From assembly GCF_003014615.1 (NCBI RefSeq), contig NZ_PYGI01000023.1, positions 1 through 64,000 of the forward strand: a stretch of 64,000 bases of DNA, in the 5' to 3' direction. A model generated the notes under the pieces. The model searched no databases, was not told the origin of the DNA, and saw only the letters and a program-made list of their open reading frames with translations. Positions 1-64,000 of the stretch are shown in pieces. Within the stretch, counting starts at the first letter, position 1; each line of letters starts with the position of its first letter. The position numbers and the translations under genes were made by a program. The DNA is from Marinobacterium halophilum (GTDB lineage Bacteria > Pseudomonadota > Gammaproteobacteria > Pseudomonadales > Balneatricaceae).

Positions 1-614
1 TGAGCCAATGGCTGTCGGAAGCCGGTGTCCTTCTGAAAGAGGGCTCACTTATTGATGCCACCATCATCGAAGCACCCAGCTCCACCAAGAACAAAACGGG
101 CAAGCGTGCCCGCAACGGCGGATCGCCGGAGATGCATCAGACCAAAAAAGGCAACCAGTGGCATTTCGGCTTGAAAGCTCATATAGGTGTGGATGCCCGC
201 ACCGGCATCACACACAGTTTCAGCACAACTGCCGCAAACGAGCACGATCTCAATCAGGCTGACCAGCTACTGCACGGTGAAGAAGCATTCATCTTTGCTG
301 ATGCGGGTTACCGTGGCGCCGAAAAGCGAGACGAGCTGAAAGATGTCAGTGCGGACTGGTACATCGCCGAACAGCCAGGGAAGCTGAAGTCCCTGAAAAA
401 GCATCCCCGGATCAATAAGGTCAGAATCCGCACCGAGTATCTGAAGGCCAGCCTCCGCGCCAAGGTTGAGCATCCGTTTCGGATCATCAAGTGTCAGTTC
501 GGTTTTGTAAAAGCCCGCTATCGTGGGCTGAAGAAAAACGATGGCAAGCTGGCTATATTGTTCGCTCTGACCAATATTGTGCGCGTGGATCAGATGTTGA
601 GATCGCAGGGCTAA
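1..614 (+). CDS. IS5-family DDE transposase, 5'-truncated by the window edge
   Basis: The reading frame is open from base 3 to the stop at 612-614, giving about 203 C-terminal residues; the N-terminal DNA-binding part lies outside. All three catalytic acidic residues of the IS5 DDE fold can be placed: Asp in [11 protein letters not shown], Asp in FADAGYRG, and Glu in [14 protein letters not shown]. The block [12 protein letters not shown] is typical of IS5-group transposases. The enzyme would cut and join the element ends for transposition. An internal ATG at 132 is not the real start, because conserved sequence continues upstream of it. The visible part has no frameshift, so the copy could be active. 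Confidence 0.92.
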
Positions 615-740
615 TCCGTCTGTACTGCCTGAAAAGGCAGTTGCAGCCGATTAAAAAGGGGGAAACGTGCGCATTTTATGCACCTTGCCCCAGAGAAAAT
701 GCAGTTTTAATGGCTCTGTCGGGGCTTATTCATACGTTCC
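1..740 (+). mobile_element. Right end of an IS5-family insertion sequence
   Basis: The window opens inside an insertion sequence. After the transposase stop there is a small hairpin (arms 625-630 and 635-640) and then a terminal inverted repeat at 721-740. Its reverse complement begins GGAACGTATGAATAAGC, which resembles the IS5-type end. It is followed at once by TTAA (741-744), fitting the short TTAA/CTAR-type target preference of IS5-group elements. The left end lies outside the window, so the direct repeat cannot be confirmed. Confidence 0.8.
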
Positions 741-975
741 TTAAAAATGCACCAACAATCACGCCAATGATTGGCAATCCGACTAACGTTACTAGGTATC
801 CAGTTCCAGCTAGCAGCAGTTCATCAATAGGCATGTTTACTTCCGATGCAAAACAAACGAAAGGCAAAACTATGAATAACGATGCAGTAAAAGGGACTTC
901 AGAGAAAGAATTTAAACAACTTAGAAGGGGGTATTGCGACGAGAGCTCCCAGCTTATTACCCTGGACATTCCCAT
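741..975 (-). pseudogene. Possible small membrane-protein remnant truncated at the IS boundary
   Basis: On the minus strand an open frame runs from 975 into the IS end and stops at 730, inside the terminal repeat. The part outside the element encodes a hydrophobic stretch (LFIVLPFVCFASEV) resembling a signal peptide, and a second one (GYLVTLVGLPIIGVIVGAF) that breaks off at the IS junction. This would fit the 5' part of a small membrane-protein gene cut by the insertion. No family is recognised and no convincing ribosome-binding site was found, so it may be chance. The rest of 615-1032 holds nothing else that I can identify. Confidence 0.25.
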
Positions 976-1032
976 TTTAGGATTGGAGCAGCTTAAGCGC
1001 TCCTAAGTGACTGTATTTACTATAAAAGTAAA

Positions 1033-1120
1033 TGGCGGTGAGGGAGGGATTCGAACCCTCGATACCTTGCGGTATACACACTTTCCAGGCGTGCTCCTTC
1101 GGCCACTCGGACACCTCACC
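1033..1120 (-). tRNA. tRNA-Ser (anticodon GGA)
   Basis: The minus strand reads GGTGAGG as the 5' acceptor strand, pairing with CCTCACC, followed by discriminator G and an encoded CCA (complement at 1033-1035). The anticodon loop CTGGAAA contains GGA. The long variable arm built on TATACCGCAAGGTA and the T-loop GTTCGAATC are typical of a class II serine tRNA. It decodes UCC/UCU. It sits between the IS end and the antiporter gene. Confidence 0.96.
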
Positions 1121-1321
1121 ACTCTATCAATTGACCTGACTTGCTGCCGTTACCGGCGATGCCTCATCAATTGAGGTGCGTATTATAGATCGTTGTTTTC
1201 AAAGCACAACCCCCTATCTCAAACTTTTTTTCACTTTCTGCAAACGCAGACGCGGCGGCGCTGTCAGAGTATCATTCGCAGCTGCACAGAATATGTGAAT
1301 AACGAAGGAGCTTTTATACAA

Positions 1322-2299
1322 ATGTTGATGGCAATTTTAGCCGTAATAGGTGGACTGGCATTGCTGGTCTGGAGTGCTGATCGTTTCATTGATGGTGCCG
1401 CAGCAACGGCTAAGCATGCCGGCATGCCCCCTCTGCTTATCGGTATGGTAATCATCGGGTTTGGCACGTCGGCACCTGAGATGGTGGTTTCGGCTTTTGC
1501 ATCAGCGCAGGGTAACCCCAACCTGGCACTGGGCAACGGCTATGGTTCCAACATCACCAATATTGCATTGATTCTGGGTATTACTGCCCTGCTCAGCCCC
1601 ATCGCCGTGCATTCACAGATTTTGCGCAAGGAACTGCCCCTGCTGGCAATTATTACGCTCCTGGCCGGCTATCAGCTGATGGATGGACAGATCACCGCGA
1701 TCGAGGCCTGGACCTTGCTGGGTGTGTTCTTTGCAATCATGGGCTGGTCCATCATGCAGGGCATGCGCCAACGTGGTGACGCCTTGGGCAGTGATGTGCA
1801 GCAGGAAATGGACAGTGAACCGGACATGCCACTGCGCAGCGCTATGTTCTGGCTACTACTGGGCCTTGTCCTGCTGGTAATCAGCTCACGCGTACTAGTC
1901 TGGGGCGCGGTCGATATTGCCAGCGCCATGGGCGTCAGCGATCTGATCATCGGTCTCACCGTTGTTGCTATTGGCACATCCCTGCCGGAGCTGGCTGCAT
2001 CCATCATTGCGGTACGCAAGAACGAGCATGATCTGGCCATTGGCAACGTCATCGGCTCCAACATGTTCAACACTCTGGCCGTGGTCGGTATCGCTGGTAC
2101 CATTCACCCGATGTCCTTCTCGCCAGAAGTCTTGACCCGCGATTGGGTTGTCATGGCTGGCCTGACCCTGTCCCTGTTTATTTTGGGCTACGGCTTCCGT
2201 GGACAGGGACGCATCAACCGTCCCGAGGGTGGACTGCTGGTTGCGATCTTTATAGCGTACACCGCCTATTTGATATACGGCGTCATGAACGCAGCGTAA
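1322..2299 (+). CDS. Calcium/sodium antiporter, YrbG-like (CaCA family)
   Basis: The 325-residue protein has about ten hydrophobic segments in two homologous halves. Each half carries an alpha-repeat signature of the Ca2+/cation antiporter family: GFGTSAPEMVVS near residue 40, and AIGTSLPELAASI in the second half, where acidic residues bind the cation. Family members exchange Na+ (or H+) for Ca2+ across the inner membrane. The open frame extends upstream to 1193, but ATG 1322 is preferred because AAGGAG lies shortly upstream and because the protein then begins directly at the first membrane helix, as in relatives. The corA gene follows after about 20 bp on the same strand, so the two may be cotranscribed. 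Confidence 0.88.
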   Translation: MLMAILAVIGGLALLVWSADRFIDGAAATAKHAGMPPLLIGMVIIGFGTSAPEMVVSAFASAQGNPNLALGNGYGSNITNIALILGITALLSPIAVHSQILRKELPLLAIITLLAGYQLMDGQITAIEAWTLLGVFFAIMGWSIMQGMRQRGDALGSDVQQEMDSEPDMPLRSAMFWLLLGLVLLVISSRVLVWGAVDIASAMGVSDLIIGLTVVAIGTSLPELAASIIAVRKNEHDLAIGNVIGSNMFNTLAVVGIAGTIHPMSFSPEVLTRDWVVMAGLTLSLFILGYGFRGQGRINRPEGGLLVAIFIAYTAYLIYGVMNAA

Positions 2300-2322
2300 T
2301 CGCACGATAAGGAGATATGCCC

Positions 2323-3276
2323 GTGATTCGCACCTTTGCTCTGGAAACAGGCAAGCTGCGCGAGCAAGAGGTGGAGAGCAATGCTCTCCACACTCATCTG
2401 GAGCGAGCCAGCTGGATTGACCTTCAGGATGCTGATACTGCCGAACGTCAGGCGATCGAGCAGCTGTTCCCTCAAAGCCTGCCTGATGCTGATGAAGTGG
2501 AAGAGATCGAGTCCAGTGCCCGTTATTTTGTCGAGGGCGACGATCTGCATGTGCATTCGCTCTTTCTGTATCAGTCCGAAGGGCGTTTCAGAACGGCCAC
2601 CGTCGCCTTCACCCTGAACCCACAGCGCCTGATCAGCACCCGTGATGTGGAACTGCCCGATTTCCGGCTGACCCGCCTGCGGGCACGGCGAGGCTGGGTC
2701 GAAGCCAGTTCACCGCTACAGGTATTGATGGCACTGTTTGAACAGAAGGTCGATAACCTGGCGGACCAGCTGGAAGATCTGCACCGCAGCCTGGAGCAGG
2801 TCAGTAACGAAGTACTGGAAAATAGAGATGCGGATTTGGGCGAACAGCTGGACTGCCTGGCCAAGCTGGAGGACAGCAACGGCCAGATTCGGCTCTGCCT
2901 GATGGATACACAACGCTCCACCTCATTTTTGTTGCGACATATCCGCCAGCAACCGGCTGAAATGGAGACCTGCCGCGAGATTCTCCGCGACCTTGATACG
3001 CTGATGGCACACGCCACCTTCGTCTTCGAGAAGATCAACTTCCTGCTGAATGCAGCTCAGGGCTTCATCAATATCCGCCAGAACCAGATCATTAAGATAT
3101 TTTCCATCGCAGCGGTCGTCTTTCTGCCACCGACCCTCGTTGGTACCGTGTATGGCATGAACTTCCACAGCATGCCGGAGCTTGACTGGGCGTTTGGCTA
3201 CCCGATGGCCCTGGGCCTGATGGTCGTATCAGCCATCTCGCCTTACCTGTTCTTCAAACACAAGGGTTGGCTCTAG
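2323..3276 (+). CDS. corA: Magnesium/cobalt transport protein CorA
   Basis: The protein has an acidic cytoplasmic domain with long coiled helices, then two C-terminal membrane helices. The first ends in the diagnostic selectivity-filter motif YGMNF, and the C-terminus is PYLFFKHKGWL, close to enterobacterial CorA. Pentameric CorA carries Mg2+ (also Co2+, Ni2+) across the inner membrane. The start is chosen at GTG 2323: AAGGAG (2309-2314) is correctly spaced to it but too close to ATG 2317, and MIRTFALETGKL aligns with the usual CorA N-terminus. The resulting 317 residues match the family length. The stop lies 11 bp from the converging GGDEF-EAL gene, with no terminator visible between. Confidence 0.93.
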   Translation: MIRTFALETGKLREQEVESNALHTHLERASWIDLQDADTAERQAIEQLFPQSLPDADEVEEIESSARYFVEGDDLHVHSLFLYQSEGRFRTATVAFTLNPQRLISTRDVELPDFRLTRLRARRGWVEASSPLQVLMALFEQKVDNLADQLEDLHRSLEQVSNEVLENRDADLGEQLDCLAKLEDSNGQIRLCLMDTQRSTSFLLRHIRQQPAEMETCREILRDLDTLMAHATFVFEKINFLLNAAQGFINIRQNQIIKIFSIAAVVFLPPTLVGTVYGMNFHSMPELDWAFGYPMALGLMVVSAISPYLFFKHKGWL

Positions 3277-3287
3277 GCCAGCCTCTT

Positions 3288-6152
3288 TCACTGCAGCCGC
3301 TGGCTGAACACCTCCGCCGGCAAAGGCTTGTCGAAGTAATAACCCTGCGCAAGATTACAGCCCGCCTTGCGCAAGAACTCACAATGCGCCTCGGTTTCCA
3401 CCCCTTCAGCAACCGTGATGATATTGAGATGGCGCGCCATATCAATAATCGATGACGTGATCGCAACGTCATCCTTGTCTTCAGGAATGCCCATGATAAA
3501 GGTGCGATCGATCTTCAACTTGTCCAGCACGAAACGCTTCAGGTACGCCAAGCTGGCATAACCGGTTCCGAAGTCATCCAGCGCAATGCGAATACCTAAT
3601 GAACGCAACTGCTCCAGCAACCGTATCGAGCCTTCGATATCACTCATCAGCACACTTTCCGTTACTTCCAGCACCAGCTGTTCAGGCTCAAAACCGGTTC
3701 TGTCCAGCGCACCACGCACCTCGTTCACCAGCGCCGGGCGGAACTGAACCGCAGAAACATTAACAGCAACGGAGACAGGCGTCGCCAAAGCACGGTTCCA
3801 GATGGCTCCCTGACGGCATGCTTCTTCTAATACCCAGGTGCCGATGGGAATGATCAGCCCGGTTTCTTCCGCCAGGGGAATGAATTGGTCCGGCATTACC
3901 AGACCATCGGGGCTATTCCAGCGGATCAAGGCTTCACATCCTGACAAACAGTTACGGCCGAGATCATATTGCGGCTGATAGTACAGCTCAAACTCCTGAC
4001 GTTTAAGTGCATCACGCAAGCGGACTTCCATCAACAGACGCTCTGACACCTGTTGATTCATCTCAGGCGTAAACACCTCCAGCATATTACGCCCACTGCC
4101 TTTGGCATGGTACAACGCGGTATCGGCATTACGCAGGAGCGTTTCGAAGTCTTCACCGTCATAAGGGTATATCGCCAAACCGGCACTGGCAGTCACAACC
4201 AGCTCATGGTTATCGAGCTTCAGGGGCGTGGCTATCTGCTCCAGGTAACCTTTGATAAGTGCATACAAATCACCCAACTCTGCCACATTCGGCAGCAATA
4301 CGACGAACTCATCACCACCCAGGCGACTCAGCGTATCCGTACTGCCAATTTTACGCAGCAGGCGCTGAGCCATTGTCTTCAGCAACATATCCCCTGCGCC
4401 ATGCCCCAGGGTGTCGTTAACATTTTTGAAGCGGTCCAAGTCGATAACCAATAACGCCATCTGTTCGTTACGCCGCTGCGCACGCGTGATCGCCTGCATC
4501 GTACGTTCTCGCAGCAAGCCCCGGTTGGGCAGATCGGTCAAGGCATCGAAGTCAGACAGGTAGCGCAACTGATCCTCTGTCGCCTTGCGCTCGGTGATGT
4601 CATTGAACATGGCCACGTAGTTACTCACCTCGCCCTGTTCATCTTCTACCACCGTAATCGACAACCACTGCGGATACACCTCACCACTGCGGCGGCGGTT
4701 CCAGATTTCACCTTGCCAGCGTTTTTCTTCGGCTAATGTTTGCCATAACCGCTCATAAAATACGCGACTGTGCTGGCCGGAAGACAGCAGCGCAGGACAG
4801 CGACCTACAACATCCTCGGCCGCGTAACCGGTAATGCGGGTAAACGCAGGATTCACCGCCATAATCCGGTTGCGTGCATCACTGATCATGGCCCCCTCAC
4901 CGGCCGCCTCAAAAACCTTGCCAGCCAACTGCAATTCACGCGACCGGTTTTCCAGGTCAATCTGGCGCTGGTCAATCTCACCCTGATAACGTTGCATCAG
5001 CAGCCTGAGCCAACGGGTAATCAACAACGCGACCCCCATTGCCACCACCAATGCTGCAACCAACAGTAACAGCAAGGCCTGCAGATCCGCCTGCAGCTCA
5101 GCCTCCAACCGTATTTTCTGTGCGTCCAGTGCCGCCATCAGCTTATCCTGATACACACCGGCAACCAGCACCCAGCCCCACTCCGGTACTTCCTGTACCA
5201 GCGCCATCTTGTCTCTGCGCTCACTGGAGTCGAGCCCATACCATTCATACTCAACAAAACGTCCTTCTGGCGTTGCTTGAGCAATCAACCAGCTGACCAT
5301 TTCACGATGCTCGGCATCCAGTCCGGCCAGGCTGAGCCCTTCAGTGCCAGGCCGTGACGGCGACAGCAGCACTTTCCCACCATTATCCAGTACCGCGATA
5401 TACCCATCATTATCCAGACGCAAGCTACCCAAACGCTGCAGTGCCTGCTGCTTGATGTCATTTTCAACCTGGTACAGATAGTCGCCGGTACCGATGATCC
5501 AGTTCAGCGGCTCGAAGTATTCAACGTAGGCAATTTTGTCCCGCATCTGATCAAGGTAATCTGGCGCATACCAACGGTAGGCTGAATAGCCATTGCTGTT
5601 AGGGTTCTGCACCGCATCGATCAGCCCTTGCATGATGAAGTGCCCGGTATCGTCCCGGTTATCCAGTAATGACTGCCCCTCAGTTTCCGGCTGCGTCGGC
5701 AGCAAGACGCACTTGCCCTCAAGGGTGTCGATAAAGATGTAACCACGTCCATCAAAAAAACGCAGGTCCCTGAGTGACTCCCTAATCAGGCTGGCAACGG
5801 CCTCGGGATCATCCGCGTGACGTACGCTCTCAATCGCATACATTGAGCGCACAAGCGTAACGGCTTGCTGCACCTCGGATTTGATCTGCTGTTTGAGTAC
5901 CTGTTCGGTTTGCTGGCGGGTAAAATTGAGGTAATGCAGCGTCGCATCGACTTCATTACGCAGTTTTTGCTGATTACGCACTTCGAACTCATGCCATTGC
6001 TGCTGAATGCGTTCGTAGCCGGCATTATAGGTAGTGGAGATGAAGAAAGCGGAGACGACCAGCATCAAAATGCACACCATCCCGAGAATGGCGCGGGTTT
6101 GGTAACGTGGCAAAGTGTCGGCATTAATAGTCAGGGGCATCATCTGATCCAT
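3288..6152 (-). CDS. Cache-PAS-GGDEF-EAL cyclic-di-GMP signalling protein
   Basis: A 954-residue inner-membrane protein. Helix about 20-42, then a periplasmic double-Cache-like sensor (about 50-345, with repeated GYIFIDT/GYIAVLD blocks), a second helix near 350-375, a PAS domain (about 400-520), GGDEF (RLGGDEF near residue 610) and EAL (CEALIRW near 737). GGDEF domains make c-di-GMP and EAL domains degrade it. Here the EAL hallmarks are intact, including DDFGTGYASL and AEGVET near 911, so phosphodiesterase activity is plausible, and the GGDEF site is also canonical. The periplasmic ligand is unknown. ATG 6152 is the furthest upstream start; ATGs a few codons downstream are possible. It converges on corA and stands alone. 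Confidence 0.9.
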   Translation of the reverse strand: MDQMMPLTINADTLPRYQTRAILGMVCILMLVVSAFFISTTYNAGYERIQQQWHEFEVRNQQKLRNEVDATLHYLNFTRQQTEQVLKQQIKSEVQQAVTLVRSMYAIESVRHADDPEAVASLIRESLRDLRFFDGRGYIFIDTLEGKCVLLPTQPETEGQSLLDNRDDTGHFIMQGLIDAVQNPNSNGYSAYRWYAPDYLDQMRDKIAYVEYFEPLNWIIGTGDYLYQVENDIKQQALQRLGSLRLDNDGYIAVLDNGGKVLLSPSRPGTEGLSLAGLDAEHREMVSWLIAQATPEGRFVEYEWYGLDSSERRDKMALVQEVPEWGWVLVAGVYQDKLMAALDAQKIRLEAELQADLQALLLLLVAALVVAMGVALLITRWLRLLMQRYQGEIDQRQIDLENRSRELQLAGKVFEAAGEGAMISDARNRIMAVNPAFTRITGYAAEDVVGRCPALLSSGQHSRVFYERLWQTLAEEKRWQGEIWNRRRSGEVYPQWLSITVVEDEQGEVSNYVAMFNDITERKATEDQLRYLSDFDALTDLPNRGLLRERTMQAITRAQRRNEQMALLVIDLDRFKNVNDTLGHGAGDMLLKTMAQRLLRKIGSTDTLSRLGGDEFVVLLPNVAELGDLYALIKGYLEQIATPLKLDNHELVVTASAGLAIYPYDGEDFETLLRNADTALYHAKGSGRNMLEVFTPEMNQQVSERLLMEVRLRDALKRQEFELYYQPQYDLGRNCLSGCEALIRWNSPDGLVMPDQFIPLAEETGLIIPIGTWVLEEACRQGAIWNRALATPVSVAVNVSAVQFRPALVNEVRGALDRTGFEPEQLVLEVTESVLMSDIEGSIRLLEQLRSLGIRIALDDFGTGYASLAYLKRFVLDKLKIDRTFIMGIPEDKDDVAITSSIIDMARHLNIITVAEGVETEAHCEFLRKAGCNLAQGYYFDKPLPAEVFSQRLQ

Positions 6153-6258
6153 TCAGATACGTAACAGCTTCCGCTCGGATCACCTCCCTGACACCCAACG
6201 AAAATACAATAGTCTGTTTATAACACTGCCCAACCACCCCCGTAAATGATTACTGATC

Positions 6259-6726
6259 TCATAATGGAAGATGTTGCGTATTCTTGATCTCACGCAATGC
6301 AAAATTGGAGTGGACCTGTGCAATCCCCTGAAGCGTAAAGATTTTTTCGTTCAGAAAGCGATCATAGGAGCGCATATCCGGCACCACCACACGGAGTACA
6401 AAATCTGCATTTCCGGTCACGGCGAAACACTGTAGCACTTCGGTGTAAGCCAGCACCTGACGCTCAAATTCTTCAGTACTGTCGAGGTTGTGCCGCTGCA
6501 ACGAAACCAGCACAAATACGCTCAACGCCTGCCCCATGACTTCAGGGTTGAGTAGCGCACTGTACCCGGCAATCGCTCCCTGCTCTTCCAGTGCCCGTAC
6601 GCGCCGCCAACACGCCGCCGGAGACAACCCCACCCGCTCAGCCAACTGTTGGTTGCTGATACGCCCATCCTGTTGAAGATGATGCAGGATTTTACGATCA
6701 AAACCGTCAAGCTCAACCTGTTTCAT
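6259..6726 (-). CDS. Lrp/AsnC-family transcriptional regulator
   Basis: 155 residues with an N-terminal winged helix-turn-helix (FDRKILHHLQQDGRISNQQLAERVGLSPAACWRRV cited by ends only: FDRKIL to AACWRRV, about residues 9-43) and a C-terminal RAM ligand-binding domain (VTGNADFVLRVVV). ATG 6726 was chosen because GGAG lies upstream at the right distance and the size then equals the family norm; an upstream extension to 6822 encodes a low-complexity Phe/Lys-rich stretch unlike the family. It is divergent from the indolepyruvate oxidoreductase gene, across a 211-bp AT-rich region. Local Lrp-type regulators commonly sense an amino acid and control the adjacent catabolic operon, so control of the aromatic or branched amino-acid genes at 6938-13113 is a reasonable inference. 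Confidence 0.9.
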   Translation of the reverse strand: MKQVELDGFDRKILHHLQQDGRISNQQLAERVGLSPAACWRRVRALEEQGAIAGYSALLNPEVMGQALSVFVLVSLQRHNLDSTEEFERQVLAYTEVLQCFAVTGNADFVLRVVVPDMRSYDRFLNEKIFTLQGIAQVHSNFALREIKNTQHLPL

Positions 6727-6937
6727 TTGGTAACACTCCAATTTTTTCAAATATTCTTCCTTAAAAAAACACAAAAAGAAACATCCTTTCTTTAAAAGTG
6801 GTTTTCTTCTGTAAAATAGCAAGCACCTTCAGGCCACATCTCCCTACAATTTTTCTCACGCTATACGGGTGCATCGGCTCAGTTATTCAGCAGATCGCTC
6901 GACATAACAACAAGATCCAACAAGAGAGGTTCCGGGT

Positions 6938-9900
6938 ATGTCTGCCACTCCCACCGCACTAGACGACTACCGTCTTGAAGACCGTTATCTGCGCGACTCA
7001 GGCCGTGTCTTCCTGACCGGCACCCAGGCTCTGGTACGCATCCCGCTGATACAGGCACGTCTGGACCAGAAAAACGGCCTCAATACCGCAGGCCTGATCA
7101 GTGGTTATCGTGGTTCGCCTCTGGGCGCATACGACCAGGCACTGTGGCAGACCAAGAAGTTACTGGATGCACATAAGGTCGACTTCATTCCAGCGATCAA
7201 TGAAGACTTGGCCGCCACGATCATACTCGGCAGCCAGCAGGTTGAAACCGATGCCGACAAGCAGGTCGACGGCGTATTCGGCCTTTGGTACGGCAAGGGC
7301 CCAGGCGTCGACCGTGCCGGTGATGCGCTCAAGCACGGTACCACCTATGGCAGCTCCCCTCATGGCGGCGTACTGGTCGTGGCCGGTGACGATCATGGCT
7401 GCGTGTCCTCCTCCATGCCGCACCAATCCGATGTCGCGTTCATGGCCTGGTTCATGCCGACCATCAACCCGGCCAGCCTCGCGGAATACGAAGAATTTGG
7501 TCTTTGGGGCTATGCCCTGTCCCGTTTCAGCGGTTGCTGGGTCGGTTTCAAGGCGATCTCCGAGACTGTTGAAAGCGCCTCCTCTGTCGAGTTGAAGCCG
7601 CTGCCGACGTTTGTAACCCCGACCGATTTCACCCCGCCGGCCGATGGCCTGCATTACCGCTGGCCGGACCTGCCCGGACCTCAGCTGGAAACCCGTATCG
7701 AGCACAAGCTCGCAGCGGTTCAGGCATTCGCCCGTGCCAACCCGATTGACCGTCGCGTCTTCGACAACACGGCGGCTCGCTTCGGCATCGTCAGTACCGG
7801 CAAAGCCCATCTGGACCTGATGGAAGCTCTGCAGCTACTGGGCATCGACGAAGCGCGCGCCAGTGAACTGGGTATCGACATCTACAAGATCGGCATGGTC
7901 TGGCCGCTGGAGCGCCAGGGCATCATGGACTTTGTCCGTGGCAAGGACGAAATCCTCGTCATCGAAGAAAAGCGCGGCATTATCGAGAGCCAGATCAAGG
8001 AATACCTGTCGGAACCGGACCGCCCCGGCGAAGTACTGATCACCGGCAAGCAGGACCAGAACGGCGAACCACTGATCCCTTACGTAGGCGAACTGAGCCC
8101 GAAATTGCTGGCCGGTTACCTGTCTGCACGCCTGGATCGCTTTTTCGGCGTGAAGTTCACCGAGAGCATGGAGCAGATCAACTGCTCGCTGGGCATCACC
8201 GATCCGGGTGGCGTGCGCCGCATGCCCTACTTCTGCTCCGGCTGCCCGCACAACTCCTCCACCAAGGTTCCGGAAGGCAGCAAGGCTCAGGCCGGTATCG
8301 GCTGTCATTTCATGGCCTCCTGGATGGATCGCGACACCGAGTCCCTGATCCAGATGGGCGGTGAAGGCGTCAACTGGATTGGCAAGAGCCGCTACACCGG
8401 CAACGCGCACGTATTCCAGAACCTGGGCGAAGGCACCTACTTCCATTCCGGTTCCATGGCCATTCGCCAGGCAATCGCGGCCGGAATCAATATCACCTAC
8501 AAGATCCTGTTCAACGACGCGGTCGCCATGACCGGCGGTCAGCCGGTGGATGGCCAGATCACCGTCGACGCTATCGCCAAGCAGGTATCGGCTGAAGGTG
8601 CCAAGCGTGTAGTGGTGCTGAGCGACGAGCCCGAAAAGTACAAAGGCAACGAATCCCTGTTCCCGGCTGGCGTAACCTTCCATGACCGTTCCGAGCTGGA
8701 TGCCATCCAGCGCGAACTGCGCGACATTTCGGGCTGTACCATTCTGATTTACGATCAGACCTGTGCCGCCGAAAAACGCCGTCGCCGCAAGCGCGGCCAG
8801 TTCCCGGACCCGGCCAAACGTGCCTTTATCAACCACCATGTGTGTGAAGGCTGTGGTGACTGTTCGACTCAGTCCAACTGTTTGTCCGTCGTGCCACGCA
8901 ACACCGCACTGGGCCGCAAGCGCAAGATCGACCAATCTTCCTGCAACAAGGATTTCTCCTGCGTCAACGGTTTCTGCCCGAGCTTCGTCACCATCGAAGG
9001 CGGTCAGCTGCGCAAGTCCAAGGGACTGGATCTGGGTGCAGAACTGGAACAGCGCGTCGCCGCACTGAACGCACCGACCATTCCGGCACTGGCAGGCAGC
9101 TATGACCTGCTGGTCGGTGGTGTCGGCGGCACCGGTATCGTCACGGTCGGTCAGCTGATCACCATGGCTGCCCACCTGGAGTCCAAAGGTGCATCGGTAC
9201 TGGACTTCATGGGCTTCGCCCAGAAAGGCGGCACCGTACTCAGCTATGTACGCCTGGCACCCTCGCCTGCAACCCTGCATCAGGTCCGGATTGAAAACGG
9301 CCAGGCCGATGCCATCGTTGCCTGTGACATGGTGGTTGCCACTTCACAAAAGGCACTGAACGTACTGCGCCCGAACCATACGCGCATCGTTGCCAACGAA
9401 GCCGAATTGGCTACCGCGGATTATGTGCTGTTCCGTGATGCCGACATGCAGGCCGAGAAACGCCTCAAGCTGCTCAAGGATGCCGTGGGCGAAAATGCCT
9501 TCGACCAGCTGGATGCCAACATGATCGCTGAAAAACTGCTGGGGGATACCGTATTCTCCAACGTGATGATGCTCGGGTTTGCTTGGCAGAAAGGACTGGT
9601 GCCGGTCTCACTGGCAGCACTGACCCGCGCCATTGAACTGAACGGCGTCGCGATTGATCGTAACAAGCAGGCGTTCAACTGGGGCCGACTCGCCGCTGAC
9701 GACCGCGCCTGGGTTGAATCCCAGCTCAGCGAGGAAGCACGTGCCAAACCGGTTACACCGGAACAGGAAACGCTGGAGCAGCTGATCGAGCGCCGCATGC
9801 AGCATCTGACCGAGTACCAGAACAGTGCATGGGCGACACAGTACCAGCAGCAAGTGGAACAGATCCGCAGCGCTGAACTATCACTGGGCAAGAAACCCGA

Positions 9901-10456
9901 ACTGGAACTGACCCGTACCGTGGCGCAACAACTATTCCGCCTGATGTCCTATAAAGATGAGTATGAAGTGGCGCGTCTGTTCACCCAGACTGACTTCCTG
10001 AAAGAGGTCGAGCAGACCTTCGAGGGCGACTACCGTATCAACTTCAATTTGGCCCCCCCCATTTTGGGTGGCAAAAAGGATGCGAAAGGTCGACCGATGA
10101 AACGTCAGTTCGGTCCCTGGATGCTGAAGGCAATGAAAGTGTTGGCACCGCTTAAGGGCCTGCGCAACACCGCTTTGGACCCCTTCCGCTTTGCCGCCGA
10201 TCGCAAGCTGGATCGTGCACTGCTGGCGGATTATCTGACGTTGCTGGAACGCATCGCCCTGGAACTGAAGGCCAACAACCATGAGTTCGCTCTGGAGTTG
10301 GCCGCTCTGCCCGCTGACATCCGTGGTTATGGCCCGGTACGTGAACAGGCAGCAGACGCCGTCGCTGAAAAACGCGCCCTCCTGCTGAAAGCATTTGCAA
10401 CCAGCCGTCCGACGCTGATCAAAGTCGCCAAGACTGAGGAGGCAACCCATGTTTGA
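6938..10456 (+). CDS. Indolepyruvate:ferredoxin oxidoreductase, fused alpha/beta type
   Basis: At 1172 residues this has the length of the large single-chain 2-oxoacid oxidoreductases found in aerobic proteobacteria. An N-terminal TPP-enzyme pyrimidine domain (LISGYRGSPLGAYDQAL) is followed by a TPP-binding domain with FCSGCPHNSST near residue 430, then a cysteine-rich 4Fe-4S segment (CEGCGDCSTQSNC, residues about 635-680), and a C-terminal gamma-type domain (GGVGGTGIVTVGQL). The enzyme decarboxylates arylpyruvates or other 2-oxoacids to acyl-CoA and passes electrons to ferredoxin. The 3' end overlaps the aminotransferase gene by 8 bp, so the pair would deaminate an amino acid and oxidise the resulting 2-oxoacid. 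The exact substrate (aromatic or branched-chain) cannot be told from sequence. Confidence 0.9.
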   Translation: MSATPTALDDYRLEDRYLRDSGRVFLTGTQALVRIPLIQARLDQKNGLNTAGLISGYRGSPLGAYDQALWQTKKLLDAHKVDFIPAINEDLAATIILGSQQVETDADKQVDGVFGLWYGKGPGVDRAGDALKHGTTYGSSPHGGVLVVAGDDHGCVSSSMPHQSDVAFMAWFMPTINPASLAEYEEFGLWGYALSRFSGCWVGFKAISETVESASSVELKPLPTFVTPTDFTPPADGLHYRWPDLPGPQLETRIEHKLAAVQAFARANPIDRRVFDNTAARFGIVSTGKAHLDLMEALQLLGIDEARASELGIDIYKIGMVWPLERQGIMDFVRGKDEILVIEEKRGIIESQIKEYLSEPDRPGEVLITGKQDQNGEPLIPYVGELSPKLLAGYLSARLDRFFGVKFTESMEQINCSLGITDPGGVRRMPYFCSGCPHNSSTKVPEGSKAQAGIGCHFMASWMDRDTESLIQMGGEGVNWIGKSRYTGNAHVFQNLGEGTYFHSGSMAIRQAIAAGINITYKILFNDAVAMTGGQPVDGQITVDAIAKQVSAEGAKRVVVLSDEPEKYKGNESLFPAGVTFHDRSELDAIQRELRDISGCTILIYDQTCAAEKRRRRKRGQFPDPAKRAFINHHVCEGCGDCSTQSNCLSVVPRNTALGRKRKIDQSSCNKDFSCVNGFCPSFVTIEGGQLRKSKGLDLGAELEQRVAALNAPTIPALAGSYDLLVGGVGGTGIVTVGQLITMAAHLESKGASVLDFMGFAQKGGTVLSYVRLAPSPATLHQVRIENGQADAIVACDMVVATSQKALNVLRPNHTRIVANEAELATADYVLFRDADMQAEKRLKLLKDAVGENAFDQLDANMIAEKLLGDTVFSNVMMLGFAWQKGLVPVSLAALTRAIELNGVAIDRNKQAFNWGRLAADDRAWVESQLSEEARAKPVTPEQETLEQLIERRMQHLTEYQNSAWATQYQQQVEQIRSAELSLGKKPELELTRTVAQQLFRLMSYKDEYEVARLFTQTDFLKEVEQTFEGDYRINFNLAPPILGGKKDAKGRPMKRQFGPWMLKAMKVLAPLKGLRNTALDPFRFAADRKLDRALLADYLTLLERIALELKANNHEFALELAALPADIRGYGPVREQAADAVAEKRALLLKAFATSRPTLIKVAKTEEATHV

Positions 10457-11642
10457 ACATCTCAACACCCTGCCCCAGGACCCGATTCTGGGATTGATGA
10501 AAAGCTTTCGTGAAGATTCCCGCACCGACAAGGTCGACCTGGGTGTCGGCGTCTATCGCGACGAAGCCGGTCATACACCGATCATGGCCGCTGTGCAGAG
10601 CGCCCAACAACGCCTGCTGGAAACCGAAGCCACCAAGGCCTACATCGGCCCGGCCGGAGCTGAAGGGTTCAATCACCTGATCAGCCAGCTGATCCTCGGC
10701 GCGGGTCATCCCGCACTGAACGACCAGCGGGTCAATACGGTACAAACGCCGGGTGGCTGCGGCGCGCTGCGCATGGCCGCCGAGTTTCTACGCCTCTGCA
10801 AGCCGGATGCCACCGTGTGGGTCAGCACCCCGACCTGGGCCAACCATATCCCGCTACTCGGTGGAGCCGGTTTGACCATCCGTGAATATCCCTATCTGGA
10901 TACAGCCACGCTGAGCGTCGACTTCGACGCCATGATGGCCGCGCTGGAACTGGCCGATGCCGGTGATGTGGTACTCCTGCACGGCTGCTGTCATAATCCG
11001 TCCGGCGCAGATCTGAGCCCCGATCAATGGACCGCTGTCACGGATCTTATTGAACGTAAAGGGCTACTGCCGTTTATCGATATTGCTTACCAGGGCCTGG
11101 GTGAAGGACTGGATCAGGATGCGCACGGTGTTCGACTGATGGCAGAACGCCTGCCGGAAGTCATCGTAGCGTCCTCTTGCTCCAAGAACTTCGGTCTCTA
11201 CCGTGAACGTACCGGTGCCCTGATGCTGATTGCAGCCAATGCCCAACAGGGACGGGCCGCCACCAGTCAGCTGCTTAGTGCGATCCGGTCGCACTACTCC
11301 ATGCCGCCTGCGCATGGTGCAGCGGTCGTCGAGCTGATTCTCGACACCCCCGCGCTGACCCAGGCATGGCACCACGAACTCGACGCCATGTGCAGGCGTA
11401 TTATCGAGCTTCGTAGCGCTTTCAGCGAAGCATTGGCCCCGGCCGGTGACTTCAGTTTTATCGAACGGCAGCGCGGCATGTTCTCTTTCCTCGGGATCAA
11501 TCCGCAACAGGTTAAGATCCTGCGCGACGAGTTTGGCATCTACATGCTGGACTCCAGTCGGATCAACATTGCCGGATTGTCCGCCAACACTTTGTCACGG
11601 GTGGCCCACGCCCTGCAGGAGGTGCTCGGACGCACTGAGTAG
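10449..11642 (+). CDS. Aromatic amino acid/aspartate aminotransferase (AspC/TyrB family)
   Basis: 397 residues of the class I PLP aminotransferase fold. The N-terminal MFEHLNTLPQDPILGLM and GVGVYRDEAGHTPI resemble AspC/TyrB, and the PLP lysine is Lys246 in SSCSKNFGLYRERTG. The enzyme transfers the amino group of an aromatic or dicarboxylic amino acid to 2-oxoglutarate. The start overlaps the end of the oxidoreductase gene by 8 bp, which suggests translational coupling and a shared pathway: amino acid to 2-oxoacid here, then oxidative decarboxylation by the upstream enzyme. A good intrinsic terminator follows at 11646-11679. Confidence 0.92.
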   Translation: MFEHLNTLPQDPILGLMKSFREDSRTDKVDLGVGVYRDEAGHTPIMAAVQSAQQRLLETEATKAYIGPAGAEGFNHLISQLILGAGHPALNDQRVNTVQTPGGCGALRMAAEFLRLCKPDATVWVSTPTWANHIPLLGGAGLTIREYPYLDTATLSVDFDAMMAALELADAGDVVLLHGCCHNPSGADLSPDQWTAVTDLIERKGLLPFIDIAYQGLGEGLDQDAHGVRLMAERLPEVIVASSCSKNFGLYRERTGALMLIAANAQQGRAATSQLLSAIRSHYSMPPAHGAAVVELILDTPALTQAWHHELDAMCRRIIELRSAFSEALAPAGDFSFIERQRGMFSFLGINPQQVKILRDEFGIYMLDSSRINIAGLSANTLSRVAHALQEVLGRTE

Positions 11643-11645
11643 CCA

Positions 11646-11679
11646 GAAAAAGCCTCTGCCCCCACTGCAGAGGCTTTTC
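11646..11679 (+). terminator. Intrinsic terminator after the aminotransferase gene
   Basis: A perfect 9-bp stem, AGCCTCTGC (11651-11659) with GCAGAGGCT (11667-11675), has a 7-nt loop and is followed by TTTTC. The A-run before the stem makes it partly bidirectional. It ends the oxidoreductase-aminotransferase transcript before the transporter. Confidence 0.85.
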
Positions 11680-11727
11680 AGTACCGGCACTGACCGATAA
11701 CAATAACGATACCGGAGAACTCGTATA

Positions 11728-13113
11728 ATGAGTCAAGCAACACCCAAGGCACACCAGCAGGCCGGCAACCTCTGGTCATCCCGCATGGCCTTTATTCTGG
11801 CAGCTGTAGGCTCCGCCGTAGGGCTGGGCAACATCTGGAAATTCCCTTACATCACGGGTGAAAACGGTGGGGGCGCTTTCGTACTGGTCTATCTGGCCTG
11901 TATCGCAATCGTCGGTATCCCCGTGCTGATCGCTGAAGTCATGATTGGCCGTCGTGGTGGCCAGAGCCCTGTGGCCAGCATGCGCGAACTGACCGAAACC
12001 GAAGGCACCCGCAAAGGCTGGCGTATCATCGGCTGGAACGGCATCATCGCCTCCTTCCTGGTATTGTCTTTCTATTCCGTGATTGGCGGCTGGGCACTGG
12101 CGTACGTGGGCAAGGCCGCCTCCGGCATGTTTACCGGCGCAGATGCTGACGCTATCGGCGGCGCATTCGGCGGCATGCTAGCCAGCACCGGCGACCTGCT
12201 GCTCTGGCACAGCGTTTTCATGATCATCGTAGTCCTGATTGTCGGCCGCGGCATCCGCTCCGGCATGGAAAAAGCGATCAACATGCTAATGCCGCTGCTG
12301 TTCGTGTTGCTGTTCATTATGGTGGGCTACGCCACCACGACCGGTAAATTCGGTGAAGCGGTCAACTTCATGTTCTCGCCAGACTTCAGCAAGCTCACCA
12401 CTGAAGGCGTATTGACCGCCCTTGGCCACGCCGCCTTCACCCTGAGCATCGGCATCGGCGTGATGATGGCTTACGGCTCCTACCTGCCACAGAACGTCAA
12501 CATTACCCGTACCGCCATCACCATTGCCTTCATGGATACCGGTGTCGCACTGCTTGCTGGTCTGGCGATCTTCCCGCTGGTATTTGCCAACGGCCTTGAG
12601 CCCGGTGCAGGCCCCGGCCTGATTTTCGTTACCCTGCCGCTGGCCTTTGGCCAGATGACCGGTGGCGTGATCTTCGGCACCCTGTTCTTCGCCCTGCTGC
12701 TGGTTGCGGCCATCACCTCCGCCATCTCCATGCTGGAACCGGTGGTAGAATGGCTGGAAGAACACAAGGGCATCAACCGTGCCAAAAGCGCCTTCTTCGG
12801 CGGCTTCGCAATTTGGCTCGTGGGGGTCGGCACCGTGCTGTCCTTCAACGTTTGGGCTGAGGTTCATCCGCTGGCGTTCATTCCGTTCTTCGAAGGCAAA
12901 ACTGTCTTTGACCTGCTCGACTTCCTGGTCTCCAACCTGATGATGCCGCTGGGCGGCCTGGCCATTGCGCTGTTTGCCGGTTGGGCGATGAAACGTCAGG
13001 GTCTGGACCAAGAACTCGGCTTGCAGGGCGGCCTGTACCGCGCCTTCATGTTTGTGTTGCGTTACCTGACTCCGGCAGGTATTGCAGTGGTGTTCATCTA
13101 CAACCTGCTGTGA
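11728..13113 (+). CDS. Neurotransmitter:sodium symporter (NSS/SNF) family amino-acid transporter
   Basis: 461 residues with about 11-12 membrane helices. The N-terminus SSRMAFILAAVGSAVGLGNIWKFPY is quoted by its core, AVGSAVGLGNIW, the unwound helix-1 Na+/substrate site of this family. Bacterial NSS members import hydrophobic or aromatic amino acids with Na+. GGAG lies upstream of the ATG. The gene follows the aminotransferase and has its own terminator at 13131-13155, so it is probably a separate unit. Its position beside the Lrp-type regulator, oxidoreductase and aminotransferase suggests uptake of their amino-acid substrate. That substrate link is inferred. Confidence 0.9.
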   Translation: MSQATPKAHQQAGNLWSSRMAFILAAVGSAVGLGNIWKFPYITGENGGGAFVLVYLACIAIVGIPVLIAEVMIGRRGGQSPVASMRELTETEGTRKGWRIIGWNGIIASFLVLSFYSVIGGWALAYVGKAASGMFTGADADAIGGAFGGMLASTGDLLLWHSVFMIIVVLIVGRGIRSGMEKAINMLMPLLFVLLFIMVGYATTTGKFGEAVNFMFSPDFSKLTTEGVLTALGHAAFTLSIGIGVMMAYGSYLPQNVNITRTAITIAFMDTGVALLAGLAIFPLVFANGLEPGAGPGLIFVTLPLAFGQMTGGVIFGTLFFALLLVAAITSAISMLEPVVEWLEEHKGINRAKSAFFGGFAIWLVGVGTVLSFNVWAEVHPLAFIPFFEGKTVFDLLDFLVSNLMMPLGGLAIALFAGWAMKRQGLDQELGLQGGLYRAFMFVLRYLTPAGIAVVFIYNLL

Positions 13114-13130
13114 TCGCCATGCGGTAATCG

Positions 13131-13156
13131 AAGCCGACCCCAGGGTCGGCTTTTTT
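13131..13156 (+). terminator. Intrinsic terminator after the NSS transporter
   Basis: A perfect 10-bp stem, AAGCCGACCC (13131-13140) with GGGTCGGCTT (13143-13152), runs directly into a T-tract (13151-13156). Confidence 0.9.
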
Positions 13157-13235
13157 CGTTGTATGCAACGGATAACTGTTCTTTCTCACCAGCCTCACTA
13201 AAATGTAATACTCATTATCTCGCCACAGGTTTGCC

Positions 13236-14627
13236 ATGACCGTGCACCATGACACCCCCTACGCCTCCGCATCTGTTCGCTGGCTCACCCTGCTCAGTAT
13301 CTGTGTCGCAACCTTTCTGATGCCGCTAAGCATGTCGGCAGTCAATGTCGCCCTGCCGGCCATCGCCGCTGACCTCAATGCAGATGCCGTACTCGTGAGC
13401 TGGATTCCGACCATGAACCTGCTCGGTGCCATTGCCCTGCAGCTGCCTGCTGGCCGCATCGCCGACATGGTCGGGCGCAAAAAGGTGTTTCTGGCCGGCC
13501 TGTTGCTGTTCTCGCTCAGCTCGTTTGCGGTCACACTGATCAACCATATTTATTGGCTGCTACTGATGCGACTGCTGCAAGGGATCGCCGGTGCCATGGT
13601 CTTCGGTACCGGCATGGCCATCGTCTCACAGGTATTCGCCCAACATGGACGCGGCATGGCGCTGGGGCTGACGTCGACTTCGGTCTATCTGGGACTCACC
13701 TGCGGCCCTCCGATCGGCGGCTGGCTCACCGAGTGGTGGGACTGGCACGCCGTGTTCCTTGCACCGCTGCCATTGGCGATCCTGTGCGCGGTACTGGTCG
13801 CGATCCATGTCCGGGAAACCGAACGCCTGCAGGATGAAAAACTCGACTGGATCGGCAGCCTACTGTTCATTGCCGCCTCCAGTCTGTTTTTTGTCGGCCT
13901 ATCGGGGCTACCCGCACTGAGTGGTGGCGTGCTGGCCGGTTGCGGCCTGCTATTATTGGCCGGCTTTGTCTATCAGCAGGAACATTCGCCCTACCCGCTG
14001 ATCCGGCTGCGGCGCATGGTACAGAACCAGGTCTTTTTCCGTTCGATTCAAGCCAGCTTTTTCATGTATGCCGCCAACTATCCGCTGCAATTCATGCTCA
14101 GCCTCTACCTGCAATATATCCGTGAACTGTCACCTGCCGAGGCGGGGCAGTTGATGCTGTTGCAGGCAATGATGATGGCGGTACTGGCACCGATTGCCGG
14201 TCGCCTGTCGGATCATTTCGACCCCCGCATTCCGGCCACCCTCGGTTGCCTGCTGTTCGCCAGCGGTTTTATGGTGCTGGCACTGCTGGATCAGGACAGC
14301 AGCATGACTCAGGTTGTCATTGCCCTGCTGGTGATGGGCACGGGCTTCGGGCTGTTTTCTTCGCCCAACAACAACGGCGCACTCAGCGTAGTGCCTACCG
14401 ACAGACTCAGCATCGCCTCGTCACTGCTCAACATCTCGCGCACGATGGGCAACATGCTCGGCATGGCCGTGGTGGTATTCCTGTTCAACCTGATGATCGG
14501 CAATGCCCAGCTGGTACCCGAGCAATATCCGGCGCTGATGCAGCTGCTGCAGATCGCATTTGCCTTGTGCGGTGGCTACGCCTTGATGGCGGCATGGCGT
14601 TCATGGTCGCGGGGGAAAGTACGTTAG
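13236..14627 (+). CDS. MFS drug-exporter-like transporter (DHA2/EmrB type)
   Basis: 463 residues with about 14 hydrophobic segments. Motif A appears as GRIADMVGRKKV after helix 2. SMSAVNVALPAIAADL at the N-terminus and RLLQGIAGAMVFGTGMAI in the first half are typical of the H+-coupled DHA2 efflux family. Members export drugs, solvents or metabolites from the inner membrane. AGG lies six bases before the ATG. There is no adaptor (EmrA-like) gene nearby and no obvious dedicated regulator, so the substrate is unknown. The gene converges on aldehyde dehydrogenase 1; the hairpin between them is oriented to stop that opposite transcript. Confidence 0.88.
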   Translation: MTVHHDTPYASASVRWLTLLSICVATFLMPLSMSAVNVALPAIAADLNADAVLVSWIPTMNLLGAIALQLPAGRIADMVGRKKVFLAGLLLFSLSSFAVTLINHIYWLLLMRLLQGIAGAMVFGTGMAIVSQVFAQHGRGMALGLTSTSVYLGLTCGPPIGGWLTEWWDWHAVFLAPLPLAILCAVLVAIHVRETERLQDEKLDWIGSLLFIAASSLFFVGLSGLPALSGGVLAGCGLLLLAGFVYQQEHSPYPLIRLRRMVQNQVFFRSIQASFFMYAANYPLQFMLSLYLQYIRELSPAEAGQLMLLQAMMMAVLAPIAGRLSDHFDPRIPATLGCLLFASGFMVLALLDQDSSMTQVVIALLVMGTGFGLFSSPNNNGALSVVPTDRLSIASSLLNISRTMGNMLGMAVVVFLFNLMIGNAQLVPEQYPALMQLLQIAFALCGGYALMAAWRSWSRGKVR

Positions 14628-14664
14628 GTAATGGATGATACCGCCTTATTCGTGAATTCCAGAC

Positions 14665-14692
14665 ACAAAAAAGCCGGGGCAAAGGCCCCGGC
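14665..14692 (-). terminator. Intrinsic terminator after aldehyde dehydrogenase 1
   Basis: The minus strand reads GCCGGGGC, CTTT, GCCCCGGC and then TTTTTTG. The 8-bp GC stem (14673-14680 with 14685-14692) and T-run end the porin1-aldehyde dehydrogenase transcript. There is no T-run on the plus side. Confidence 0.88.
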
Positions 14693-14736
14693 AAGCACTT
14701 CCGTAGCAATAGCGGGAAAGTGAGATGATGCAGGAA

Positions 14737-16152
14737 TCAGCCGCGGCTGATATTGAGCAACTGTGACTGAGTATATTCGAGCAAACCTTCCTCACCGAAC
14801 TCAACACCGATACCGGACATCTTGCTGCCACCGAAGGGGCAGTGGGGCAAGACTTCAGAATGATTGTTGATCCAGGCTGTACCACTCTCCAGACGCACCG
14901 CCACCGAGCGCGCCTGCTCAACATCTTCGCCCCAGACGGATGCGCCCAGGCCGTTGACGTTATCATTGGCCATGGCCACTGCCTCATCGATGTCGCTGTA
15001 GCGCACCACCGGCAGGGCCGGACCGAACTGTTCTTCATCAACCAGGCGCACGCCGTTGCTAACATCGGCGACGATGGTCGGCGGGTAGAAATAGCCGTTA
15101 CCTGACTGCACGTCGCCACCGCTGAGTACACGTGCACCCTGTTGCTTGGCGTCACTCACCAACTCAGCCACAATAGCCAGCTGCGCCTTGTTTTGGACCG
15201 GACCAAAGGTCACATCTACTTCCAGACCGTTACCGACAACCTGCTCGGTGGCAATCTTAGCCAGACGTTGGCACAGGTCTTCATACTGGGATTCATGCAC
15301 ATAGAGACGCTTAAGCGCCGCACAGGTCTGGCCCATGTTGATGAATGCGGTCTGAAACAGAGCCGGTGCGATTCTATCCAGATCGGCACCTGGCAGCACG
15401 ATGCCAGCATCATTGCCACCCAGCTCCAACGTCAGACGTTTCAGGTTATCCGCCGCATTACGCATGATATCCTGACCGGTCGGAGTCGAGCCGGTAAATA
15501 CGATTTTACGGATATCCGCATGTTGCGTCATGGCACGACCGATGCCACCTTCGCCGGTCACAATATTGATCACACCCGCTGGCACCACTTCATTGATCAG
15601 CTCGACCAGTTTCAATGTGCTGAACGGGGTAAATGATGACGGCTTTGACACAACCGTGTTGCCGGTACGCAACGCTGGCATGATGTGCCATACAGCAATC
15701 ATTAGCGGCCAGTTCCACGGCGTAATGGAACCCACAACACCCAGCGGTTTGTAATGCAGTTCAGCCAAACGTGTTTCGCTGTCCTCGATCACCTTGACCG
15801 GAATCTCCAAGTCCGCTGTATAACGGGTCCAGCCCGCCGCGGCCCCCACTTCCATCTGCGCCAGCGCCAGCGGCTTGCCCTGTTCCAGCGTGACCAGCTG
15901 AGCCAATTCATCAGCATGGGCATCAATCAGATCAGCAATACGGTGCAGCATCGCCTTGAGTTCTGCATTCGGCGTGTACTGGAACGTCTTGAATGCTGCT
16001 CCAGCCGCTGCCACCGCATCATCCACTTGCTCCGGCGATGCTGCGGGGCAGTGCGCAAAAGCGTCGCCCGTTGCCGGATTGATAACCGGGAAGGCGTCAC
16101 GGTCACCGGCAACCGCCTGACCATTGATATAAAGAGTCGATACCGTTTGCAT
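14737..16152 (-). CDS. NAD(P)-dependent aldehyde dehydrogenase (module 2)
   Basis: 471 residues of the ALDH superfamily. The catalytic Cys is in GQTCAALKR and the general-base Glu in LELGGNDAG; the NDAG variant is typical of a subfamily distinct from the betaine/FeaB-like enzymes. ATG 16152 is preferred over an ATG five codons upstream, because AAGGATCTCTTG precedes it. It lies 72 bp after the porin1 stop on the same strand with no terminator between them, so the two are probably one operon. That operon carries the same repeat-array promoter as qhpA2, which suggests the enzyme oxidises aldehydes released by amine dehydrogenase 2. The aldehyde substrate is inferred only. Confidence 0.9.
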   Translation of the reverse strand: MQTVSTLYINGQAVAGDRDAFPVINPATGDAFAHCPAASPEQVDDAVAAAGAAFKTFQYTPNAELKAMLHRIADLIDAHADELAQLVTLEQGKPLALAQMEVGAAAGWTRYTADLEIPVKVIEDSETRLAELHYKPLGVVGSITPWNWPLMIAVWHIMPALRTGNTVVSKPSSFTPFSTLKLVELINEVVPAGVINIVTGEGGIGRAMTQHADIRKIVFTGSTPTGQDIMRNAADNLKRLTLELGGNDAGIVLPGADLDRIAPALFQTAFINMGQTCAALKRLYVHESQYEDLCQRLAKIATEQVVGNGLEVDVTFGPVQNKAQLAIVAELVSDAKQQGARVLSGGDVQSGNGYFYPPTIVADVSNGVRLVDEEQFGPALPVVRYSDIDEAVAMANDNVNGLGASVWGEDVEQARSVAVRLESGTAWINNHSEVLPHCPFGGSKMSGIGVEFGEEGLLEYTQSQLLNISRG

Positions 16153-16224
16153 CAAGAGATCCTTCATATTGAAACGAACGCTGCCGACAAGCGACCAGCA
16201 GCGTGTGAGTAAAGCATAGTCAAA

Positions 16225-17541
16225 TCAGAACGGGACGATTGCAATCATCTGCGCGTAGACATTGGTATCATCGTTACCGATCTGGGTGCCATTGCTGCTG
16301 TCTGGTGTATAAAAGCCGACCAGCGGGCTGACGATCAAGTTCGGCGTGACCACCCACTCGGCATACAGGTCAATTTCCTGGCCGTCATTGGCACCATTAC
16401 CGTCGGTATCACTGAAGTCAAAGAACAGCGCGCCTACCGTCAACATCTCGGTCGGGGTGGCCTTCACGCCAACATGGTGAACATCGGTACCGGAGTTGAA
16501 CGGACCGGCATAGTTGGCCGCCACTTCACCCTGGAACCAGGTGCCGTAGCCACGGTTGAAACCGAAGAACAGCGGATCAAAGCCTGAATCAAAGCTGGCA
16601 TAGCGGTAGTTCACGCTCGGTGACCACGGCATATCGGCAAAGGTCCAGCCTGCTTCGGCATACCAGGCATCCGCATCAGCAACGCTGCTGTTGCCCTGAT
16701 CCTGAGTCACGAATTCACCGGACAGGAACAGATTCTCGACACCGGCATTGCCCTGATAACGCAGGCTCAGCGTCTGCTGGCCATCGCGATGCGCCAGACC
16801 ATAGGTTTCGTTGACATCCAGGCCTTCGATGTAACTCACCCCGAAGGTACCTTCAGGCAGCACATATTCGGCATTGATACCGGCCAGCTCCATTTCAGCC
16901 TGAGCACGGTTATCCGATTCCAGCCAGAACAAATCGGCACGCAAACCTTCGCTGCCGCCGATACGGGCAATAGCGGTGCGGTCAAATGCCTTACGCCCCG
17001 CCAGCCAATAGGCACCACCGCGGTTCAGGCTGCTGTCCAGCGCATCACCAAAGTTCAGCGCATCGCCATTGATGAGGAAACCATCACCCAGGGTAAATTG
17101 CTGACGACCGAAGGACAGGTCCAAACCGTCTTCTCCCAGCATCGGGATCAGATTGCCTGAACGCCAGCCGATATAAGCGTCTTCCAGATCGGTTTCACGC
17201 TCGTCGCCAGAGGTAAAACCACCCGCATCGCCATCACCCCAAGTACCGGAGCTGATCAGATTCAAGCCTGCGTAAACACCTGCGCCAGATTCACCGTAGG
17301 TATGGCTGCCTGAAAGGCCGTACTTGATGTAACCTTCCTGCCAGCTGGCACCGTCGCGGTCACCATCAAACAGGTAGTTTTCCTGGCTGGAAAACACACC
17401 GAAAACCGCTTCGATGTCCAGGTTCAATTCACTGCCATTCTGGCTGTACAGGTTGTAAGCGGAAGCCGGTGCTGCTATCACTGCCGTGATGGCAGCGCTG
17501 AGAAGGTAACCGGAAGTACGACGGATGATTTTTGTTTGCAT
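16225..17541 (-). CDS. Outer-membrane beta-barrel protein, porin-like (porin1)
   Basis: 438 residues with a signal peptide (MQTKIIRRTSGYLLS to PASA) cleaved before YNLYSQNG, amphipathic strands rich in Gly, Asp and aromatic residues, and a C-terminal Phe (IAIVPF), the usual signal for barrel insertion. I cannot name the family with confidence. It is clearly paralogous to the protein at 20461-21789, sharing ELNLDIEAVFG, LDLSFGRQ, GDGFLINGD and FNRGYGTWFQGEV. ATG 17541 is preceded by AGGGA. It heads a probable operon with aldehyde dehydrogenase 1. Because each paralogue accompanies one amine dehydrogenase module, a role in uptake of amines or related small cations is inferred, not shown. Confidence 0.82.
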   Translation of the reverse strand: MQTKIIRRTSGYLLSAAITAVIAAPASAYNLYSQNGSELNLDIEAVFGVFSSQENYLFDGDRDGASWQEGYIKYGLSGSHTYGESGAGVYAGLNLISSGTWGDGDAGGFTSGDERETDLEDAYIGWRSGNLIPMLGEDGLDLSFGRQQFTLGDGFLINGDALNFGDALDSSLNRGGAYWLAGRKAFDRTAIARIGGSEGLRADLFWLESDNRAQAEMELAGINAEYVLPEGTFGVSYIEGLDVNETYGLAHRDGQQTLSLRYQGNAGVENLFLSGEFVTQDQGNSSVADADAWYAEAGWTFADMPWSPSVNYRYASFDSGFDPLFFGFNRGYGTWFQGEVAANYAGPFNSGTDVHHVGVKATPTEMLTVGALFFDFSDTDGNGANDGQEIDLYAEWVVTPNLIVSPLVGFYTPDSSNGTQIGNDDTNVYAQMIAIVPF

Positions 17542-17633
17542 GGGCATTATCCCTGGACAGTGGCATATCCCCGAGGCATGGGCCTGACGATCGCCTGTGC
17601 TTTTTTTGTAATGACCCAAGCGTAGAGCGATGC

Positions 17634-17691
17634 TGTAAACCAGATGCGCGTTTATTGTGTGAACTTGTGGTGGTTTGTAACCATTTGTAAC
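17634..17691 (-). promoter_or_regulatory. Four-repeat operator upstream of porin1, matching that of qhpA2
   Basis: On the minus strand TTACA starts at 17690 and 17680, CACAA at 17669 and 17659, and TTTACA at 17639. The start-to-start spacings are 10, 11, 10 and 20 bp. The tandem ten-mers read GTTACAAATG and GTTACAAACC. Exactly the same elements with the same spacings occur upstream of qhpA2 (53579-53635). Ten-bp direct repeats are the usual target shape for OmpR-family response regulators, and one is encoded beside qhpA2. TTTACA may be, or overlap, a -10 element. Confidence 0.65.
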
Positions 17692-17772
17692 AAGAGACAA
17701 GAACCTACGCGGGATCCTGCATTCATCACCTCCTCAAGAGCTGAAATCGTTTATATCAGTCAAGCCGGAGAC

Positions 17773-19692
17773 TTAGTCGATACCCAGAGCTTTCATACGC
17801 CGGTACAGGGTCGCTCGGCTGACACCCAACGCTTCGGCAGCGGCTGTTACCTTGCCTTTATGCTGCTCTAATGCCTGGCGGATCAATACTTCCTGGGTTT
17901 CCTGCAAGGTTCCTCGCAGTGCGGGAGGCGCATCCAGCTCTTGTAGAAAATCGTCACTCAGATGCTCGTCAGTCAACACAGTTTCCTGTGGCTCCATAAA
18001 TGCCAGCGCCACTTTCAACACCATCTCCAATTGGCGAAAATTACCCGGCCATGCATATTCGACCAGCTGCCCCTGCAGGTCAGGATCAAGGGATACCTCT
18101 GAGCACCCCAATTGCGCTAGCAAGCGCTGACAAAGAGCATTGAAGTTCTTGCGTTCACGCAGCGCAGGCAGACTGACACTGATACCATTAAGGCGGTAAT
18201 ACAGGTCTTCGCGGAAAGTCCCCTCTGCCACCATCTGCTTGAGGTTGCGGTGAGTCGCACCAATAAGCGCAATATCCAGTGCGACCTCTTCCCCACCACC
18301 CAAGGGTGCCACCATGCGTTCCTGCAACACTCTCAGTAAACGCGCCTGAATTGATAAGGGCATATCACCAATTTCGTCCAAGAACAGGGTGCCACCGTTG
18401 GCCTGCTGAAAGCGGCCCATCATTCCGCCCTTACGCGAGCCGGTAAAGGCGCCTTCTCGATAACCAAACAGTTCAGATTCGATCAGTCCTTCTGGAATTG
18501 CGGCACAGTTCACCGCTACAAAAGGCTGCTTACGGCGTAAGCTTCCGTCATGCAGAGCCTTGGCAGCAACTTCTTTGCCACTGCCGGTTTCCCCATGTAA
18601 CAACACCGGGATCTCTTGCCCCATCGCACGTGCCGCCATCCGCATGGACCGTTGTAGCCGAGGCTCATCTGCCGCAAAATGCTCGACAGGATCGGTCGAC
18701 GGTTGCTGCTGCCGTGTCGGCGGCGAAATCTGCTTTACTGGCGTAGCTGGCAGCAGACGGTCGGGAAATTGCAAAAGTTCGCAATAGAGTTCGCCAGCAC
18801 GAGTCTGGACCGAAGCAATCCTTTGCCGCAGGCAAGTATTAAGCAGTACTCCAACACTTTCACCAACCAGTTCATCGATTGTTTTGCCAACCAGCAACTC
18901 CCGCGCTCGCCCCAACAGCTGACAGCCCTGCTCGTTGATCGCCAACACATGGCCATCTTCCCCCAGTGCCACCAGTCCCTGCCACGCGGAGCGAAGAAAT
19001 TGCTGACGAGGATGAAACGCGATCACGACCTGGTTCTGGTATTGGCTGGCAAACAGACGCCCCTCTATGTTTCGGGCAGCTAATTGAATAATGCCAAGGG
19101 TATCTTGCGGTTGGTCATTACGCCCTATTCGGGTCAGATCAAGCACTCCCATCAGCTGACCATCGGCATCAAAGAAAGGTGATGATGCACAGGAAAAATG
19201 GGCTATATTATCGAGAAAGTGCTCTTCTTCATTAATTACGATGGCACGCCGTTCGACGACAGCCGTTCCCAGAGCATTAGTGCCGCGATTGTCTTCACTC
19301 CAGGAAACACCTTGTCTTAGTGCCATTCGCTTCAATGGCGACAAAACATGATCACACCCTTCCATGCTCAGCAATCGGGCGTCAGCATTCGCCAGCAAGA
19401 CCAGGCCCTGATCTCCAAACTGGTGCGTCAGCTGTTCAATTTCGGGCATGGCAACGTGCAGCAGCAACTCGTGCTGGTCCCTGAACGCTATTAGGTCGGA
19501 CACATCATCGATAATGCGCCCCTGATCACTTGAGCATTCAAGGCCTGCATCAAGACTGCGCCGCCACGAAGCCGCTATTTCATCGCGCAGATAGCCCTCA
19601 GGCAACTGCCCTTCGGACTGCAAACGTTCACGCGCAATGCGCGCAGCATGGACAGGATCACTGATTAAATCCTGACGTAACCGGGGTGCCAT
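17773..19692 (-). CDS. Sigma-54-dependent enhancer-binding regulator, AcoR-like
   Basis: 639 residues. The N-terminal AcoR-type region (PEGYLRDEIAASWRRSLDAG and a GAF-like sensor, about 60-200), a PAS-like linker, an AAA+ sigma-54 interaction domain with GETGSGKE near 366 and the sigma-54 contact loop GAFTGSRKGG near 412, Walker B TLFLDEIG, and a C-terminal Fis-type helix-turn-helix (AAAEALGVSRATLYRRM). It would open sigma-54 promoters in response to a small effector; relatives sense acetoin, alcohols or aldehydes. ATG 19692 has AAGAGG upstream and gives the family start. Two sigma-54 elements with paired CTGT-N11-ACAG elements lie at 26516-26814, making those genes its likely targets. Confidence 0.92.
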   Translation of the reverse strand: MAPRLRQDLISDPVHAARIARERLQSEGQLPEGYLRDEIAASWRRSLDAGLECSSDQGRIIDDVSDLIAFRDQHELLLHVAMPEIEQLTHQFGDQGLVLLANADARLLSMEGCDHVLSPLKRMALRQGVSWSEDNRGTNALGTAVVERRAIVINEEEHFLDNIAHFSCASSPFFDADGQLMGVLDLTRIGRNDQPQDTLGIIQLAARNIEGRLFASQYQNQVVIAFHPRQQFLRSAWQGLVALGEDGHVLAINEQGCQLLGRARELLVGKTIDELVGESVGVLLNTCLRQRIASVQTRAGELYCELLQFPDRLLPATPVKQISPPTRQQQPSTDPVEHFAADEPRLQRSMRMAARAMGQEIPVLLHGETGSGKEVAAKALHDGSLRRKQPFVAVNCAAIPEGLIESELFGYREGAFTGSRKGGMMGRFQQANGGTLFLDEIGDMPLSIQARLLRVLQERMVAPLGGGEEVALDIALIGATHRNLKQMVAEGTFREDLYYRLNGISVSLPALRERKNFNALCQRLLAQLGCSEVSLDPDLQGQLVEYAWPGNFRQLEMVLKVALAFMEPQETVLTDEHLSDDFLQELDAPPALRGTLQETQEVLIRQALEQHKGKVTAAAEALGVSRATLYRRMKALGID

Positions 19693-19887
19693 AATGTCGG
19701 CCTCTTTATTTTTATTTTCCCGAAAATGTAACAGCATTACGCTCACCTTTGTATACGTCAAAGACACACCGGGTGCAAACACCGGCGCCCCTGCATACAC
19801 TGAAGCAATATATGGGCCACACCCAACACGAACATCTCCCGATCAAAGCTGTCAGATTCGTATGACTGTTCACAGGAGGATTACCCC

Positions 19888-20400
19888 ATGCAGAATCGCT
19901 ACCGCCTTCTTGCCTGCGCTCTATTGCTCAGTGGCTGTGCGTCAATCCCAGAGGAACTTCGCCCGACCACAGAGCAGTCACTGCTGCCATTCACGGAGGT
20001 AACCCAAACTCAGGAAGTCAGCTTGGCCCGCTGGGGAGGAGAAATTACCGAAGTCAGAAACCAGGCGGAAGGCAGTGAAATAGAGGTCGTTCAATTTGCG
20101 CTCAATACAAGTGGCCGCCCACTGAAAAGCGACCGGAGTGACGGACGCTTCCTGATCCGAGTACCGTCTTTTATCGATCCTGCGATCTACACCTCTGGTC
20201 GTTTAGTCACGGCACTGGGGGAGTTTTCCGGCACGGAACAGGGTGCTGTCGGTAATCAGCCCTATACATTTCCGATTTTGAAAGCCCGGTCGGTACACCT
20301 TTGGCCAGAGATCAAAGACCCACCCGAGCGCTGTAGCTGCGATCCCTTTTTCAACAGCCCCTTGATGATGCGTCCGATCATTGTGGTACCGCGTGAATAG
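19888..20400 (+). CDS. Slp-family outer-membrane lipoprotein
   Basis: 170 residues with a lipoprotein signal peptide whose lipobox is LLSGC, so Cys17-18 would be lipidated. The body (EVRNQAEGSEIEVVQFALNTSGRP, quoted in part: EIEVVQFALNTSGRP) and the segment RFLIRVPSFIDPAIY followed by GRLVTALGEFSG match the Slp/YeaY starvation-lipoprotein family. These are small outer-membrane lipoproteins of poorly known function linked to stationary phase and acid stress. AGGAGG sits upstream of the ATG. It is divergent from the sigma-54 regulator and convergent with porin2, so it is probably monocistronic and may have no part in amine use. Confidence 0.82.
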   Translation: MQNRYRLLACALLLSGCASIPEELRPTTEQSLLPFTEVTQTQEVSLARWGGEITEVRNQAEGSEIEVVQFALNTSGRPLKSDRSDGRFLIRVPSFIDPAIYTSGRLVTALGEFSGTEQGAVGNQPYTFPILKARSVHLWPEIKDPPERCSCDPFFNSPLMMRPIIVVPRE

Positions 20401-20411
20401 CACTCAATAAA

Positions 20412-20437
20412 CTAAAAAGGGCAGCACATGCTGCCCT
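20412..20437 (-). terminator. Intrinsic terminator after porin2
   Basis: The stem AGGGCAGC/GCTGCCCT (20418-20425 with 20430-20437) has a four-base loop. On the minus strand it is followed by TTTTTAG. It closes the qhpA1-D1-C1-B1-porin2 transcript; the plus side has no T-run. Confidence 0.85.
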
Positions 20438-20460
20438 GAAAGGGAAAAGGCTAAACAGGA

Positions 20461-21789
20461 TTAAAACGGCACAATTGCGATCACCTGGCCATACACATTG
20501 GTGTCATTGCTGCCGATCTGGGAGCCACCTGCGGCCGAACTGTTATCCGGCGAATAGAAGCCGATTAACGGGCTGACGATCAGGTTAGGGGTTACTGTCC
20601 ACTCGGCGTAAATGTCAATCTCTTGGCCATCCAGCGCCCCACTGCCACCAGCAGTATCATTGAAATCGAAAAACAGTGCTCCAATGCTCAACATTTCCGT
20701 TGGCGTCGCTTTCACACCTATATGGTGGACATCGGTCGCGGAGTTGAAAGGACCTGCATAGTTAGCCGCAACCTCTCCCTGGAACCAAGTGCCATAGCCC
20801 CGGTTGAAACCAAAGAACAGCGGGTCAAAACCTTCATCAAAACTGGCATAGCGGTAATTCACACCAGGTGACCAAGGCAAGTCTGCAAAGGTCCAGCCCG
20901 CTTCGGCATACCAGGCATCACCATCTTTGCGTGTGTTATCACCCTGATCCTGAGTCACGAACTCGCCGGAAAGGAACAGGTTTTCGACACCCGCATTACC
21001 CTGATAACGCGTACTCAACGTCTGCTGTCCATCGCGATGAGTATAACCCAGTGCCTGAGCATACTTGTCATTCACATCCATGCCTTCGATATAGGCCACA
21101 CCGAATGTACCCTCAGGGGTGACATACTCTGCGTTAATGCCTGCCAACTCGGTCATCGCCTGCGCCGGGTTATCGGATTCAATCCAGAAAAGGTCTGCGC
21201 GCAGACCGTTGGCACCTCCGATACGAGCAATGGCAGTACGGTCAAACGCTTTGCGCGCTGCCAACCAATACGCGCCACCACGATCAAAGTCATAACCTCC
21301 GCCGTTCAATGCATCGCCTAGGTTCAGCGAATCCCCATTGATGAGGAAACCATCGCCAATGGAAAAATTTTGACGACCAAAAGACAGGTCCAAACCATCT
21401 TCACCCAACACCGGGATCAGGTTACCGGAATGCCATCCAAGGTAGGCATCCTCAAGGTCGGTATCGCTTTCGTCACCGGAGGTAAAGCCACCTGCATCAC
21501 CATCCCCCCAGCTCCCCGAGCTGACCACATTCAGACCCGCATAAAGACTGCTTCCCGAATTGTATGTGTGATGTCCAGAAAAGCCATACTTGATATAGCC
21601 TTCCTGCCAGTCAGAACCACCCCCTTTCGTTTTCGCTCCTTGGTTGTAGTTTTCCTCACTGGTAAAGATACCGAAGACCGCTTCAATATCGAGATTCAGT
21701 TCAGTGCCATTTTCACTGTAGAGGTTATAGGCCGACGCCGGGGTTGAGATCAGTGCCGCTAAGGCGGTAGCCAGAATCGTTTTTTGCAT
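20461..21789 (-). CDS. Outer-membrane beta-barrel protein, porin-like (porin2)
   Basis: 442 residues: a signal peptide (MQKTILATALAALISTPASA) cleaved before YNLYSENG, a beta-rich Gly/Asp/aromatic body, and the C-terminal IAIVPF ending in Phe. It is a close paralogue of the protein at 16225-17541; differences cluster in probable loops, such as the Lys/Gly-rich insertion before SDWQEGYIKYG. GGAG lies upstream of ATG 21789. It is 90 bp downstream of qhpB1 on the same strand, behind a hairpin, so it is probably the last gene of the first amine dehydrogenase operon. A substrate channel for amines is the simplest reading, but the family is not recognised. Confidence 0.82.
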   Translation of the reverse strand: MQKTILATALAALISTPASAYNLYSENGTELNLDIEAVFGIFTSEENYNQGAKTKGGGSDWQEGYIKYGFSGHHTYNSGSSLYAGLNVVSSGSWGDGDAGGFTSGDESDTDLEDAYLGWHSGNLIPVLGEDGLDLSFGRQNFSIGDGFLINGDSLNLGDALNGGGYDFDRGGAYWLAARKAFDRTAIARIGGANGLRADLFWIESDNPAQAMTELAGINAEYVTPEGTFGVAYIEGMDVNDKYAQALGYTHRDGQQTLSTRYQGNAGVENLFLSGEFVTQDQGDNTRKDGDAWYAEAGWTFADLPWSPGVNYRYASFDEGFDPLFFGFNRGYGTWFQGEVAANYAGPFNSATDVHHIGVKATPTEMLSIGALFFDFNDTAGGSGALDGQEIDIYAEWTVTPNLIVSPLIGFYSPDNSSAAGGSQIGSNDTNVYGQVIAIVPF

Positions 21790-21813
21790 CAGTGTTTCTC
21801 CTGAGTCCCTGTC

Positions 21814-21839
21814 GAAAAGGCCCGGACCACGATCCGGGC
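21814..21839 (-). terminator. Terminator-like hairpin between qhpB1 and porin2
   Basis: The minus strand folds GCCCGGA with TCCGGGC (21820-21826 with 21833-21839, 6-nt loop), followed by CTTTTC. The T-run is short, so it may only weaken read-through into porin2. Cluster 2 has a stronger hairpin at the matching place, after qhpB2. Confidence 0.5.
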
Positions 21840-21879
21840 AAGCCTGCCAGTGCATGGGAGCAGACAGGGGGTTATGACA

Positions 21880-23004
21880 CTATCGAATGAATATCTGGGA
21901 AGTCGATATCGCCATATCGCCGCCGGGTAGCTGGATATTACCCAGCTTTTCCATGCTGTCAGCGTTGTAGATGGCGACATCATTAAACGTACCGCCCAGA
22001 TAAATCTTGCTACCGTCATGATTGATGGCAATGCAGTAATAGGAGTGATCGAGTTCAGCTGCCTGCACCAATTCTTTCTTCTTGATATCGTATTTAGCTA
22101 GACGGTTCAGAACGCCATACACCAGGTTCGGATCTTTGGGTGACCGTATACCTGTAAAGTAGATCTCAGTAAGAGGGCCAAAGTCCGTGGTTTCAGTTTC
22201 CCCGGTTTCCAGATTCACATTCATAAAACCATAGATCCAGTCCGCCGTTTCAAGGTTGTAACTTTCATCCTGGAATTTCGCTGTGGTGTAAAGGATGGTG
22301 AAATCCTTGGATGGCGATTGGATTGGCCAGGCATTCAACACATCAGGCGGGGCATACAACGGACGCTGCCAGTTACGACTGGGAATCGCCACATCCACTT
22401 TACCTGTATTCACATCCACCTTGTAAATGTCGGCACCAGCCATGTAGAGGGTGCCATCATCACCAGTCTGCATCACCGTCACCTGACGTGGCGACGGAAA
22501 CGTACGTATCGGTTTGGCATTAAGCCCGGCACCGGTGTCATACACAGCAAGGCGGGGCGGCTGCACCCGATAATGATCGCGATACAGCATCGTGGGATTC
22601 TGCACCGCATACAGTTCGTTACCGTCGGCACTTATGGCAAAAGAGAAAATCGATTTGGTTCGTTCACCTTTTTGCAGCGACATGGAGGCATGGAAAGTCA
22701 CTTCACAGTTATCCAGATTGACCCCGTAAATATCCTCATAATGATTATTGAGAATGTAGGCGGTCTTACCATCTGGCGCGATCTGAGTAACACCTGGGCC
22801 AAATGCGTCCGGCAGCTCACAGCTTTTATAAAGCTGATCGGTCTGTAAGTCGATGACGTGTATATTGTTGGGGTAGTTGGCCACCACCATATACTCGTGC
22901 TCCTTTTCAAGCGCCGGCTCCTTGGCCAGCACACTGCCGGGAAGTAATACTCCCAAAATCAGCGCGGCAACAGGCATCAGTGATGTAAGTTGTTTGTTAT
23001 CCAT
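21880..23004 (-). CDS. qhpB: Quinohemoprotein amine dehydrogenase beta subunit, copy 1
   Basis: 374 residues: a signal peptide (PVAALILGVLLPGSVLA) then a seven-bladed beta-propeller visible as repeated NNIHVIDLQTD-like and DGTLYMAGADIYKVD-like blocks. In QHNDH the beta subunit forms the propeller that, with the gamma subunit, lines the active site in the periplasm. ATG 23004 is chosen because GAGGGTGA lies about ten bases upstream; a TTG two codons earlier is too close to it. It is the fourth gene of qhpA-D-C-B order, 18 bp after qhpC1. Its sequence is clearly homologous to copy 2 at 48932-50050 but diverged, for example in the C-terminal blade. Confidence 0.92.
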   Translation of the reverse strand: MDNKQLTSLMPVAALILGVLLPGSVLAKEPALEKEHEYMVVANYPNNIHVIDLQTDQLYKSCELPDAFGPGVTQIAPDGKTAYILNNHYEDIYGVNLDNCEVTFHASMSLQKGERTKSIFSFAISADGNELYAVQNPTMLYRDHYRVQPPRLAVYDTGAGLNAKPIRTFPSPRQVTVMQTGDDGTLYMAGADIYKVDVNTGKVDVAIPSRNWQRPLYAPPDVLNAWPIQSPSKDFTILYTTAKFQDESYNLETADWIYGFMNVNLETGETETTDFGPLTEIYFTGIRSPKDPNLVYGVLNRLAKYDIKKKELVQAAELDHSYYCIAINHDGSKIYLGGTFNDVAIYNADSMEKLGNIQLPGGDMAISTSQIFIR

Positions 23005-23022
23005 TATCAAATCACCCTCAGC

Positions 23023-23349
23023 TTAGTTCTTGTCTTGCGGGAACACGGTACCCAGATTGCGCCAGTCATCTTTCGAATTCATCGCATCCTTGTTCCAGTC
23101 CGGGTACGTGTTCATCATGTCCGGCACCTGAGCCGGCCACCAGCATGGATCGGCACAACCATAGAGATCGGCTTCCATCGGCTGACACAGTGAGGTCACA
23201 CCACCAAAGGCATCGATCTCCCAGCCCGGGTCAGTGGTCGCAGTACAGCCTGCCAGTGAACTCATGGCCACAACCTCTTCCACGCTGTCATCAGCAACCG
23301 CCTGACTCAGCAGTTGCGCCTTGTTATTGATCGCTTTGAGATGTTTCAT
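23023..23349 (-). CDS. qhpC: Quinohemoprotein amine dehydrogenase gamma subunit (CTQ peptide precursor), copy 1
   Basis: 108 residues: a 28-residue leader ([16 protein letters not shown] to EEVVA) and a mature chain starting MSSLAGC. Counting from that Met, all known modification sites are present: Cys7-Glu16, Cys27-Asp33 and Cys41-Asp49 for the three thioether bridges, and Cys37-Trp43 for the cysteine tryptophylquinone cofactor. The leader length equals that of the Paracoccus precursor. The protein is bridged by QhpD, hydroxylated at Trp by QhpG, cut by QhpE and exported by QhpF; those roles come from established QHNDH work. It begins one base after the qhpD1 stop, with GGAGGG upstream. Confidence 0.96.
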
Positions 23350-23350
23350 A

Positions 23351-24781
23351 TCAGTGCGCCCTCCGCGGCGAGATAAACTGGTCTATGAAGGCGGGGTTAG
23401 CCGCCATGATGCGGCTGTAGACTTCGATGCCGAAGTCGACCCAGTCTCGCATCAGGTCACAGTAGTGATAGGTCGGATGGGTGGGGTCGCCATACCGGGC
23501 GTAGCTCTCGTGGTAACAGCCACCTGAGCAGAGGTTGCGAATACGACAGCTGGCACAACCGGTATCAGTGCGGTCCAGCCGTTTGGACAGGAAGTCCCCC
23601 AACTCAACATGTTGCACACCGCTTTTAACGTTGCCGAAGGTCGGCATATCTGAGCCGGTGAACCGGTGACATAGGTTCAATTCGCCTTCATGATCCACCG
23701 CCAGCATCTTGAGTCCGGCTCCGCAAGGCAGCGCTTTCTTGTGCCCTTCATGCAGATCCGTGATCAACTGATGCATATTGGAGAACCCAATATTGCGGTG
23801 CTCCAGTGCGGCCTCAAGATAGCGTTGCCCCAGTCGTTTCATACCGGCAAACACTTCGATCAACTCCTCTGAGCTGAGGTTAAAGGTGGAGACATCACCG
23901 GAAGTGACCGGCGCAAATCCCACTTCGGAAAACCCCATCTCGTTGAACAGGTGATCCCATATCCGCTCAACCTCAGTGGTGCCTTTGGTCAGTGTGACTC
24001 GTGCCCCGATCGGGCGTGAATCGTACCGCTCCAGCAGGCGCTGCGCCTTGCGGCGTACCACATCATAAGTGCCCTGCCCGCCCACGGTGATCCGGTTCTT
24101 GTCGTGGATCGCCTTGGGCCCGTCCATGCTGACCGACAGCCCGAACCGGTGCGCGTTAAGCCAGTCGATGATTTCATCCGTGAGCAGCGTGGCGTTGGTG
24201 GTCATGACAAAATCCACCGGCTTGCCAAGCTCGGCGAACCGACGTTCGCAATATTCCACCATCGCCGTGATCAGAGGGCGGTTGCTGAGCGGCTCACCGC
24301 CAAAGAACACAACGGTGTAGCGCTCTTCATCCGGCGATTCTCGCAGCAGCATCTCCACCGAGTCGATGGCGGTTTGCAACTCCATCTTGCGCCCGGCAGA
24401 CGGGGTATCCAGGTCTTCCTTGTAGCAATAAGTACAGCTGAGGTTACAGCCGGTATTGACGTTCAGTACCACCGTGGTCAGTGGAAACTGATCAACTCTG
24501 CGTGTGCCGATCTCGTCGGTCAGCGGTCGACCATCATTCACCAGTTCCAAAGCCAGCAGTTCGCGCACTGTTTCCATGATCTCCTGTTCAGAAAAACAGT
24601 TGCTCAAATCTGACACCAATACTTCGGCCGGTTCTGCACCCTTGCGTAGCCGGTCAAAAATATCCGAGGTTAGACGATCCAGTGCAAACAGCGAGCTTGA
24701 CGGGATATGGAACAGCATTCGGGTCTCCCCGACCTGCACTTCGTGCAGATTGTGTTCAACCAAGTTGAGTACAGCGCCCAT
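23351..24781 (-). CDS. qhpD: Radical SAM/SPASM enzyme forming thioether bridges in QhpC, copy 1
   Basis: 476 residues. The radical-SAM cluster motif is CNLSCTYC (Cys112, 116, 119), followed by FFGGEPLSN. The C-terminal SPASM region carries further Cys for auxiliary clusters ([38 protein letters not shown]). QhpD abstracts hydrogen from Glu or Asp side chains to link them to Cys in QhpC in the cytoplasm. ATG 24781 has AGGGGAAA upstream and matches the start of copy 2, which has the same length and the same Cys positions; an upstream extension to 24811 is unsupported. It sits between qhpA1 (52-bp gap) and qhpC1 (1-bp gap). Confidence 0.95.
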
Positions 24782-24833
24782 GCCTATTTCCCCTTTCAGA
24801 TTATCAATCAATACTCTTGGGTTTTACTGTTCA

Positions 24834-26426
24834 TCACGGAATAGGTGGGTTGTTCCAGCGCTGTACGGTCACGATCATCTGACCTTCAGCGCTAAGGGTC
24901 TGCGCTCCATCCTGGACAGTCGCCTGTACCTTCAGGTTACCCGCGTTATTGGTCATCATGCGGCGCTGCGGATTGGGGCCAGCCGCCGCCGGTGTGAACA
25001 CCCCAGTGTTCGCGTTCATCTGACCGCTGAAACGCACGTCACCATCGGCATCAGCTACCTCATTGAACGGTGCAACCGCCCAATTGGCTGGCACCATGCC
25101 AATACGATAGTCGTCATCGGTACCCGGCTTGCCATCAGGGCCCGCCGCCCAGGCTTCGGCTTCAAAACGTGCTTCGACTTTAGGTGTGGAGCTACCGTTG
25201 CCACCAATCCGAGCGACTGCAAATTCAGGCACGACTTTTACTGCGGCGATGCGGTCATAAACAACAAAGCGTTCTCCCTCTATGGCACCGACCGCTGGTG
25301 TACTCACCCCAATGCCATTCGCTGAAGCACGAGCACGTACTCGAATCAGGTCGGGGCTTGCACTGAGGACTTCGACAACGTCAACGCCATTACCCAATAT
25401 CGGCAGACCACTCAAGCCCGTGCCAACAATACTGATTTCCGCTTCGCTACCTGCCTTTATATGGGAGGGTTGCAGCGCCAAGATACGGCTAGTACCCTTG
25501 GCATCGCGCACTGCAACCACATCTGCACCGACTTCATCCTGGTCGCGTAAAAACATGCGACCATTCAGCTGGCCATCATTTAATACAAACACCTGACGCA
25601 TCATCTGATCATTTATTTCGATATTGGCGCGCCATTCATAACCCGTATAGAGAATCGCCTGTCCTGTTCCTGCCAAGACGGTGCCGTCTGCATACTCACC
25701 GGTGAGCGTCAGTGTGAACTGGTCTTCGCCTTCAGCGGATGTCACGTTCATGCGAGCATGGAAATTCCCTTTACCCGGCATATGCCCAGCCAAAGTCCAA
25801 TCACCTGCAACGGGGGCTTCAGCCTGTTGTTGCCAGGCGATCCAGGCCTCGGAGTCAAGGGGTTGTGTCTCGGCCAGCTCCGGCACCATTTTGTTCAACG
25901 CAAGGTCCAGCCAGTCACGATCACGTGCCAATGCCTGAAATTCAGTGGTCGGCCACTGCCCCAGATGGAAGTGCACCAGATGCTCCCATTCTGATGCCGG
26001 ACGTCGTTGCAGCAGCACGCGAGCACCGGAGTGGCAACGAGCACACATTTCGGTGAAGCCCTGGGATTCGAATGATTCCTGGGTGTTTAAACGCCGCTCC
26101 AGAGCATAGCGTGCGCCCTCGGTTTCAGACGGTGCTAAACCTTGACGATCCGCCAGATATTTCACCAACATGCGACGATCCTCGTCACTGATCTCAAGAC
26201 CATGCATTATCTGCATGCGTGCGATAGTCATTAACCAGCCTTCAGGTGTCTTTCGCTGGTGACTAATGCGGCTCCATTGCTGATCGCCTTCCTGAGCATG
26301 GCAGGCCAGGCATTTACCCTGAATGATCTGTTCTGCTTCGGATGCCGCCTGTGATGACTGAGTCGCCAAAGCGACTGCCAGTGCCAGCAGGCCGCTCCCA
26401 AGTGGTTTTAATGCTGTTGTATTCAA
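24834..26426 (-). CDS. qhpA: Quinohemoprotein amine dehydrogenase alpha subunit (dihaem cytochrome c), copy 1
   Basis: 530 residues with a Sec signal peptide (MNTTALKPLGSG to SSQA). Two c-type haem sites are seen, CLACH (Cys39-His43) and CARCH (Cys128-His132), followed by beta-rich domains with VEARFEAEAWAAGPDGKPG-like blocks (core AAGPDGKPGTDDDYR). The alpha subunit takes electrons from the CTQ on the gamma subunit and passes them to periplasmic carriers. The start is a TTG at 26426, because a full GAAGGAGG lies seven bases upstream; an ATG at 26450 lies before that Shine-Dalgarno. First gene of the qhpA1-D1-C1-B1-porin2 operon, under a sigma-54-type promoter at 26516-26530. Confidence 0.94.
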   Translation of the reverse strand: MNTTALKPLGSGLLALAVALATQSSQAASEAEQIIQGKCLACHAQEGDQQWSRISHQRKTPEGWLMTIARMQIMHGLEISDEDRRMLVKYLADRQGLAPSETEGARYALERRLNTQESFESQGFTEMCARCHSGARVLLQRRPASEWEHLVHFHLGQWPTTEFQALARDRDWLDLALNKMVPELAETQPLDSEAWIAWQQQAEAPVAGDWTLAGHMPGKGNFHARMNVTSAEGEDQFTLTLTGEYADGTVLAGTGQAILYTGYEWRANIEINDQMMRQVFVLNDGQLNGRMFLRDQDEVGADVVAVRDAKGTSRILALQPSHIKAGSEAEISIVGTGLSGLPILGNGVDVVEVLSASPDLIRVRARASANGIGVSTPAVGAIEGERFVVYDRIAAVKVVPEFAVARIGGNGSSTPKVEARFEAEAWAAGPDGKPGTDDDYRIGMVPANWAVAPFNEVADADGDVRFSGQMNANTGVFTPAAAGPNPQRRMMTNNAGNLKVQATVQDGAQTLSAEGQMIVTVQRWNNPPIP

Positions 26427-26515
26427 GGTCTGACCTCCTTCTATGGTCATTTCCGAGGGTCTCACTAGAGACACCCGTTGAAAATCAAGGGGCATGTAAA
26501 GTCTCATGGAAATAA

Positions 26516-26530
26516 GCATAGCCTGTGCCA
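26516..26530 (-). promoter_or_regulatory. Sigma-54 promoter of qhpA1
   Basis: The minus strand reads TGGCACAGGCTATGC. The GG of the -24 box and the GC of the -12 box have the required ten bases between them, and TGGCAC is the full -24 consensus. The predicted start is near 26504, about 78 bases before the TTG start codon. Confidence 0.75.
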
Positions 26531-26607
26531 ACTTAACTTTTATCTTAAGAAACAATACCTTGAATAAAGAACTACTACTTTTGACCCCATGCACCCACTT
26601 GCCGGAT

Positions 26608-26626
26608 CTGTTTTAAAACGCGACAG
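26608..26626. promoter_or_regulatory. Candidate enhancer element UAS1 (CTGT-N11-ACAG)
   Basis: CTGT (26608-26611) and ACAG (26623-26626) flank 11 bases; the right arm reads GCGACAG. Its centre lies about 113 bp upstream of the predicted qhpA1 start, a normal distance for a sigma-54 activator site. Confidence 0.5.
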
Positions 26627-26705
26627 CTGTTTCAACCTGACACACCGCCCCTACTACCGCTCCCTGCTGCCTGCTCCCTTTCGCCAAGTGGATCATCACG
26701 CAACG

Positions 26706-26726
26706 CCTGTCTCATTCTGCGACAGG
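26706..26726. promoter_or_regulatory. Candidate enhancer element UAS2 (CCTGTC-N9-GACAGG)
   Basis: A perfect 6-bp inverted repeat with a 9-base spacer, sharing CTGT-N11-ACAG and the GCGACAG right arm with UAS1, 99 bp away. Its centre is about 110 bp upstream of the predicted start of aldehyde dehydrogenase 2. Confidence 0.55.
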
Positions 26727-26799
26727 TTTTAACTCGAAAAACCAACAAACATAAAAATAAATATGTTCACTTTCAAATAGTTATGAGTTTTTTAAAACC

Positions 26800-26814
26800 T
26801 GGCACAGCCATTGC
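26800..26814 (+). promoter_or_regulatory. Sigma-54 promoter of aldehyde dehydrogenase 2
   Basis: TGGCACAGCCATTGC is an almost perfect -24/-12 element (consensus TGGCACG-N4-TTGC). The predicted start is near 26826, about 33 bases before ATG 26859. Confidence 0.88.
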
Positions 26815-26858
26815 GATGATCAAACAGGAGACACAACGATAACGACAAGAGGTTCACC

Positions 26859-28349
26859 ATGACTGAGTTTGCCCTTCATCCTGACACTCAGGCGTTTATT
26901 ACTCGCAGCCACGCTCTGCTCATCGGAGAGCAGCGCCCAGCCGCCACGGGCGGGAAAGAGATTGATGTGATTAACCCCGCCACGGGTGAGCGTTTCACAC
27001 GTGTGGCCTGTGGTACCGCCGAGGATATTAATCAGGCGGTTGCTGTTGCACGCCGCACCTTTGATGATTCCAGCTGGAGTCGCATGACGCCGGTTGAGCG
27101 TGAACGTCTGCTGTGGCGTTTTGCTGACCTTATTGAAGCCAATGCACAATCTCTGGCCGAAATCGAATGCATGGACAACGGCAAAAGTGTGGCCATCGCC
27201 AAGGGCGTGGATATTCAACTTGCCGTCAACTTTCTGCGCTATATGGCTGGCTGGGCAACGAAAATCGAGGGCAGCAGCGTACAGCCTTCGGTTCCGTTCA
27301 TGCCCGGCGCGCAGTTCCATGGTTATACCCGGCGCGAACCGGTCGGGGTGGTGGGTGCGATTGTGGCCTGGAATTTCCCGCTGTTGCTAGCTTGCTGGAA
27401 GCTGGGGCCAGCGCTGGCGACCGGCTGCACGGTTGTACTCAAGCCTGCCGAAGACACTCCACTGACTGCATTAAGACTGGGTGAGTTGGCACTGGAAGCC
27501 GGATACCCGCCGGGGGTTTTGAATGTCGTACCCGGCCTGGGACATGATGCAGGTGCCGCACTGTCTTCCCATCCGGATGTGGACAAGCTCACCTTTACCG
27601 GCTCAACCGGCATTGGCAAGCTGATCGGCAAGGCCGCCATGGATCATATGACACGCGTGACACTCGAGCTGGGCGGCAAGTCGCCCACCATTGTATTGGA
27701 TGACGCCGACCTGCAAGAAGCTGCAGCGGGCGCGGCCAATGCGATCTTCTTCAATCAGGGGCAAGTGTGCTGTGCCGGCTCACGCCTATATGTGCAGCGC
27801 AAGCTGTTCGACAACCTAGTGGCGGATATCACCGATATCGCGAGCAAGATCCGTCTGGGCAATGGTCTGGATCCGAATACGGAGATGGGGCCACTGGTAT
27901 CGGCGGTACAACAACAGCGCGTGCATGGTTTCATCGAAAAAGGCCTGGCCGAAGGTGCACGCCTCACCACCGGTGGTGATCGTCAGGGCCCAGGGTATTT
28001 TATCCAACCGACGGTCGTGGTGGATGTGGATCAGCGTTCGACACTGGTACAGGAGGAGATTTTCGGTCCAGTACTGGTGGCTATGCCATTCGACGATATC
28101 GAGGACGCGATACGCATTGCCAACGACAGCCAGTACGGCCTTGGCGCCAGCATCTGGTCCAATAACCTGTCAGCGGTACACCGCATGATTCCGCGGATCA
28201 AATCCGGTAGCGTTTGGGTCAATTGCCACACCGCGCTGGACCCATCACTACCCTTTGGCGGCTTCAAACAGTCCGGTCTGGGTCGCGAAATGGGTGCCGC
28301 CTGTCTCGAACACTACACCGAACTCAAATCGGTATTGATGAAAATTTGA
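26859..28349 (+). CDS. NAD-dependent aldehyde dehydrogenase, FeaB/phenylacetaldehyde-type (module 1)
   Basis: 496 residues. The Glu base is in LELGGKSP and the catalytic Cys in GQVCCAGSR; the cofactor region contains VVGAIVAWNFPLLL and TFTGSTGIGK. The length and N-terminus resemble the phenylacetaldehyde dehydrogenase group that oxidises aldehydes made from primary amines. AAGAGG precedes the ATG. It is divergent from qhpA1 and has its own near-consensus sigma-54 promoter, so it would be induced together with the first amine dehydrogenase and convert its aldehyde product to the acid. Phenylacetaldehyde itself is only one possible substrate. A hairpin follows the stop. Confidence 0.92.
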   Translation: MTEFALHPDTQAFITRSHALLIGEQRPAATGGKEIDVINPATGERFTRVACGTAEDINQAVAVARRTFDDSSWSRMTPVERERLLWRFADLIEANAQSLAEIECMDNGKSVAIAKGVDIQLAVNFLRYMAGWATKIEGSSVQPSVPFMPGAQFHGYTRREPVGVVGAIVAWNFPLLLACWKLGPALATGCTVVLKPAEDTPLTALRLGELALEAGYPPGVLNVVPGLGHDAGAALSSHPDVDKLTFTGSTGIGKLIGKAAMDHMTRVTLELGGKSPTIVLDDADLQEAAAGAANAIFFNQGQVCCAGSRLYVQRKLFDNLVADITDIASKIRLGNGLDPNTEMGPLVSAVQQQRVHGFIEKGLAEGARLTTGGDRQGPGYFIQPTVVVDVDQRSTLVQEEIFGPVLVAMPFDDIEDAIRIANDSQYGLGASIWSNNLSAVHRMIPRIKSGSVWVNCHTALDPSLPFGGFKQSGLGREMGAACLEHYTELKSVLMKI

Positions 28350-28357
28350 TCACTCGA

Positions 28358-28383
28358 CTGACAGTGGCCTGTGCCGCTGTCAG
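28358..28383. terminator. Hairpin between aldehyde dehydrogenase 2 and the GNAT gene
   Basis: CTGACAG (28358-28364) pairs with CTGTCAG (28377-28383), and inner GGC/GCC extends the stem. It separates two converging genes seven bases from the GNAT stop. There is no T-run, so termination is uncertain. Confidence 0.4.
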
Positions 28384-28389
28384 TGCCGC

Positions 28390-29109
28390 TCAACGTCGTC
28401 GATAACTTCGTATACTGAACTGGGGTAAAAACCCCAGGCTTCGATACAAAGGCTCACCCGCAACTGAAGCTTGCAGGCAGAGGTGCTTAACCCCTCTGGC
28501 CTGAGCACGCGCTACTAGCTGTTGCATCAATGCACGTGCAACGCCTTGTCCCTGGTGCTCAGGGGGCACACCGACTTGGTGAACACCGGCCACATTACCC
28601 GTCTGATACATAATCGCAGTCGCGATCGGTTCTCCTTCACGAACAGCCCAAAAAACTTCGACATCCGTTTGCTGACGCACCTGTTCGATTACGGCAGCAT
28701 CAACCTGGTAACCGAATGCTTGGCCACACAGCAAAGACCAACGCTCAACCTCAGCGCTATTTTGCAAAACACATACATTTAATGTATCCGTGCGGGTATC
28801 GGCAGTTTCAGCCTTCAAGGGCAACACCATCGCCAACTGCTGTAGTCCCATCTCAAAACCGTTTGCTAAAAGAGAACTTTCCAACTCCGCTGTGTCAGCA
28901 TCGGCATCCCAAACCGGGAACAGATAGCCCGGTGTGATTCTGTTCAACAAATGCTGATCTACGTATTGTTTTTCTTGCCCCCATTCCAGCCAAGTTCGAT
29001 AAGGCCAGCTGACTGACTGCACCAAGCCGTCAAACCATTCAGTTCGCCCCATCAACTGCCACAGCCCCGTCAGGTTGTCGATATTGGCTTTTTTGAGTGA
29101 ATATTCCAT
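28390..29109 (-). CDS. GNAT-family N-acetyltransferase
   Basis: 239 residues. The C-terminal half carries the acetyl-CoA pyrophosphate-binding loop VGVPPEHQGQGVARALM and the downstream GVKHLCLQASVAGEPLYRSLGF (core LYRSLGF), typical of GNAT enzymes. The N-terminal half is a degenerate repeat without the loop. The acetyl acceptor is unknown. The ATG overlaps the DMT-family stop (ATGA-type junction), placing it last in a nitroreductase-DMT-GNAT operon on the minus strand, perhaps a resistance or detoxification unit. Confidence 0.85.
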   Translation of the reverse strand: MEYSLKKANIDNLTGLWQLMGRTEWFDGLVQSVSWPYRTWLEWGQEKQYVDQHLLNRITPGYLFPVWDADADTAELESSLLANGFEMGLQQLAMVLPLKAETADTRTDTLNVCVLQNSAEVERWSLLCGQAFGYQVDAAVIEQVRQQTDVEVFWAVREGEPIATAIMYQTGNVAGVHQVGVPPEHQGQGVARALMQQLVARAQARGVKHLCLQASVAGEPLYRSLGFLPQFSIRSYRRR

Positions 29110-29558
29110 CAGGTTTTTTCCCAGTAGATAAGACTTACACCAGCAACAAGGACAACCATACCGACTAATCGAGTTCCGTTTATCGGACGGACCGGTTGAT
29201 CAAACCAACCAAAATGACTGCAGATAACCGCTAGGACAATTTGCCCTGTCAATGCAAAGGACGTCATGGGCCCCATTCCCATCCGTGGAATCAGGAAATA
29301 AAGCAGTCCCACGCCAAACGCACTGATCACGCCACCCCACCAGAGGTATACCGGAACGCTGCCAACCCGCCCGATGCCCGGCAGCTCACTGCGTTGCAGC
29401 ACCAGTACCAATAACGAGGCTAGGCAGGCAACAGCAAACGCGATGCTGGTACCGAGCATCGTGTTACCTAGCACCACACCCAAGCGGGCATTCATCCCTG
29501 CTTGAATGGCGATGGCTGCACCGGCAGATAAGGCGAGCCACGGAAAAAGCTGTGTCAT
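29109..29558 (-). CDS. DMT-superfamily small membrane protein (DUF606/YdcZ-like)
   Basis: 149 residues with five hydrophobic helices. The N-terminal ALSAGAAIAIQAGMNARLG and VYLWWGGVISAFGVGLLYF resemble the DUF606 (YdcZ) branch of the drug/metabolite transporter superfamily, which are half-length transporters. It overlaps the upstream nitroreductase gene by 4 bp and the downstream GNAT gene by one base, so translation is probably coupled. Substrate unknown. Confidence 0.82.
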   Translation of the reverse strand: MTQLFPWLALSAGAAIAIQAGMNARLGVVLGNTMLGTSIAFAVACLASLLVLVLQRSELPGIGRVGSVPVYLWWGGVISAFGVGLLYFLIPRMGMGPMTSFALTGQIVLAVICSHFGWFDQPVRPINGTRLVGMVVLVAGVSLIYWEKT

Positions 29559-30184
29559 GACAACCTCAAAATCATCTCCTCAGCCGGTAGCCTCACTTTT
29601 ACCTGTGACGCGGCAACGTCATCGGGATGATGCTGTCCCAAGGCACAGATTGCCACGGTTCTCAATCCCTCCTGTGACAATCCGAGCACGCAGTCATAAC
29701 CGGCCCGATCAATACCGGTCATCGGGCAACAGTCAATATCCAGCAAGGCAGCGCTGGTCAAGCAGGTTCCCAGGGCGATGAATAATTGCTGCTCAGCCCA
29801 CACAGATTTTTCCTCAGCATTCATATCACTCAAGAAGCTTTTCACATGCTGTGACAAACCGGCATAGTCTTCCAGATCGCCGCCACGCCGGGCTGCCATA
29901 TGACTGACAAGCTGATCAACCATCGGTGCATCTACGAACGTACAAGCCGCAAATACTAATAGATGTGACGAGTGAAGTACTTTGTCCTGCCCCATCGAAT
30001 GAGGTAGCAGCTCTGCTCGCACTGCCGGGTTCTGAATCAGAATCAACCGATAGGGCTGAACACCAAACGCCGATGGACTGAGACGCGTAGCTTCCAGCAA
30101 AGCATCGATCCGTTCTGGCTCGAGGATGCTGTCTGAGAATCGTTTAACGGCATAACGCTGATTCAAGGCATCGAGTAAGGTCAT
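29555..30184 (-). CDS. Nitroreductase-family flavin oxidoreductase
   Basis: 209 residues of the FMN-dependent nitroreductase fold. YAVKRFSDSIL at the N-terminus, RLSPSAFGVQPYRLILI with the FMN-contacting S/N positions, and the late GIDRAGYDCVLGLSQEGL are family hallmarks, resembling the NfsB-like NAD(P)H-dependent group. ATG 30184 has GGGAG upstream; the longer frame to 30199 is not supported. First gene of a three-gene operon, about 100 bp downstream of the Crp-like regulator gene on the same strand, which may control it. Confidence 0.88.
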   Translation of the reverse strand: MTLLDALNQRYAVKRFSDSILEPERIDALLEATRLSPSAFGVQPYRLILIQNPAVRAELLPHSMGQDKVLHSSHLLVFAACTFVDAPMVDQLVSHMAARRGGDLEDYAGLSQHVKSFLSDMNAEEKSVWAEQQLFIALGTCLTSAALLDIDCCPMTGIDRAGYDCVLGLSQEGLRTVAICALGQHHPDDVAASQVKVRLPAEEMILRLS

Positions 30185-30286
30185 AATAAGCTCCCGCAAA
30201 TGAGTTCACACACGCGACAATACCGCCGCCAACTACAACCAGAATACGCAGTGACAATACCAGGCTCATTTACATAGGTTGAGAAT

Positions 30287-30874
30287 TCAGGTTTTTTTGC
30301 GGATACGGCTTAACTGTGTCGGTGTAATGCCAAGGTGGGAAGCGATATGATATTGCGGCAATCGTGCAGCCAGAGCTGGCTTGTCCACCAGAAAACGTTG
30401 GTAGCGCTCAGCAGCATCCTCCTGAACCATTTGAGTCTCGCGTGCATCCTTGGCTAGTAACCAGTTGGTTTCCAGATAATGAATCTGGAACAGCTTCAAG
30501 TCCTCAGAGCGATAAAGAAGGCTACGAAAACGCTGGAAGTCGATTTCAATAACGACCGATTCTTCGAGTGCCTGAATTGAGTGCATCGAAGGCTCTCGAC
30601 GCAACAGCGCTGCCATGGAACCAGGAAATTCTCCTTCCATAAAGAAATTTTTGTTGTACTCACGCCCTTTATCATCCAGTACAAAGACCCGTAATAACCC
30701 CTTGGAAACAAAAGCAAAACTCAGCGGTATTTCACCTGCCTGACAGAGAAACTGGCGACGTCTCAACGGCTGATAACGACAACATTGTACCAACGCATGC
30801 CAGGTCGAGTCCGAAAGTGGATAATAGGCCTCAATTGCCTGCCGCAGCAGTTCAAAGCCTTTAGACTCAAACAT
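30287..30874 (-). CDS. Crp/Fnr-family transcriptional regulator
   Basis: 195 residues: a cyclic-nucleotide-binding-like beta-roll (FLCQAGEIPLSFAFVSKGLLRVF, core AGEIPLSFAFVSKGLL) and a C-terminal helix-turn-helix (HIASHLGITPTQLSRIRKK). The roll lacks the cAMP-binding arginine motif of Crp, so the effector is unknown; similar short members often regulate an adjacent oxidoreductase gene. ATG 30874 is preferred because GAGGA lies six bases upstream; two earlier starts exist. It begins 33 bp after the diguanylate cyclase stop and could be read from either the SBP-cyclase unit or its own promoter. Confidence 0.85.
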   Translation of the reverse strand: MFESKGFELLRQAIEAYYPLSDSTWHALVQCCRYQPLRRRQFLCQAGEIPLSFAFVSKGLLRVFVLDDKGREYNKNFFMEGEFPGSMAALLRREPSMHSIQALEESVVIEIDFQRFRSLLYRSEDLKLFQIHYLETNWLLAKDARETQMVQEDAAERYQRFLVDKPALAARLPQYHIASHLGITPTQLSRIRKKT

Positions 30875-30907
30875 GAACATTCCTCGATCAGGCAGTGGCA
30901 CGGCAAC

Positions 30908-32596
30908 TCACGTGACGGACTGGCTTGCACCGATTGACCCCGTGCAAACTTGGTCTCTTCCCTGTTTCTTGGCCATATACAGTGCGTTATCCGCATCATG
31001 GATCAACTGCTCAACCCGCCCCTGCGGCAAGGGAATTTGTGCTGCCACACCAAGACTGACAGTCACCCGCCCTAAGGGCGAACCATGGTGTTCAATGTCC
31101 AACTGACGCACCGCATCAGCCAGATTTTCAGCCAACTGTACTGCCTGCTCTAACCTCTGACCCGGTAACAGAAGAATAAATTCTTCCCCCCCGTAACGGG
31201 CAATCATGTCGCTGCTACGTTTGAGCTGACTGGCCATCGCCTGTGCCACTTGTTGCAAGCACTCGTCACCTTTCTGATGGCCGTAAGTGTCATTAAAGCA
31301 TTTGAACAGGTCAATATCCGCCATTACTACAGACAGCGTACGGCCTTCTCGCAAAGCTCTGTACCACTCCAACTCCAGCTGCTGATCGAAACAGCGCCGA
31401 TTCGGGGTCTGGGTAAGTGAATCCGTGGTACTCAGGCGCTCCAGTTCGGTATTCATCTGCTGCAGATGCACATTCATCTCTTCCAATTGCAGCTCTGCCT
31501 TCCGTCGTGCATCAACAAAGACGGCAAAGCTGGCCCCCATTTCACTGATTTCGTCCGCTCCATCCTGTGGTATCGGTACCCAACGTCCATGTAAGTGAGA
31601 CTGCATGGCAGCACTGAGACGGTTGATCCGTTGCACAATATTACGCCTGACATACATCACTGCACCGATCGTAACTGCAACCAGCGCCAAAGAAGCTGCA
31701 AACAGCCCCAGCAAGGAGTGTCGAATCAGTCCCTGGTGTGCAGCAATCGCCTGCTTTGCGGAGGCTTTCAATTGCAGATGGTAATTAAACGTGGCACCCG
31801 TCAATTTTTGCGCCAACACCCGTGTATGACGCGCGGTAGCAAGCGTTGCACGGGCGCTTTTCAGTAATGGCAAACGGCTTTCGAACACCTCCGGTAAGGC
31901 CTCCTGCAACTTTTGACGCACCTTGATCGACGCCTCATCCTGCAACGGCAATGCCGCTAATTGCTGCAGCGCCTGCCGCCCAGTCCTTTCCAACTGTGCA
32001 ATATGGCCCGGGCGCTCTGTACTCAATGCTGATGATGCGACGGCCAGTGCTGCTAACGCATGACTGACAAAACGATGTTGATACGGTTGTAACTCTGGGG
32101 TATCCATATTCAGCGGTAATTGCTGTAATAACAGAAAAATCCTGTCTAGCCGCTGCAGCTGTGCCTGCTGTAACATTTTTTCCGACTCAAGCTGCTGACC
32201 AAGCTGCCCCAGGCTTTTGAAGAACGGCCCCTGCCAGCGATCCAGTGCAAGCCGAGCAGAAATATCCACGACTTCCAGGCGGTCCAATTCATCCAGCCGC
32301 TCACGCGCTGTCTTGTAAAGGTTAGCCAGATTATCAGCCCGTTCATTACCGGCACTCACTGAACGTCGACTGCCGACCATTACTTCGAACACTTCAGCCG
32401 CGATGACTTCAGCGTCCCGTGTCAGCTCGGCAGCAGCCATCGCACGATCAAACTGACGACTGGCAAGGTGACTAAAGCCTTGATACTGCTGATACATGAC
32501 ATAACCGATCGCCGAAACCGCTATCAAATAGAGGCCGAATATCGCGCTGATAATCAAGGTGAGACGAGTGCCGATACTATGTTCAAGTCGCTGCAT
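30908..32596 (-). CDS. Membrane diguanylate cyclase with HAMP-like linker
   Basis: 562 residues. N-terminal helix (GTRLTLIISAIFGLYLIAVSAIG, about residues 10-35), a long helical periplasmic domain of the four-helix-bundle type, a second helix near 290-315, a HAMP-like stretch with EISEMGASFAVF, a short coiled coil (LEEMNVHLQQMNTELERL) and a GGDEF domain with active-site GGEEF and the substrate loop DIDLFKCFNDTYGHQKGDE. It should synthesise c-di-GMP. It lies 18 bp downstream of a periplasmic solute-binding protein gene, with no permease nearby, which suggests that the binding protein feeds a signal to this cyclase. Confidence 0.88.
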   Translation of the reverse strand: MQRLEHSIGTRLTLIISAIFGLYLIAVSAIGYVMYQQYQGFSHLASRQFDRAMAAAELTRDAEVIAAEVFEVMVGSRRSVSAGNERADNLANLYKTARERLDELDRLEVVDISARLALDRWQGPFFKSLGQLGQQLESEKMLQQAQLQRLDRIFLLLQQLPLNMDTPELQPYQHRFVSHALAALAVASSALSTERPGHIAQLERTGRQALQQLAALPLQDEASIKVRQKLQEALPEVFESRLPLLKSARATLATARHTRVLAQKLTGATFNYHLQLKASAKQAIAAHQGLIRHSLLGLFAASLALVAVTIGAVMYVRRNIVQRINRLSAAMQSHLHGRWVPIPQDGADEISEMGASFAVFVDARRKAELQLEEMNVHLQQMNTELERLSTTDSLTQTPNRRCFDQQLELEWYRALREGRTLSVVMADIDLFKCFNDTYGHQKGDECLQQVAQAMASQLKRSSDMIARYGGEEFILLLPGQRLEQAVQLAENLADAVRQLDIEHHGSPLGRVTVSLGVAAQIPLPQGRVEQLIHDADNALYMAKKQGRDQVCTGSIGASQSVT

Positions 32597-32614
32597 AACA
32601 GGTCTCTAAAGGCA

Positions 32615-33631
32615 TTAGCGAAATAATGGCGCAAACAACAGCCCACCGCGGGACCACGGTTTGTTCATACCCGGCGCTATATCAATGGCAGTACCGGGAC
32701 CATAGTGACGCTGATAGATCTCGCTGTAATTACCGACGCTGGACAACATTTTATAAGCCCAGTCATCACGCAGCCCCAGCTGAGGCCCGAATGTGCCACG
32801 ACGTCCCAACAAGCTGAGGACTTCCGGATCCAAACTCTGCTCCCGTATCGTGCCCACATTGGCCTGGGTAATGCCCTTCTCATCCGCCAGAATGAGGCCA
32901 TGCACGACCGCCCGTATCACCCGTTCCCATTCGGGATCATCATTCCGCACCATGGGGCCAATAGGCTCTCGTGACAGGTGAACAGACAATAGTTTGTATT
33001 CACTGGGGTTATCGGCACGATTGGCACGATTGACTGCCAGATTCATTCGGTCAGCGGTGTACGCATCACAGTGACCACGGAAGAAGCTGTCACCGTTGGT
33101 AAACTGGATCTGCGCGTTGATCTTCTGCTGCATCAGCATACTGCGCAACGTAAGGTGGGTCGACGTATTTTCCGTTACACAAATGGTTTTACCCTGCAGG
33201 TCCGCCAGCTGTTGAATGCCGGAGTGCGCACGTACCATAATATCCTGACTGTCGAACAGGTAAACGGCTGGAAAAGCAACTTGATAGCGGTTCTCGCGGT
33301 CCATTGTCCAGGTCGTGCTATACATGACCGTATCGGTTTGACGTTGCTGAAGTGTGGTAAAGCGAGTGGTGGCATCTACTTCAACATATTGCACCCGATC
33401 TGGGTTACCAAATAACGCTGCGGCGGTTGCACGACAGAAATCTACATAGAACCCGTACCAATTGCCTTCCAGATCAATCGCACTGCGACCGGGATCATCC
33501 GGAAAAACCCCACAACGAATATCGCCGTGACGCAGTACATCCTGCAGAGTACCCGCCCAAACATAAGGCACAGACAGCTGGGTGATACACAGCATAGTCA
33601 GCAATATTTTGCGAATATGTGTATCCAACAT
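32615..33631 (-). CDS. Periplasmic amino-acid-type solute-binding protein
   Basis: 338 residues with a signal peptide ending near YVWA. The type 3 solute-binding fold is recognised from GVFPDDPGRSAIDLEGNWYGFYVDFCRATAAALFG (cores GVFPDDPG and GFYVDFCRA), DLQGKTICVTENTSTHL and PIGPMVRNDDPEW, resembling the AapJ-type general L-amino-acid binding proteins. ATG 33631 has CAGGAG upstream. No permease or ATPase gene accompanies it; the next gene, 18 bp on, is a diguanylate cyclase, so a sensing role is inferred. The 33632-33834 gap upstream is AT-rich and presumably holds its promoter. Confidence 0.85.
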   Translation of the reverse strand: MLDTHIRKILLTMLCITQLSVPYVWAGTLQDVLRHGDIRCGVFPDDPGRSAIDLEGNWYGFYVDFCRATAAALFGNPDRVQYVEVDATTRFTTLQQRQTDTVMYSTTWTMDRENRYQVAFPAVYLFDSQDIMVRAHSGIQQLADLQGKTICVTENTSTHLTLRSMLMQQKINAQIQFTNGDSFFRGHCDAYTADRMNLAVNRANRADNPSEYKLLSVHLSREPIGPMVRNDDPEWERVIRAVVHGLILADEKGITQANVGTIREQSLDPEVLSLLGRRGTFGPQLGLRDDWAYKMLSSVGNYSEIYQRHYGPGTAIDIAPGMNKPWSRGGLLFAPLFR

Positions 33632-33834
33632 GGGGAACTCCTGTATCAAAACCTACCTGGACACGTGCCGACGAGGTCAGGGCACATGGCATTCAAATAC
33701 CCAAAACACGTCATTACTTTTACACACAAAACATGATAAAGAGTCGATATTATGTGGTACTTCATGCGTATCCACAGCAGTTATATCAAATGTATCACCG
33801 TTCGCATGAAACTTCGCGTTCGCACAGTACCGTA

Positions 33835-34440
33835 TTAGTCGCTGAATCCAAGCCTTTTGAGCTGCGCATCCTGTTGGGAGCTCAGCAGGGTCAATGCCAT
33901 CATCGCACCAAACAGCGCCCAGGCCATATCCGATTGCGTATCCCACACATAGCCTTGCGTCCCCAGGAAAGATTCAGCCGCAGTCGCCGAAATCAGCGCC
34001 ACCCACCATTCAAGCAGCTCATAAAACGCACTGACCGCCAAACAGAAACACAATATGAAAAAAACCTGCCATCCACGACCGTTGATCAACTGCCAGCGGA
34101 TAATCAGCTCACGGGCCACCAACGCCGGCACAAAGCCCTGGGCAAAATGCCCCAGTTTGTCATAGTTGTTGCGTGAACCGCCGGTAAGGTCCCGCAGATA
34201 ATCAAACAGTGGAACACCGGCATAGGTATAGTGGCCGCCGATCATCAAGATGATGCAGTGAACCAACAACAATTGATAAACAAGCGGCGTCAAGGGCATG
34301 CGGTGGCGGGTTGCCGCCAGCACGCCAAGCACCAGCACTGCTGGCAGTACTTCCAGATACCAGGTGAGACGATCAGCCGGCTGGTACGCAGACCATACAA
34401 AGAACAGCATGAACGTAATAAGCCAGAGTGCCGTCCGCAT
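33835..34440 (-). CDS. DUF2238/YjdF-family inner-membrane protein
   Basis: 201 residues with about six hydrophobic segments. GGHYTYAGVPLFDYLRD and YDKLGHFAQGFVPALVARE are the conserved polar motifs of the DUF2238 family, whose function is not established. No clear operon partner: the next genes on either side are a solute-binding protein gene after a 200-bp gap and a GlxA-type regulator. Confidence 0.85.
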   Translation of the reverse strand: MRTALWLITFMLFFVWSAYQPADRLTWYLEVLPAVLVLGVLAATRHRMPLTPLVYQLLLVHCIILMIGGHYTYAGVPLFDYLRDLTGGSRNNYDKLGHFAQGFVPALVARELIIRWQLINGRGWQVFFILCFCLAVSAFYELLEWWVALISATAAESFLGTQGYVWDTQSDMAWALFGAMMALTLLSSQQDAQLKRLGFSD

Positions 34441-34513
34441 TGGCAGTTCCTTCAGTCAACGATGATGATTGCTTCAAAGGTAGGAGGTATTGGCACTGAA
34501 TGCCAAACATTCA

Positions 34514-35497
34514 TCATCGCCAGGAGTGCAACCCGAATTCATGTTGTCCTCCTCCGGCAAAACGCTCTCGGTATTGACTCGGTGTCAGTCCTGTCTGTTT
34601 CTGAAACATCCGGCGAAACGCACTAACATCCTCATAGCCGACTTGCCAGGCCACCTGCTCCACCGTTGTCGCCGTGTTTTCGAGTTTTTCTCGCGCCTTG
34701 TGAACCCGCTGTTGTTGCAGATATTCCGCCGGTCTCAGCCCTGTTGCCTTCTGGAAGCGCCGGATAAAGGTGCGTTCGGTCAATGCGGCCTTTGCGGCCA
34801 TCTGTGCCACGTTCAACGGCTGGGCGTAGATACGATGAATATGGTGCTGCACGTGCAGAATGGCACGATCGTTATGATCCAGTACCGGTATGAAGCTCCG
34901 ATAGTAGCTTTGCTGCCGCACACCGGTGTCCACCAGCAAAAACCGGCCCAGCGCCTGCACCACCGTTGGCGGCACATAGCGACCGATCAAATGCAGCCCA
35001 AGGTCCACCCAGGACATGACGCCACCGGCCGTTACCAGGTCAGAATCCACCAGCAGTAACGCATCGGTATCGAGCTCGACATCGGGAAACGCGTACCGGA
35101 ATGCGCCCTCCAGTTGCCAGTGTGTCGTAGCGCGACGCCCCTCCAGCAGGCCGGCCTGTGCCAACAGAAACGCACCGGCACAGGCCGAGCTGATAACGGC
35201 CCCCTGCTGATGCCAACTATTCAACCGGGAACTGATGGCCGGCTGTGGTTCCAGATACAACTGCCCGTCCAGTACCGGCGGCACAATCACCAGCGAAGGC
35301 GAACATGCATCCGCATCAACGGCGATCACCTGCCCCGCGTCCAGCTGCCAGCGGCTGATGCTGAACGTAAGGTCAGGTGCATGCTGTAGCTCATTCAATA
35401 TGCGATTGGCACTCTGGAACAGGTCGATCAACCCGTAGACCGCGGACAGTGCTGTGCCCGGGATCATCAAAATAGCGACATTGATAGTCTGCGACAT
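34514..35497 (-). CDS. GlxA-family AraC-type regulator (DJ-1/PfpI domain)
   Basis: 327 residues: an N-terminal DJ-1/PfpI-like class I glutamine amidotransferase domain (VAILMIPGTALSAVYGLIDLF to about 200), then two AraC-type helix-turn-helix units, the second with VAWQVGYEDVSAFRRMFQK. The nucleophile region SSACAGAFLLAQAG retains a Cys, but activity is unlikely in this regulator family. It is divergent from a cysteine hydrolase gene and probably controls it. The Shine-Dalgarno sequence is weak. Confidence 0.9.
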   Translation of the reverse strand: MSQTINVAILMIPGTALSAVYGLIDLFQSANRILNELQHAPDLTFSISRWQLDAGQVIAVDADACSPSLVIVPPVLDGQLYLEPQPAISSRLNSWHQQGAVISSACAGAFLLAQAGLLEGRRATTHWQLEGAFRYAFPDVELDTDALLLVDSDLVTAGGVMSWVDLGLHLIGRYVPPTVVQALGRFLLVDTGVRQQSYYRSFIPVLDHNDRAILHVQHHIHRIYAQPLNVAQMAAKAALTERTFIRRFQKATGLRPAEYLQQQRVHKAREKLENTATTVEQVAWQVGYEDVSAFRRMFQKQTGLTPSQYRERFAGGGQHEFGLHSWR

Positions 35498-35590
35498 GTC
35501 AGTTTTTGCCTTTTTATTGTCAGTATTGCCACCAGCTCAGACTAACAGGCCGCGTTAGGATAATCAGCACTAACCTAACAGGAGACTCAC

Positions 35591-36142
35591 ATGAGCAAGA
35601 CCGCGCTGATTATCGTCGATATGCAGAACGACTACTTCCCGCAGGGCAAATGGACATTAACCGGTATCGAAACGGCTGCCGCTAATACGGCCAAAGTGCT
35701 TGCCACCTTTCGTGAGCGCCAGCAGCCGGTCATTCATGTACGTCATGAGTTTCCGTCCAACGACGCACCGTTCTTTGTACCAGGCAGCGAAGGTGCCAAC
35801 ATTCATGCTGACCTGCGCCCTGCGGATGGCGAGTTCCAGATTCTCAAGAACGAAGTGAACAGTTTCAAGGGGACTGAATTGCAGGCCTTGCTGCAACGTG
35901 AACAGATCACCGAGCTGGTGATTGTCGGTGCCATGAGCCATATCTGTATCGATGCGATCACCCGCGCAGCCGGGGATTTGGGCTACGCCAACACCGTACT
36001 CCACGACGCCTGCGCCACGCTGGATGCAGAGTTCAACGGCGTACAGGTACCCGCTGCACAGGTACATGCCGCCTTCATGGCTGCATTGGCTTTTGCCTAT
36101 GCAGACGTCATCAGCACCGATACATTCCTGTCACGCGGGTAA
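35591..36142 (+). CDS. Isochorismatase-fold cysteine hydrolase
   Basis: 183 residues. The catalytic triad of the family can be placed: Asp10 in IIVDMQNDYF, Lys86 in QILKNEVNSF and Cys119 in VGAMSHICID. The family cleaves amide or vinyl-ether bonds (nicotinamidases, ureidoacrylate and isochorismate hydrolases). AGGAGAC precedes the ATG. It is divergent from the GlxA-type regulator, a common arrangement for inducible amidohydrolase genes. Substrate unknown. Confidence 0.9.
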   Translation: MSKTALIIVDMQNDYFPQGKWTLTGIETAAANTAKVLATFRERQQPVIHVRHEFPSNDAPFFVPGSEGANIHADLRPADGEFQILKNEVNSFKGTELQALLQREQITELVIVGAMSHICIDAITRAAGDLGYANTVLHDACATLDAEFNGVQVPAAQVHAAFMAALAFAYADVISTDTFLSRG

Positions 36143-36191
36143 TGTACACGCCGGTGAGGCGGACAGGGTCCCGCACACCGGCCACGCTTGG

Positions 36192-37334
36192 TCACTTGCG
36201 CTGCAGCAGTTTTTTGAACGGATAGAGAATCTGCGCCACATAGCCGCGCGGCAAACGCACGGTCGTGCCATATTCAGCGGGCCAATAATTCAGCGGCATA
36301 TGGTAGGTACCAAACAAGCGATCAAAAATCACCGTATGTGCACCATAGTTGGTATCGATGGCAGGGGCTTCCGAACTGTGGTGCCAGTGATGAAACTGCG
36401 GCGTCACCAGCACAAATTTGATCGGTCCGAACGGAATACGCAGGTTGCAGTGAATCAAAATCGCCTGTAATGCAGCGAAGGTAACGTAGATATTCAGTGC
36501 TGTCTCGTCAGCCCCCAGCAAATAGAGAGGAATCATCACCAGTGCCCGCTCCGAGAACACTTGAATGAAATGCCCCCGCGAACCGGCCAGCCAATCCAAA
36601 TCCTCGACCGAGTGATGTACCGCATGAATCGGCCAGAGTGAACGTACTTCGTGAAACAGTCGATGCTCGCAGTACAGCACGAAATCGGCACACAGGATAA
36701 TCAGAGCCACTTGCAGCCATACCGGTGCCGACCTTACCGTTTCCTGCACAGCCGGGCTGATGGCCCAATCGAAGTGACTGGCGTGATAGTTGGCGTAAAT
36801 CAGAATCGCCGAAATCATTAGATGATTGAAACAGAAGTAGACCAGGTCTACACCCCATTCCGACCGCAGGATCACCTGTCCCGGGTATTTGGGGAATAGC
36901 TTCTCCAGCGTCATGAACACCAGCGTGGACCCCAGAAATGCCAGGATCAACCAATCAGCCCCCAGCGACAGCCGCTGCGGTTCAACATTGCCAATGGGAA
37001 TGGAATAACCGCCAAGCGCAAACCCCAGCAGGGTCAAACCGATGCCCGCTGCACCCAAGCGCTTGTAACGGTTGAAATAGAAAGTTAGTACGCCGAACAG
37101 CAGTGAAAAATACATGCCATATTTCAACACCTGCTGCAGCAGCTCGGCATCATAGGCCTGACGCAATTCAAGCGTGGTCAGGTAGGCAGGATAAAGGTAG
37201 GCATACACAGCCAGCAAGCTCAGCGCACCTAGAAACAGTGAGCAATAGCCACTGATTTTACCTTCACCCAAACGGAACGCTCGCTGCAGATCCGGTTCAA
37301 CATGACGTTCACGATAGACATAATCATCTTTCAT
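36192..37334 (-). CDS. Fatty acid hydroxylase/sterol desaturase-family membrane protein
   Basis: 380 residues with about six to seven membrane segments. The di-iron histidine boxes of the family are present: HRLFHEV, HAVHHS and HHWHHS. Such enzymes hydroxylate or desaturate lipid chains in the membrane using O2. The first ~200 residues are extra hydrophobic sequence compared with the short family core. It stands alone, convergent with the cysteine hydrolase gene. Confidence 0.88.
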   Translation of the reverse strand: MKDDYVYRERHVEPDLQRAFRLGEGKISGYCSLFLGALSLLAVYAYLYPAYLTTLELRQAYDAELLQQVLKYGMYFSLLFGVLTFYFNRYKRLGAAGIGLTLLGFALGGYSIPIGNVEPQRLSLGADWLILAFLGSTLVFMTLEKLFPKYPGQVILRSEWGVDLVYFCFNHLMISAILIYANYHASHFDWAISPAVQETVRSAPVWLQVALIILCADFVLYCEHRLFHEVRSLWPIHAVHHSVEDLDWLAGSRGHFIQVFSERALVMIPLYLLGADETALNIYVTFAALQAILIHCNLRIPFGPIKFVLVTPQFHHWHHSSEAPAIDTNYGAHTVIFDRLFGTYHMPLNYWPAEYGTTVRLPRGYVAQILYPFKKLLQRK

Positions 37335-37413
37335 ACAAAGCTGGCCTTATCATTCCATGATTCAACAAAGGCCCTATGATAAGTGCTCTGCTCAGAAAAA
37401 CGAAAGCCCTGTT

Positions 37414-38676
37414 TCAATCCTTGCCGATCGGCGCAATACCGGCACATTCCAAATGATCCGCCAGTTCAACACGGTTGCGTCCCTTTCGCTTGGCCTTGTA
37501 ACAGGCCGCATCAGCCTCGACGATAACCTGTTCGACCCCCATGCTGTTAGCAGTCAACTCTGTCAATCCGATACTGCTACCAATGCGGAATATCTGCTGG
37601 TCATATTCAAAACAGTATTGGAATACCGACCAACACACATCGTGAGCAATGCGGGCACCCGCCTTCACGTCACATCTCGGCAGCAGAATGGCAAATTCAT
37701 CCCCCCCCATACGCGCAAACACATCTTGTTCACGAATGCGTCGGCGCATGACACTGGTGATCTCACATAGCAATTGATCACCTGCCAAGTGTCCACAACT
37801 GTCATTAACTGCCTTGAAATGGTCAAGATCGATGAACAGCAAGGCATAGCGTTTACTCGGGTCCGCCTGCACCTGATCCAGCGCAATCGATACCTGCCGC
37901 TCCAGCTCTCGGCGGTTCAGCAGTCCGGTCAACACATCATGCGTGGCATCAAATTCCGCCCGCAACTTTTCCAGTTGTAACAGCCTTGCATGCGCGCGCT
38001 GCTGTTCCAGTTCGGCCGCCACATCAATATGGTGGCGCTCCATCACGGCACGCATATCTGCAAACGCACCGGCCAACTCACCGATCTCGTCGCTGTTGCG
38101 CAGCGGTAAGGCGGCATGAAAGTCGCCCTTGATCAATTTGCGGGCAGCCAACACCATCTGCGCCAAGGGACGCCGAATCAACCATTCGACTTCGCACCAA
38201 ACTACAACCAGCAACACCAGCAGCAGCAGCCCCAACGCCAGTAATAATGATGCTTCGAGCTCCTGCGCGATGCCAATACTGCTACTCATATCCACACTGA
38301 CCACCAGATTGGCAATCGGCGGTTTCAGGAATCCAACCGGCGCTTCCAGAATCAGGATAGGAATATCATCAGTAAAGTCGACATGCTCAGCCAGGGGGTA
38401 AAGACGCGCCCCCCCGGGGCTGTATAGCTCAACTTGGCGCCAGCTCGGGTTGTCATACCGAATCGCATTGAGCAGCTCATAGACTTTGGCCAGGTCACTT
38501 TCCAGCAGGGACGGCGTGATCGCTTCGGCTGTCAGCTGTAAATGCGCCCGATGGCCACTCTCGGCAATTCCCAGCGCCCGTTCACCCACTGGCGGTATCA
38601 CCAAATAATGGATATAGGCCATAAAACTGCAGGCAAGCACAACCAGCAGCAAGGTAAATTTGGTACGTAATCCCAT
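37414..38676 (-). CDS. HAMP-GGDEF diguanylate cyclase
   Basis: 420 residues. Helix near 8-28, a short periplasmic domain, a second helix (LLLALGLLLLVLLVVVW), a HAMP domain (RRPLAQMVLAARKLIKGDFH, core LIKGDFHAALPLRNSDEIGEL), a coiled linker and GGDEF with RMGGDEFAILLP. It should make c-di-GMP. ATG 38676 has AGGA at a usable distance; a TTG two codons upstream is the alternative. It follows a PhnD-like binding protein gene by 23 bp: the second binding-protein/cyclase pair in this window. Confidence 0.9.
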   Translation of the reverse strand: MGLRTKFTLLLVVLACSFMAYIHYLVIPPVGERALGIAESGHRAHLQLTAEAITPSLLESDLAKVYELLNAIRYDNPSWRQVELYSPGGARLYPLAEHVDFTDDIPILILEAPVGFLKPPIANLVVSVDMSSSIGIAQELEASLLLALGLLLLVLLVVVWCEVEWLIRRPLAQMVLAARKLIKGDFHAALPLRNSDEIGELAGAFADMRAVMERHHIDVAAELEQQRAHARLLQLEKLRAEFDATHDVLTGLLNRRELERQVSIALDQVQADPSKRYALLFIDLDHFKAVNDSCGHLAGDQLLCEITSVMRRRIREQDVFARMGGDEFAILLPRCDVKAGARIAHDVCWSVFQYCFEYDQQIFRIGSSIGLTELTANSMGVEQVIVEADAACYKAKRKGRNRVELADHLECAGIAPIGKD

Positions 38677-38699
38677 GTACAACGTCCTACAACTGCGTA

Positions 38700-39524
38700 T
38701 TACTCAAGGATATAAAAATCATCCAGACCCCATGCATGCATGGCGTCATAATCCTGCAGCTCTGCCTTTACAGGCTGGGGCATTGGAATACGTGACATTA
38801 ACTGCTTCCCCCCTGCCGTCGCTGCCAGCTTCAGCCAAGCACGCTGAAATGCTTCACGGTCGGCTTCAGGCACACGCGGATGCGCCGATAGCGGGTGCGG
38901 GTTCATGCCTCTGGTCTCGTAAATAACACGCAAACGCTCACGCAACTCGGGCGGTTGTTGCTTCAGGGTACCCAACACGCCACCACCGGCTGCGGTTTGA
39001 CCTAACGCCACATTCAAATACACGGAACTGTGCGTCTGCACATAACGAGGGAAAAACTCCAACTGCAGCAGCGTATTCAAGTCCGCCCGCATCAGCAGTG
39101 AAGCCCCCAGCGCATTGGGTGAAGGAAAGGCGATAATCTTTTTATCCAGATCACTCACCTGCTGATACGGGCTGTCTTTCTTGACCACCAGAATACCCTT
39201 CAACTGTCGGGTATCACGCACCAGCGGAATATACCCCTGGGATTCATTGGCCTTAAGCAGGTGGTACGGATTCATGTAGGCAAAATCATATTCGCCAGCC
39301 AGAAATTTTTTCTCAAACACTGGAATCTTTGGACTGCCGATCAGCTCCAGGTTGAAATCCAGCTCCTGCTCCAGGGCCGTGATGATCGGCTGCCAGATAT
39401 CAAACAGTTTGCGCTGCTCATATTGCGGCACTACGCCGATAGTGTAGCTCTTGCGCTCATTGGCATTCGCGGTAGCAACAGGCAGGAGAAATAACATGCA
39501 AAAGAGAGTCAGAATATACTTCAT
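38700..39524 (-). CDS. PhnD-like periplasmic solute-binding protein
   Basis: 274 residues with a signal peptide ending ATANA. GVVPQYEQRKLFDIWQPII, AGEYDFAYMNPYHLLKA and AFPSPNALGASLLMR match the phosphate/phosphonate (PhnD) type 2 binding-protein fold. There is no ABC permease or ATPase gene near it; the next gene on the strand is a diguanylate cyclase, so this protein may serve as a ligand sensor. Ligand unknown. Confidence 0.85.
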   Translation of the reverse strand: MKYILTLFCMLFLLPVATANANERKSYTIGVVPQYEQRKLFDIWQPIITALEQELDFNLELIGSPKIPVFEKKFLAGEYDFAYMNPYHLLKANESQGYIPLVRDTRQLKGILVVKKDSPYQQVSDLDKKIIAFPSPNALGASLLMRADLNTLLQLEFFPRYVQTHSSVYLNVALGQTAAGGGVLGTLKQQPPELRERLRVIYETRGMNPHPLSAHPRVPEADREAFQRAWLKLAATAGGKQLMSRIPMPQPVKAELQDYDAMHAWGLDDFYILE

Positions 39525-39656
39525 GTACTGCTTCTCGAAGATGGGGGCTATTCACAGGCTGTAACGAGACCAATACCTTGCGTACCGATCATCACCTGAA
39601 TAATTACTGAACATTCATTTTGACAAAAAAATACCACTGGTGACAGCAGAAACCGA

Positions 39657-39703
39657 AGAATACGCTGCTTCCTTTGACCTGTATGAAAAAAGCAGCAGTA
39701 TTC
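39657..39703 (-). terminator. Hairpin downstream of sfsA
   Basis: GAATAC plus GCTGCTT (39658-39670) pairs with AAGCAGC and GTATTC (39690-39703), with one bulged base and a 19-base loop. No T-run follows the stem on the minus strand, so terminator function is uncertain. Nothing else stands out in the 201-bp gap. Confidence 0.35.
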
Positions 39704-39725
39704 TGTTATCTCAGGTGTATCAGTC

Positions 39726-40451
39726 CTAACTCGACAGCAACACCGGCACCTCAGATTGCAGCTCGAATCGGTGCGGCGACACATCCACTTTCCAAGCCAG
39801 TACCTGTACTCCGCTGGCAATAGCCTCACGCAGCAACTGACCATAACGCGCATCAATTTCATCAGCCGGTCGGGCCGCTGTTGCGCCCGTGTGCTGTACA
39901 CAAAAGAACAGCACCGCCCGTTTGCCGGATGCCACCACCTGCATCAAGGTAGTCAGATGTTTTTGCCCCCGCACGGTTACCGAATCCGGAAAGGCGATCA
40001 CACCATCATCCACATCTTCCGGGCCTGGACCCAGCGTGACATTTTTCACTTCAATATACGTATGGGGGTCGTTACGCGGCCCCAGCGCAAGATCGAAACG
40101 GCTATCGCCGTACGTGACCTCTCGCTCCACACCACTGGCAGGCGATAACTCAGGAATCCACCCGCCCCGCACCGCTTCCTCCACCAGAGCATTGGTGCGA
40201 CTGGTGTTCACACCCGCCCAATGACCATGCGCCACCTGCAAGGCTTCCAGGGTGTACCGATACTTGCGCTTTGGGTTAGCGCTATCCGAAACCAGTGCCG
40301 GCTGCTCGCCATCCAGCACACAGTTCTTCATCGAGCCAGTGTTGGGGCAATGCACGGTCATCTCGCTGCCATCAGCGCGCCGAACATCGGCCAGAAAACG
40401 CTTGTAACGGCGTAACAGGGTAACGGTTTCAAGGGGGGGATCGAAGTTCAC
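39726..40451 (-). CDS. sfsA: SfsA family protein (sugar fermentation stimulation)
   Basis: 241 residues. RRYKRFLADVRRADG, VHCPNTGSMKNC, TNALVEEAV, FDLALGP and EVKNVTLGP are diagnostic SfsA blocks; the latter resemble a PD-(D/E)XK nuclease-like core. SfsA was named for stimulation of maltose metabolism genes in E. coli and binds DNA; its true role is unclear. The start is GTG 40451, because AGGAGTTGAT lies directly before it; the longer frame is not conserved. Length matches the family. Confidence 0.92.
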   Translation of the reverse strand: MNFDPPLETVTLLRRYKRFLADVRRADGSEMTVHCPNTGSMKNCVLDGEQPALVSDSANPKRKYRYTLEALQVAHGHWAGVNTSRTNALVEEAVRGGWIPELSPASGVEREVTYGDSRFDLALGPRNDPHTYIEVKNVTLGPGPEDVDDGVIAFPDSVTVRGQKHLTTLMQVVASGKRAVLFFCVQHTGATAARPADEIDARYGQLLREAIASGVQVLAWKVDVSPHRFELQSEVPVLLSS

Positions 40452-40503
40452 ATCAACTCCTGAACAGAACAGCGGACAGACCAGATTAAACAGCCCGCCG
40501 ACA

Positions 40504-40962
40504 CTACAGAATGCAGGTGTCGGCTCGGGTGCCATCGGTATACAACGCCACCAACGAATAGTGCATGAAAGGGCCGTTGGTAGACAAATAGTCTTTTATC
40601 CAAAACTTGACCGTGTCCGAATACTGCTGCAAAGAAGACGATTGATCTGCCTTGGCCTCATTCAGCGCAGCAAAGCGGCAGGTCACGACATCATGGGCAT
40701 CATTCTGTTTTTGATCATCGGTGACGACCACATTCACCACCGAAGTGGTTGGATCCCATGCCACGATGAAATAGAGCGATTCGTTTTTGACGTTGGCATT
40801 CAGATACGAGATCGCCATTGCCAAGCACTCCTCGAAGGCATCTTTGACCAACGTATCATTGGTTGCAGCCGACTCTGCGTAATGGAAACGGCATTCCGTT
40901 GCATCCCCTGCTATCGCAGCAAACGGGTTCACACCCACACTTTCATTCCAGATCAGGCTCAT
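40504..40962 (-). CDS. Unrecognised 152-residue protein
   Basis: An acidic, soluble-looking protein without signal peptide or membrane helix. It has several Cys (ECRFHYAES, FEECLAMA, VVTCRF, and C-terminal TCIL) and a pattern of beta strands such as LYFIVAWDPTTSVVNVVVTDD. I recognise no family. GAGGAC precedes two adjacent ATGs; the second (40962) has better spacing. It lies 53 bp upstream of sfsA on the same strand. The 218-bp gap upstream holds GC-rich sequence and then the operator of the DsrE gene. Confidence 0.7.
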   Translation of the reverse strand: MSLIWNESVGVNPFAAIAGDATECRFHYAESAATNDTLVKDAFEECLAMAISYLNANVKNESLYFIVAWDPTTSVVNVVVTDDQKQNDAHDVVTCRFAALNEAKADQSSSLQQYSDTVKFWIKDYLSTNGPFMHYSLVALYTDGTRADTCIL

Positions 40963-41134
40963 CATGTCCTCGGGTACTGTTGACGTTGCACGCCGTCATG
41001 CCCTGCGGTTCATACAGCAGGCAGCGGCCGGGCTGAATTGTATAACGAATCCCTTCGCATTTCCGAGCCCATGAACGCCTGTCGCCCTCCCCCACAGGGC
41101 ACCCGATATCGCCAGACCGACTTCACACACAATT

Positions 41135-41174
41135 AATATTAGTTTATTCTAATTGAATATAAGCTTATTCTATG
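41135..41174 (+). promoter_or_regulatory. Tandem operator upstream of the DsrE-rhodanese genes
   Basis: Two similar 19-mers start at 41135 and 41156, 21 bp apart: AATATTAGTTTATTCTAAT and AATATAAGCTTATTCTATG, identical at 14 of 19 positions. The first contains ATTAG-N6-CTAAT and the second the palindrome ATAAGCTTAT. It ends 10 bases before ATG 41185, so a bound repressor would block transcription. ArsR-type sulfur-responsive repressors use AT-rich repeats of this style, but no such regulator gene is in the window. Confidence 0.6.
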
Positions 41175-41184
41175 GGGGTTCTAC

Positions 41185-41613
41185 ATGAAAGACCGTTTCT
41201 TCGCATCCATTGCACTCTACTCCGCTCTCATTGCCACCGGCGTTCAGGCAGATGCTATCGATAAAGCCCTCGTGATCGTCAACAGCGGCTCTGTGCAAAC
41301 GCAAGGCATGGCGATGGTGTTGGCCAACACCATGCAGGCCAAAGGGACTCAAGTGGATGTATTGCTGTGCGACCAAGCTGGTGATCTTGCCCTCAAGAAC
41401 ACAACCAGCACACCGCTCAAACCCAAAAATGTCACACCAGAACAGCTAATGTCCAAATTGCAAAAAGGGGGTGCAACAATCAACGTATGTGCCCTCTATC
41501 TTCCCAACAGCGAACACGCTGCATCCGACTTGCGTGACGGTGTTGGCGTCGCCAAACCACCCGCCATTGCTGATCAGATGATCGATGATCACCTGCGTGT
41601 ATTCAATTTCTGA
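41185..41613 (+). CDS. Periplasmic DsrE-like protein
   Basis: 142 residues with a signal peptide (MKDRFFASIALYSALIATGVQA). The mature part has the DsrE/DsrF-like alternating beta-alpha fold (KALVIVNSGSVQTQGMAMVLANTM, core MAMVLANTM) and two Cys, LLCDQAG and NVCALYLPNS, the second at a position often used for sulfur transfer. Exported DsrE proteins are linked to sulfide or persulfide handling. GGGGTTC precedes the ATG. It is followed after 22 bp by a periplasmic rhodanese gene, so both may act on periplasmic sulfane sulfur. Confidence 0.82.
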   Translation: MKDRFFASIALYSALIATGVQADAIDKALVIVNSGSVQTQGMAMVLANTMQAKGTQVDVLLCDQAGDLALKNTTSTPLKPKNVTPEQLMSKLQKGGATINVCALYLPNSEHAASDLRDGVGVAKPPAIADQMIDDHLRVFNF

Positions 41614-41635
41614 TCAGAACACCAGGAGAGATCCC

Positions 41636-42190
41636 ATGAAAAAACTGCTTTCATCAATCGTCGTGTCAGCTGCGCTGATGGCCACCGTTATGCCTGCTCA
41701 GGCCAGCGAAGTCGGCATCACCCCCCAAGCCACTTATGATCTGGTACAACAGGACGAACAGGTGCTGTTTATCGATGTGCGCGACCCAGTCGAGATCATG
41801 TTCATCGGCTTTACCGACAGTGTTGATCTGAACATTCCTTATCTGATGGTCGACCGCACCCAATGGGACAGCGACAAGAATCGTTTCCGCCTGTACCAGA
41901 ATCCGAAGTTCATCCAGCAAGTTGAACAGGCACTGGAAGCACGCGGTCTTGATCACAACGCCACCATTATTACCCTGTGCCGTTCTGGCAGCGAGCGTGG
42001 CTTACCCAGCGCCAATTACCTGATTGAGAACGGCTTCAAAAACGCACGCTATGTCATCAACGGCTTTCAGGGCAGTAGCGTGAAGGAAGGAGATAAGAAA
42101 GGGTTCCGTATTCAGAACGGTTGGCAGAACTCCAGCCTGCCCTGGCAAGCCAAACCGAATCCGGACAAGATCCATCGCGTGGATCGCTAA
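41636..42190 (+). CDS. Periplasmic rhodanese-like protein
   Basis: 184 residues: a signal peptide (MKKLLSSIVVSAALMATV to PAQA) and one rhodanese domain with the entry block LFIDVRDPVEI and the active-site loop CRSGSERG, whose Cys accepts sulfane sulfur. Upstream of ATG 41636 is AGGAGAG; the longer frame from 41585 overlaps the DsrE gene and is not needed. Likely cotranscribed with the DsrE gene. The insertion IPYLMVDRTQWDSDKNRF before the active site makes it longer than minimal rhodaneses. Confidence 0.88.
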   Translation: MKKLLSSIVVSAALMATVMPAQASEVGITPQATYDLVQQDEQVLFIDVRDPVEIMFIGFTDSVDLNIPYLMVDRTQWDSDKNRFRLYQNPKFIQQVEQALEARGLDHNATIITLCRSGSERGLPSANYLIENGFKNARYVINGFQGSSVKEGDKKGFRIQNGWQNSSLPWQAKPNPDKIHRVDR

Positions 42191-42198
42191 GGTCCTGA

Positions 42199-42235
42199 AT
42201 ACAGCGCCCCTCCTGCAATGGCAGGGGCGCTGTAT
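42199..42235. terminator. Strong hairpin after the rhodanese gene
   Basis: ATACAGCGCCCCT (42199-42211) pairs perfectly with AGGGGCGCTGTAT (42223-42235), with an 11-base loop that could also form CCTGC/GCAGG. It separates the rhodanese gene from the converging 7TM gene, whose stop is three bases on. There is no T-run. Confidence 0.55.
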
Positions 42236-42237
42236 GG

Positions 42238-43194
42238 CTATGACACATGTGTCAGCATTTCCCTACGCGCACGTTGCTTACCCTGTTTGTGCGCATACAA
42301 TGTGCTCATGCTCAACAGGTTCAAATAGAGCGCGATCCGGTGATGATTTTTGTGGTCATTAAACAACAATCGGGTGAATTGGCTTGCACAGGCAATCGCA
42401 AACGGAAACAGCAACATTCCTGCATAGGTTGTATTCCAGCGCGTCCAGTCGAACAGGTCATCAAGTAACCCTGACGATGCCGCCCAGCCCAACGCATGTA
42501 AGCCAATATAACCGGCACAGGCCAGCGTGACCCAGTAGCGGGTACGCCAGAACAGTATCAGCGCGAGCAGAGTTAGCGTCATCATGACCGAAATTGCAGC
42601 AATGCTGCCGCTATTCACCACGAACTGATACTGCACGAAGTCATTCTGGTTCATCAGTTCTATTGCGAAGGGATCGGCATAATGGCGGGCGTTCACATAG
42701 ATCAGTATCTCGCCCCTATCGCCGGGTACCAACGGCAAACTGATCGCCTGATAATGGAGCAAACGCGGCGTCCGTTCGTCGTTCAGTTGTGAGAATTCCT
42801 CCAGCGCCACCGGCGGGCCGGCTTCGGGTTTCCAGTAGGCAACGCCTTGATCTATATAGTTGGCATTGAACAACAGATACCATTGCTCATTCGCCTGTCC
42901 CACATGGCTCAACTCAAGCCGGGCGATAACCGGGCCACGCTGTCCGACCAGAGACGCCTCGGCTGCTCTGGATCTCTCGAATGCGTCCAACAACGCCAAA
43001 TGGGAAGGATCATCCAGCGGCTCCACCAGTCGATGCCAAACGTTGCGGTCAGGAACGGTATAACGCGACACACCTTCTTCCAGCGTCACCGCCACGCTGG
43101 CCTGCACGGCTGATGCGATACCGAGCAACAGCAACAACATGCAGGCCTGCAAAAACAACGCTCCCAGTATGCTGCTGGCACGATTCACTTGCAT
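42238..43194 (-). CDS. Truncated 7TMR-DISM-type membrane protein
   Basis: 318 residues: a signal peptide (LLLLLGIASAVQA), an extracytoplasmic DISMED2-like beta domain (about 35-185), then only about three to four membrane helices (IAAISVMMTLTLLALILFW, TLACAGYIGLHALGWAASS, and MLLFPFAIACASQFTRLLF) ending soon after in a basic tail (HKQGKQRARREML). Typical 7TMR-DISM proteins have seven helices followed by a kinase or GGDEF domain; here both the last helices and the output domain are missing. No shifted-frame continuation was seen before the hairpin. The start is unclear because the Shine-Dalgarno sequence is poor. Confidence 0.72.
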   Translation of the reverse strand: MQVNRASSILGALFLQACMLLLLLGIASAVQASVAVTLEEGVSRYTVPDRNVWHRLVEPLDDPSHLALLDAFERSRAAEASLVGQRGPVIARLELSHVGQANEQWYLLFNANYIDQGVAYWKPEAGPPVALEEFSQLNDERTPRLLHYQAISLPLVPGDRGEILIYVNARHYADPFAIELMNQNDFVQYQFVVNSGSIAAISVMMTLTLLALILFWRTRYWVTLACAGYIGLHALGWAASSGLLDDLFDWTRWNTTYAGMLLFPFAIACASQFTRLLFNDHKNHHRIALYLNLLSMSTLYAHKQGKQRARREMLTHVS

Positions 43195-43371
43195 CACAAA
43201 AGGTTCCGAATGCGTAAAGCTGCGACTATACCCTGTTTCATTTTCGGCTGACTACCGAGCAGGCGATCATAGCGACGTAAAACGACAGAGACGGACAGGT
43301 GCAGTTCGGCCACAGCGGTTTTACAATGGCCGCAAATACACCGTCATGACATCAACCGGGCAGGCTATTGC

Positions 43372-44073
43372 GTGAAACTCAGCAAGCGATTACAGCAGAT
43401 CCTATCGATGGCCGAGGCAGGCTATACCCATATCTGGGACTGTTGCTGTGACCACGGCTATCTGGGCGCGGCACTACTGACCGAACAGCGCACAGCCTGT
43501 ATTCATTTTGTCGACGTGGTACCCGAACTGATAGATGCCCTGGACACACGCCTGCGGCAACACTACCCAACAAGCCTTTGGCAGACGCATTGCATGGATA
43601 TGGCACAACTGCCGCTGGAGGACCATTCGGGCAAGCACTTGGTCATTATTGCCGGTGTCGGGGGCGAATTAATGACTGATTGTGTCGACCAGATCCATCG
43701 ACGCCACCCCCACGCTGACATCGACTATCTGTTATGCCCTGTTTACCACCCGTTCAGGTTACGACAGCTGCTCATCCGACACGATTTCAAGCGGATTGAA
43801 GAGGCTCTGGTACAGGACAAGCAGCGTTTCTATGAGATCCTGTTGGTTACCGGCTCGGCACAGGCTGATCCCACCCTGCCGAGCGTCAGTACTGCCGGCG
43901 ACCACATCTGGCATGCCGACACACCTGCACAGACGCGTATTGCCGAACAGTATCTACGCCGTACTCTGAACCATTACCAGCGTGTACAACAAGGCCGACA
44001 GAAAGACGTCCAGCACATTATCGATGCCTACCGTGCCGTTGGCATCAAGGGTTCGGCAGCAGCCAATTCTTGA
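43372..44073 (+). CDS. TrmK-like tRNA (adenine-N1)-methyltransferase family protein
   Basis: 233 residues. An N-terminal SAM-binding motif in a variant form (IWDCCCDHGYLGAAL), then IIAGVGGELM and LLCPVYHPFRLRQLLIRHDF resemble the TrmK (DUF633) family, which methylates A22 of some tRNAs. The Cys-rich CCCDHG is typical of the gammaproteobacterial branch. The start is GTG 43372. The last 46 bp overlap the 3' end of the converging alpha/beta hydrolase gene. Confidence 0.82.
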   Translation: MKLSKRLQQILSMAEAGYTHIWDCCCDHGYLGAALLTEQRTACIHFVDVVPELIDALDTRLRQHYPTSLWQTHCMDMAQLPLEDHSGKHLVIIAGVGGELMTDCVDQIHRRHPHADIDYLLCPVYHPFRLRQLLIRHDFKRIEEALVQDKQRFYEILLVTGSAQADPTLPSVSTAGDHIWHADTPAQTRIAEQYLRRTLNHYQRVQQGRQKDVQHIIDAYRAVGIKGSAAANS

Positions 44074-45074
44074 TCAAAAAAGCGGGCAATCACATCAAAC
44101 ACATGCCGTGATTCCGGCAGCCCGGTGTCCGCGAAAAAGTAGTGACCGAGTCCCTCATACACATGCAGTTCCGCGTCGACCCCAGCCTCGACCAGACGCT
44201 GGTGTGTTACCAGTGTCGAACTCATGGCAAAATCCCGTGTGCTGGTAATCAGTAGCGTTGGCGGGAAACGCTCCAGCACATTGGGGTGTTCCTGAGGCGC
44301 GACCAGCGCGCTATTCCAATCCGCCTGCGCAAAATAGGCGAAGTCATCATCAACGCCGATGCTACTGCCAAACGTATCAGCAATCACACCCGCATCCCCC
44401 GTACCAAATTTTCCGGCACCGGCACAGAAAATCCCCACAGCACCCGGTGTGGGCAGGCCGTGTGCATTAAACCAGGCAACCGACTGTGCCGTCAGCAATC
44501 CGCCAGCCGAGCAGCCGAAGATGCCGATCTGCTCGGGTGTATAGGTTTGCAGCAAGTGGCGGTAAACCTTGGCAACATCTTCACTCGCAGCCGGGAACCG
44601 ATGTTCCGGTCCTTGGCGGTAATCGATACTGATCACCCTTATGCCTGCCACACTGGCAACCGGAATCGATTCGAGCCGCCCTTCGGTTCGCGCCCCCAGA
44701 GCAAAACCCCCGCCATGGAGATTGATCAGCACCCGGTGAGCATTCTGTGGGGGGATGCCCTCGGCCGGGGTAAATACTTCCGTATATACGCCATCAATTT
44801 CCAGCACCGATTCCGTCACCGGATACAGCTGTCGCGCCTCATTGATCTTGGGAGCGTAAAAATACTGATCAATGATCGAACGTTTAACAGTAATATCGGC
44901 CGTCATCAGCTCGATCATATGCGGCGCCAACAGCTTGCGAGTCGCTACGGCGGCCTGCGCCGCCTCGGCACTGACGTGCACAGATGGAGGGGGCGGTGCG
45001 AGAAGAGGCTTCGCCATGAAGGCTAAAACCGCCAGGCCTACTCCAAAAAAGAAAGCCAGCAAAAGTTTAATCAT
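44028..45074 (-). CDS. Alpha/beta hydrolase (HSL/esterase type), membrane-anchored
   Basis: 348 residues with an N-terminal hydrophobic anchor (LLLAFFFGVGLAVLAFMA). The hydrolase core has the oxyanion motif HGGGF, nucleophile elbow GCSAG, acid in TSTRDFAM and His in GLGHYFF, so the enzyme should be an active carboxylesterase of the hormone-sensitive-lipase group. It starts 33 bp after qhpG on the same strand without a terminator and may belong to the cluster-2 operon, although it is not a known QHNDH maturation gene. Confidence 0.87.
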   Translation of the reverse strand: MIKLLLAFFFGVGLAVLAFMAKPLLAPPPPSVHVSAEAAQAAVATRKLLAPHMIELMTADITVKRSIIDQYFYAPKINEARQLYPVTESVLEIDGVYTEVFTPAEGIPPQNAHRVLINLHGGGFALGARTEGRLESIPVASVAGIRVISIDYRQGPEHRFPAASEDVAKVYRHLLQTYTPEQIGIFGCSAGGLLTAQSVAWFNAHGLPTPGAVGIFCAGAGKFGTGDAGVIADTFGSSIGVDDDFAYFAQADWNSALVAPQEHPNVLERFPPTLLITSTRDFAMSSTLVTHQRLVEAGVDAELHVYEGLGHYFFADTGLPESRHVFDVIARFFDQELAAAEPLMPTAR

Positions 45075-45107
45075 GAACCCAGCGTCCCTGTTGTTTTTAA
45101 AGTGGTC

Positions 45108-46433
45108 TCAGTATACCCACCTCTGCTGTTGCATCCACTGCGCCAACAAAGCCCCCTTATCGATACCGACCGTGCGAGCCAGCACCGCTGCAGGCAAAGT
45201 ACCGGGCTCGGAACGAATGGCGTCCAGCAACGGGGCCAGCGGCAGGCCATTCAGGTGCCAGATACCCAGTGGCTGATCTGGCGTAACCACCACTGGTGCC
45301 TCAATGATCACCCCGTCCTGAACGACTGGCCGCATGGCGGTTGTGACCTGGTCGGGTGTAATTTCAAGATGCATGGGCTGCCTGTCTGGCCACTGGCGAC
45401 GGGCCTGCCAAAAGGGTGTATCCGGCCATTGCGATTCCTGAGCGTAAAAGTCACGGCCAATACGGGCAAAGCGGTAAAACAGCCCTTCGATACGGGCCTC
45501 ATGAAATTGCCTGGCCAGTTCTGCCCGTTCGGGGTGACGGATCAAGGTATTAACCACCGCCGGAGCCTGCAAGGCGGATGATAGTGCCTGAAAGATACCG
45601 TTACCGGACAGCGGGTCGACCGCCATTGCTGCATCACCGACCCGTATCCAGTTGTGACCGGCGCTCTGCTCACACAGCACCGGTGTGCTGGTGCGGGCGT
45701 AAACTTCGCCGACCGGTTCGGCACCTTCGATAAAGGGCTGCGCCTGCTCCAGTTGCTGCAACCGCTCGCGGCACCAGTCGCCCAGCTGCCGCTTGGGTGG
45801 CAAGGCAACGCTGGCCACGTCCAGCGTCAGCTGTAGATAGCGCCGACCGTCCGCCCGCATCGCCAACCAGGCCCAGCCATCGGCAAAGCTCTGTACCGCT
45901 GTGCACGGCACCGCATGCGCGCCCTGCCAGTATTGCAGCAATGAAACCGTCTGCGTGCCCTTGATCCGCGGCACCCCCGCAGCTGGAGCTGCACGACCAC
46001 GGGCCTCAACCAGAAAATCGCCATATATCTGCTCCTGCCCACCTGCAGACAACGCGACCTCAGCCTGATAGCCTGTCTTCATGGCATGACAGCTCTGTAT
46101 CCGCCCCTGTATCACCTGCACCCCCTGCCGGGCCAGATCCAGCAGCAGCGCCTGATCAAAACGTTGACGGGTTACCAGCCGCTCGGTGTTGGCGGCGTTG
46201 GTGACACCGTTCCAGGTTACCTGCCGGGGTGAAGGCTCAGCCATTGCGCTGAGCGCAAAGCCGAAACCGGCCCCTTGCATGCCTTGAATGACGCGCTCGG
46301 AGATTCCCTCCACAGCATCGAAGGGGCGCGGCTCACTCACCAACGTCACGCGATAGCCTAAACGGCTCAAACCGATGGCCACCGCGCCACCGGCCGGACC
46401 GCCGCCCAGCACCAAAATGTCCGACTCACGCAT
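45108..46433 (-). CDS. qhpG: FAD-dependent monooxygenase for CTQ biogenesis
   Basis: 441 residues. The FAD-binding GxGxxG motif is ILVLGGGPAGGAVA at the N-terminus, and GDAAMAVDPLSGNGIFQAL is the second FAD motif typical of flavin monooxygenases and halogenase-like enzymes. QhpG adds two oxygen atoms to the Trp of QhpC to make the quinone precursor. ATG 46433 has AGAGGGGTGG upstream and overlaps the end of qhpE. Only one copy exists in the window, so it would have to act on both QhpC1 and QhpC2 unless another lies elsewhere in the genome. Confidence 0.92.
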   Translation of the reverse strand: MRESDILVLGGGPAGGAVAIGLSRLGYRVTLVSEPRPFDAVEGISERVIQGMQGAGFGFALSAMAEPSPRQVTWNGVTNAANTERLVTRQRFDQALLLDLARQGVQVIQGRIQSCHAMKTGYQAEVALSAGGQEQIYGDFLVEARGRAAPAAGVPRIKGTQTVSLLQYWQGAHAVPCTAVQSFADGWAWLAMRADGRRYLQLTLDVASVALPPKRQLGDWCRERLQQLEQAQPFIEGAEPVGEVYARTSTPVLCEQSAGHNWIRVGDAAMAVDPLSGNGIFQALSSALQAPAVVNTLIRHPERAELARQFHEARIEGLFYRFARIGRDFYAQESQWPDTPFWQARRQWPDRQPMHLEITPDQVTTAMRPVVQDGVIIEAPVVVTPDQPLGIWHLNGLPLAPLLDAIRSEPGTLPAAVLARTVGIDKGALLAQWMQQQRWVY

Positions 46434-47112
46434 CCACCACCCCTCTCTGTTCCGGCCCTTGATAACAGGATCGTTCAATTAGCCATGCGCGGGCAGCACT
46501 CACCCGTGGCTGGTCCGCATCTCGCAGGTAACCCGCCAGATGTGCGCTCAGATGGGCACAGCCTAAACTGGCACCCGACTGCCCCGGCGTCTCATCCAGC
46601 GGCCGCACACAGGCACCGAAATCGGCAAATTCGGTATCCAGGTGGGTGATTTCGGTGCGCGAACAGCGGGCATCACCGGTCATGCGAAAAACACCGGAAT
46701 ATGCCGAGGGATACACCGGCTCGCCCCGTGCCGGGCTGGCCGCACACAGAATTACCCCCCGTTTGCGCGCACGGGCACAGGCCTCACGCAACGACTCTCG
46801 ATCCTGACGTAGCCCCAAGCTTAAATTGATCAGCTGTGCACCCTCCTCCACCAGCCAATCGATGGCCGCCGCCACCTGCGCTGCTGTAGTGGTGAAACGG
46901 TCATGAAACACTTGGGCCGACAGCACTTCAGCGTCCGGTGCCAGTGTCTGGATAATCTCGATAATGCGGCTGCCGTGGCCGAGCTGATCCGGCACCGCAT
47001 CCGCTAACCAGAGCTGTCCCTCTTCCACCGCAAAGGCGGCACTGCCGGTCACCTTCTGTGCAACTCCATGCCCGGAATCCACCACGCCGATACGGACAAC
47101 ATCAGTCGACAC
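46426..47112 (-). CDS. qhpE: Subtilisin-like serine protease for QhpC leader removal
   Basis: 228 residues, a compact S8 protease without signal peptide. The triad is visible as Asp12 (GVVDSGHG), His46 (LGHGSRI) and Ser182 (SGASLGCAHLSAH). The block where subtilisins carry the oxyanion Asn reads CAASPARG, so that Asn seems replaced. QhpE cuts the leader from bridged QhpC in the cytoplasm. It overlaps qhpF by 11 bp and qhpG by 8 bp, showing a tightly coupled F-E-G set. Cluster 1 has no equivalent gene. Confidence 0.92.
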   Translation of the reverse strand: MSTDVVRIGVVDSGHGVAQKVTGSAAFAVEEGQLWLADAVPDQLGHGSRIIEIIQTLAPDAEVLSAQVFHDRFTTTAAQVAAAIDWLVEEGAQLINLSLGLRQDRESLREACARARKRGVILCAASPARGEPVYPSAYSGVFRMTGDARCSRTEITHLDTEFADFGACVRPLDETPGQSGASLGCAHLSAHLAGYLRDADQPRVSAARAWLIERSCYQGPEQRGVVDA

Positions 47113-48829
47113 GGCTAACCTCCTCCATGGTGCTCAGATGGCCATTTTGCAACAACAACCGATGATCAGCCCCCGCCAGTGTTGAGGGTCGATGGCTGAT
47201 CAGAATACGGGTACGGCCAGCAAACAGCCGGTCCACCGCCGCAATTACCTGCTGTTCGGTGGCCTCATCCACTGCCGAGGTTGCCTCATCCAGCACCAGT
47301 ACCGCCGGCTGCTGCAACAGCGCACGAGCGATGGCAATACGCTGTTTCTGCCCACCGGAGAGCTGCTGACCACGTTCACCCAGAGGCGTATCCAGCCCCT
47401 GCGGCAGGTAATCGATCAACGCATCCAGCTGTGCCTCGCGAGCCGCTTCACGCACCTGTTCGTCGCTGGCTGTTGGGCAGGCATAGCGCAGATTGTCCGC
47501 CAGCGAACCCCTGAACAACGTGATCTCCTGAGACACGACTGCCACGCTGCGGCGCAAGTCCGCCAGCCCCAACTCACGAATATCCACACCATCAAGCAAC
47601 ACCTGCCCTGCCTGAGGATCGTAGTGACGCTGCAGCAGGTCGATCAGTGTTGATTTACCCGCACCTGAAGCACCGGCCAAGGCGATCTTTTGTCCCGCCG
47701 GCAATACCACACTGACTTGACTCAGCACCGGCTCCCGTCCTTCATAAGCAAAACTGACGCCCTGCAGCGTCAACTCACCCTGTAGCGGCTGCGGCAGCGG
47801 CTTGGGCTGCGCTGGTGAATCGATCTCGGCATCGGTCAGCCGCAGTTCACTGACCCGGTTAAGACTGACACTCATCCGCTGGATCGCGACATACAGACCA
47901 AGCAAGCTGTTCACCGGCCCTGTCGCCATCCCCAGATACGTGGAAAATGCGATCAGTGAACCCAGCTGCCACTGCCCTTGTATCACCCACCAACCACCGA
48001 TCAGGAACGCACTGGCACGTGTGATTGAAGTCAAAGTGCCGGGAATGGCATGGGTAAAGAATTCAGTCACCTGCAGTTGCAACAGCTTGTCCAGATAATT
48101 GTCGTTAAGACCGCCCAGCCGGGTACGTTCGCGCGCTTCCTGACCACTGGACTGGATAAACTTAATCGCGGGCAAGGTTTCCACCAGAAAGCTGGACAGA
48201 TCCGCCGAGCGTTCACGCATTTCGCGGGTGCGCAGTTCCACCTTGCGCCGCATCCAGCGCAGCCAGACAATTTCCAGTGGAATCAGCACCAGTACCAGCA
48301 GTGACAGCTGCCAGGACAGCGCAACCAGCAGTACCAGCGCCCCGACCAACCCTATAATGCTGCTCACCGCCGAGAACAGGCTGTCCACGGCAAAACGCTG
48401 GATCGCCGCCACATCCCCATCGATGCGGGACAGCAGATCACCAATCCGGCGCTGACCGAAAAACGACGGCGACAGCCGTTGCAGGTGCGCATACAGGTCG
48501 GTGCGCAGAGCAAACAGGATGCGGCCAGACAGCTGCGTGTGCAGATAACGATTAAGGCCGGCAAGTGCCGTACTGAACACGCCCACCAACACCATGGCGA
48601 TCGCCATCTGGATCAGCATGCCGTAGTCTTTGGCCAGTAACCCATCGTCGATCAGCAGCTTGGTCAGCCAGGGTTGTAGCAGCACCAGTGCAGAGCCAAT
48701 GAACGATAACCCCAGCAGGCCGATGATGGCCCGCCGCTGCGGTTTGACGAAGCTGTATAACCAGTGGAAACCGCGTTCCAGCTGGGTGCGGTCGGGCGCA
48801 TGAATGGCGCGTACCAGCCAGTTTAGCAT
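47102..48829 (-). CDS. qhpF: ABC transporter (fused permease-ATPase), QhpC exporter
   Basis: 575 residues: six membrane helices in the first ~310 residues, then an ATPase with Walker A GASGAGKST, signature LSGGQKQ and Walker B LVLDEATSAVD. It is a half-size exporter of the MsbA/peptide type. In QHNDH systems QhpF moves the processed gamma subunit to the periplasm. ATG 48829 has AGGAAT upstream. It begins about 100 bp after qhpB2, behind a terminator-like hairpin, so qhpF-E-G should be expressed less than the structural genes. Confidence 0.93.
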   Translation of the reverse strand: MLNWLVRAIHAPDRTQLERGFHWLYSFVKPQRRAIIGLLGLSFIGSALVLLQPWLTKLLIDDGLLAKDYGMLIQMAIAMVLVGVFSTALAGLNRYLHTQLSGRILFALRTDLYAHLQRLSPSFFGQRRIGDLLSRIDGDVAAIQRFAVDSLFSAVSSIIGLVGALVLLVALSWQLSLLVLVLIPLEIVWLRWMRRKVELRTREMRERSADLSSFLVETLPAIKFIQSSGQEARERTRLGGLNDNYLDKLLQLQVTEFFTHAIPGTLTSITRASAFLIGGWWVIQGQWQLGSLIAFSTYLGMATGPVNSLLGLYVAIQRMSVSLNRVSELRLTDAEIDSPAQPKPLPQPLQGELTLQGVSFAYEGREPVLSQVSVVLPAGQKIALAGASGAGKSTLIDLLQRHYDPQAGQVLLDGVDIRELGLADLRRSVAVVSQEITLFRGSLADNLRYACPTASDEQVREAAREAQLDALIDYLPQGLDTPLGERGQQLSGGQKQRIAIARALLQQPAVLVLDEATSAVDEATEQQVIAAVDRLFAGRTRILISHRPSTLAGADHRLLLQNGHLSTMEEVSRVD

Positions 48830-48866
48830 GTTGAATTCCTCAGCCGTATTTCAATACCAGACGACA

Positions 48867-48899
48867 AAAACGGGAGGCCCGTTGCCGGCACCTCCCGTT
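48867..48899 (-). terminator. Terminator-like attenuator between qhpB2 and qhpF
   Basis: The minus strand reads AACGGGAGG, a 13-base loop, CCTCCCGTT, then TTTG (stem 48869-48877 with 48891-48899; T5 run). It has the form of an intrinsic terminator but lies inside the operon, so it probably lets through only part of the transcripts to the maturation genes. Confidence 0.72.
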
Positions 48900-48931
48900 G
48901 ACTATACCCGATTACAAGACTCAGCCAGATA

Positions 48932-50050
48932 TCAGTCCTTGATGGTGGCTACCCGCATATCGGCCGTGCTCATGTCACCAGTCAGCTGGATTGAACCGAT
49001 CTTGTCCAGAGTCTCGGAGTCATGGATCGAGATATCACTACTGGTACCGCCCACGTAGAGGGTTTCACCATCACCGGAGATATTGATGGTGTAGTAGGTG
49101 TGCGGCATCTCCTTCACAGCCAGTGTCTTCTGTTGGCTGATATCATGCTTGGACAGCGTGTTGAAGCTGCCGTACAGGATATCGTTGTTACGCGGATCAC
49201 TGACAAAGTTGAAGATGATGAACTCGAACGGGAAGATCTCACGACGCTCGACTTTACCCGTCTCCAGATCAACACGCGCCATGCCCCACCACCATTCAGC
49301 GGTTTCGAAGTTCATGGTATCGTCGGTAAACTTCGCCGTGGAGTACGGCATGATGTACTCGTTGGACTGGTTGCCCTGGCTGTGCATGGCAAATGCATCA
49401 GGCGGAAGCCACTGCGGACCGCGTTCCCAGTTGGCCAGCTTCGTAACAATGCGGGTTTCACCGGTCTGCGGGTTGATCGCTTTCAAGTCAGCCCCACCGA
49501 GTACCACTTCACCGGTTTCAGTCGCAACAATCTTGGTAATGCGACGGTCCACTGGAAAGGTACGTACCGGTTCGGCACCCATGCCGTCTGCGATGTTGAA
49601 GACCGCCAGACGCGGTTCCAGCACTTCGAAACGGTCACGGTGTTTCCGAGTCGGGTTCTGTACGGTATACAGTTCCTTGCCATCCGCACTGACCGCCAGT
49701 GACTGGTAACTCTTCACCTGCAACGTCGGTGTGGATTGTGCCGCATGGAAAGTCACTTCACAGGTACGGATATCAAAGCCGTATACGTCTTCCCAGTTGT
49801 GCCCCAGGATGAACACGTGGGTGCCGTCGGGATGTACCGACATGATACCGGACCCGAAGTCACCCGGAATATCACAGGTGCGGGCAACCTTGTTGGTCTC
49901 CATGTCGATCACATGCAGCTGGTTGGGACGGGTGACGGTCAGCAGGTATTCTTGATCTGCCATCGCCGCCGGAGCCACCGCCGACAACACACTGCCCAGC
50001 GCCAGCGAGCCGACCAGTCCGGCCGATTTAAACAGTTTATTCAGTTTCAT
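48932..50050 (-). CDS. qhpB: Quinohemoprotein amine dehydrogenase beta subunit, copy 2
   Basis: 372 residues: a signal peptide (LVGSLALGSVLSAVAPAAMA) and a seven-bladed propeller, with blocks such as NQLHVIDMETNKVARTCD (core LHVIDMETNKV), GEVVLGGADLKAINPQTGE and GETLYVGGTSSDISIHDSE. It is homologous to copy 1 throughout. ATG 50050 has AAGGGAA at good distance; the GTG and TTG just upstream are less likely. It follows qhpC2 by 12 bp. Confidence 0.92.
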   Translation of the reverse strand: MKLNKLFKSAGLVGSLALGSVLSAVAPAAMADQEYLLTVTRPNQLHVIDMETNKVARTCDIPGDFGSGIMSVHPDGTHVFILGHNWEDVYGFDIRTCEVTFHAAQSTPTLQVKSYQSLAVSADGKELYTVQNPTRKHRDRFEVLEPRLAVFNIADGMGAEPVRTFPVDRRITKIVATETGEVVLGGADLKAINPQTGETRIVTKLANWERGPQWLPPDAFAMHSQGNQSNEYIMPYSTAKFTDDTMNFETAEWWWGMARVDLETGKVERREIFPFEFIIFNFVSDPRNNDILYGSFNTLSKHDISQQKTLAVKEMPHTYYTINISGDGETLYVGGTSSDISIHDSETLDKIGSIQLTGDMSTADMRVATIKD

Positions 50051-50062
50051 CACCAAATTCCC

Positions 50063-50386
50063 TTACTCTGCATCCTCGAAAATACCGTCCAGCTTGCGCC
50101 AGTCCTTATCGGCTTTCGCCACACCTTCACCCCAGTTCGGGTAGGTGTTCATGGTGTCCGGCACCTGCGCCGGCCACCAGCAGGCATCGGCACAACCGTA
50201 GAGGTCGGACTCCATCGGCTGGCAGAGTGAGCCCAGACCACCAAAGGGGTCCAGTTCCCAACCCGGGTCAGTTGTCGCGGTGCAGCCAACAACGGTCTGC
50301 ATGGCCACCACATCTTCCACTTCTTCCGGGCTGATGGCCTTGTTGATCAACTGTGCTTTTTTGTTCAGAGATTTCAGGTGTTTCAT
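50063..50386 (-). CDS. qhpC: Quinohemoprotein amine dehydrogenase gamma subunit (CTQ peptide precursor), copy 2
   Basis: 107 residues with a 28-residue leader ([16 protein letters not shown] to VEDVVA) and a mature chain starting MQTVVGC. All cross-link residues are in place counted from that Met: Cys7/Glu16, Cys27/Asp33, Cys41/Asp49, and Cys37/Trp43 for CTQ. Compared with copy 1, position 40 is Ala instead of Pro and the C-terminal 30 residues differ most. ATG 50386 is preferred over a GTG three codons upstream, because it gives the same leader length as copy 1. One base separates it from the qhpD2 stop. Confidence 0.96.
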
Positions 50387-50387
50387 A

Positions 50388-51818
50388 TCAGGCACTCCTC
50401 CTGGGAGAGACGTATGCGTCGAAGAACCCCGGGTTCTCGAGCATGATCCGCGAATACACTTCCACGCCGAAATCGACCCAGTCTCGCATCAGGTCGCAGT
50501 AGTGGTAGGAAGGATGCGTCGGATCTCCATATTTGGCATAACTTTCGTGGTAGCAACCACCCGAACAGAGGTTACGAATACGGCAGGTTTCACAGCCGGT
50601 ATTGCTGCGATCAAGACGCTTCTCGACAAACTCGGCCAGACGCGGCCGGTCGATGCCATTCTCGATATCACCGAACAGCGGCATGTCCGAGCCGGTGAAC
50701 CGGTGGCACAGGTTGAGCCCGCCATCCTTGTCCACCGCCAGCAGACCGATACCGGCGCCGCAGGGCACCAGTTTCTTGTTGCCCTCATACATGTCGGTAA
50801 TCAGCTGGTGCATGTTGCCGTAGCCGAAGTTTTCATTGCGCAACGCGGCATCCAGATAGCGCTTGCCCAGACGTTTCATCCCCGCGAACACCTCAACCAG
50901 CTCTTCGCCAGTCAGGTTGTACTCGGCAATATCGCCCGAGGTCACTGGACCAAAGCCAACTTCAAAGAAGCCCAGCTCGCCACTGAGGTGATCGTAGATC
51001 GTCTCCACATCAGTGACGCCACGTGTCAAGGTAACGCGACAGCCCACCGGACGTGCTGTGTAGCGCGCCAGCAGCATTTCCACCTTGCGCCGCACCACGT
51101 CGTAGGTGCCCTGACCGCCAACCGTAATTCGGTTCTTATCGTGCATCGCCTTGGGTCCGTCCATGGAGATGGTCAGGCCGAAGCGATGTTCGTTGAACCA
51201 ATCCACCAGCGACTCGTTGAGTAAGGTGGCGTTGGTGGTCATGGTGAAGTCCACTGTGGCATCCAGTGCCGCGAAACGTTCCTCGCAGTAGGCAACCACT
51301 TCACGGATCAGCGTCATGTTGCTCAGTGGTTCCCCACCAAAGAACACCACGTTGTAGTTGGGCTGGTTCGGCGACTCCCGCAGCATCATCTCGACCGACT
51401 GGATCGCCGTCGCAGACGCCATCTTCTCACCCTTGGACGGGGTGGTCAGATCTTCCTTGTAGCAATAAGTGCAGCTCAGGTTGCAACCGGTGTTGACGTT
51501 CAACACCACGGTATTCAACGGAAACTTGTCCACCTTCTGCGGCTCGGGGTTAATCCGGGCCACCACGCCCGCCTCGGAGATCACCTCCAGGCTGCGCAGC
51601 TCGTCCAGCACTTCATTGACAGCTTCTACCGAATAACGCACCTGCAGTTCAGCCAGGTGTTCCGGCTGGACCTGCTCATGGCAATCGAACACGTGAAGCA
51701 GTTCACGGCCAAGTTCGTCGAGCTCGAAGATACTGCTGCTGGGGATATGAAACAGCATCTGACGGGCATCAACATCAACCCGGTGCAGATTCGGTTTCAC
51801 TAGCGTCATGGCGCCCAT
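50388..51818 (-). CDS. qhpD: Radical SAM/SPASM enzyme forming thioether bridges in QhpC, copy 2
   Basis: 476 residues, the same length as copy 1, with the cluster motif CNLSCTYC at Cys112/116/119 and the SPASM Cys set ([38 protein letters not shown]). The N-terminal ~90 residues, which in related enzymes bind the leader of the peptide, are the most diverged part between copies; FHIPSSS is kept. ATG 51818 has GAGGTGAG directly upstream. Each QHNDH cluster thus keeps its own bridge-forming enzyme beside its own substrate. Confidence 0.95.
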
Positions 51819-51872
51819 ACTCACCTCGTTGTTGTTCTATTGGGTAGCTGCGTGTTCAGCATGCGCTATCGA

Positions 51873-53477
51873 TCAGTCCAGCACGCGGCGCACGAAGTCG
51901 GGAACCGAGACCAGCATGCTGCCCTCACCCTCAACCTTGGCGCTGCTGTCGGCAACGGTTGCAACCACGGTCAGACGACCGACGTTATTGGCCGACATTT
52001 TGCGTTCCGGGTTAGGCCCGGCATCACCCGGCGTGAAGATACCGGCGGCATTAATGCTGCCCGCGTATTGTTCATCTTTGTCATGGGCAGCCACTTCATC
52101 GGCTGGCTTGATGCTCCAGCTCGCAGGCATGTAACCCAAGCGCAGATCATCGTCAGTCCCCGGTTTGCCGTCAGCACCGGCGCTGTAACCCACGGCACGG
52201 TAGGCGGCGCGTACTTTTTCCATCTTGCCACCAGCACCGCCGATACGGCTGACCGCATTGGCAGGCAATACTTCAACACGGGCCAATTCGCTGTACACCG
52301 CCAGACCCGCGTTATCCGCCGCGGTTCCCACACGCGGCGTGCGCAGGCCTTCACTGCCGGTCGCTTTCGCAATCAAAGTAATGCGGTCATCCGCACGAGA
52401 CAGAATTTTCTCGACAACAACGCCTTCGCCCAGATCAATATCACCCTTGAGGTACTGGCCGATCAGGGTCAGTTCAGCGCTTTCACCTGCGCGCAGGTAG
52501 GACGGCTGCACCGCAACCAGTGCGGCCATGTTCTGATCACGTACACCGCTCACTTCGCCGCCGATCTCGCGTTCGGCTGCCAGGAACATGCGACCTTCAA
52601 GCCGGTTGGCTTTTTTATCAGCCGCCATCACCTGACGCATTTTCACGCCATCGATGGTCAGGCTGGCACGCCATTCATAACCGGTATATACGGTTGCCTT
52701 GCCCGCGCCGGACAGCAGGGTGCCATCGGCATAGTGACCGTCCAGCGTCACGTCGTAATGGTTGTCGGAGGTTTTGACCGCACTCATCCAAGCATCGAAT
52801 TCGCCTTTGCCCGGCACGAAGCCGGTGATGCGCCAGCGGCCCATCAGATCGGTTTTGACTGCTTGCTGCCAGTTGTTCCACTCCTGCGTGATCAGCGGGA
52901 AACGCTGACCCAGTTCAGCGGCAGTTTCCGTGCTGGCAATCTTGTACCATTCACGGTCACGGGCCAGAGAATGCAGTTCAGTAGTCGGGAACTGGCCCAT
53001 GTGGAAGTCGACCAGGTATTTCCATTCCTGCTCGGTACGGCGCTGCAGGCTGAAACGGGCGGCGGAGTGACAGCGGGAACAGGTTTCGGCCAGTGCCGGT
53101 TCAATACCGGACTCAACGCGATTGGTGTCCTGTTCCAGCAGATAACGGTAAGGCGCCGCCTCTTCAGGGGCCAGGCCCTGAGTGTCAGACAGGTACTGCA
53201 CCAGTGCCCGTTTTTCGCCAGCGGCAAGTTCCAGGCCTCGCAGATGGGTCATTCGGTTGAGTGTCATCAACCAGCCTTCTGGCGTTTTACGTTGCTGACT
53301 GATACGCGAGAAGCTGGGGGCTTCGGCATCACCGCTAACGGTGTGACACGCCAGACAACGGTCCTTGATGATCTGCTCTGCATCTTGGGCGTGTAGCGGC
53401 ATGCTGGCCAACCCGGCCAATGCCAATACGCCCGTGCCCAAAACTGCACGTTTCGAATTATTATTACTCAATGCCAT
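51873..53477 (-). CDS. qhpA: Quinohemoprotein amine dehydrogenase alpha subunit (dihaem cytochrome c), copy 2
   Basis: 534 residues with a signal peptide (VLALAGLASMPLHA) cleaved before QDAEQI. The haem sites are CLACH (Cys41-His45) and CSRCH (Cys133-His137). The beta-rich rest matches copy 1, with the same SAGADGKPGTDDDLR-type block near the C-terminus. ATG 53477 has GAGGGA upstream. It heads the second operon, and its promoter region carries the four-repeat array shared with porin1. It is divergent from the response regulator gene. Confidence 0.94.
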   Translation of the reverse strand: MALSNNNSKRAVLGTGVLALAGLASMPLHAQDAEQIIKDRCLACHTVSGDAEAPSFSRISQQRKTPEGWLMTLNRMTHLRGLELAAGEKRALVQYLSDTQGLAPEEAAPYRYLLEQDTNRVESGIEPALAETCSRCHSAARFSLQRRTEQEWKYLVDFHMGQFPTTELHSLARDREWYKIASTETAAELGQRFPLITQEWNNWQQAVKTDLMGRWRITGFVPGKGEFDAWMSAVKTSDNHYDVTLDGHYADGTLLSGAGKATVYTGYEWRASLTIDGVKMRQVMAADKKANRLEGRMFLAAEREIGGEVSGVRDQNMAALVAVQPSYLRAGESAELTLIGQYLKGDIDLGEGVVVEKILSRADDRITLIAKATGSEGLRTPRVGTAADNAGLAVYSELARVEVLPANAVSRIGGAGGKMEKVRAAYRAVGYSAGADGKPGTDDDLRLGYMPASWSIKPADEVAAHDKDEQYAGSINAAGIFTPGDAGPNPERKMSANNVGRLTVVATVADSSAKVEGEGSMLVSVPDFVRRVLD

Positions 53478-53578
53478 CACTCCCTCACTGATGAGATGGA
53501 TCTTGTGTTTCGCCCGAGCGGCCCGCCGGCACAGTGCCTCAATCCGCTTCAGTGCTTATGGCTAAACTAAACGGGGCA

Positions 53579-53635
53579 TGTAAACCAAGTTCTCAGCTTT
53601 TGTGCTAAGTTGTGCCCAGATGTAACAGGATGTAA
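53579..53635 (-). promoter_or_regulatory. Four-repeat operator upstream of qhpA2, matching that of porin1
   Basis: On the minus strand TTACA starts at 53635 and 53625, CACAA at 53614 and 53604, and TTTACA at 53584. Start-to-start spacings are 10, 11, 10 and 20 bp, identical to the porin1 promoter. The tandem ten-mers are TTACATCCTG and TTACATCTGG. It lies about 100 bp upstream of qhpA2 and about 100 bp upstream of the divergent response regulator gene, so that regulator may bind here and control both. Confidence 0.68.
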
Positions 53636-53730
53636 AAATACCTTTCACTTTTGCGCCGCTCAGTTGATATTCCTCCCCGTACCCACTCGCACACCGGTGG
53701 CGACCACCGCAGCAAGAAGAGACCCTGCAG

Positions 53731-54465
53731 ATGAAAACCACACCCGCCGACGCTCATATTCTCATTGTTGAAGATGATCTGGCTTCACGCTCTCTGCTGG
53801 TCAGCTATTTTGAAAACGAAGGCTACCGCGTGTCCGAAACTGATCAGGCCAACAACCTGCGCGAACGCATCGAACGTGAACGCATCGACTTGGTTCTGCT
53901 GGATATCAGTTTGCCTGGCAAGGATGGTCTCACCGTTACCCGCGAGCTGCGTGCCAGTTCCAGCGTCGGTATTATCCTGGTGACCAGCAAGGGCGACGAG
54001 ATCGACCGGATTGTTGGCCTGGAACTGGGGGCAGACGATTATGTTACCAAGCCCTTCAATCCGCGTGAGTTGCTCGTACGCTCCAAGAACCTGCTCTGGC
54101 GGATGTTCAATGCCGACCGGCCACAGACCCAGAGCGACGCGCGGACAACAACCGGCTATCACTTTGAAGGCTGGGTACTGGACCCGCACAAACGCCAATT
54201 GACCAGCCCGGACGGCCAGCACGAGCGTCTGCCCGAGGGCGAATTTAAACTGTTACAGGCGCTGGTCAACCACCCGGGCCAGGTTCTGTCTCGTGATCAG
54301 CTGATGGATGCCATCCATGACCGCGAATGGACACCCAACGACCGTTCCGTCGATGTATTGATCGGCCGTCTGCGGCGCAAGCTGGGCGACAACCCGTCCA
54401 ATCCCCAGCTGATCCTGACCGCCCATGGCGCCGGCTACATGTTCGCTGGCAACACCGGCACATGA
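53731..54465 (+). CDS. OmpR-family response regulator (TorR-like)
   Basis: 244 residues: a receiver domain with the acidic pair VEDD and phospho-acceptor Asp58 in VLLDISLPG, Thr in ILVTSKG and Lys in YVTKPFNP, then a winged-helix DNA-binding domain (FKLLQALVNHPGQVLSRDQL, RSVDVLIGRLRRKL). The set resembles TorR. The 3' end overlaps the hybrid kinase start by 4 bp (ATGA), so they form a two-component system. The divergent qhpA2 promoter carries 10-bp direct repeats of the kind this family binds. Confidence 0.93.
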   Translation: MKTTPADAHILIVEDDLASRSLLVSYFENEGYRVSETDQANNLRERIERERIDLVLLDISLPGKDGLTVTRELRASSSVGIILVTSKGDEIDRIVGLELGADDYVTKPFNPRELLVRSKNLLWRMFNADRPQTQSDARTTTGYHFEGWVLDPHKRQLTSPDGQHERLPEGEFKLLQALVNHPGQVLSRDQLMDAIHDREWTPNDRSVDVLIGRLRRKLGDNPSNPQLILTAHGAGYMFAGNTGT

Positions 54466-57400
54466 AGGCCCCTGAAGGCTACCGCATCTACCGCCAGCTG
54501 CACCGGAGCAACGACTGCCGTATCAGTCGCGCGGTACGACTCAAGGATGGTCGAGATGTGGTCATCAAGCAACTCAACCGCAACCAGTGCAGCCGCGACC
54601 GGTTAAGTCGTTTCCAGCATGAGTACGACATTCTGTCCCGTCTACGCATACGGGGCATCATGGAGCCGCTGGATCTGCTTACGCTGGAGAGCGGTCCGGC
54701 GGCCATCTACATCGACTCCGGCTCGCTGCCACTGCGCCAGCTGATCGTCGAACAGAAACTGGAATGGCCGCAATGGCTGGCGATCGCCATCCGTATCAGC
54801 AACCTGCTCGGTCGGCTGCATGAAGCGGGCATCACCCACAAACAGATCAGCCCCGACCATCTGCTGCTCAACCCCGACACCGGCATGGTTGAGCTGATCG
54901 GTTTTTCCCGCAGCACCGGATTGAGCCGTGAACAGGCCAACTGGCATACACCGGACCTGAGCCAGGAAGGACTGGCCTACATCGCACCGGAACAGACCGG
55001 TCGCATCAACCGCAGTATCGACTACCGCAGCGATTACTACAGCCTGGGTGCCAGCCTGTACGAAATGATGACCGGACGTCCGCCTTTCATGGGTGATGAT
55101 GGCATGGCGCTGGTACACGACCATATTGCCAAACAGCCCGGCTCACCGCATCAGCTCAACCCGCAGCTGCCTGAAATACTGTCGCGGGTAATCCTCAAGT
55201 TGCTGTCCAAGGACGCCGCCCAACGCTATCAATCCAGTGTCGGCCTGATCCACGACCTGCAGCAATGTCTGCAGGCACACCAGCGCCACCAACATGACTT
55301 TACCTTCCAGCCAGGCCAGCAGGATCTCTCGGCACGCTTCCAGATGCCACAGCGTCTCTATGGCCGCGAGCCCCTGTTGCAGCAATTGCGCCAGCAGTAC
55401 GACCGCTGCTGCCGGAGTGAATCTCCGCTGGTCCTGATCACCGGGTATGCCGGTGTAGGCAAGACCAGTCTGGTATATGAACTGCGCCAGTATGTGAACG
55501 AACAGGGTGGCAGTTTCAGCGGTGGCAAGTTTGACCAATTCCGCCGCAACCGCCCCTATTACGCTATTTTTCAGGCACTGCAGGGGCTGGTACGCCAACT
55601 TCTGACCGAACCTGAAGAGCGCATCGAACGCTGGCGACAGCAACTGCTGGACAGCATTGGCAGCCAGGCGCAGGTGCTGCTCAAGTTGATTCCCGAACTG
55701 GAGCTGATCATCGGCAGCCAGCCGGATCTGCCCCCGCTGCCTCCGGCAGATGAACAGAGCCGTTTTTCCCGCCTGTTCACCCAGATGCTGCGTGTACTCG
55801 CATCCCCCAAACGGCCGCTGGTGCTGTTCCTGGATGATCTGCACTGGGCGGATCTGGCCTCGCTGCACCTGATCGAAACACTGGTCAATGTCAGTGCCCC
55901 ACCGGGGTTAATGCTGATCGGCAGTTATCGTGATCACGAACTGAGCGCAACCCATCCACTGCGCACCCTGCTGGAGCGTCTACAACAGAACCCGCAGCCC
56001 CCCCTTGAGCTGGCACTGCAACCGCTGGAGCTGACTGAAGTCAATCAGCTGATCGCTGATACCTTGAAGGTCGAACGCACAACCTGCCACGGCCTCGCCC
56101 GTGCCTGCATGGCAAAAACCCAGGGCAACCCCTTTTTCCTCAGCCAGTTTTTACATGCACTGCATCAGGATGGGTTGATCAGTTTCCGCGAACAGCGCTG
56201 GCAATGGGATGAGGACGCCATCCATTCTCAGGAAATGACCGATAATGTGATCGAGTTGATGGTCAATAAGATCCAGCGTCTGCCACTGGCCACCCAAAAG
56301 GTATTGCCGCTGGCGGCTTGCATCGGCAGCCACTTCAACCTGCGCACCCTGTCTGTCGTTAGCGGGCACCCTCCTCGCGATGTTACCGACCGCCTTTGGC
56401 CTGCCATGAGCGAAGGTTTGATCGTGCCTCAGGATGACAGCTATCGGCTGTTCCAGAACATTGAGCCCGAGCGCACCCGGTTCCGTTTCGTGCATGACAG
56501 AGTGCAGCAAGCGGCCTACTCGCTGATCGCCGATACCGCGCTGGAGCAACTGCATCTGCAAATCGGCCGGCAATTAGAACAGAGTCTCAAACCCGACGAG
56601 ATCGATAGCCGTATCTTCGAGATCAGCAACCATCTCAATCAGGCACAGAAGCTGCTCCAACACGATGATGAACGCCTGCAACTGGCCCGGCTCAACCTGC
56701 GCGCCGGTATTCGGGCACGAGAATCTGCAGCGTTCGACTCTGCACTGGACTACCTCAATACCGGCCTTTCGCTCCTGCCATCACAGTGCTGGCAACGTGA
56801 CTATACTCTGGCTTTGGAGTTGCACACCGCCGCTGCGGACATCGCCAACATCAAGGGCAAGCACGAACAGATGCTGGCCCTGATTCGTACCGTGGAAGCC
56901 CATGCCTCACGACTGCTCGACCGCATCCGGGTGTATCAAATTCTGATCCAGTCGCAAGTCGCCAATAATGAATTCAAACAGGCCTTGCAGACGGCCCAAC
57001 TGGCTTTGCAGCAGCTGGGGGTAAATATGCCCGCCATACCCGGCCGTGGTCAGTTGACCTATGCCGTCACCCGTACCCAGTGGCTGTTACGCCGGATGCC
57101 CCCGGAAAAAATATTGCAGCTACCAGCCATGGAAGATCCGCAACTACTGGCTGCGATGCCGATCCTGGCCAGCATGTTTGGCGCGATCAAATTCTCCAGT
57201 TCAGAGCTACGCCCGCTGGTCATGGCACGCCAGGTCGAGCTGACCCTCAAACACGGCCTCAGTCCTTTGGCCGCACTGGCCTTTGCCGGTTATGGCGGCG
57301 TGCTCTGCGGCCAGTTCAATGCCATCGACCAAGGCTATCGGCTGGGAAAACTGGCGTTACAACTGGACGAGCAAAACTTGTCAACGCTCACTCACCACCG

Positions 57401-60400
57401 CACGCTGACGCTGTTCGACTGCTATATTCGCCACTATCGTGAACCGCTGAAACACTGCATGGAGTCCTTGCTCAACGCCCATCAACTGGCACTGGATGCG
57501 GGTGATATGGAATGGAGCGCCTACGCACTGGCGGCTTATATCCAGTATGTGTTCCCGCTGTGCCGCAATCTGGATGAGCTGCAGCCCAAGCTGGAGCAGT
57601 ATGCCAAGTTGCTGGCTGAATCCGGTCAGCAGCAATCGCTGCAGTATTCTCAGTTTGTGCTGCAAACCATGGAGAACCTGCGCGGCCAATGTGCCGATCC
57701 GACCCGTTTCGACGGTCGCTTCTACCATGAAGAGCGCAACCTGGCCGAGCTGAAACGCGAGAACCACCGCACCGCAATCAGCCTGCACCACTTCTATAAA
57801 AGCCTGCTGTGCTACCTGTTCAATCAACCGGCTGAGGCCTACCGGCACAGCGAAGCCGGTATGGCCCTGCGCGCCTCAATCAGCGGTACACTGACGGTGC
57901 CCTGGCTGCAATTGATCAATGCGCTGAGCATACTGGCTCTGTTGCCGCAGACCCATATCCTGCAGCAACCGGCACGACTGAAAAAAGTCCACCAAACATT
58001 GCGATACCTACGCAAGCTGGCTCGCTTTTCGCCGGAAAATCATCGTCATCATGCTGATCTGCTGCAAGCCGAGCTGTACCGCCGTCGACACCAATACACC
58101 CGCGCCATGGACCTGTATGAGCAGGCGATCGAACATGCCCGTCAGCAAGGATTTGTGCTGGATGAAGCGATGGTGTCCGAACTGGCCGGTCAGTTCTATC
58201 TTGATTGGGACAAACCCGGCATTGCCCGCACCTATTTGCAGGACGCGTACGAACGCTACGCCGACTGGGGCGGCCGCGCCAAGCTGGAGCAGATGCAGCA
58301 GCAGTACCCGTTCACCCTGGAGCGATCCCTGCGGCACCTGGACGATCCACACCCTCAGGATAACGCCTCCGGCGGGCTACCGTTAGACAACCGCGCCTTT
58401 GATATCAACTCAGTAATCCACGCATCCCAGGCCATCTCTGACGAAATCGTGTTGGAGCGACTCCTGGAGCGACTGATGCAGCTGGCCTTGCAGAATGCCG
58501 GTGCGCAGCGGGCCATACTGATCATGCGCCGTGCGCAGGAGTTGTTTCTGGAAGCCGAAATCTGCCTTAATCAGGCACCACGCATATTCAATGCCCGGCC
58601 GCTGGAGCACAGCGAAGCCCTGCTGCCACTGAGCATTATTCACTACGTCGCACGTACCAAAGACGACGTAGTACTCGGCAATGCCACCGAGCACCAGATG
58701 TTTCAACAGGATTCCTATATCCGCCAGCATCAGCCGCGCTCACTGCTGGCGATGCCGATTCTGTACCACGGCGAACTGACTGCCATTCTGTATCTGGAGC
58801 ATTCGGAGAGTCGTGATATTTTCAACCGCGACCGGCTCAAAACACTGCAGATGCTGGCATCTCAGGCCGCGATTTCAATCGAAAACGCCAAGCTCTATCA
58901 GAGTCTGGCGCAATCCGAGCGCGAGTATCGCTCATTATTCGAAAACTCCAGCGAAGGCATTTTCCGCATTGATCGGCGTGGCCACTTCATATCGGCCAAC
59001 CCCGCGCTGGTCAAACTGCTCGGTTACGCCAGTGCTGGACAGTTCCTGGGCACTGTCACCGATGTCATCCGCGACTGCTTCGTTGACCGCAAGGAATGCC
59101 ACCAGTTTCTTGCCCAGCTTAACCGCCATGAACGGGTACTGGGCTTCGAGACCCGCTGGCACCGTCAGGACGGCAGCGAGGTATTCATCTCCATTTCCGC
59201 GCACTGCATCACCGATGAACAGCAGATGCTGACCTACTATGAAGGCTCGCTGACCGACATCAGCGAGCGCAAGGCCAAGGAAAAAGCGGAACTCGCACGC
59301 GAAAAGGCGGAAGCCGCCAGTGAGGCAAAAAGCCAGTTTCTGGCCACCATGAGCCACGAAATTCGCACCCCGATGAACGGCATTCTCGGCATGGCCCAGC
59401 TGCTGATGCGCTCGGAGCTCGGTGCCCACCAGCACCAGCAGGTCGACTCCATCTACCGCTCGGGCCAGTCACTGCTGAGTATCCTCAACGACGTGCTCGA
59501 CTTCACCAAGATCGAAGCCGGACAGATGGAGCTGGAACAGACAGAGTTCAGCCTTCACGAGCTGTTGGAGCAGTTGAAACAACTGCTGATCCCCATGGCA
59601 CAGGAGAAGCAACTGGACCTGATTCTGCGCCCCGACCCGGCCCTGCCCGACCGGCTGCTGGGTGATCCGCGGGCGCTCAATCAGGTACTGCTCAATCTGT
59701 GTACCAATGCGCTCAAGTTCACCGCCGAAGGTTATGTCCTGATCAAGGCGCGTCTGCTGGCCGACCAGGGCGATGGCCGCTGCCATATCCATTTCGAAGT
59801 GGAAGACAGCGGCATCGGTATTCCGCTGGCTGCTCACCCACGCATATTCATGCACTTCAGCCAAGCCGACAGCTCGATCACCCGTCGCTTCGGTGGCACC
59901 GGATTAGGGTTGTCGATCTGCAAGCGACTGGTGGAATTGCAAGGCGGCGAGGTCGGCTTTGACAGCCGTCCCGGTGAAGGCAGCCGCTTCTGGGCCGAAT
60001 TGGCATATCCGGTTATGGAGCATGCCACTGCCGCTTCGACCGCTGCTACACCACTTGTTGCAACGCAACGCTCGCAGCGGCTGGATATCCTGCTAGTGGA
60101 AGACACGCCGATCAACCAGCAGGTCACCGTAGGGCTGCTGGAATCGGAGGGTCACAGCGTCAGCGTCGCCGACGACGGCTACACTGCGCTGTCGATGCAC
60201 AACGATCATGCTTATGACCTGGTACTGATGGATATCCATCTGCCCGATATGGACGGCATCGAGACAACACAGCGCATGCGTCAACACAGTGATCCGTCAC
60301 GTGCCCAAGTGCGCATCATCGCGCTGACCGCATCGGTTACTCCCACCGAAATTCGCCGCTACCAGCACGCCGGTATGGATGCCGTGGTCAGCAAGCCGCT

Positions 60401-60803
60401 GCAGTTCGACGAGCTCAACCGCTTGCTACGCCAACATCCACCCGTGAACGGTGCCGATCTGGTTGGACCCGCCCCACCTGCAGCGCTGCTCAACACCACG
60501 TTGCTCAACCAGCATCTCTGCATGTTGGGACAAGAACGCTTTCACGGCCTGTGCCAGCAGATGAATATACAATGCCTTGACCTGCTACAGGAATTGGAAC
60601 AAGCCGCACCGAGTGAACAGGTGCCACTGCTGCACAAGCTGGGGGGAACGCTGAGTAATTTCGGCATGCAGCAGGCAGCTGAACTGAGTCGGCAGTTGGA
60701 ACAACAGTCGCATTGCTCTGAGGCTGAACTGGACCGGCTGATTCCGCTCTGCCGCTCCAGTCTGAACGAACTTCAGGCCCGCTTTGCACATCAGCGGCCC
60801 TGA
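54462..60803 (+). CDS. Giant hybrid sensor kinase: pseudokinase-ATPase-GAF-PAS-HK-REC-Hpt
   Basis: 2113 residues. (1) A Ser/Thr-kinase-like domain, about 1-270: Lys36 in VVIKQL is kept, but the catalytic loop reads HKQISPDH (Gln128 in place of Asp) and the DFG site reads IGFS (Gly147), so it looks catalytically dead. (2) An AAA/STAND ATPase: Walker [10 protein letters not shown] (Lys334), Walker [10 protein letters not shown] (Asp458), with long helical repeats to about 1300. (3) GAF about 1313-1477; (4) PAS about 1486-1600; (5) HisKA with His1632 in [10 protein letters not shown], and HATPase; (6) REC with Asp1924; (7) Hpt with His2058 in [11 protein letters not shown] 54462 overlaps the regulator stop; a longer frame from 54327 is not used. 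It probably phosphorylates that regulator by phosphorelay. Confidence 0.93.
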
Positions 60804-60808
60804 AAGCA

Positions 60809-63124
60809 CTAGCCGTAGACAACCTGTCCGGGGTGTTGGCGATAGTGCCGCACCTCTTCGACACTCAATGCCCGGCTGAACAGATGTCCCTGTACTTCAT
60901 CACATCCGGCCAGCTTCAGGTATACCAGCTGATCCGGTGTCTCCACCCCCTTGGCCGCCACCTGCAACTGCAGTTTCTTGGCCAGGGAGATCGTTGCAGA
61001 CAGCAGAATATTGTCATCGAAGCTGTTGCGGATATCACGCAGAAACGATGGGTCCAACTTGATCCGGCTGAACGGTAACCGGTGAATCTGATCCAGACTC
61101 ACGCCCCGGCTGCCGAAATCGTCCAGTGTCAGCCCGATGCCGCGTTGCTGCAACCCCTGCAACATGGCGATCTGTTCCGTCTGCAGCGTTTCCAGATCCT
61201 GCTCACGAATTTCCAGCTCCAGCCAGGCCGGATCGATATCATACTGCGTGATCACAGCATCAAGCTGTTGCGCCAGGGCCGGCACCTGCAACTGGGACAA
61301 ACTGAGGTTAATGGCCACCGGCAGGACCGACACCGCCTCGGTGCGCCACTGTTGCAACTGATGACAGACGCGCTCCAGCACCCACTCGGTCAGATCAGGC
61401 ATCAGCGCCAACGATTCAGCCACCGGCAACCACTGCGCCGGGGGCAACAGACCAAATTCGGGGCTATTCCACCGCACCAATGCCTCAAAACCGGTCGGCT
61501 CATAACCCGGCAAGGCCACCCTTGGCTGTAAATGCACCTGAATCTGCCCTGCGGCCATAGCGGCGGGCAACAGACGAGCCAGATGTGCCGCATCCGCATC
61601 TGGCGCGTTAAATGCGGTATCAAAAAGGGCATACTGACCACGCCCGCTCTGCTTGGCCTTGTACATTGCCATGTCCGCGTGCTTGACCAACGTCTCGATA
61701 TCCATGCCATCCTGAGGTGATAATGCCACCCCGATGCTGGGGCTGGTACTCAACGCAGATCCTTGTAACGCGGCATAAGGCGCTGACAGTTCCCGCACTA
61801 ACTGCCCCACTTTTTCTTCAATATCCGCACGCTGTTTCACGCCGGTTAGCATCAACACGAATTCGTCACCGCCGAAGCGGCTGACGATATCGGTCTCGCG
61901 CAGCAGACTCGTCAGTCGTTCGGCAACCGCTTGCAGCAGTCGATCACCCACCTTATGACCCAAGGTATCGTTGATCGCCTTGAACCGATCCAGATCGATA
62001 AAACAGACTGCTGTAAACCGCCCCTGGCGCTTGGAGCCTAACAGGTGGGAGTGCGCCAGCTCCAGAAACAGACGACGGTTATACAAACCGGTCAGAGGGT
62101 CCCGTGAGGCGGCCTCCAGTGTTTGCTGATGCTCCAAACGCAAGGTATTCAGCAAGGCCTGGTTACGCTGTTCCGAACGCTCCAGCGCACACAGCTGCTC
62201 TTCGCGGCCATGCATCATCCATAACAGCCATACCAGTCCAATCACCACGACCAGGCTCAGCAACAATACAATGAGAATATGCTCTGCCCGCTGCTCACGA
62301 TAGAGCGCCAGCACTTCGTGTTCGGCCTGGCGCATGACGACCACGAAGGGGAATGCATTCAGGCGATGGAACAGACTCATAAACACCTGACTATTAGTCA
62401 GATCAACGGCACTGAAATGCCCCTCATGCAGCCGTGAGCGCAGGATCAGACTGTTATCGAAATGACCCTCGCTGCGTACCAGACCACCGCGTTCAACCTG
62501 CACCAGTGTATCGCCACGGTCGGTCAAAATCTGGATGCTGGCCTGCTCGCCCAGATCCAGCCGTTGATACAGGTTAAGCAGATATCCCAGATTCAGGTCC
62601 AGCAACAGATGGCAACAGCCTTGCTCGGCTGTGCCTGCAGGCAACAACAACGGTAACGATCCGACTTCATCCATGGCCACCTGCGGCAAGGCACGCAACA
62701 CTGATGGCTGACGGCCACCTTCTGCTGCCAACAGGTCAAGGTCAAGCCGCTGCCGACTGCCCGACCCAGTGGTATAAACCAAATTGCCATCATGATCATA
62801 GAGACTGAGACGGCTGAATACGGAGTCCGCCAGCATTAATGCCGCCATATCCGTTGTTTGAGTCACTGGCGAAAGTCCGCCTTTATCATGGATCAACGCA
62901 CGCAGGGTTCTGGCACGGTCGAGCACCTGCTCCAGGTTTTCCGCCACAGTAAAGGACAAGTTGCTCAAGGCGACCGCTTGGGTATCCAGCGTCTGTTCAC
63001 GGCGTTCATGCAACTGCAGCAGGGTAAACAGCCAGACCGCCACCAGCAACAGCAAGGCAAACAGGGCCACACCCACCTGCGGGGAGGTCAAGGAAACGGG
63101 ATCGCGTTCTAATGGAGGGCTCAA
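60809..63124 (-). CDS. GGDEF-EAL protein with altered EAL site
   Basis: 771 residues: helix near 20-40, a periplasmic Cache-like sensor, a second helix (ILIVLLLSLVVVIGLVWLLW), GGDEF with RFGGDEF near 414, and EAL with FEALVRW near 545. The EAL domain keeps Asn in INLSLSQ, LEIREQ, TLDDFGS and Lys in SRIKLDP, but the usual AEGVE reads AAKGVE near 721, replacing a metal-site Glu with Lys. So diguanylate cyclase activity is likely and phosphodiesterase activity doubtful. The frame starts with a TTG at 63124 right after a stop; no Shine-Dalgarno is obvious. It converges on the giant kinase, with 5 bp between the stops. Confidence 0.88.
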   Translation of the reverse strand: MSPPLERDPVSLTSPQVGVALFALLLLVAVWLFTLLQLHERREQTLDTQAVALSNLSFTVAENLEQVLDRARTLRALIHDKGGLSPVTQTTDMAALMLADSVFSRLSLYDHDGNLVYTTGSGSRQRLDLDLLAAEGGRQPSVLRALPQVAMDEVGSLPLLLPAGTAEQGCCHLLLDLNLGYLLNLYQRLDLGEQASIQILTDRGDTLVQVERGGLVRSEGHFDNSLILRSRLHEGHFSAVDLTNSQVFMSLFHRLNAFPFVVVMRQAEHEVLALYREQRAEHILIVLLLSLVVVIGLVWLLWMMHGREEQLCALERSEQRNQALLNTLRLEHQQTLEAASRDPLTGLYNRRLFLELAHSHLLGSKRQGRFTAVCFIDLDRFKAINDTLGHKVGDRLLQAVAERLTSLLRETDIVSRFGGDEFVLMLTGVKQRADIEEKVGQLVRELSAPYAALQGSALSTSPSIGVALSPQDGMDIETLVKHADMAMYKAKQSGRGQYALFDTAFNAPDADAAHLARLLPAAMAAGQIQVHLQPRVALPGYEPTGFEALVRWNSPEFGLLPPAQWLPVAESLALMPDLTEWVLERVCHQLQQWRTEAVSVLPVAINLSLSQLQVPALAQQLDAVITQYDIDPAWLELEIREQDLETLQTEQIAMLQGLQQRGIGLTLDDFGSRGVSLDQIHRLPFSRIKLDPSFLRDIRNSFDDNILLSATISLAKKLQLQVAAKGVETPDQLVYLKLAGCDEVQGHLFSRALSVEEVRHYRQHPGQVVYG

Positions 63125-63221
63125 TTAGCTGTCTCGACTTTTTCCTGTAGTCACGCAAAATTCTGTAATCAGAGCGCGACAATATAGGGAAGCTAGCAAC
63201 AGCAGATGACATTTAAATGAA

Positions 63222-63247
63222 AAAACGCGACCCGGAGGTCGCGTTTT
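63222..63247 (-). terminator. Intrinsic terminator after the lipoprotein gene
   Basis: An 11-bp perfect stem, AAAACGCGACC (63222-63232) with GGTCGCGTTTT (63237-63247), has a four-base loop and T-runs on both sides. It ends the lipoprotein transcript. Confidence 0.88.
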
Positions 63248-63268
63248 AAGTGAGTAAACTGGTTGCGC

Positions 63269-63712
63269 TTACAGTGATTCTGTTTTTGCTGCGCCCTGAG
63301 TATCGTCGGACTCAGAATCCTGCTTCATGGCATCCATCTTGTCACGGGCATCCTGCTCCAGCTCGGCGGCTTTTTCAGCTGCCTGCTCACCCAACTCACG
63401 GGCACCGCTTTCCGCCTGATCATACGCATCAGCAGCGTCCTGCTTGATCTGTGACCCCATTTCTGCAGCCTTGTCCGCCATTTCAGCAGTTGTTTCACGG
63501 GCATTGGTTTCGGCTTCTTTCATCACGTCGCCTGCCGCCTGCATTGTTTCACCCGCTTCTTTCTTCAGCGTATCCATCGCTGACGGCTCGGCCGGTTGTT
63601 CGGTCACTGGTGCCTGGCGAGTCTCCTCGGTTGTCGCCTTGTCATCACCACAGCCAACCAGCAATACCGTCGATGCCAATACCGCAGACCCTACCATCGT
63701 GTACCAGTTCAT
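63269..63712 (-). CDS. Coiled-coil lipoprotein, unrecognised
   Basis: 147 residues: a lipoprotein signal peptide with lipobox LLVGC, a Pro/Glu/Thr-rich linker, then a long highly charged helix of Ala/Glu/Lys/Met repeats (ETMQAAGDVMKEAETNA, DKAAEMGSQIKQDAADAYDQ, EQAAEKAAELEQDARDKM) predicted as coiled coil. The composition resembles Lea-like or apolipoprotein-like stress and envelope proteins. ATG 63712 has AGGAG eight bases upstream. Function unknown; probably monocistronic, with its own terminator. Confidence 0.85.
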   Translation of the reverse strand: MNWYTMVGSAVLASTVLLVGCGDDKATTEETRQAPVTEQPAEPSAMDTLKKEAGETMQAAGDVMKEAETNARETTAEMADKAAEMGSQIKQDAADAYDQAESGARELGEQAAEKAAELEQDARDKMDAMKQDSESDDTQGAAKTESL

Positions 63713-63797
63713 ATGCTTCACTCCTGTTGATTACCGCATGTTTGTATAGGTCATCAGTATAGACAATACAACTGAGTGCAATCTGAATGTGCCAGTG

Positions 63798-64000
63798 TCA
63801 AATCACAATAATGGATAAGATACCCAGCACGACAAAGAGGCCACAGGCAGACCAGCGTGCCAGGTTGAGCGGTATTTTCTGCATCAGCCAGCTGCCGGCA
63901 TAGGCGATTGGCACGTTCGCCAGCATCATGCCGATGGTAGTACCGGCGATAACCCAAAACAGGCTGTCATAACGAGCCGCCAAAATGACGGTAGCAATCT
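63798..64000 (-). CDS. TMEM165/GDT1-family (UPF0016) membrane protein, partial
   Basis: The frame is open to the window edge; about 67 C-terminal residues are seen. FWVIAGTTIGMMLANVPIAYAG matches the second conserved repeat of this family (core GMMLANVP), followed by a last helix, ARWSACGLFVVLGILSIIVI. Family members export Mn2+ or exchange divalent cations. The usual length is near 190 residues, so most of the gene lies beyond the window. Confidence 0.82.
   Translation of the reverse strand, partial: IATVILAARYDSLFWVIAGTTIGMMLANVPIAYAGSWLMQKIPLNLARWSACGLFVVLGILSIIVI

Follow-up and report, generated by a model that had tools for sequence, protein, structure and literature searches.

The question raised by this locus is how two complete quinohemoprotein amine dehydrogenase (QHNDH) operons, both lying in one window (the whole stretch of 64,000 nucleotides that was analysed), can be matured when qhpF, qhpE and qhpG (hereafter FEG) stand beside only one of them. 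A sequence-only reading of the window had reported the order qhpA-D-C-B twice, and this is borne out: the eight structural and QhpD reading frames, together with qhpF, qhpE and qhpG, are found on the minus strand where that reading had put them. Scored against curated NCBIfam cut-offs, A, B, C and D pass in both clusters and E and G pass in cluster 2, the alpha, beta and gamma subunits of both isoenzymes reaching the cut-offs for QHNDH. In operon 1 (type 1), all on the minus strand, qhpA1 (24834-26450; QH_alpha 710 bits; PDB 1jmx_A) encodes the di-haem alpha subunit, qhpD1 (23351-24811; TIGR03906, quino_hemo_SAM, 770 bits; AF2 model) the radical SAM thioether maturase, qhpC1 (23023-23349; QH_gamma 172 bits) the gamma subunit precursor with a 28-residue leader and 8/8 crosslink and CTQ residues, and qhpB1 (21880-23010; QH_beta 502 bits) the beta subunit. 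The mechanical reading frame of qhpA1 runs on to a GTG at 26594, but since a sigma-54 promoter-like site falls within this 5' extension, translation probably begins at the ATG at 26450, which was checked. In operon 2 (type 2), also on the minus strand, the corresponding genes are qhpA2 (51873-53477; QH_alpha 591 bits; ATG checked), qhpD2 (50388-51824; TIGR03906 734 bits), qhpC2 (50063-50386; QH_gamma 167 bits) and qhpB2 (48932-50056; QH_beta 320 bits; 1jmx_B).

The two types are 46.5% identical in A, 39.4% in B, 62.6% in C and 63.1% in D, and the pairs are old paralogues; a duplication made by the assembly was rejected on the grounds that identity between the copies is as low as 39-63% and that relatives have them too. 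The 1-bp junction of qhpD and qhpC (TGA-T-ATG) is indeed shared by both clusters; in a survey of relatives that included outgroup rows, it was 1 bp in 30/40 first-type rows and between -4 and +4 in 51/53 second-type rows, so that qhpD and qhpC remain close together without the spacing being 1 bp in every case. The spacing of about 25 kb given earlier needs a small correction, the gamma genes being 27 kb apart.

Downstream of operon 2, and again on the minus strand, lie qhpF (47102-48829; PF00664/PF00005), qhpE (46426-47112; NF049966, QH_SP, 298 bits), a subtilisin-like leader protease, and qhpG (45108-46478; NF049967 573 bits; PDB 7ctq_A), a flavoprotein Trp dihydroxylase. No QhpF model exceeded its own cut-off, and qhpF is assigned as an ABC exporter from the Pfam domains and its usual position. 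The catalytic H and S of QhpE are found in 76/76 rows, and the D in 74/76 with gaps in the other 2 (70/76 rows being distinct). The genome, 99.87% complete, holds two gamma genes, and a second FEG set, looked for genome-wide, was not found: there is one QhpE and no other; there is one QhpG, the runner-up sharing 27% identity with it at 21 bits; and there is no second close QhpF among 56 other ABC-type matches, of which the best is 33% identical. The confinement of FEG to cluster 2 thus extends from the window to the genome, with the reservation that the exclusivity of QhpF is weak because ABC exporters abound. Described qhp operons encode qhpD, E, F and G with their own qhpC; operon 1 has qhpD alone. 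With no second qhpE or qhpG available, both gammas, if both are made, should depend on the same E, F and G, as the earlier reading had proposed, and the natural experiments seen in relatives, described below, agree with this.

Very probably, then, this genome makes two QHNDH isoenzymes, each gamma having a private QhpD and both having QhpG, QhpE and QhpF in common. Each gamma would be cross-linked by its own QhpD, for which we infer a preference, after which both would pass through the common QhpG for Trp dihydroxylation, have their leaders cleaved by the common QhpE and be exported by the common QhpF. The type 1 isoenzyme would resemble the P. putida enzyme, be controlled by sigma-54 and be accompanied by an activator and an aldehyde dehydrogenase of its own; type 2, shared with Oceanospirillum and Halomonas, would lack sigma-54 control. 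FEG would be a detachable service unit, with a terminator between it and the structural genes of type 2. This account supposes that, in vivo, QhpE, QhpF and QhpG each handle both gammas, and that E and G are made in sufficient amount, or turn over, for both.

We surveyed 116 genomes of the family and found 14 QHNDH genomes outside it, and from these gene content, the clades of the structural genes, the course and position of FEG and the fate of FEG on loss of type 2 can be read directly. A QHNDH gamma gene is present in 51/116 family genomes, two gamma genes in 32, and type 1 in 34/51 of the gamma-bearing genomes (hand tally); outside the family, 14/14 have a single gamma. Among the two-gamma genomes, two QhpD over the cut-off, one QhpE and one QhpG over the cut-off are each found in 31/32. 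The phylogenetic check proposed earlier separates the genes in the same manner: A, B, C and D each split into two old clades by type (support for type 2/type 1: A 100/99, B 100/98, C 100/94, D 100/96), and the E, F and G trees largely follow the genome rather than the operon. The rows beside type 1 (E 8, F 7, G 7) need 6, 6 and 5 changes on the E, F and G trees, respectively; they are somewhat clustered, shuffles giving counts as low in 15/500 cases for E, 11/500 for G and 83/500 for F, because the four G104-G108 genomes group together. For G075, G028 and L042, the nearest E, F and G rows adjoin type 2 or stand away from type 1.

That QhpD is kept with each operon, as had been suggested, is seen in its duplicate in 31/32 two-gamma genomes, the sole exception having a decayed operon. 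The retention may, on the other hand, reflect the place of the gene inside A-D-C-B and not specificity, and an account in which either QhpD serves either gamma and nothing is private is one that we take seriously without thinking it probable. The earlier reading had argued for private recognition from the divergence of the QhpD N-terminal regions, and the argument stands in part. The N-terminal domains of QhpD1 and QhpD2 are 36.7% identical, against 70.9% for the remainder, and at equal core identity (72-75%) identity in this domain is about 10 points lower between types (39.6%) than within (49.3%), which favours a private step; however, the divergence from outgroup lineages is similar to that between types, and type-fixed residues are not significantly enriched in the domain (3/20, against 11/219 elsewhere; p = 0.10), so their supposed clustering there was dropped. 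In the AF2 model of QhpD1, the domain is predicted to form four strands and then three helices at 14-87; the best Foldseek matches of the model overall are 5why and 5wgg, in an alignment that may or may not include this domain.

The gamma precursors bear on the same choice. By alignment, the leader would be 28 residues long, as the chains 1jmx_G and 1jju_C start to align with QhpC1 at its residue 29 and with QhpC2 at the matching mature N terminus. Leader residues 6 and 9 are type-specific, in favour of a private QhpD; a neat split with the type-specificity confined to the half read by QhpD is not borne out, because residues 15-28 likewise show lower identity between types (48.9%) than within (59.9%) at 70-75% mature identity. 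The sites that E and G read are alike in both gamma types, with VVA|M at the cleavage site in 33/38 type 1 and 55/56 type 2 sequences and a QhpG-docking loop that differs between types mainly at two places. A passage of PMC8172795 gives the gamma crosslinks as Cys7-Glu16, Cys27-Asp33 and Cys41-Asp49, and CTQ as Cys37/Trp43. All 8 of these residues are present in 38/38 type 1 and 56/56 type 2 gammas, and the sameness of the crosslinks in the mature chains is what one would expect were the QhpDs interchangeable.

The positions of FEG speak more directly to sharing. FEG adjoins type 2 in the window and in 23/32 two-gamma genomes (hand tally), and E, F and G, in one case without G, lie behind type 1 in five two-operon genomes. 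Locus L060 of Amphritea opalescens likewise carries the two operons together with FEG. In G104, G106 and G108 (and in G107, by contig pieces), FEG is behind type 1 and A2D2C2B2 stands elsewhere without it; in G028, F and E are behind type 1; and in G027, G028, G031 and G032, G is at least 44 kb from either operon. G075 lacks A2D2C2B2 yet keeps FEG, and it also retains the terminator found ahead of F in its relatives. The type 2 operon of G031 is broken, with the adjoining F and E open and type 1 intact. Three genomes, probably of Pseudomonas, carry type 1 as their sole operon, and in these s54-F-E-G stands at a distance of 26-35 kb. Such arrangements might descend from a state in which each operon had its FEG, one set being redundant and lost at random; sharing would then be simple redundancy with no functional message. 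We hold this to be possible though rather doubtful: an s54 gene adjoins F-E-G at the type 1 loci of G207, G234, G280 and G104-G108, and B2 adjoins it at type 2, so two ancestral sets are conceivable, and G054 retains two E and two F with one G, the F and E beside its D1 being far from its other copies. Partly private sets therefore exist. Against this, G054 excepted, the type 1-adjacent E, F and G of the family form no separate old clade, and random loss addresses the origin of the arrangement, not the sharing itself. Two single irregularities are a second QhpG-like gene over the cut-off in G013 and, in G056, a type 2 operon with E and F and no G over the cut-off.

It is very unlikely that non-homologous enzymes finish the type 1 gamma, leaving FEG to serve type 2 only. 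The frequent encoding of FEG with type 2 would fit, as would G043 (87% complete), which has type 1 alone and no E or G over the cut-off; however, in G075, G031, G207, G234 and G280, type 1 is the only intact QHNDH and E, F and G are nevertheless kept. The gamma chain 1jmx_G of P. putida matches type 1 more closely (160.5 bits) than type 2 (118.1 bits). The QhpG described as working in vitro in a passage of PMC7876137 is also that of P. putida. More improbable still is that type 1 has no function and is a duplicate either silent or gained recently: it clusters with sequences from other families, so transfer is possible, but the crosslink and CTQ residues and the sigma-54 sites are conserved, the type is widespread among gamma-bearing genomes of the family, and in five genome pairs dN/dS is 0 to 0.065 for type 1 genes and 0 to 0.131 over both operons, indicating purifying selection.

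Shared finishing enzymes are less easily reconciled with the reported biochemistry. According to a section of PMC7876137, QhpE and QhpG are single-turnover enzymes, and the single turnover of QhpD, QhpE and QhpG is taken there to fit their encoding and expression in one operon with the substrate. Single turnover would make sharing costly, and the single shared E and G strain this view. One tentative way out, which we would not yet favour, is that QhpD is used one-for-one with its own gamma and for that reason is always encoded against it, that QhpE and QhpG are shared multi-turnover catalysts made at a lower level behind the terminator, and that the suicidal single turnover reported for QhpE and QhpG is a trait of the in vitro systems or of single-operon species.

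Among known systems, Paracoccus denitrificans qhpABCDEFGR (1jju) has, according to the same source (PMC7876137), the gene set and maturation steps of the window; there the structural and maturation genes are described as expressed together under one regulator, whereas operon 1 of the window has no maturation gene except qhpD. CteB (5wgg/5why), a leader-dependent radical SAM maturase, is the known protein that the predicted QhpD1 fold most resembles, and a passage of the same paper states that it also served as a modelling template (PMC7876137). Compared with CteB, QhpD modifies the 108-residue precursor of an enzyme subunit, and here two QhpD/QhpC pairs would feed one downstream set. The type 1 alpha and gamma of the window align along the solved chains of P. 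putida QHNDH (1jmx) and its QhpG with P. putida QhpG (7ctq); the probable Pseudomonas genomes differ in having one structural operon, with FEG behind a sigma-54 activator, where the window has two. We met no doubled qhp set in the literature searched, coverage of which was partial, and an earlier publication is possible. Nature has parted three enzymes here, QhpD staying with its substrate, unlike E and G, across much of one bacterial family and with several rearrangements. The genomes provide ready-made strains for sorting one-for-one maturation steps from catalytic ones, for tracing the regions of the gamma precursor that the individual enzymes recognise, and for studying how a single finishing line copes with two enzymes under different control; as a practical hint, a laboratory host given a single FEG set could perhaps mature several QHNDHs.

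The two expression regimes suggested earlier find backing in promoter-like sites. A putative sigma-54 site precedes qhpA at 31/38 type 1 loci and 2/54 type 2 loci, and one on the divergent strand is seen at 31/38 and 0/54, respectively. In the window, these are the site of qhpA1 (26516-26530, minus strand, one mismatch) and that of a divergent aldehyde dehydrogenase (26800-26814, plus strand, exact match), whose gene (26859-28349, plus strand; PF00171 589 bits) recurs beside many type 1 operons. Between qhpB2 and qhpF lies an intrinsic-terminator-like hairpin (48869-48899, minus strand; -22.2 kcal/mol, then a T run). Three criteria found such hairpins in 25/43, 19/44 (0.2 expected) and 36/44 (1.6 expected from shuffles) of the B2-F gaps, and the third, a criterion that admits long loops, is the one used here. 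The hairpin is present in 25/26 two-operon genomes and at 11/18 loci where only type 2 was seen, four of the latter being contigs whose copy number was not checked (p = 0.005, from hand counts that ignore relatedness and not used as proof). Also on the minus strand of the type 1 neighbourhood, a sigma-54-dependent activator (17773-19800; PF00158 220 bits, HTH_8) is found again adjoining many type 1 operons, and an outer-membrane porin-like gene (20461-21855; PF13372 32 bits) has a relative in many type 1 loci.

Two quinohemoprotein amine dehydrogenase (QHNDH) operons of the order qhpA-D-C-B lie on the minus strand of the window, operon 1 (type 1) at 21880-26450 and operon 2 (type 2) at 48932-53477; the latter is followed by qhpF, qhpE and qhpG (exporter, leader protease and Trp dihydroxylase; FEG), and both sets score above the curated cut-offs of their families. 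With identities of 46.5% for QhpA, 39.4% for QhpB, 62.6% for the gamma precursor QhpC and 63.1% for the radical SAM maturase QhpD, the copies are by sequence old paralogues. A whole-genome search of the source assembly (3.65 Mb, 99.87% complete) finds two gamma genes, one QhpE and one QhpG; the supposition of the sequence-only reading that the genome holds no further qhpE, qhpF or qhpG is borne out for QhpE and QhpG and, as far as can be told, for QhpF, for which family membership is no guide and whose next ABC-type match is 33% identical. The closest QhpE matches among named genomes are from Marinobacterium species. The neighbours of operon 1 are a divergently oriented aldehyde dehydrogenase gene, a porin-like gene and the gene of a sigma-54-dependent activator. 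Between the operons, at 34514-36142, an AraC/DJ-1-type regulator is divergent from what we take to be an isochorismatase-like protein, and divergent from operon 2 (53731-60803, plus strand), a response regulator overlaps the start of a 2158-aa ORF matching protein kinase, AAA, GAF, PAS, histidine kinase, receiver and Hpt domains.

The arrangement recurs across the family searched (group f1), presumably GTDB Nitrincolaceae; NCBI places Marinobacterium in Oceanospirillaceae. A gamma gene is present in 51 of its 116 genomes and two gammas in 32, each of these, by hand tally, having one of either type; the 19 one-gamma genomes comprise 2 of type 1 (G043, G075) and 17 of type 2, likewise by hand tally. 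Two QhpD exceed the cut-off in 31 of the 32 two-gamma genomes, the exception being G031, whose operon 2 is decayed. QhpE is single in 31 and double in G054, and one QhpG exceeds the cut-off in 31, G013 having a second, distant one. That flavoprotein is 40% identical (330 bits), and no other qhp gene was seen near it in the stretch fetched. Outside the family, only single gammas were met: among 390 genomes drawn from the order, 19 bear a gamma, 8 of them from the family and the other 11 with one gamma each; draws from the phylum (398 genomes) and class (369) added two and one further non-family genomes, also with one gamma each.

The position of FEG provides a set of natural experiments. FEG adjoins type 2 in 23 of the 32 two-gamma genomes (hand tally), and qhpF and qhpE do so, with qhpG apart, in G027, G031 and G032. 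FEG lies behind type 1 in G104, G106, G108 and, judged from contig pieces, G107, and G028 has qhpF and qhpE behind type 1 with qhpG apart; in G058, G059, G067 and G068, the two operons are on different contigs or more than 1 Mb apart. In G075, type 1 stands alone, and FEG is kept after the activator; the stretch preceding qhpF retains the terminator seen between type 2 qhpB and qhpF in G071, G072 and G076, a trace of type 2 structural genes that were lost while FEG was retained. In G031, no type 2 qhpA match is found in the stretch, qhpD covers only residues 283-478, qhpB is in three frames and qhpC lacks a start codon (ATG, GTG or TTG) in the expected position, while qhpF and qhpE beside it are open, as is type 1 some 550 kb away. 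Type 1 is the only type in G207, G234 and G280, and an activator-qhpF-qhpE-qhpG group lies 26-35 kb from it. Taken together, the swaps of position and these five genomes say, at the level of gene content, that FEG would work with either type. Two genomes count against this: G043 (87% complete) has type 1 with no QhpE or QhpG over the cut-off, and G056 (99% complete) has a type 2 operon, QhpF and QhpE with no QhpG over the cut-off. Between qhpE and qhpF of G056 lie what is by eye an aldehyde dehydrogenase and another ORF. Among the 32, G054 is the one genome with partly separate sets, a qhpF and a qhpE accompanying each operon; its type 1 qhpD is apart from qhpC and adjoins a divergent qhpF-qhpE pair.

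In quick IQ-TREE runs, the A, B, C and D trees each split into type 2 and type 1, with supports of 100/99, 100/98, 100/94 (few columns) and 100/96, respectively, and eight outgroup genomes fall outside both types. The labels on the D tree need three changes each, caused by outgroup rows labelled by best hit, and the outgroup on the C tree needs two. The D tree also has the row G077_D1_463140 as a long outlier. The type 1 clade takes in a Zoogloeaceae MAG, a Marinobacter MAG and G207, G234 and G280, which are probably Pseudomonas, since the G207 gamma matches 1jmx_G best; the type 2 clade takes in Oceanospirillum, Halomonas and Vreelandella. No such split appears in the E, F and G trees, the last run without the distant rows G077_G_457692 and G013_G_17110. 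Rows beside type 1 need six changes for E (8 rows), five for G (7 rows) and six for F (7 rows), counts as low occurring in 15, 11 and 83 of 500 shuffles, respectively, so the label is somewhat clustered. The rows of G075, G028 and locus L042 have nearest rows that adjoin type 2 or stand apart from type 1; those of G104-G108 are nearest each other and, after that, G037, a type-2-only genome. The type-1-side qhpF and qhpE of G054 are distant from all other rows, its own second copies included.

The two operons also differ in their control regions. Allowing at most one mismatch and requiring GG and GC, and leaving out the eight outgroup genomes and any locus with fewer than 300 upstream bases, a sigma-54 -24/-12 site precedes qhpA in 31/38 type 1 vs. 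2/54 type 2 loci, and a divergent-strand site is found in 31/38 vs. 0/54. The distances of the two type 2 sites, 449 and 283 bases, are unusual; one of these sites is in the genome that the window comes from. Operon 1 has pattern matches at 26516-26530 (minus) and, exact, at 26800-26814 (plus); the whole window has 16 matches at up to one mismatch with 9.1 expected, so a lone site means little. A terminator-like hairpin is found in 36/44 gaps between type 2 qhpB and qhpF (1.6 expected from shuffles) and in 3/19 gaps between type 1 qhpB and the porin gene, and in none of the outgroup B-F (0/6), E-G (0/55), A2-D2 (0/55), C2-B2 (0/55), A1-D1 (0/42) and C1-B1 (0/40) gaps. By this pattern, FEG is separated from the structural genes also where it adjoins them. 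The QhpD gene precedes the terminator and is, as a rule, tight against qhpC.

What the shared enzymes would read is largely common to 38 type 1 and 56 type 2 gammas (outgroup genomes omitted): the cleavage site VVA|M is found in 33/38 and 55/56, and all eight crosslink and CTQ residues in 94/94. Loop 39-51, which docks into QhpG (PMC7876137), reads [13 protein letters not shown] in 36/38 type 1 and [13 protein letters not shown] in 51/56 type 2 gammas. The leader differs: residue 6 is A/P in 38/38 type 1 vs. S in 56/56 type 2, and residue 9 is N in 34/38 vs. K in 55/56. At 70-75% mature identity, with pairs non-independent, likeness within and between types is 78.1% (70 pairs) and 62.6% (190 pairs) for residues 1-14, and 59.9% and 48.9% for residues 15-28, so both halves carry some type signal. 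The QhpD model, whose best overall structural matches are 5why/5wgg, has an N-terminal domain of four strands then three helices (14-87; mean pLDDT 74.9, blocks 11 to 90 at 78-92). At 72-75% core identity, again with non-independent pairs, this domain is 39.6% alike between types (290 pairs), 49.3% within (105 pairs) and 42.2% against outgroup lineages (23 pairs); for residues fixed differently in the types, the N-terminal test was not significant. The private QhpD step proposed from the window is thus plausible.

Most likely, each QhpC would be bound via its leader and cross-linked by its own QhpD. Both would then go to the one QhpG, be cleaved by the one QhpE and be exported through the one QhpF, and in the periplasm each gamma would assemble with the alpha and beta subunits of its type. 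The step order and a ternary QhpC-QhpD-QhpG complex are taken from PMC7876137; should QhpG depend on QhpD there, a single QhpG would have to dock on QhpD of both types. That paper also describes QhpD, QhpE and QhpG as single-turnover enzymes, said to fit co-encoding and co-expression with QhpC. The gene arrangement agrees with this view for QhpD and puts it under strain for QhpE and QhpG: with sharing, either FEG production exceeds that of the two gammas together or QhpE and QhpG turn over. QHNDH and all of its components are already known, as are qhp operons in single copy, and we regard the arrangement as a variation on these systems and claim no priority; the literature covered, with the 2012 and 2015 papers outside its scope, held no account of a diverged pair of structural operons, each with a private QhpD, that share an FEG unit of varying position and are kept in much of a family. 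In five genome pairs, genes of both operons and FEG have dN/dS of 0 to 0.131, the F, E and G values of one pair being bounds owing to saturated dS. In G077 (contig C12; L137 7690-14580), a LodA-like protein, whose PF18417 match is weak and under the cut-off, overlaps a radical SAM protein resembling QhpD (319 bits to TIGR03906, also under the cut-off); with them are a ferritin-like protein and a flavoprotein resembling QhpG, which exceeds the cut-off at 325 bits. The group may encode a further oxidase with a quinone cofactor and a maturase of the QhpD kind.
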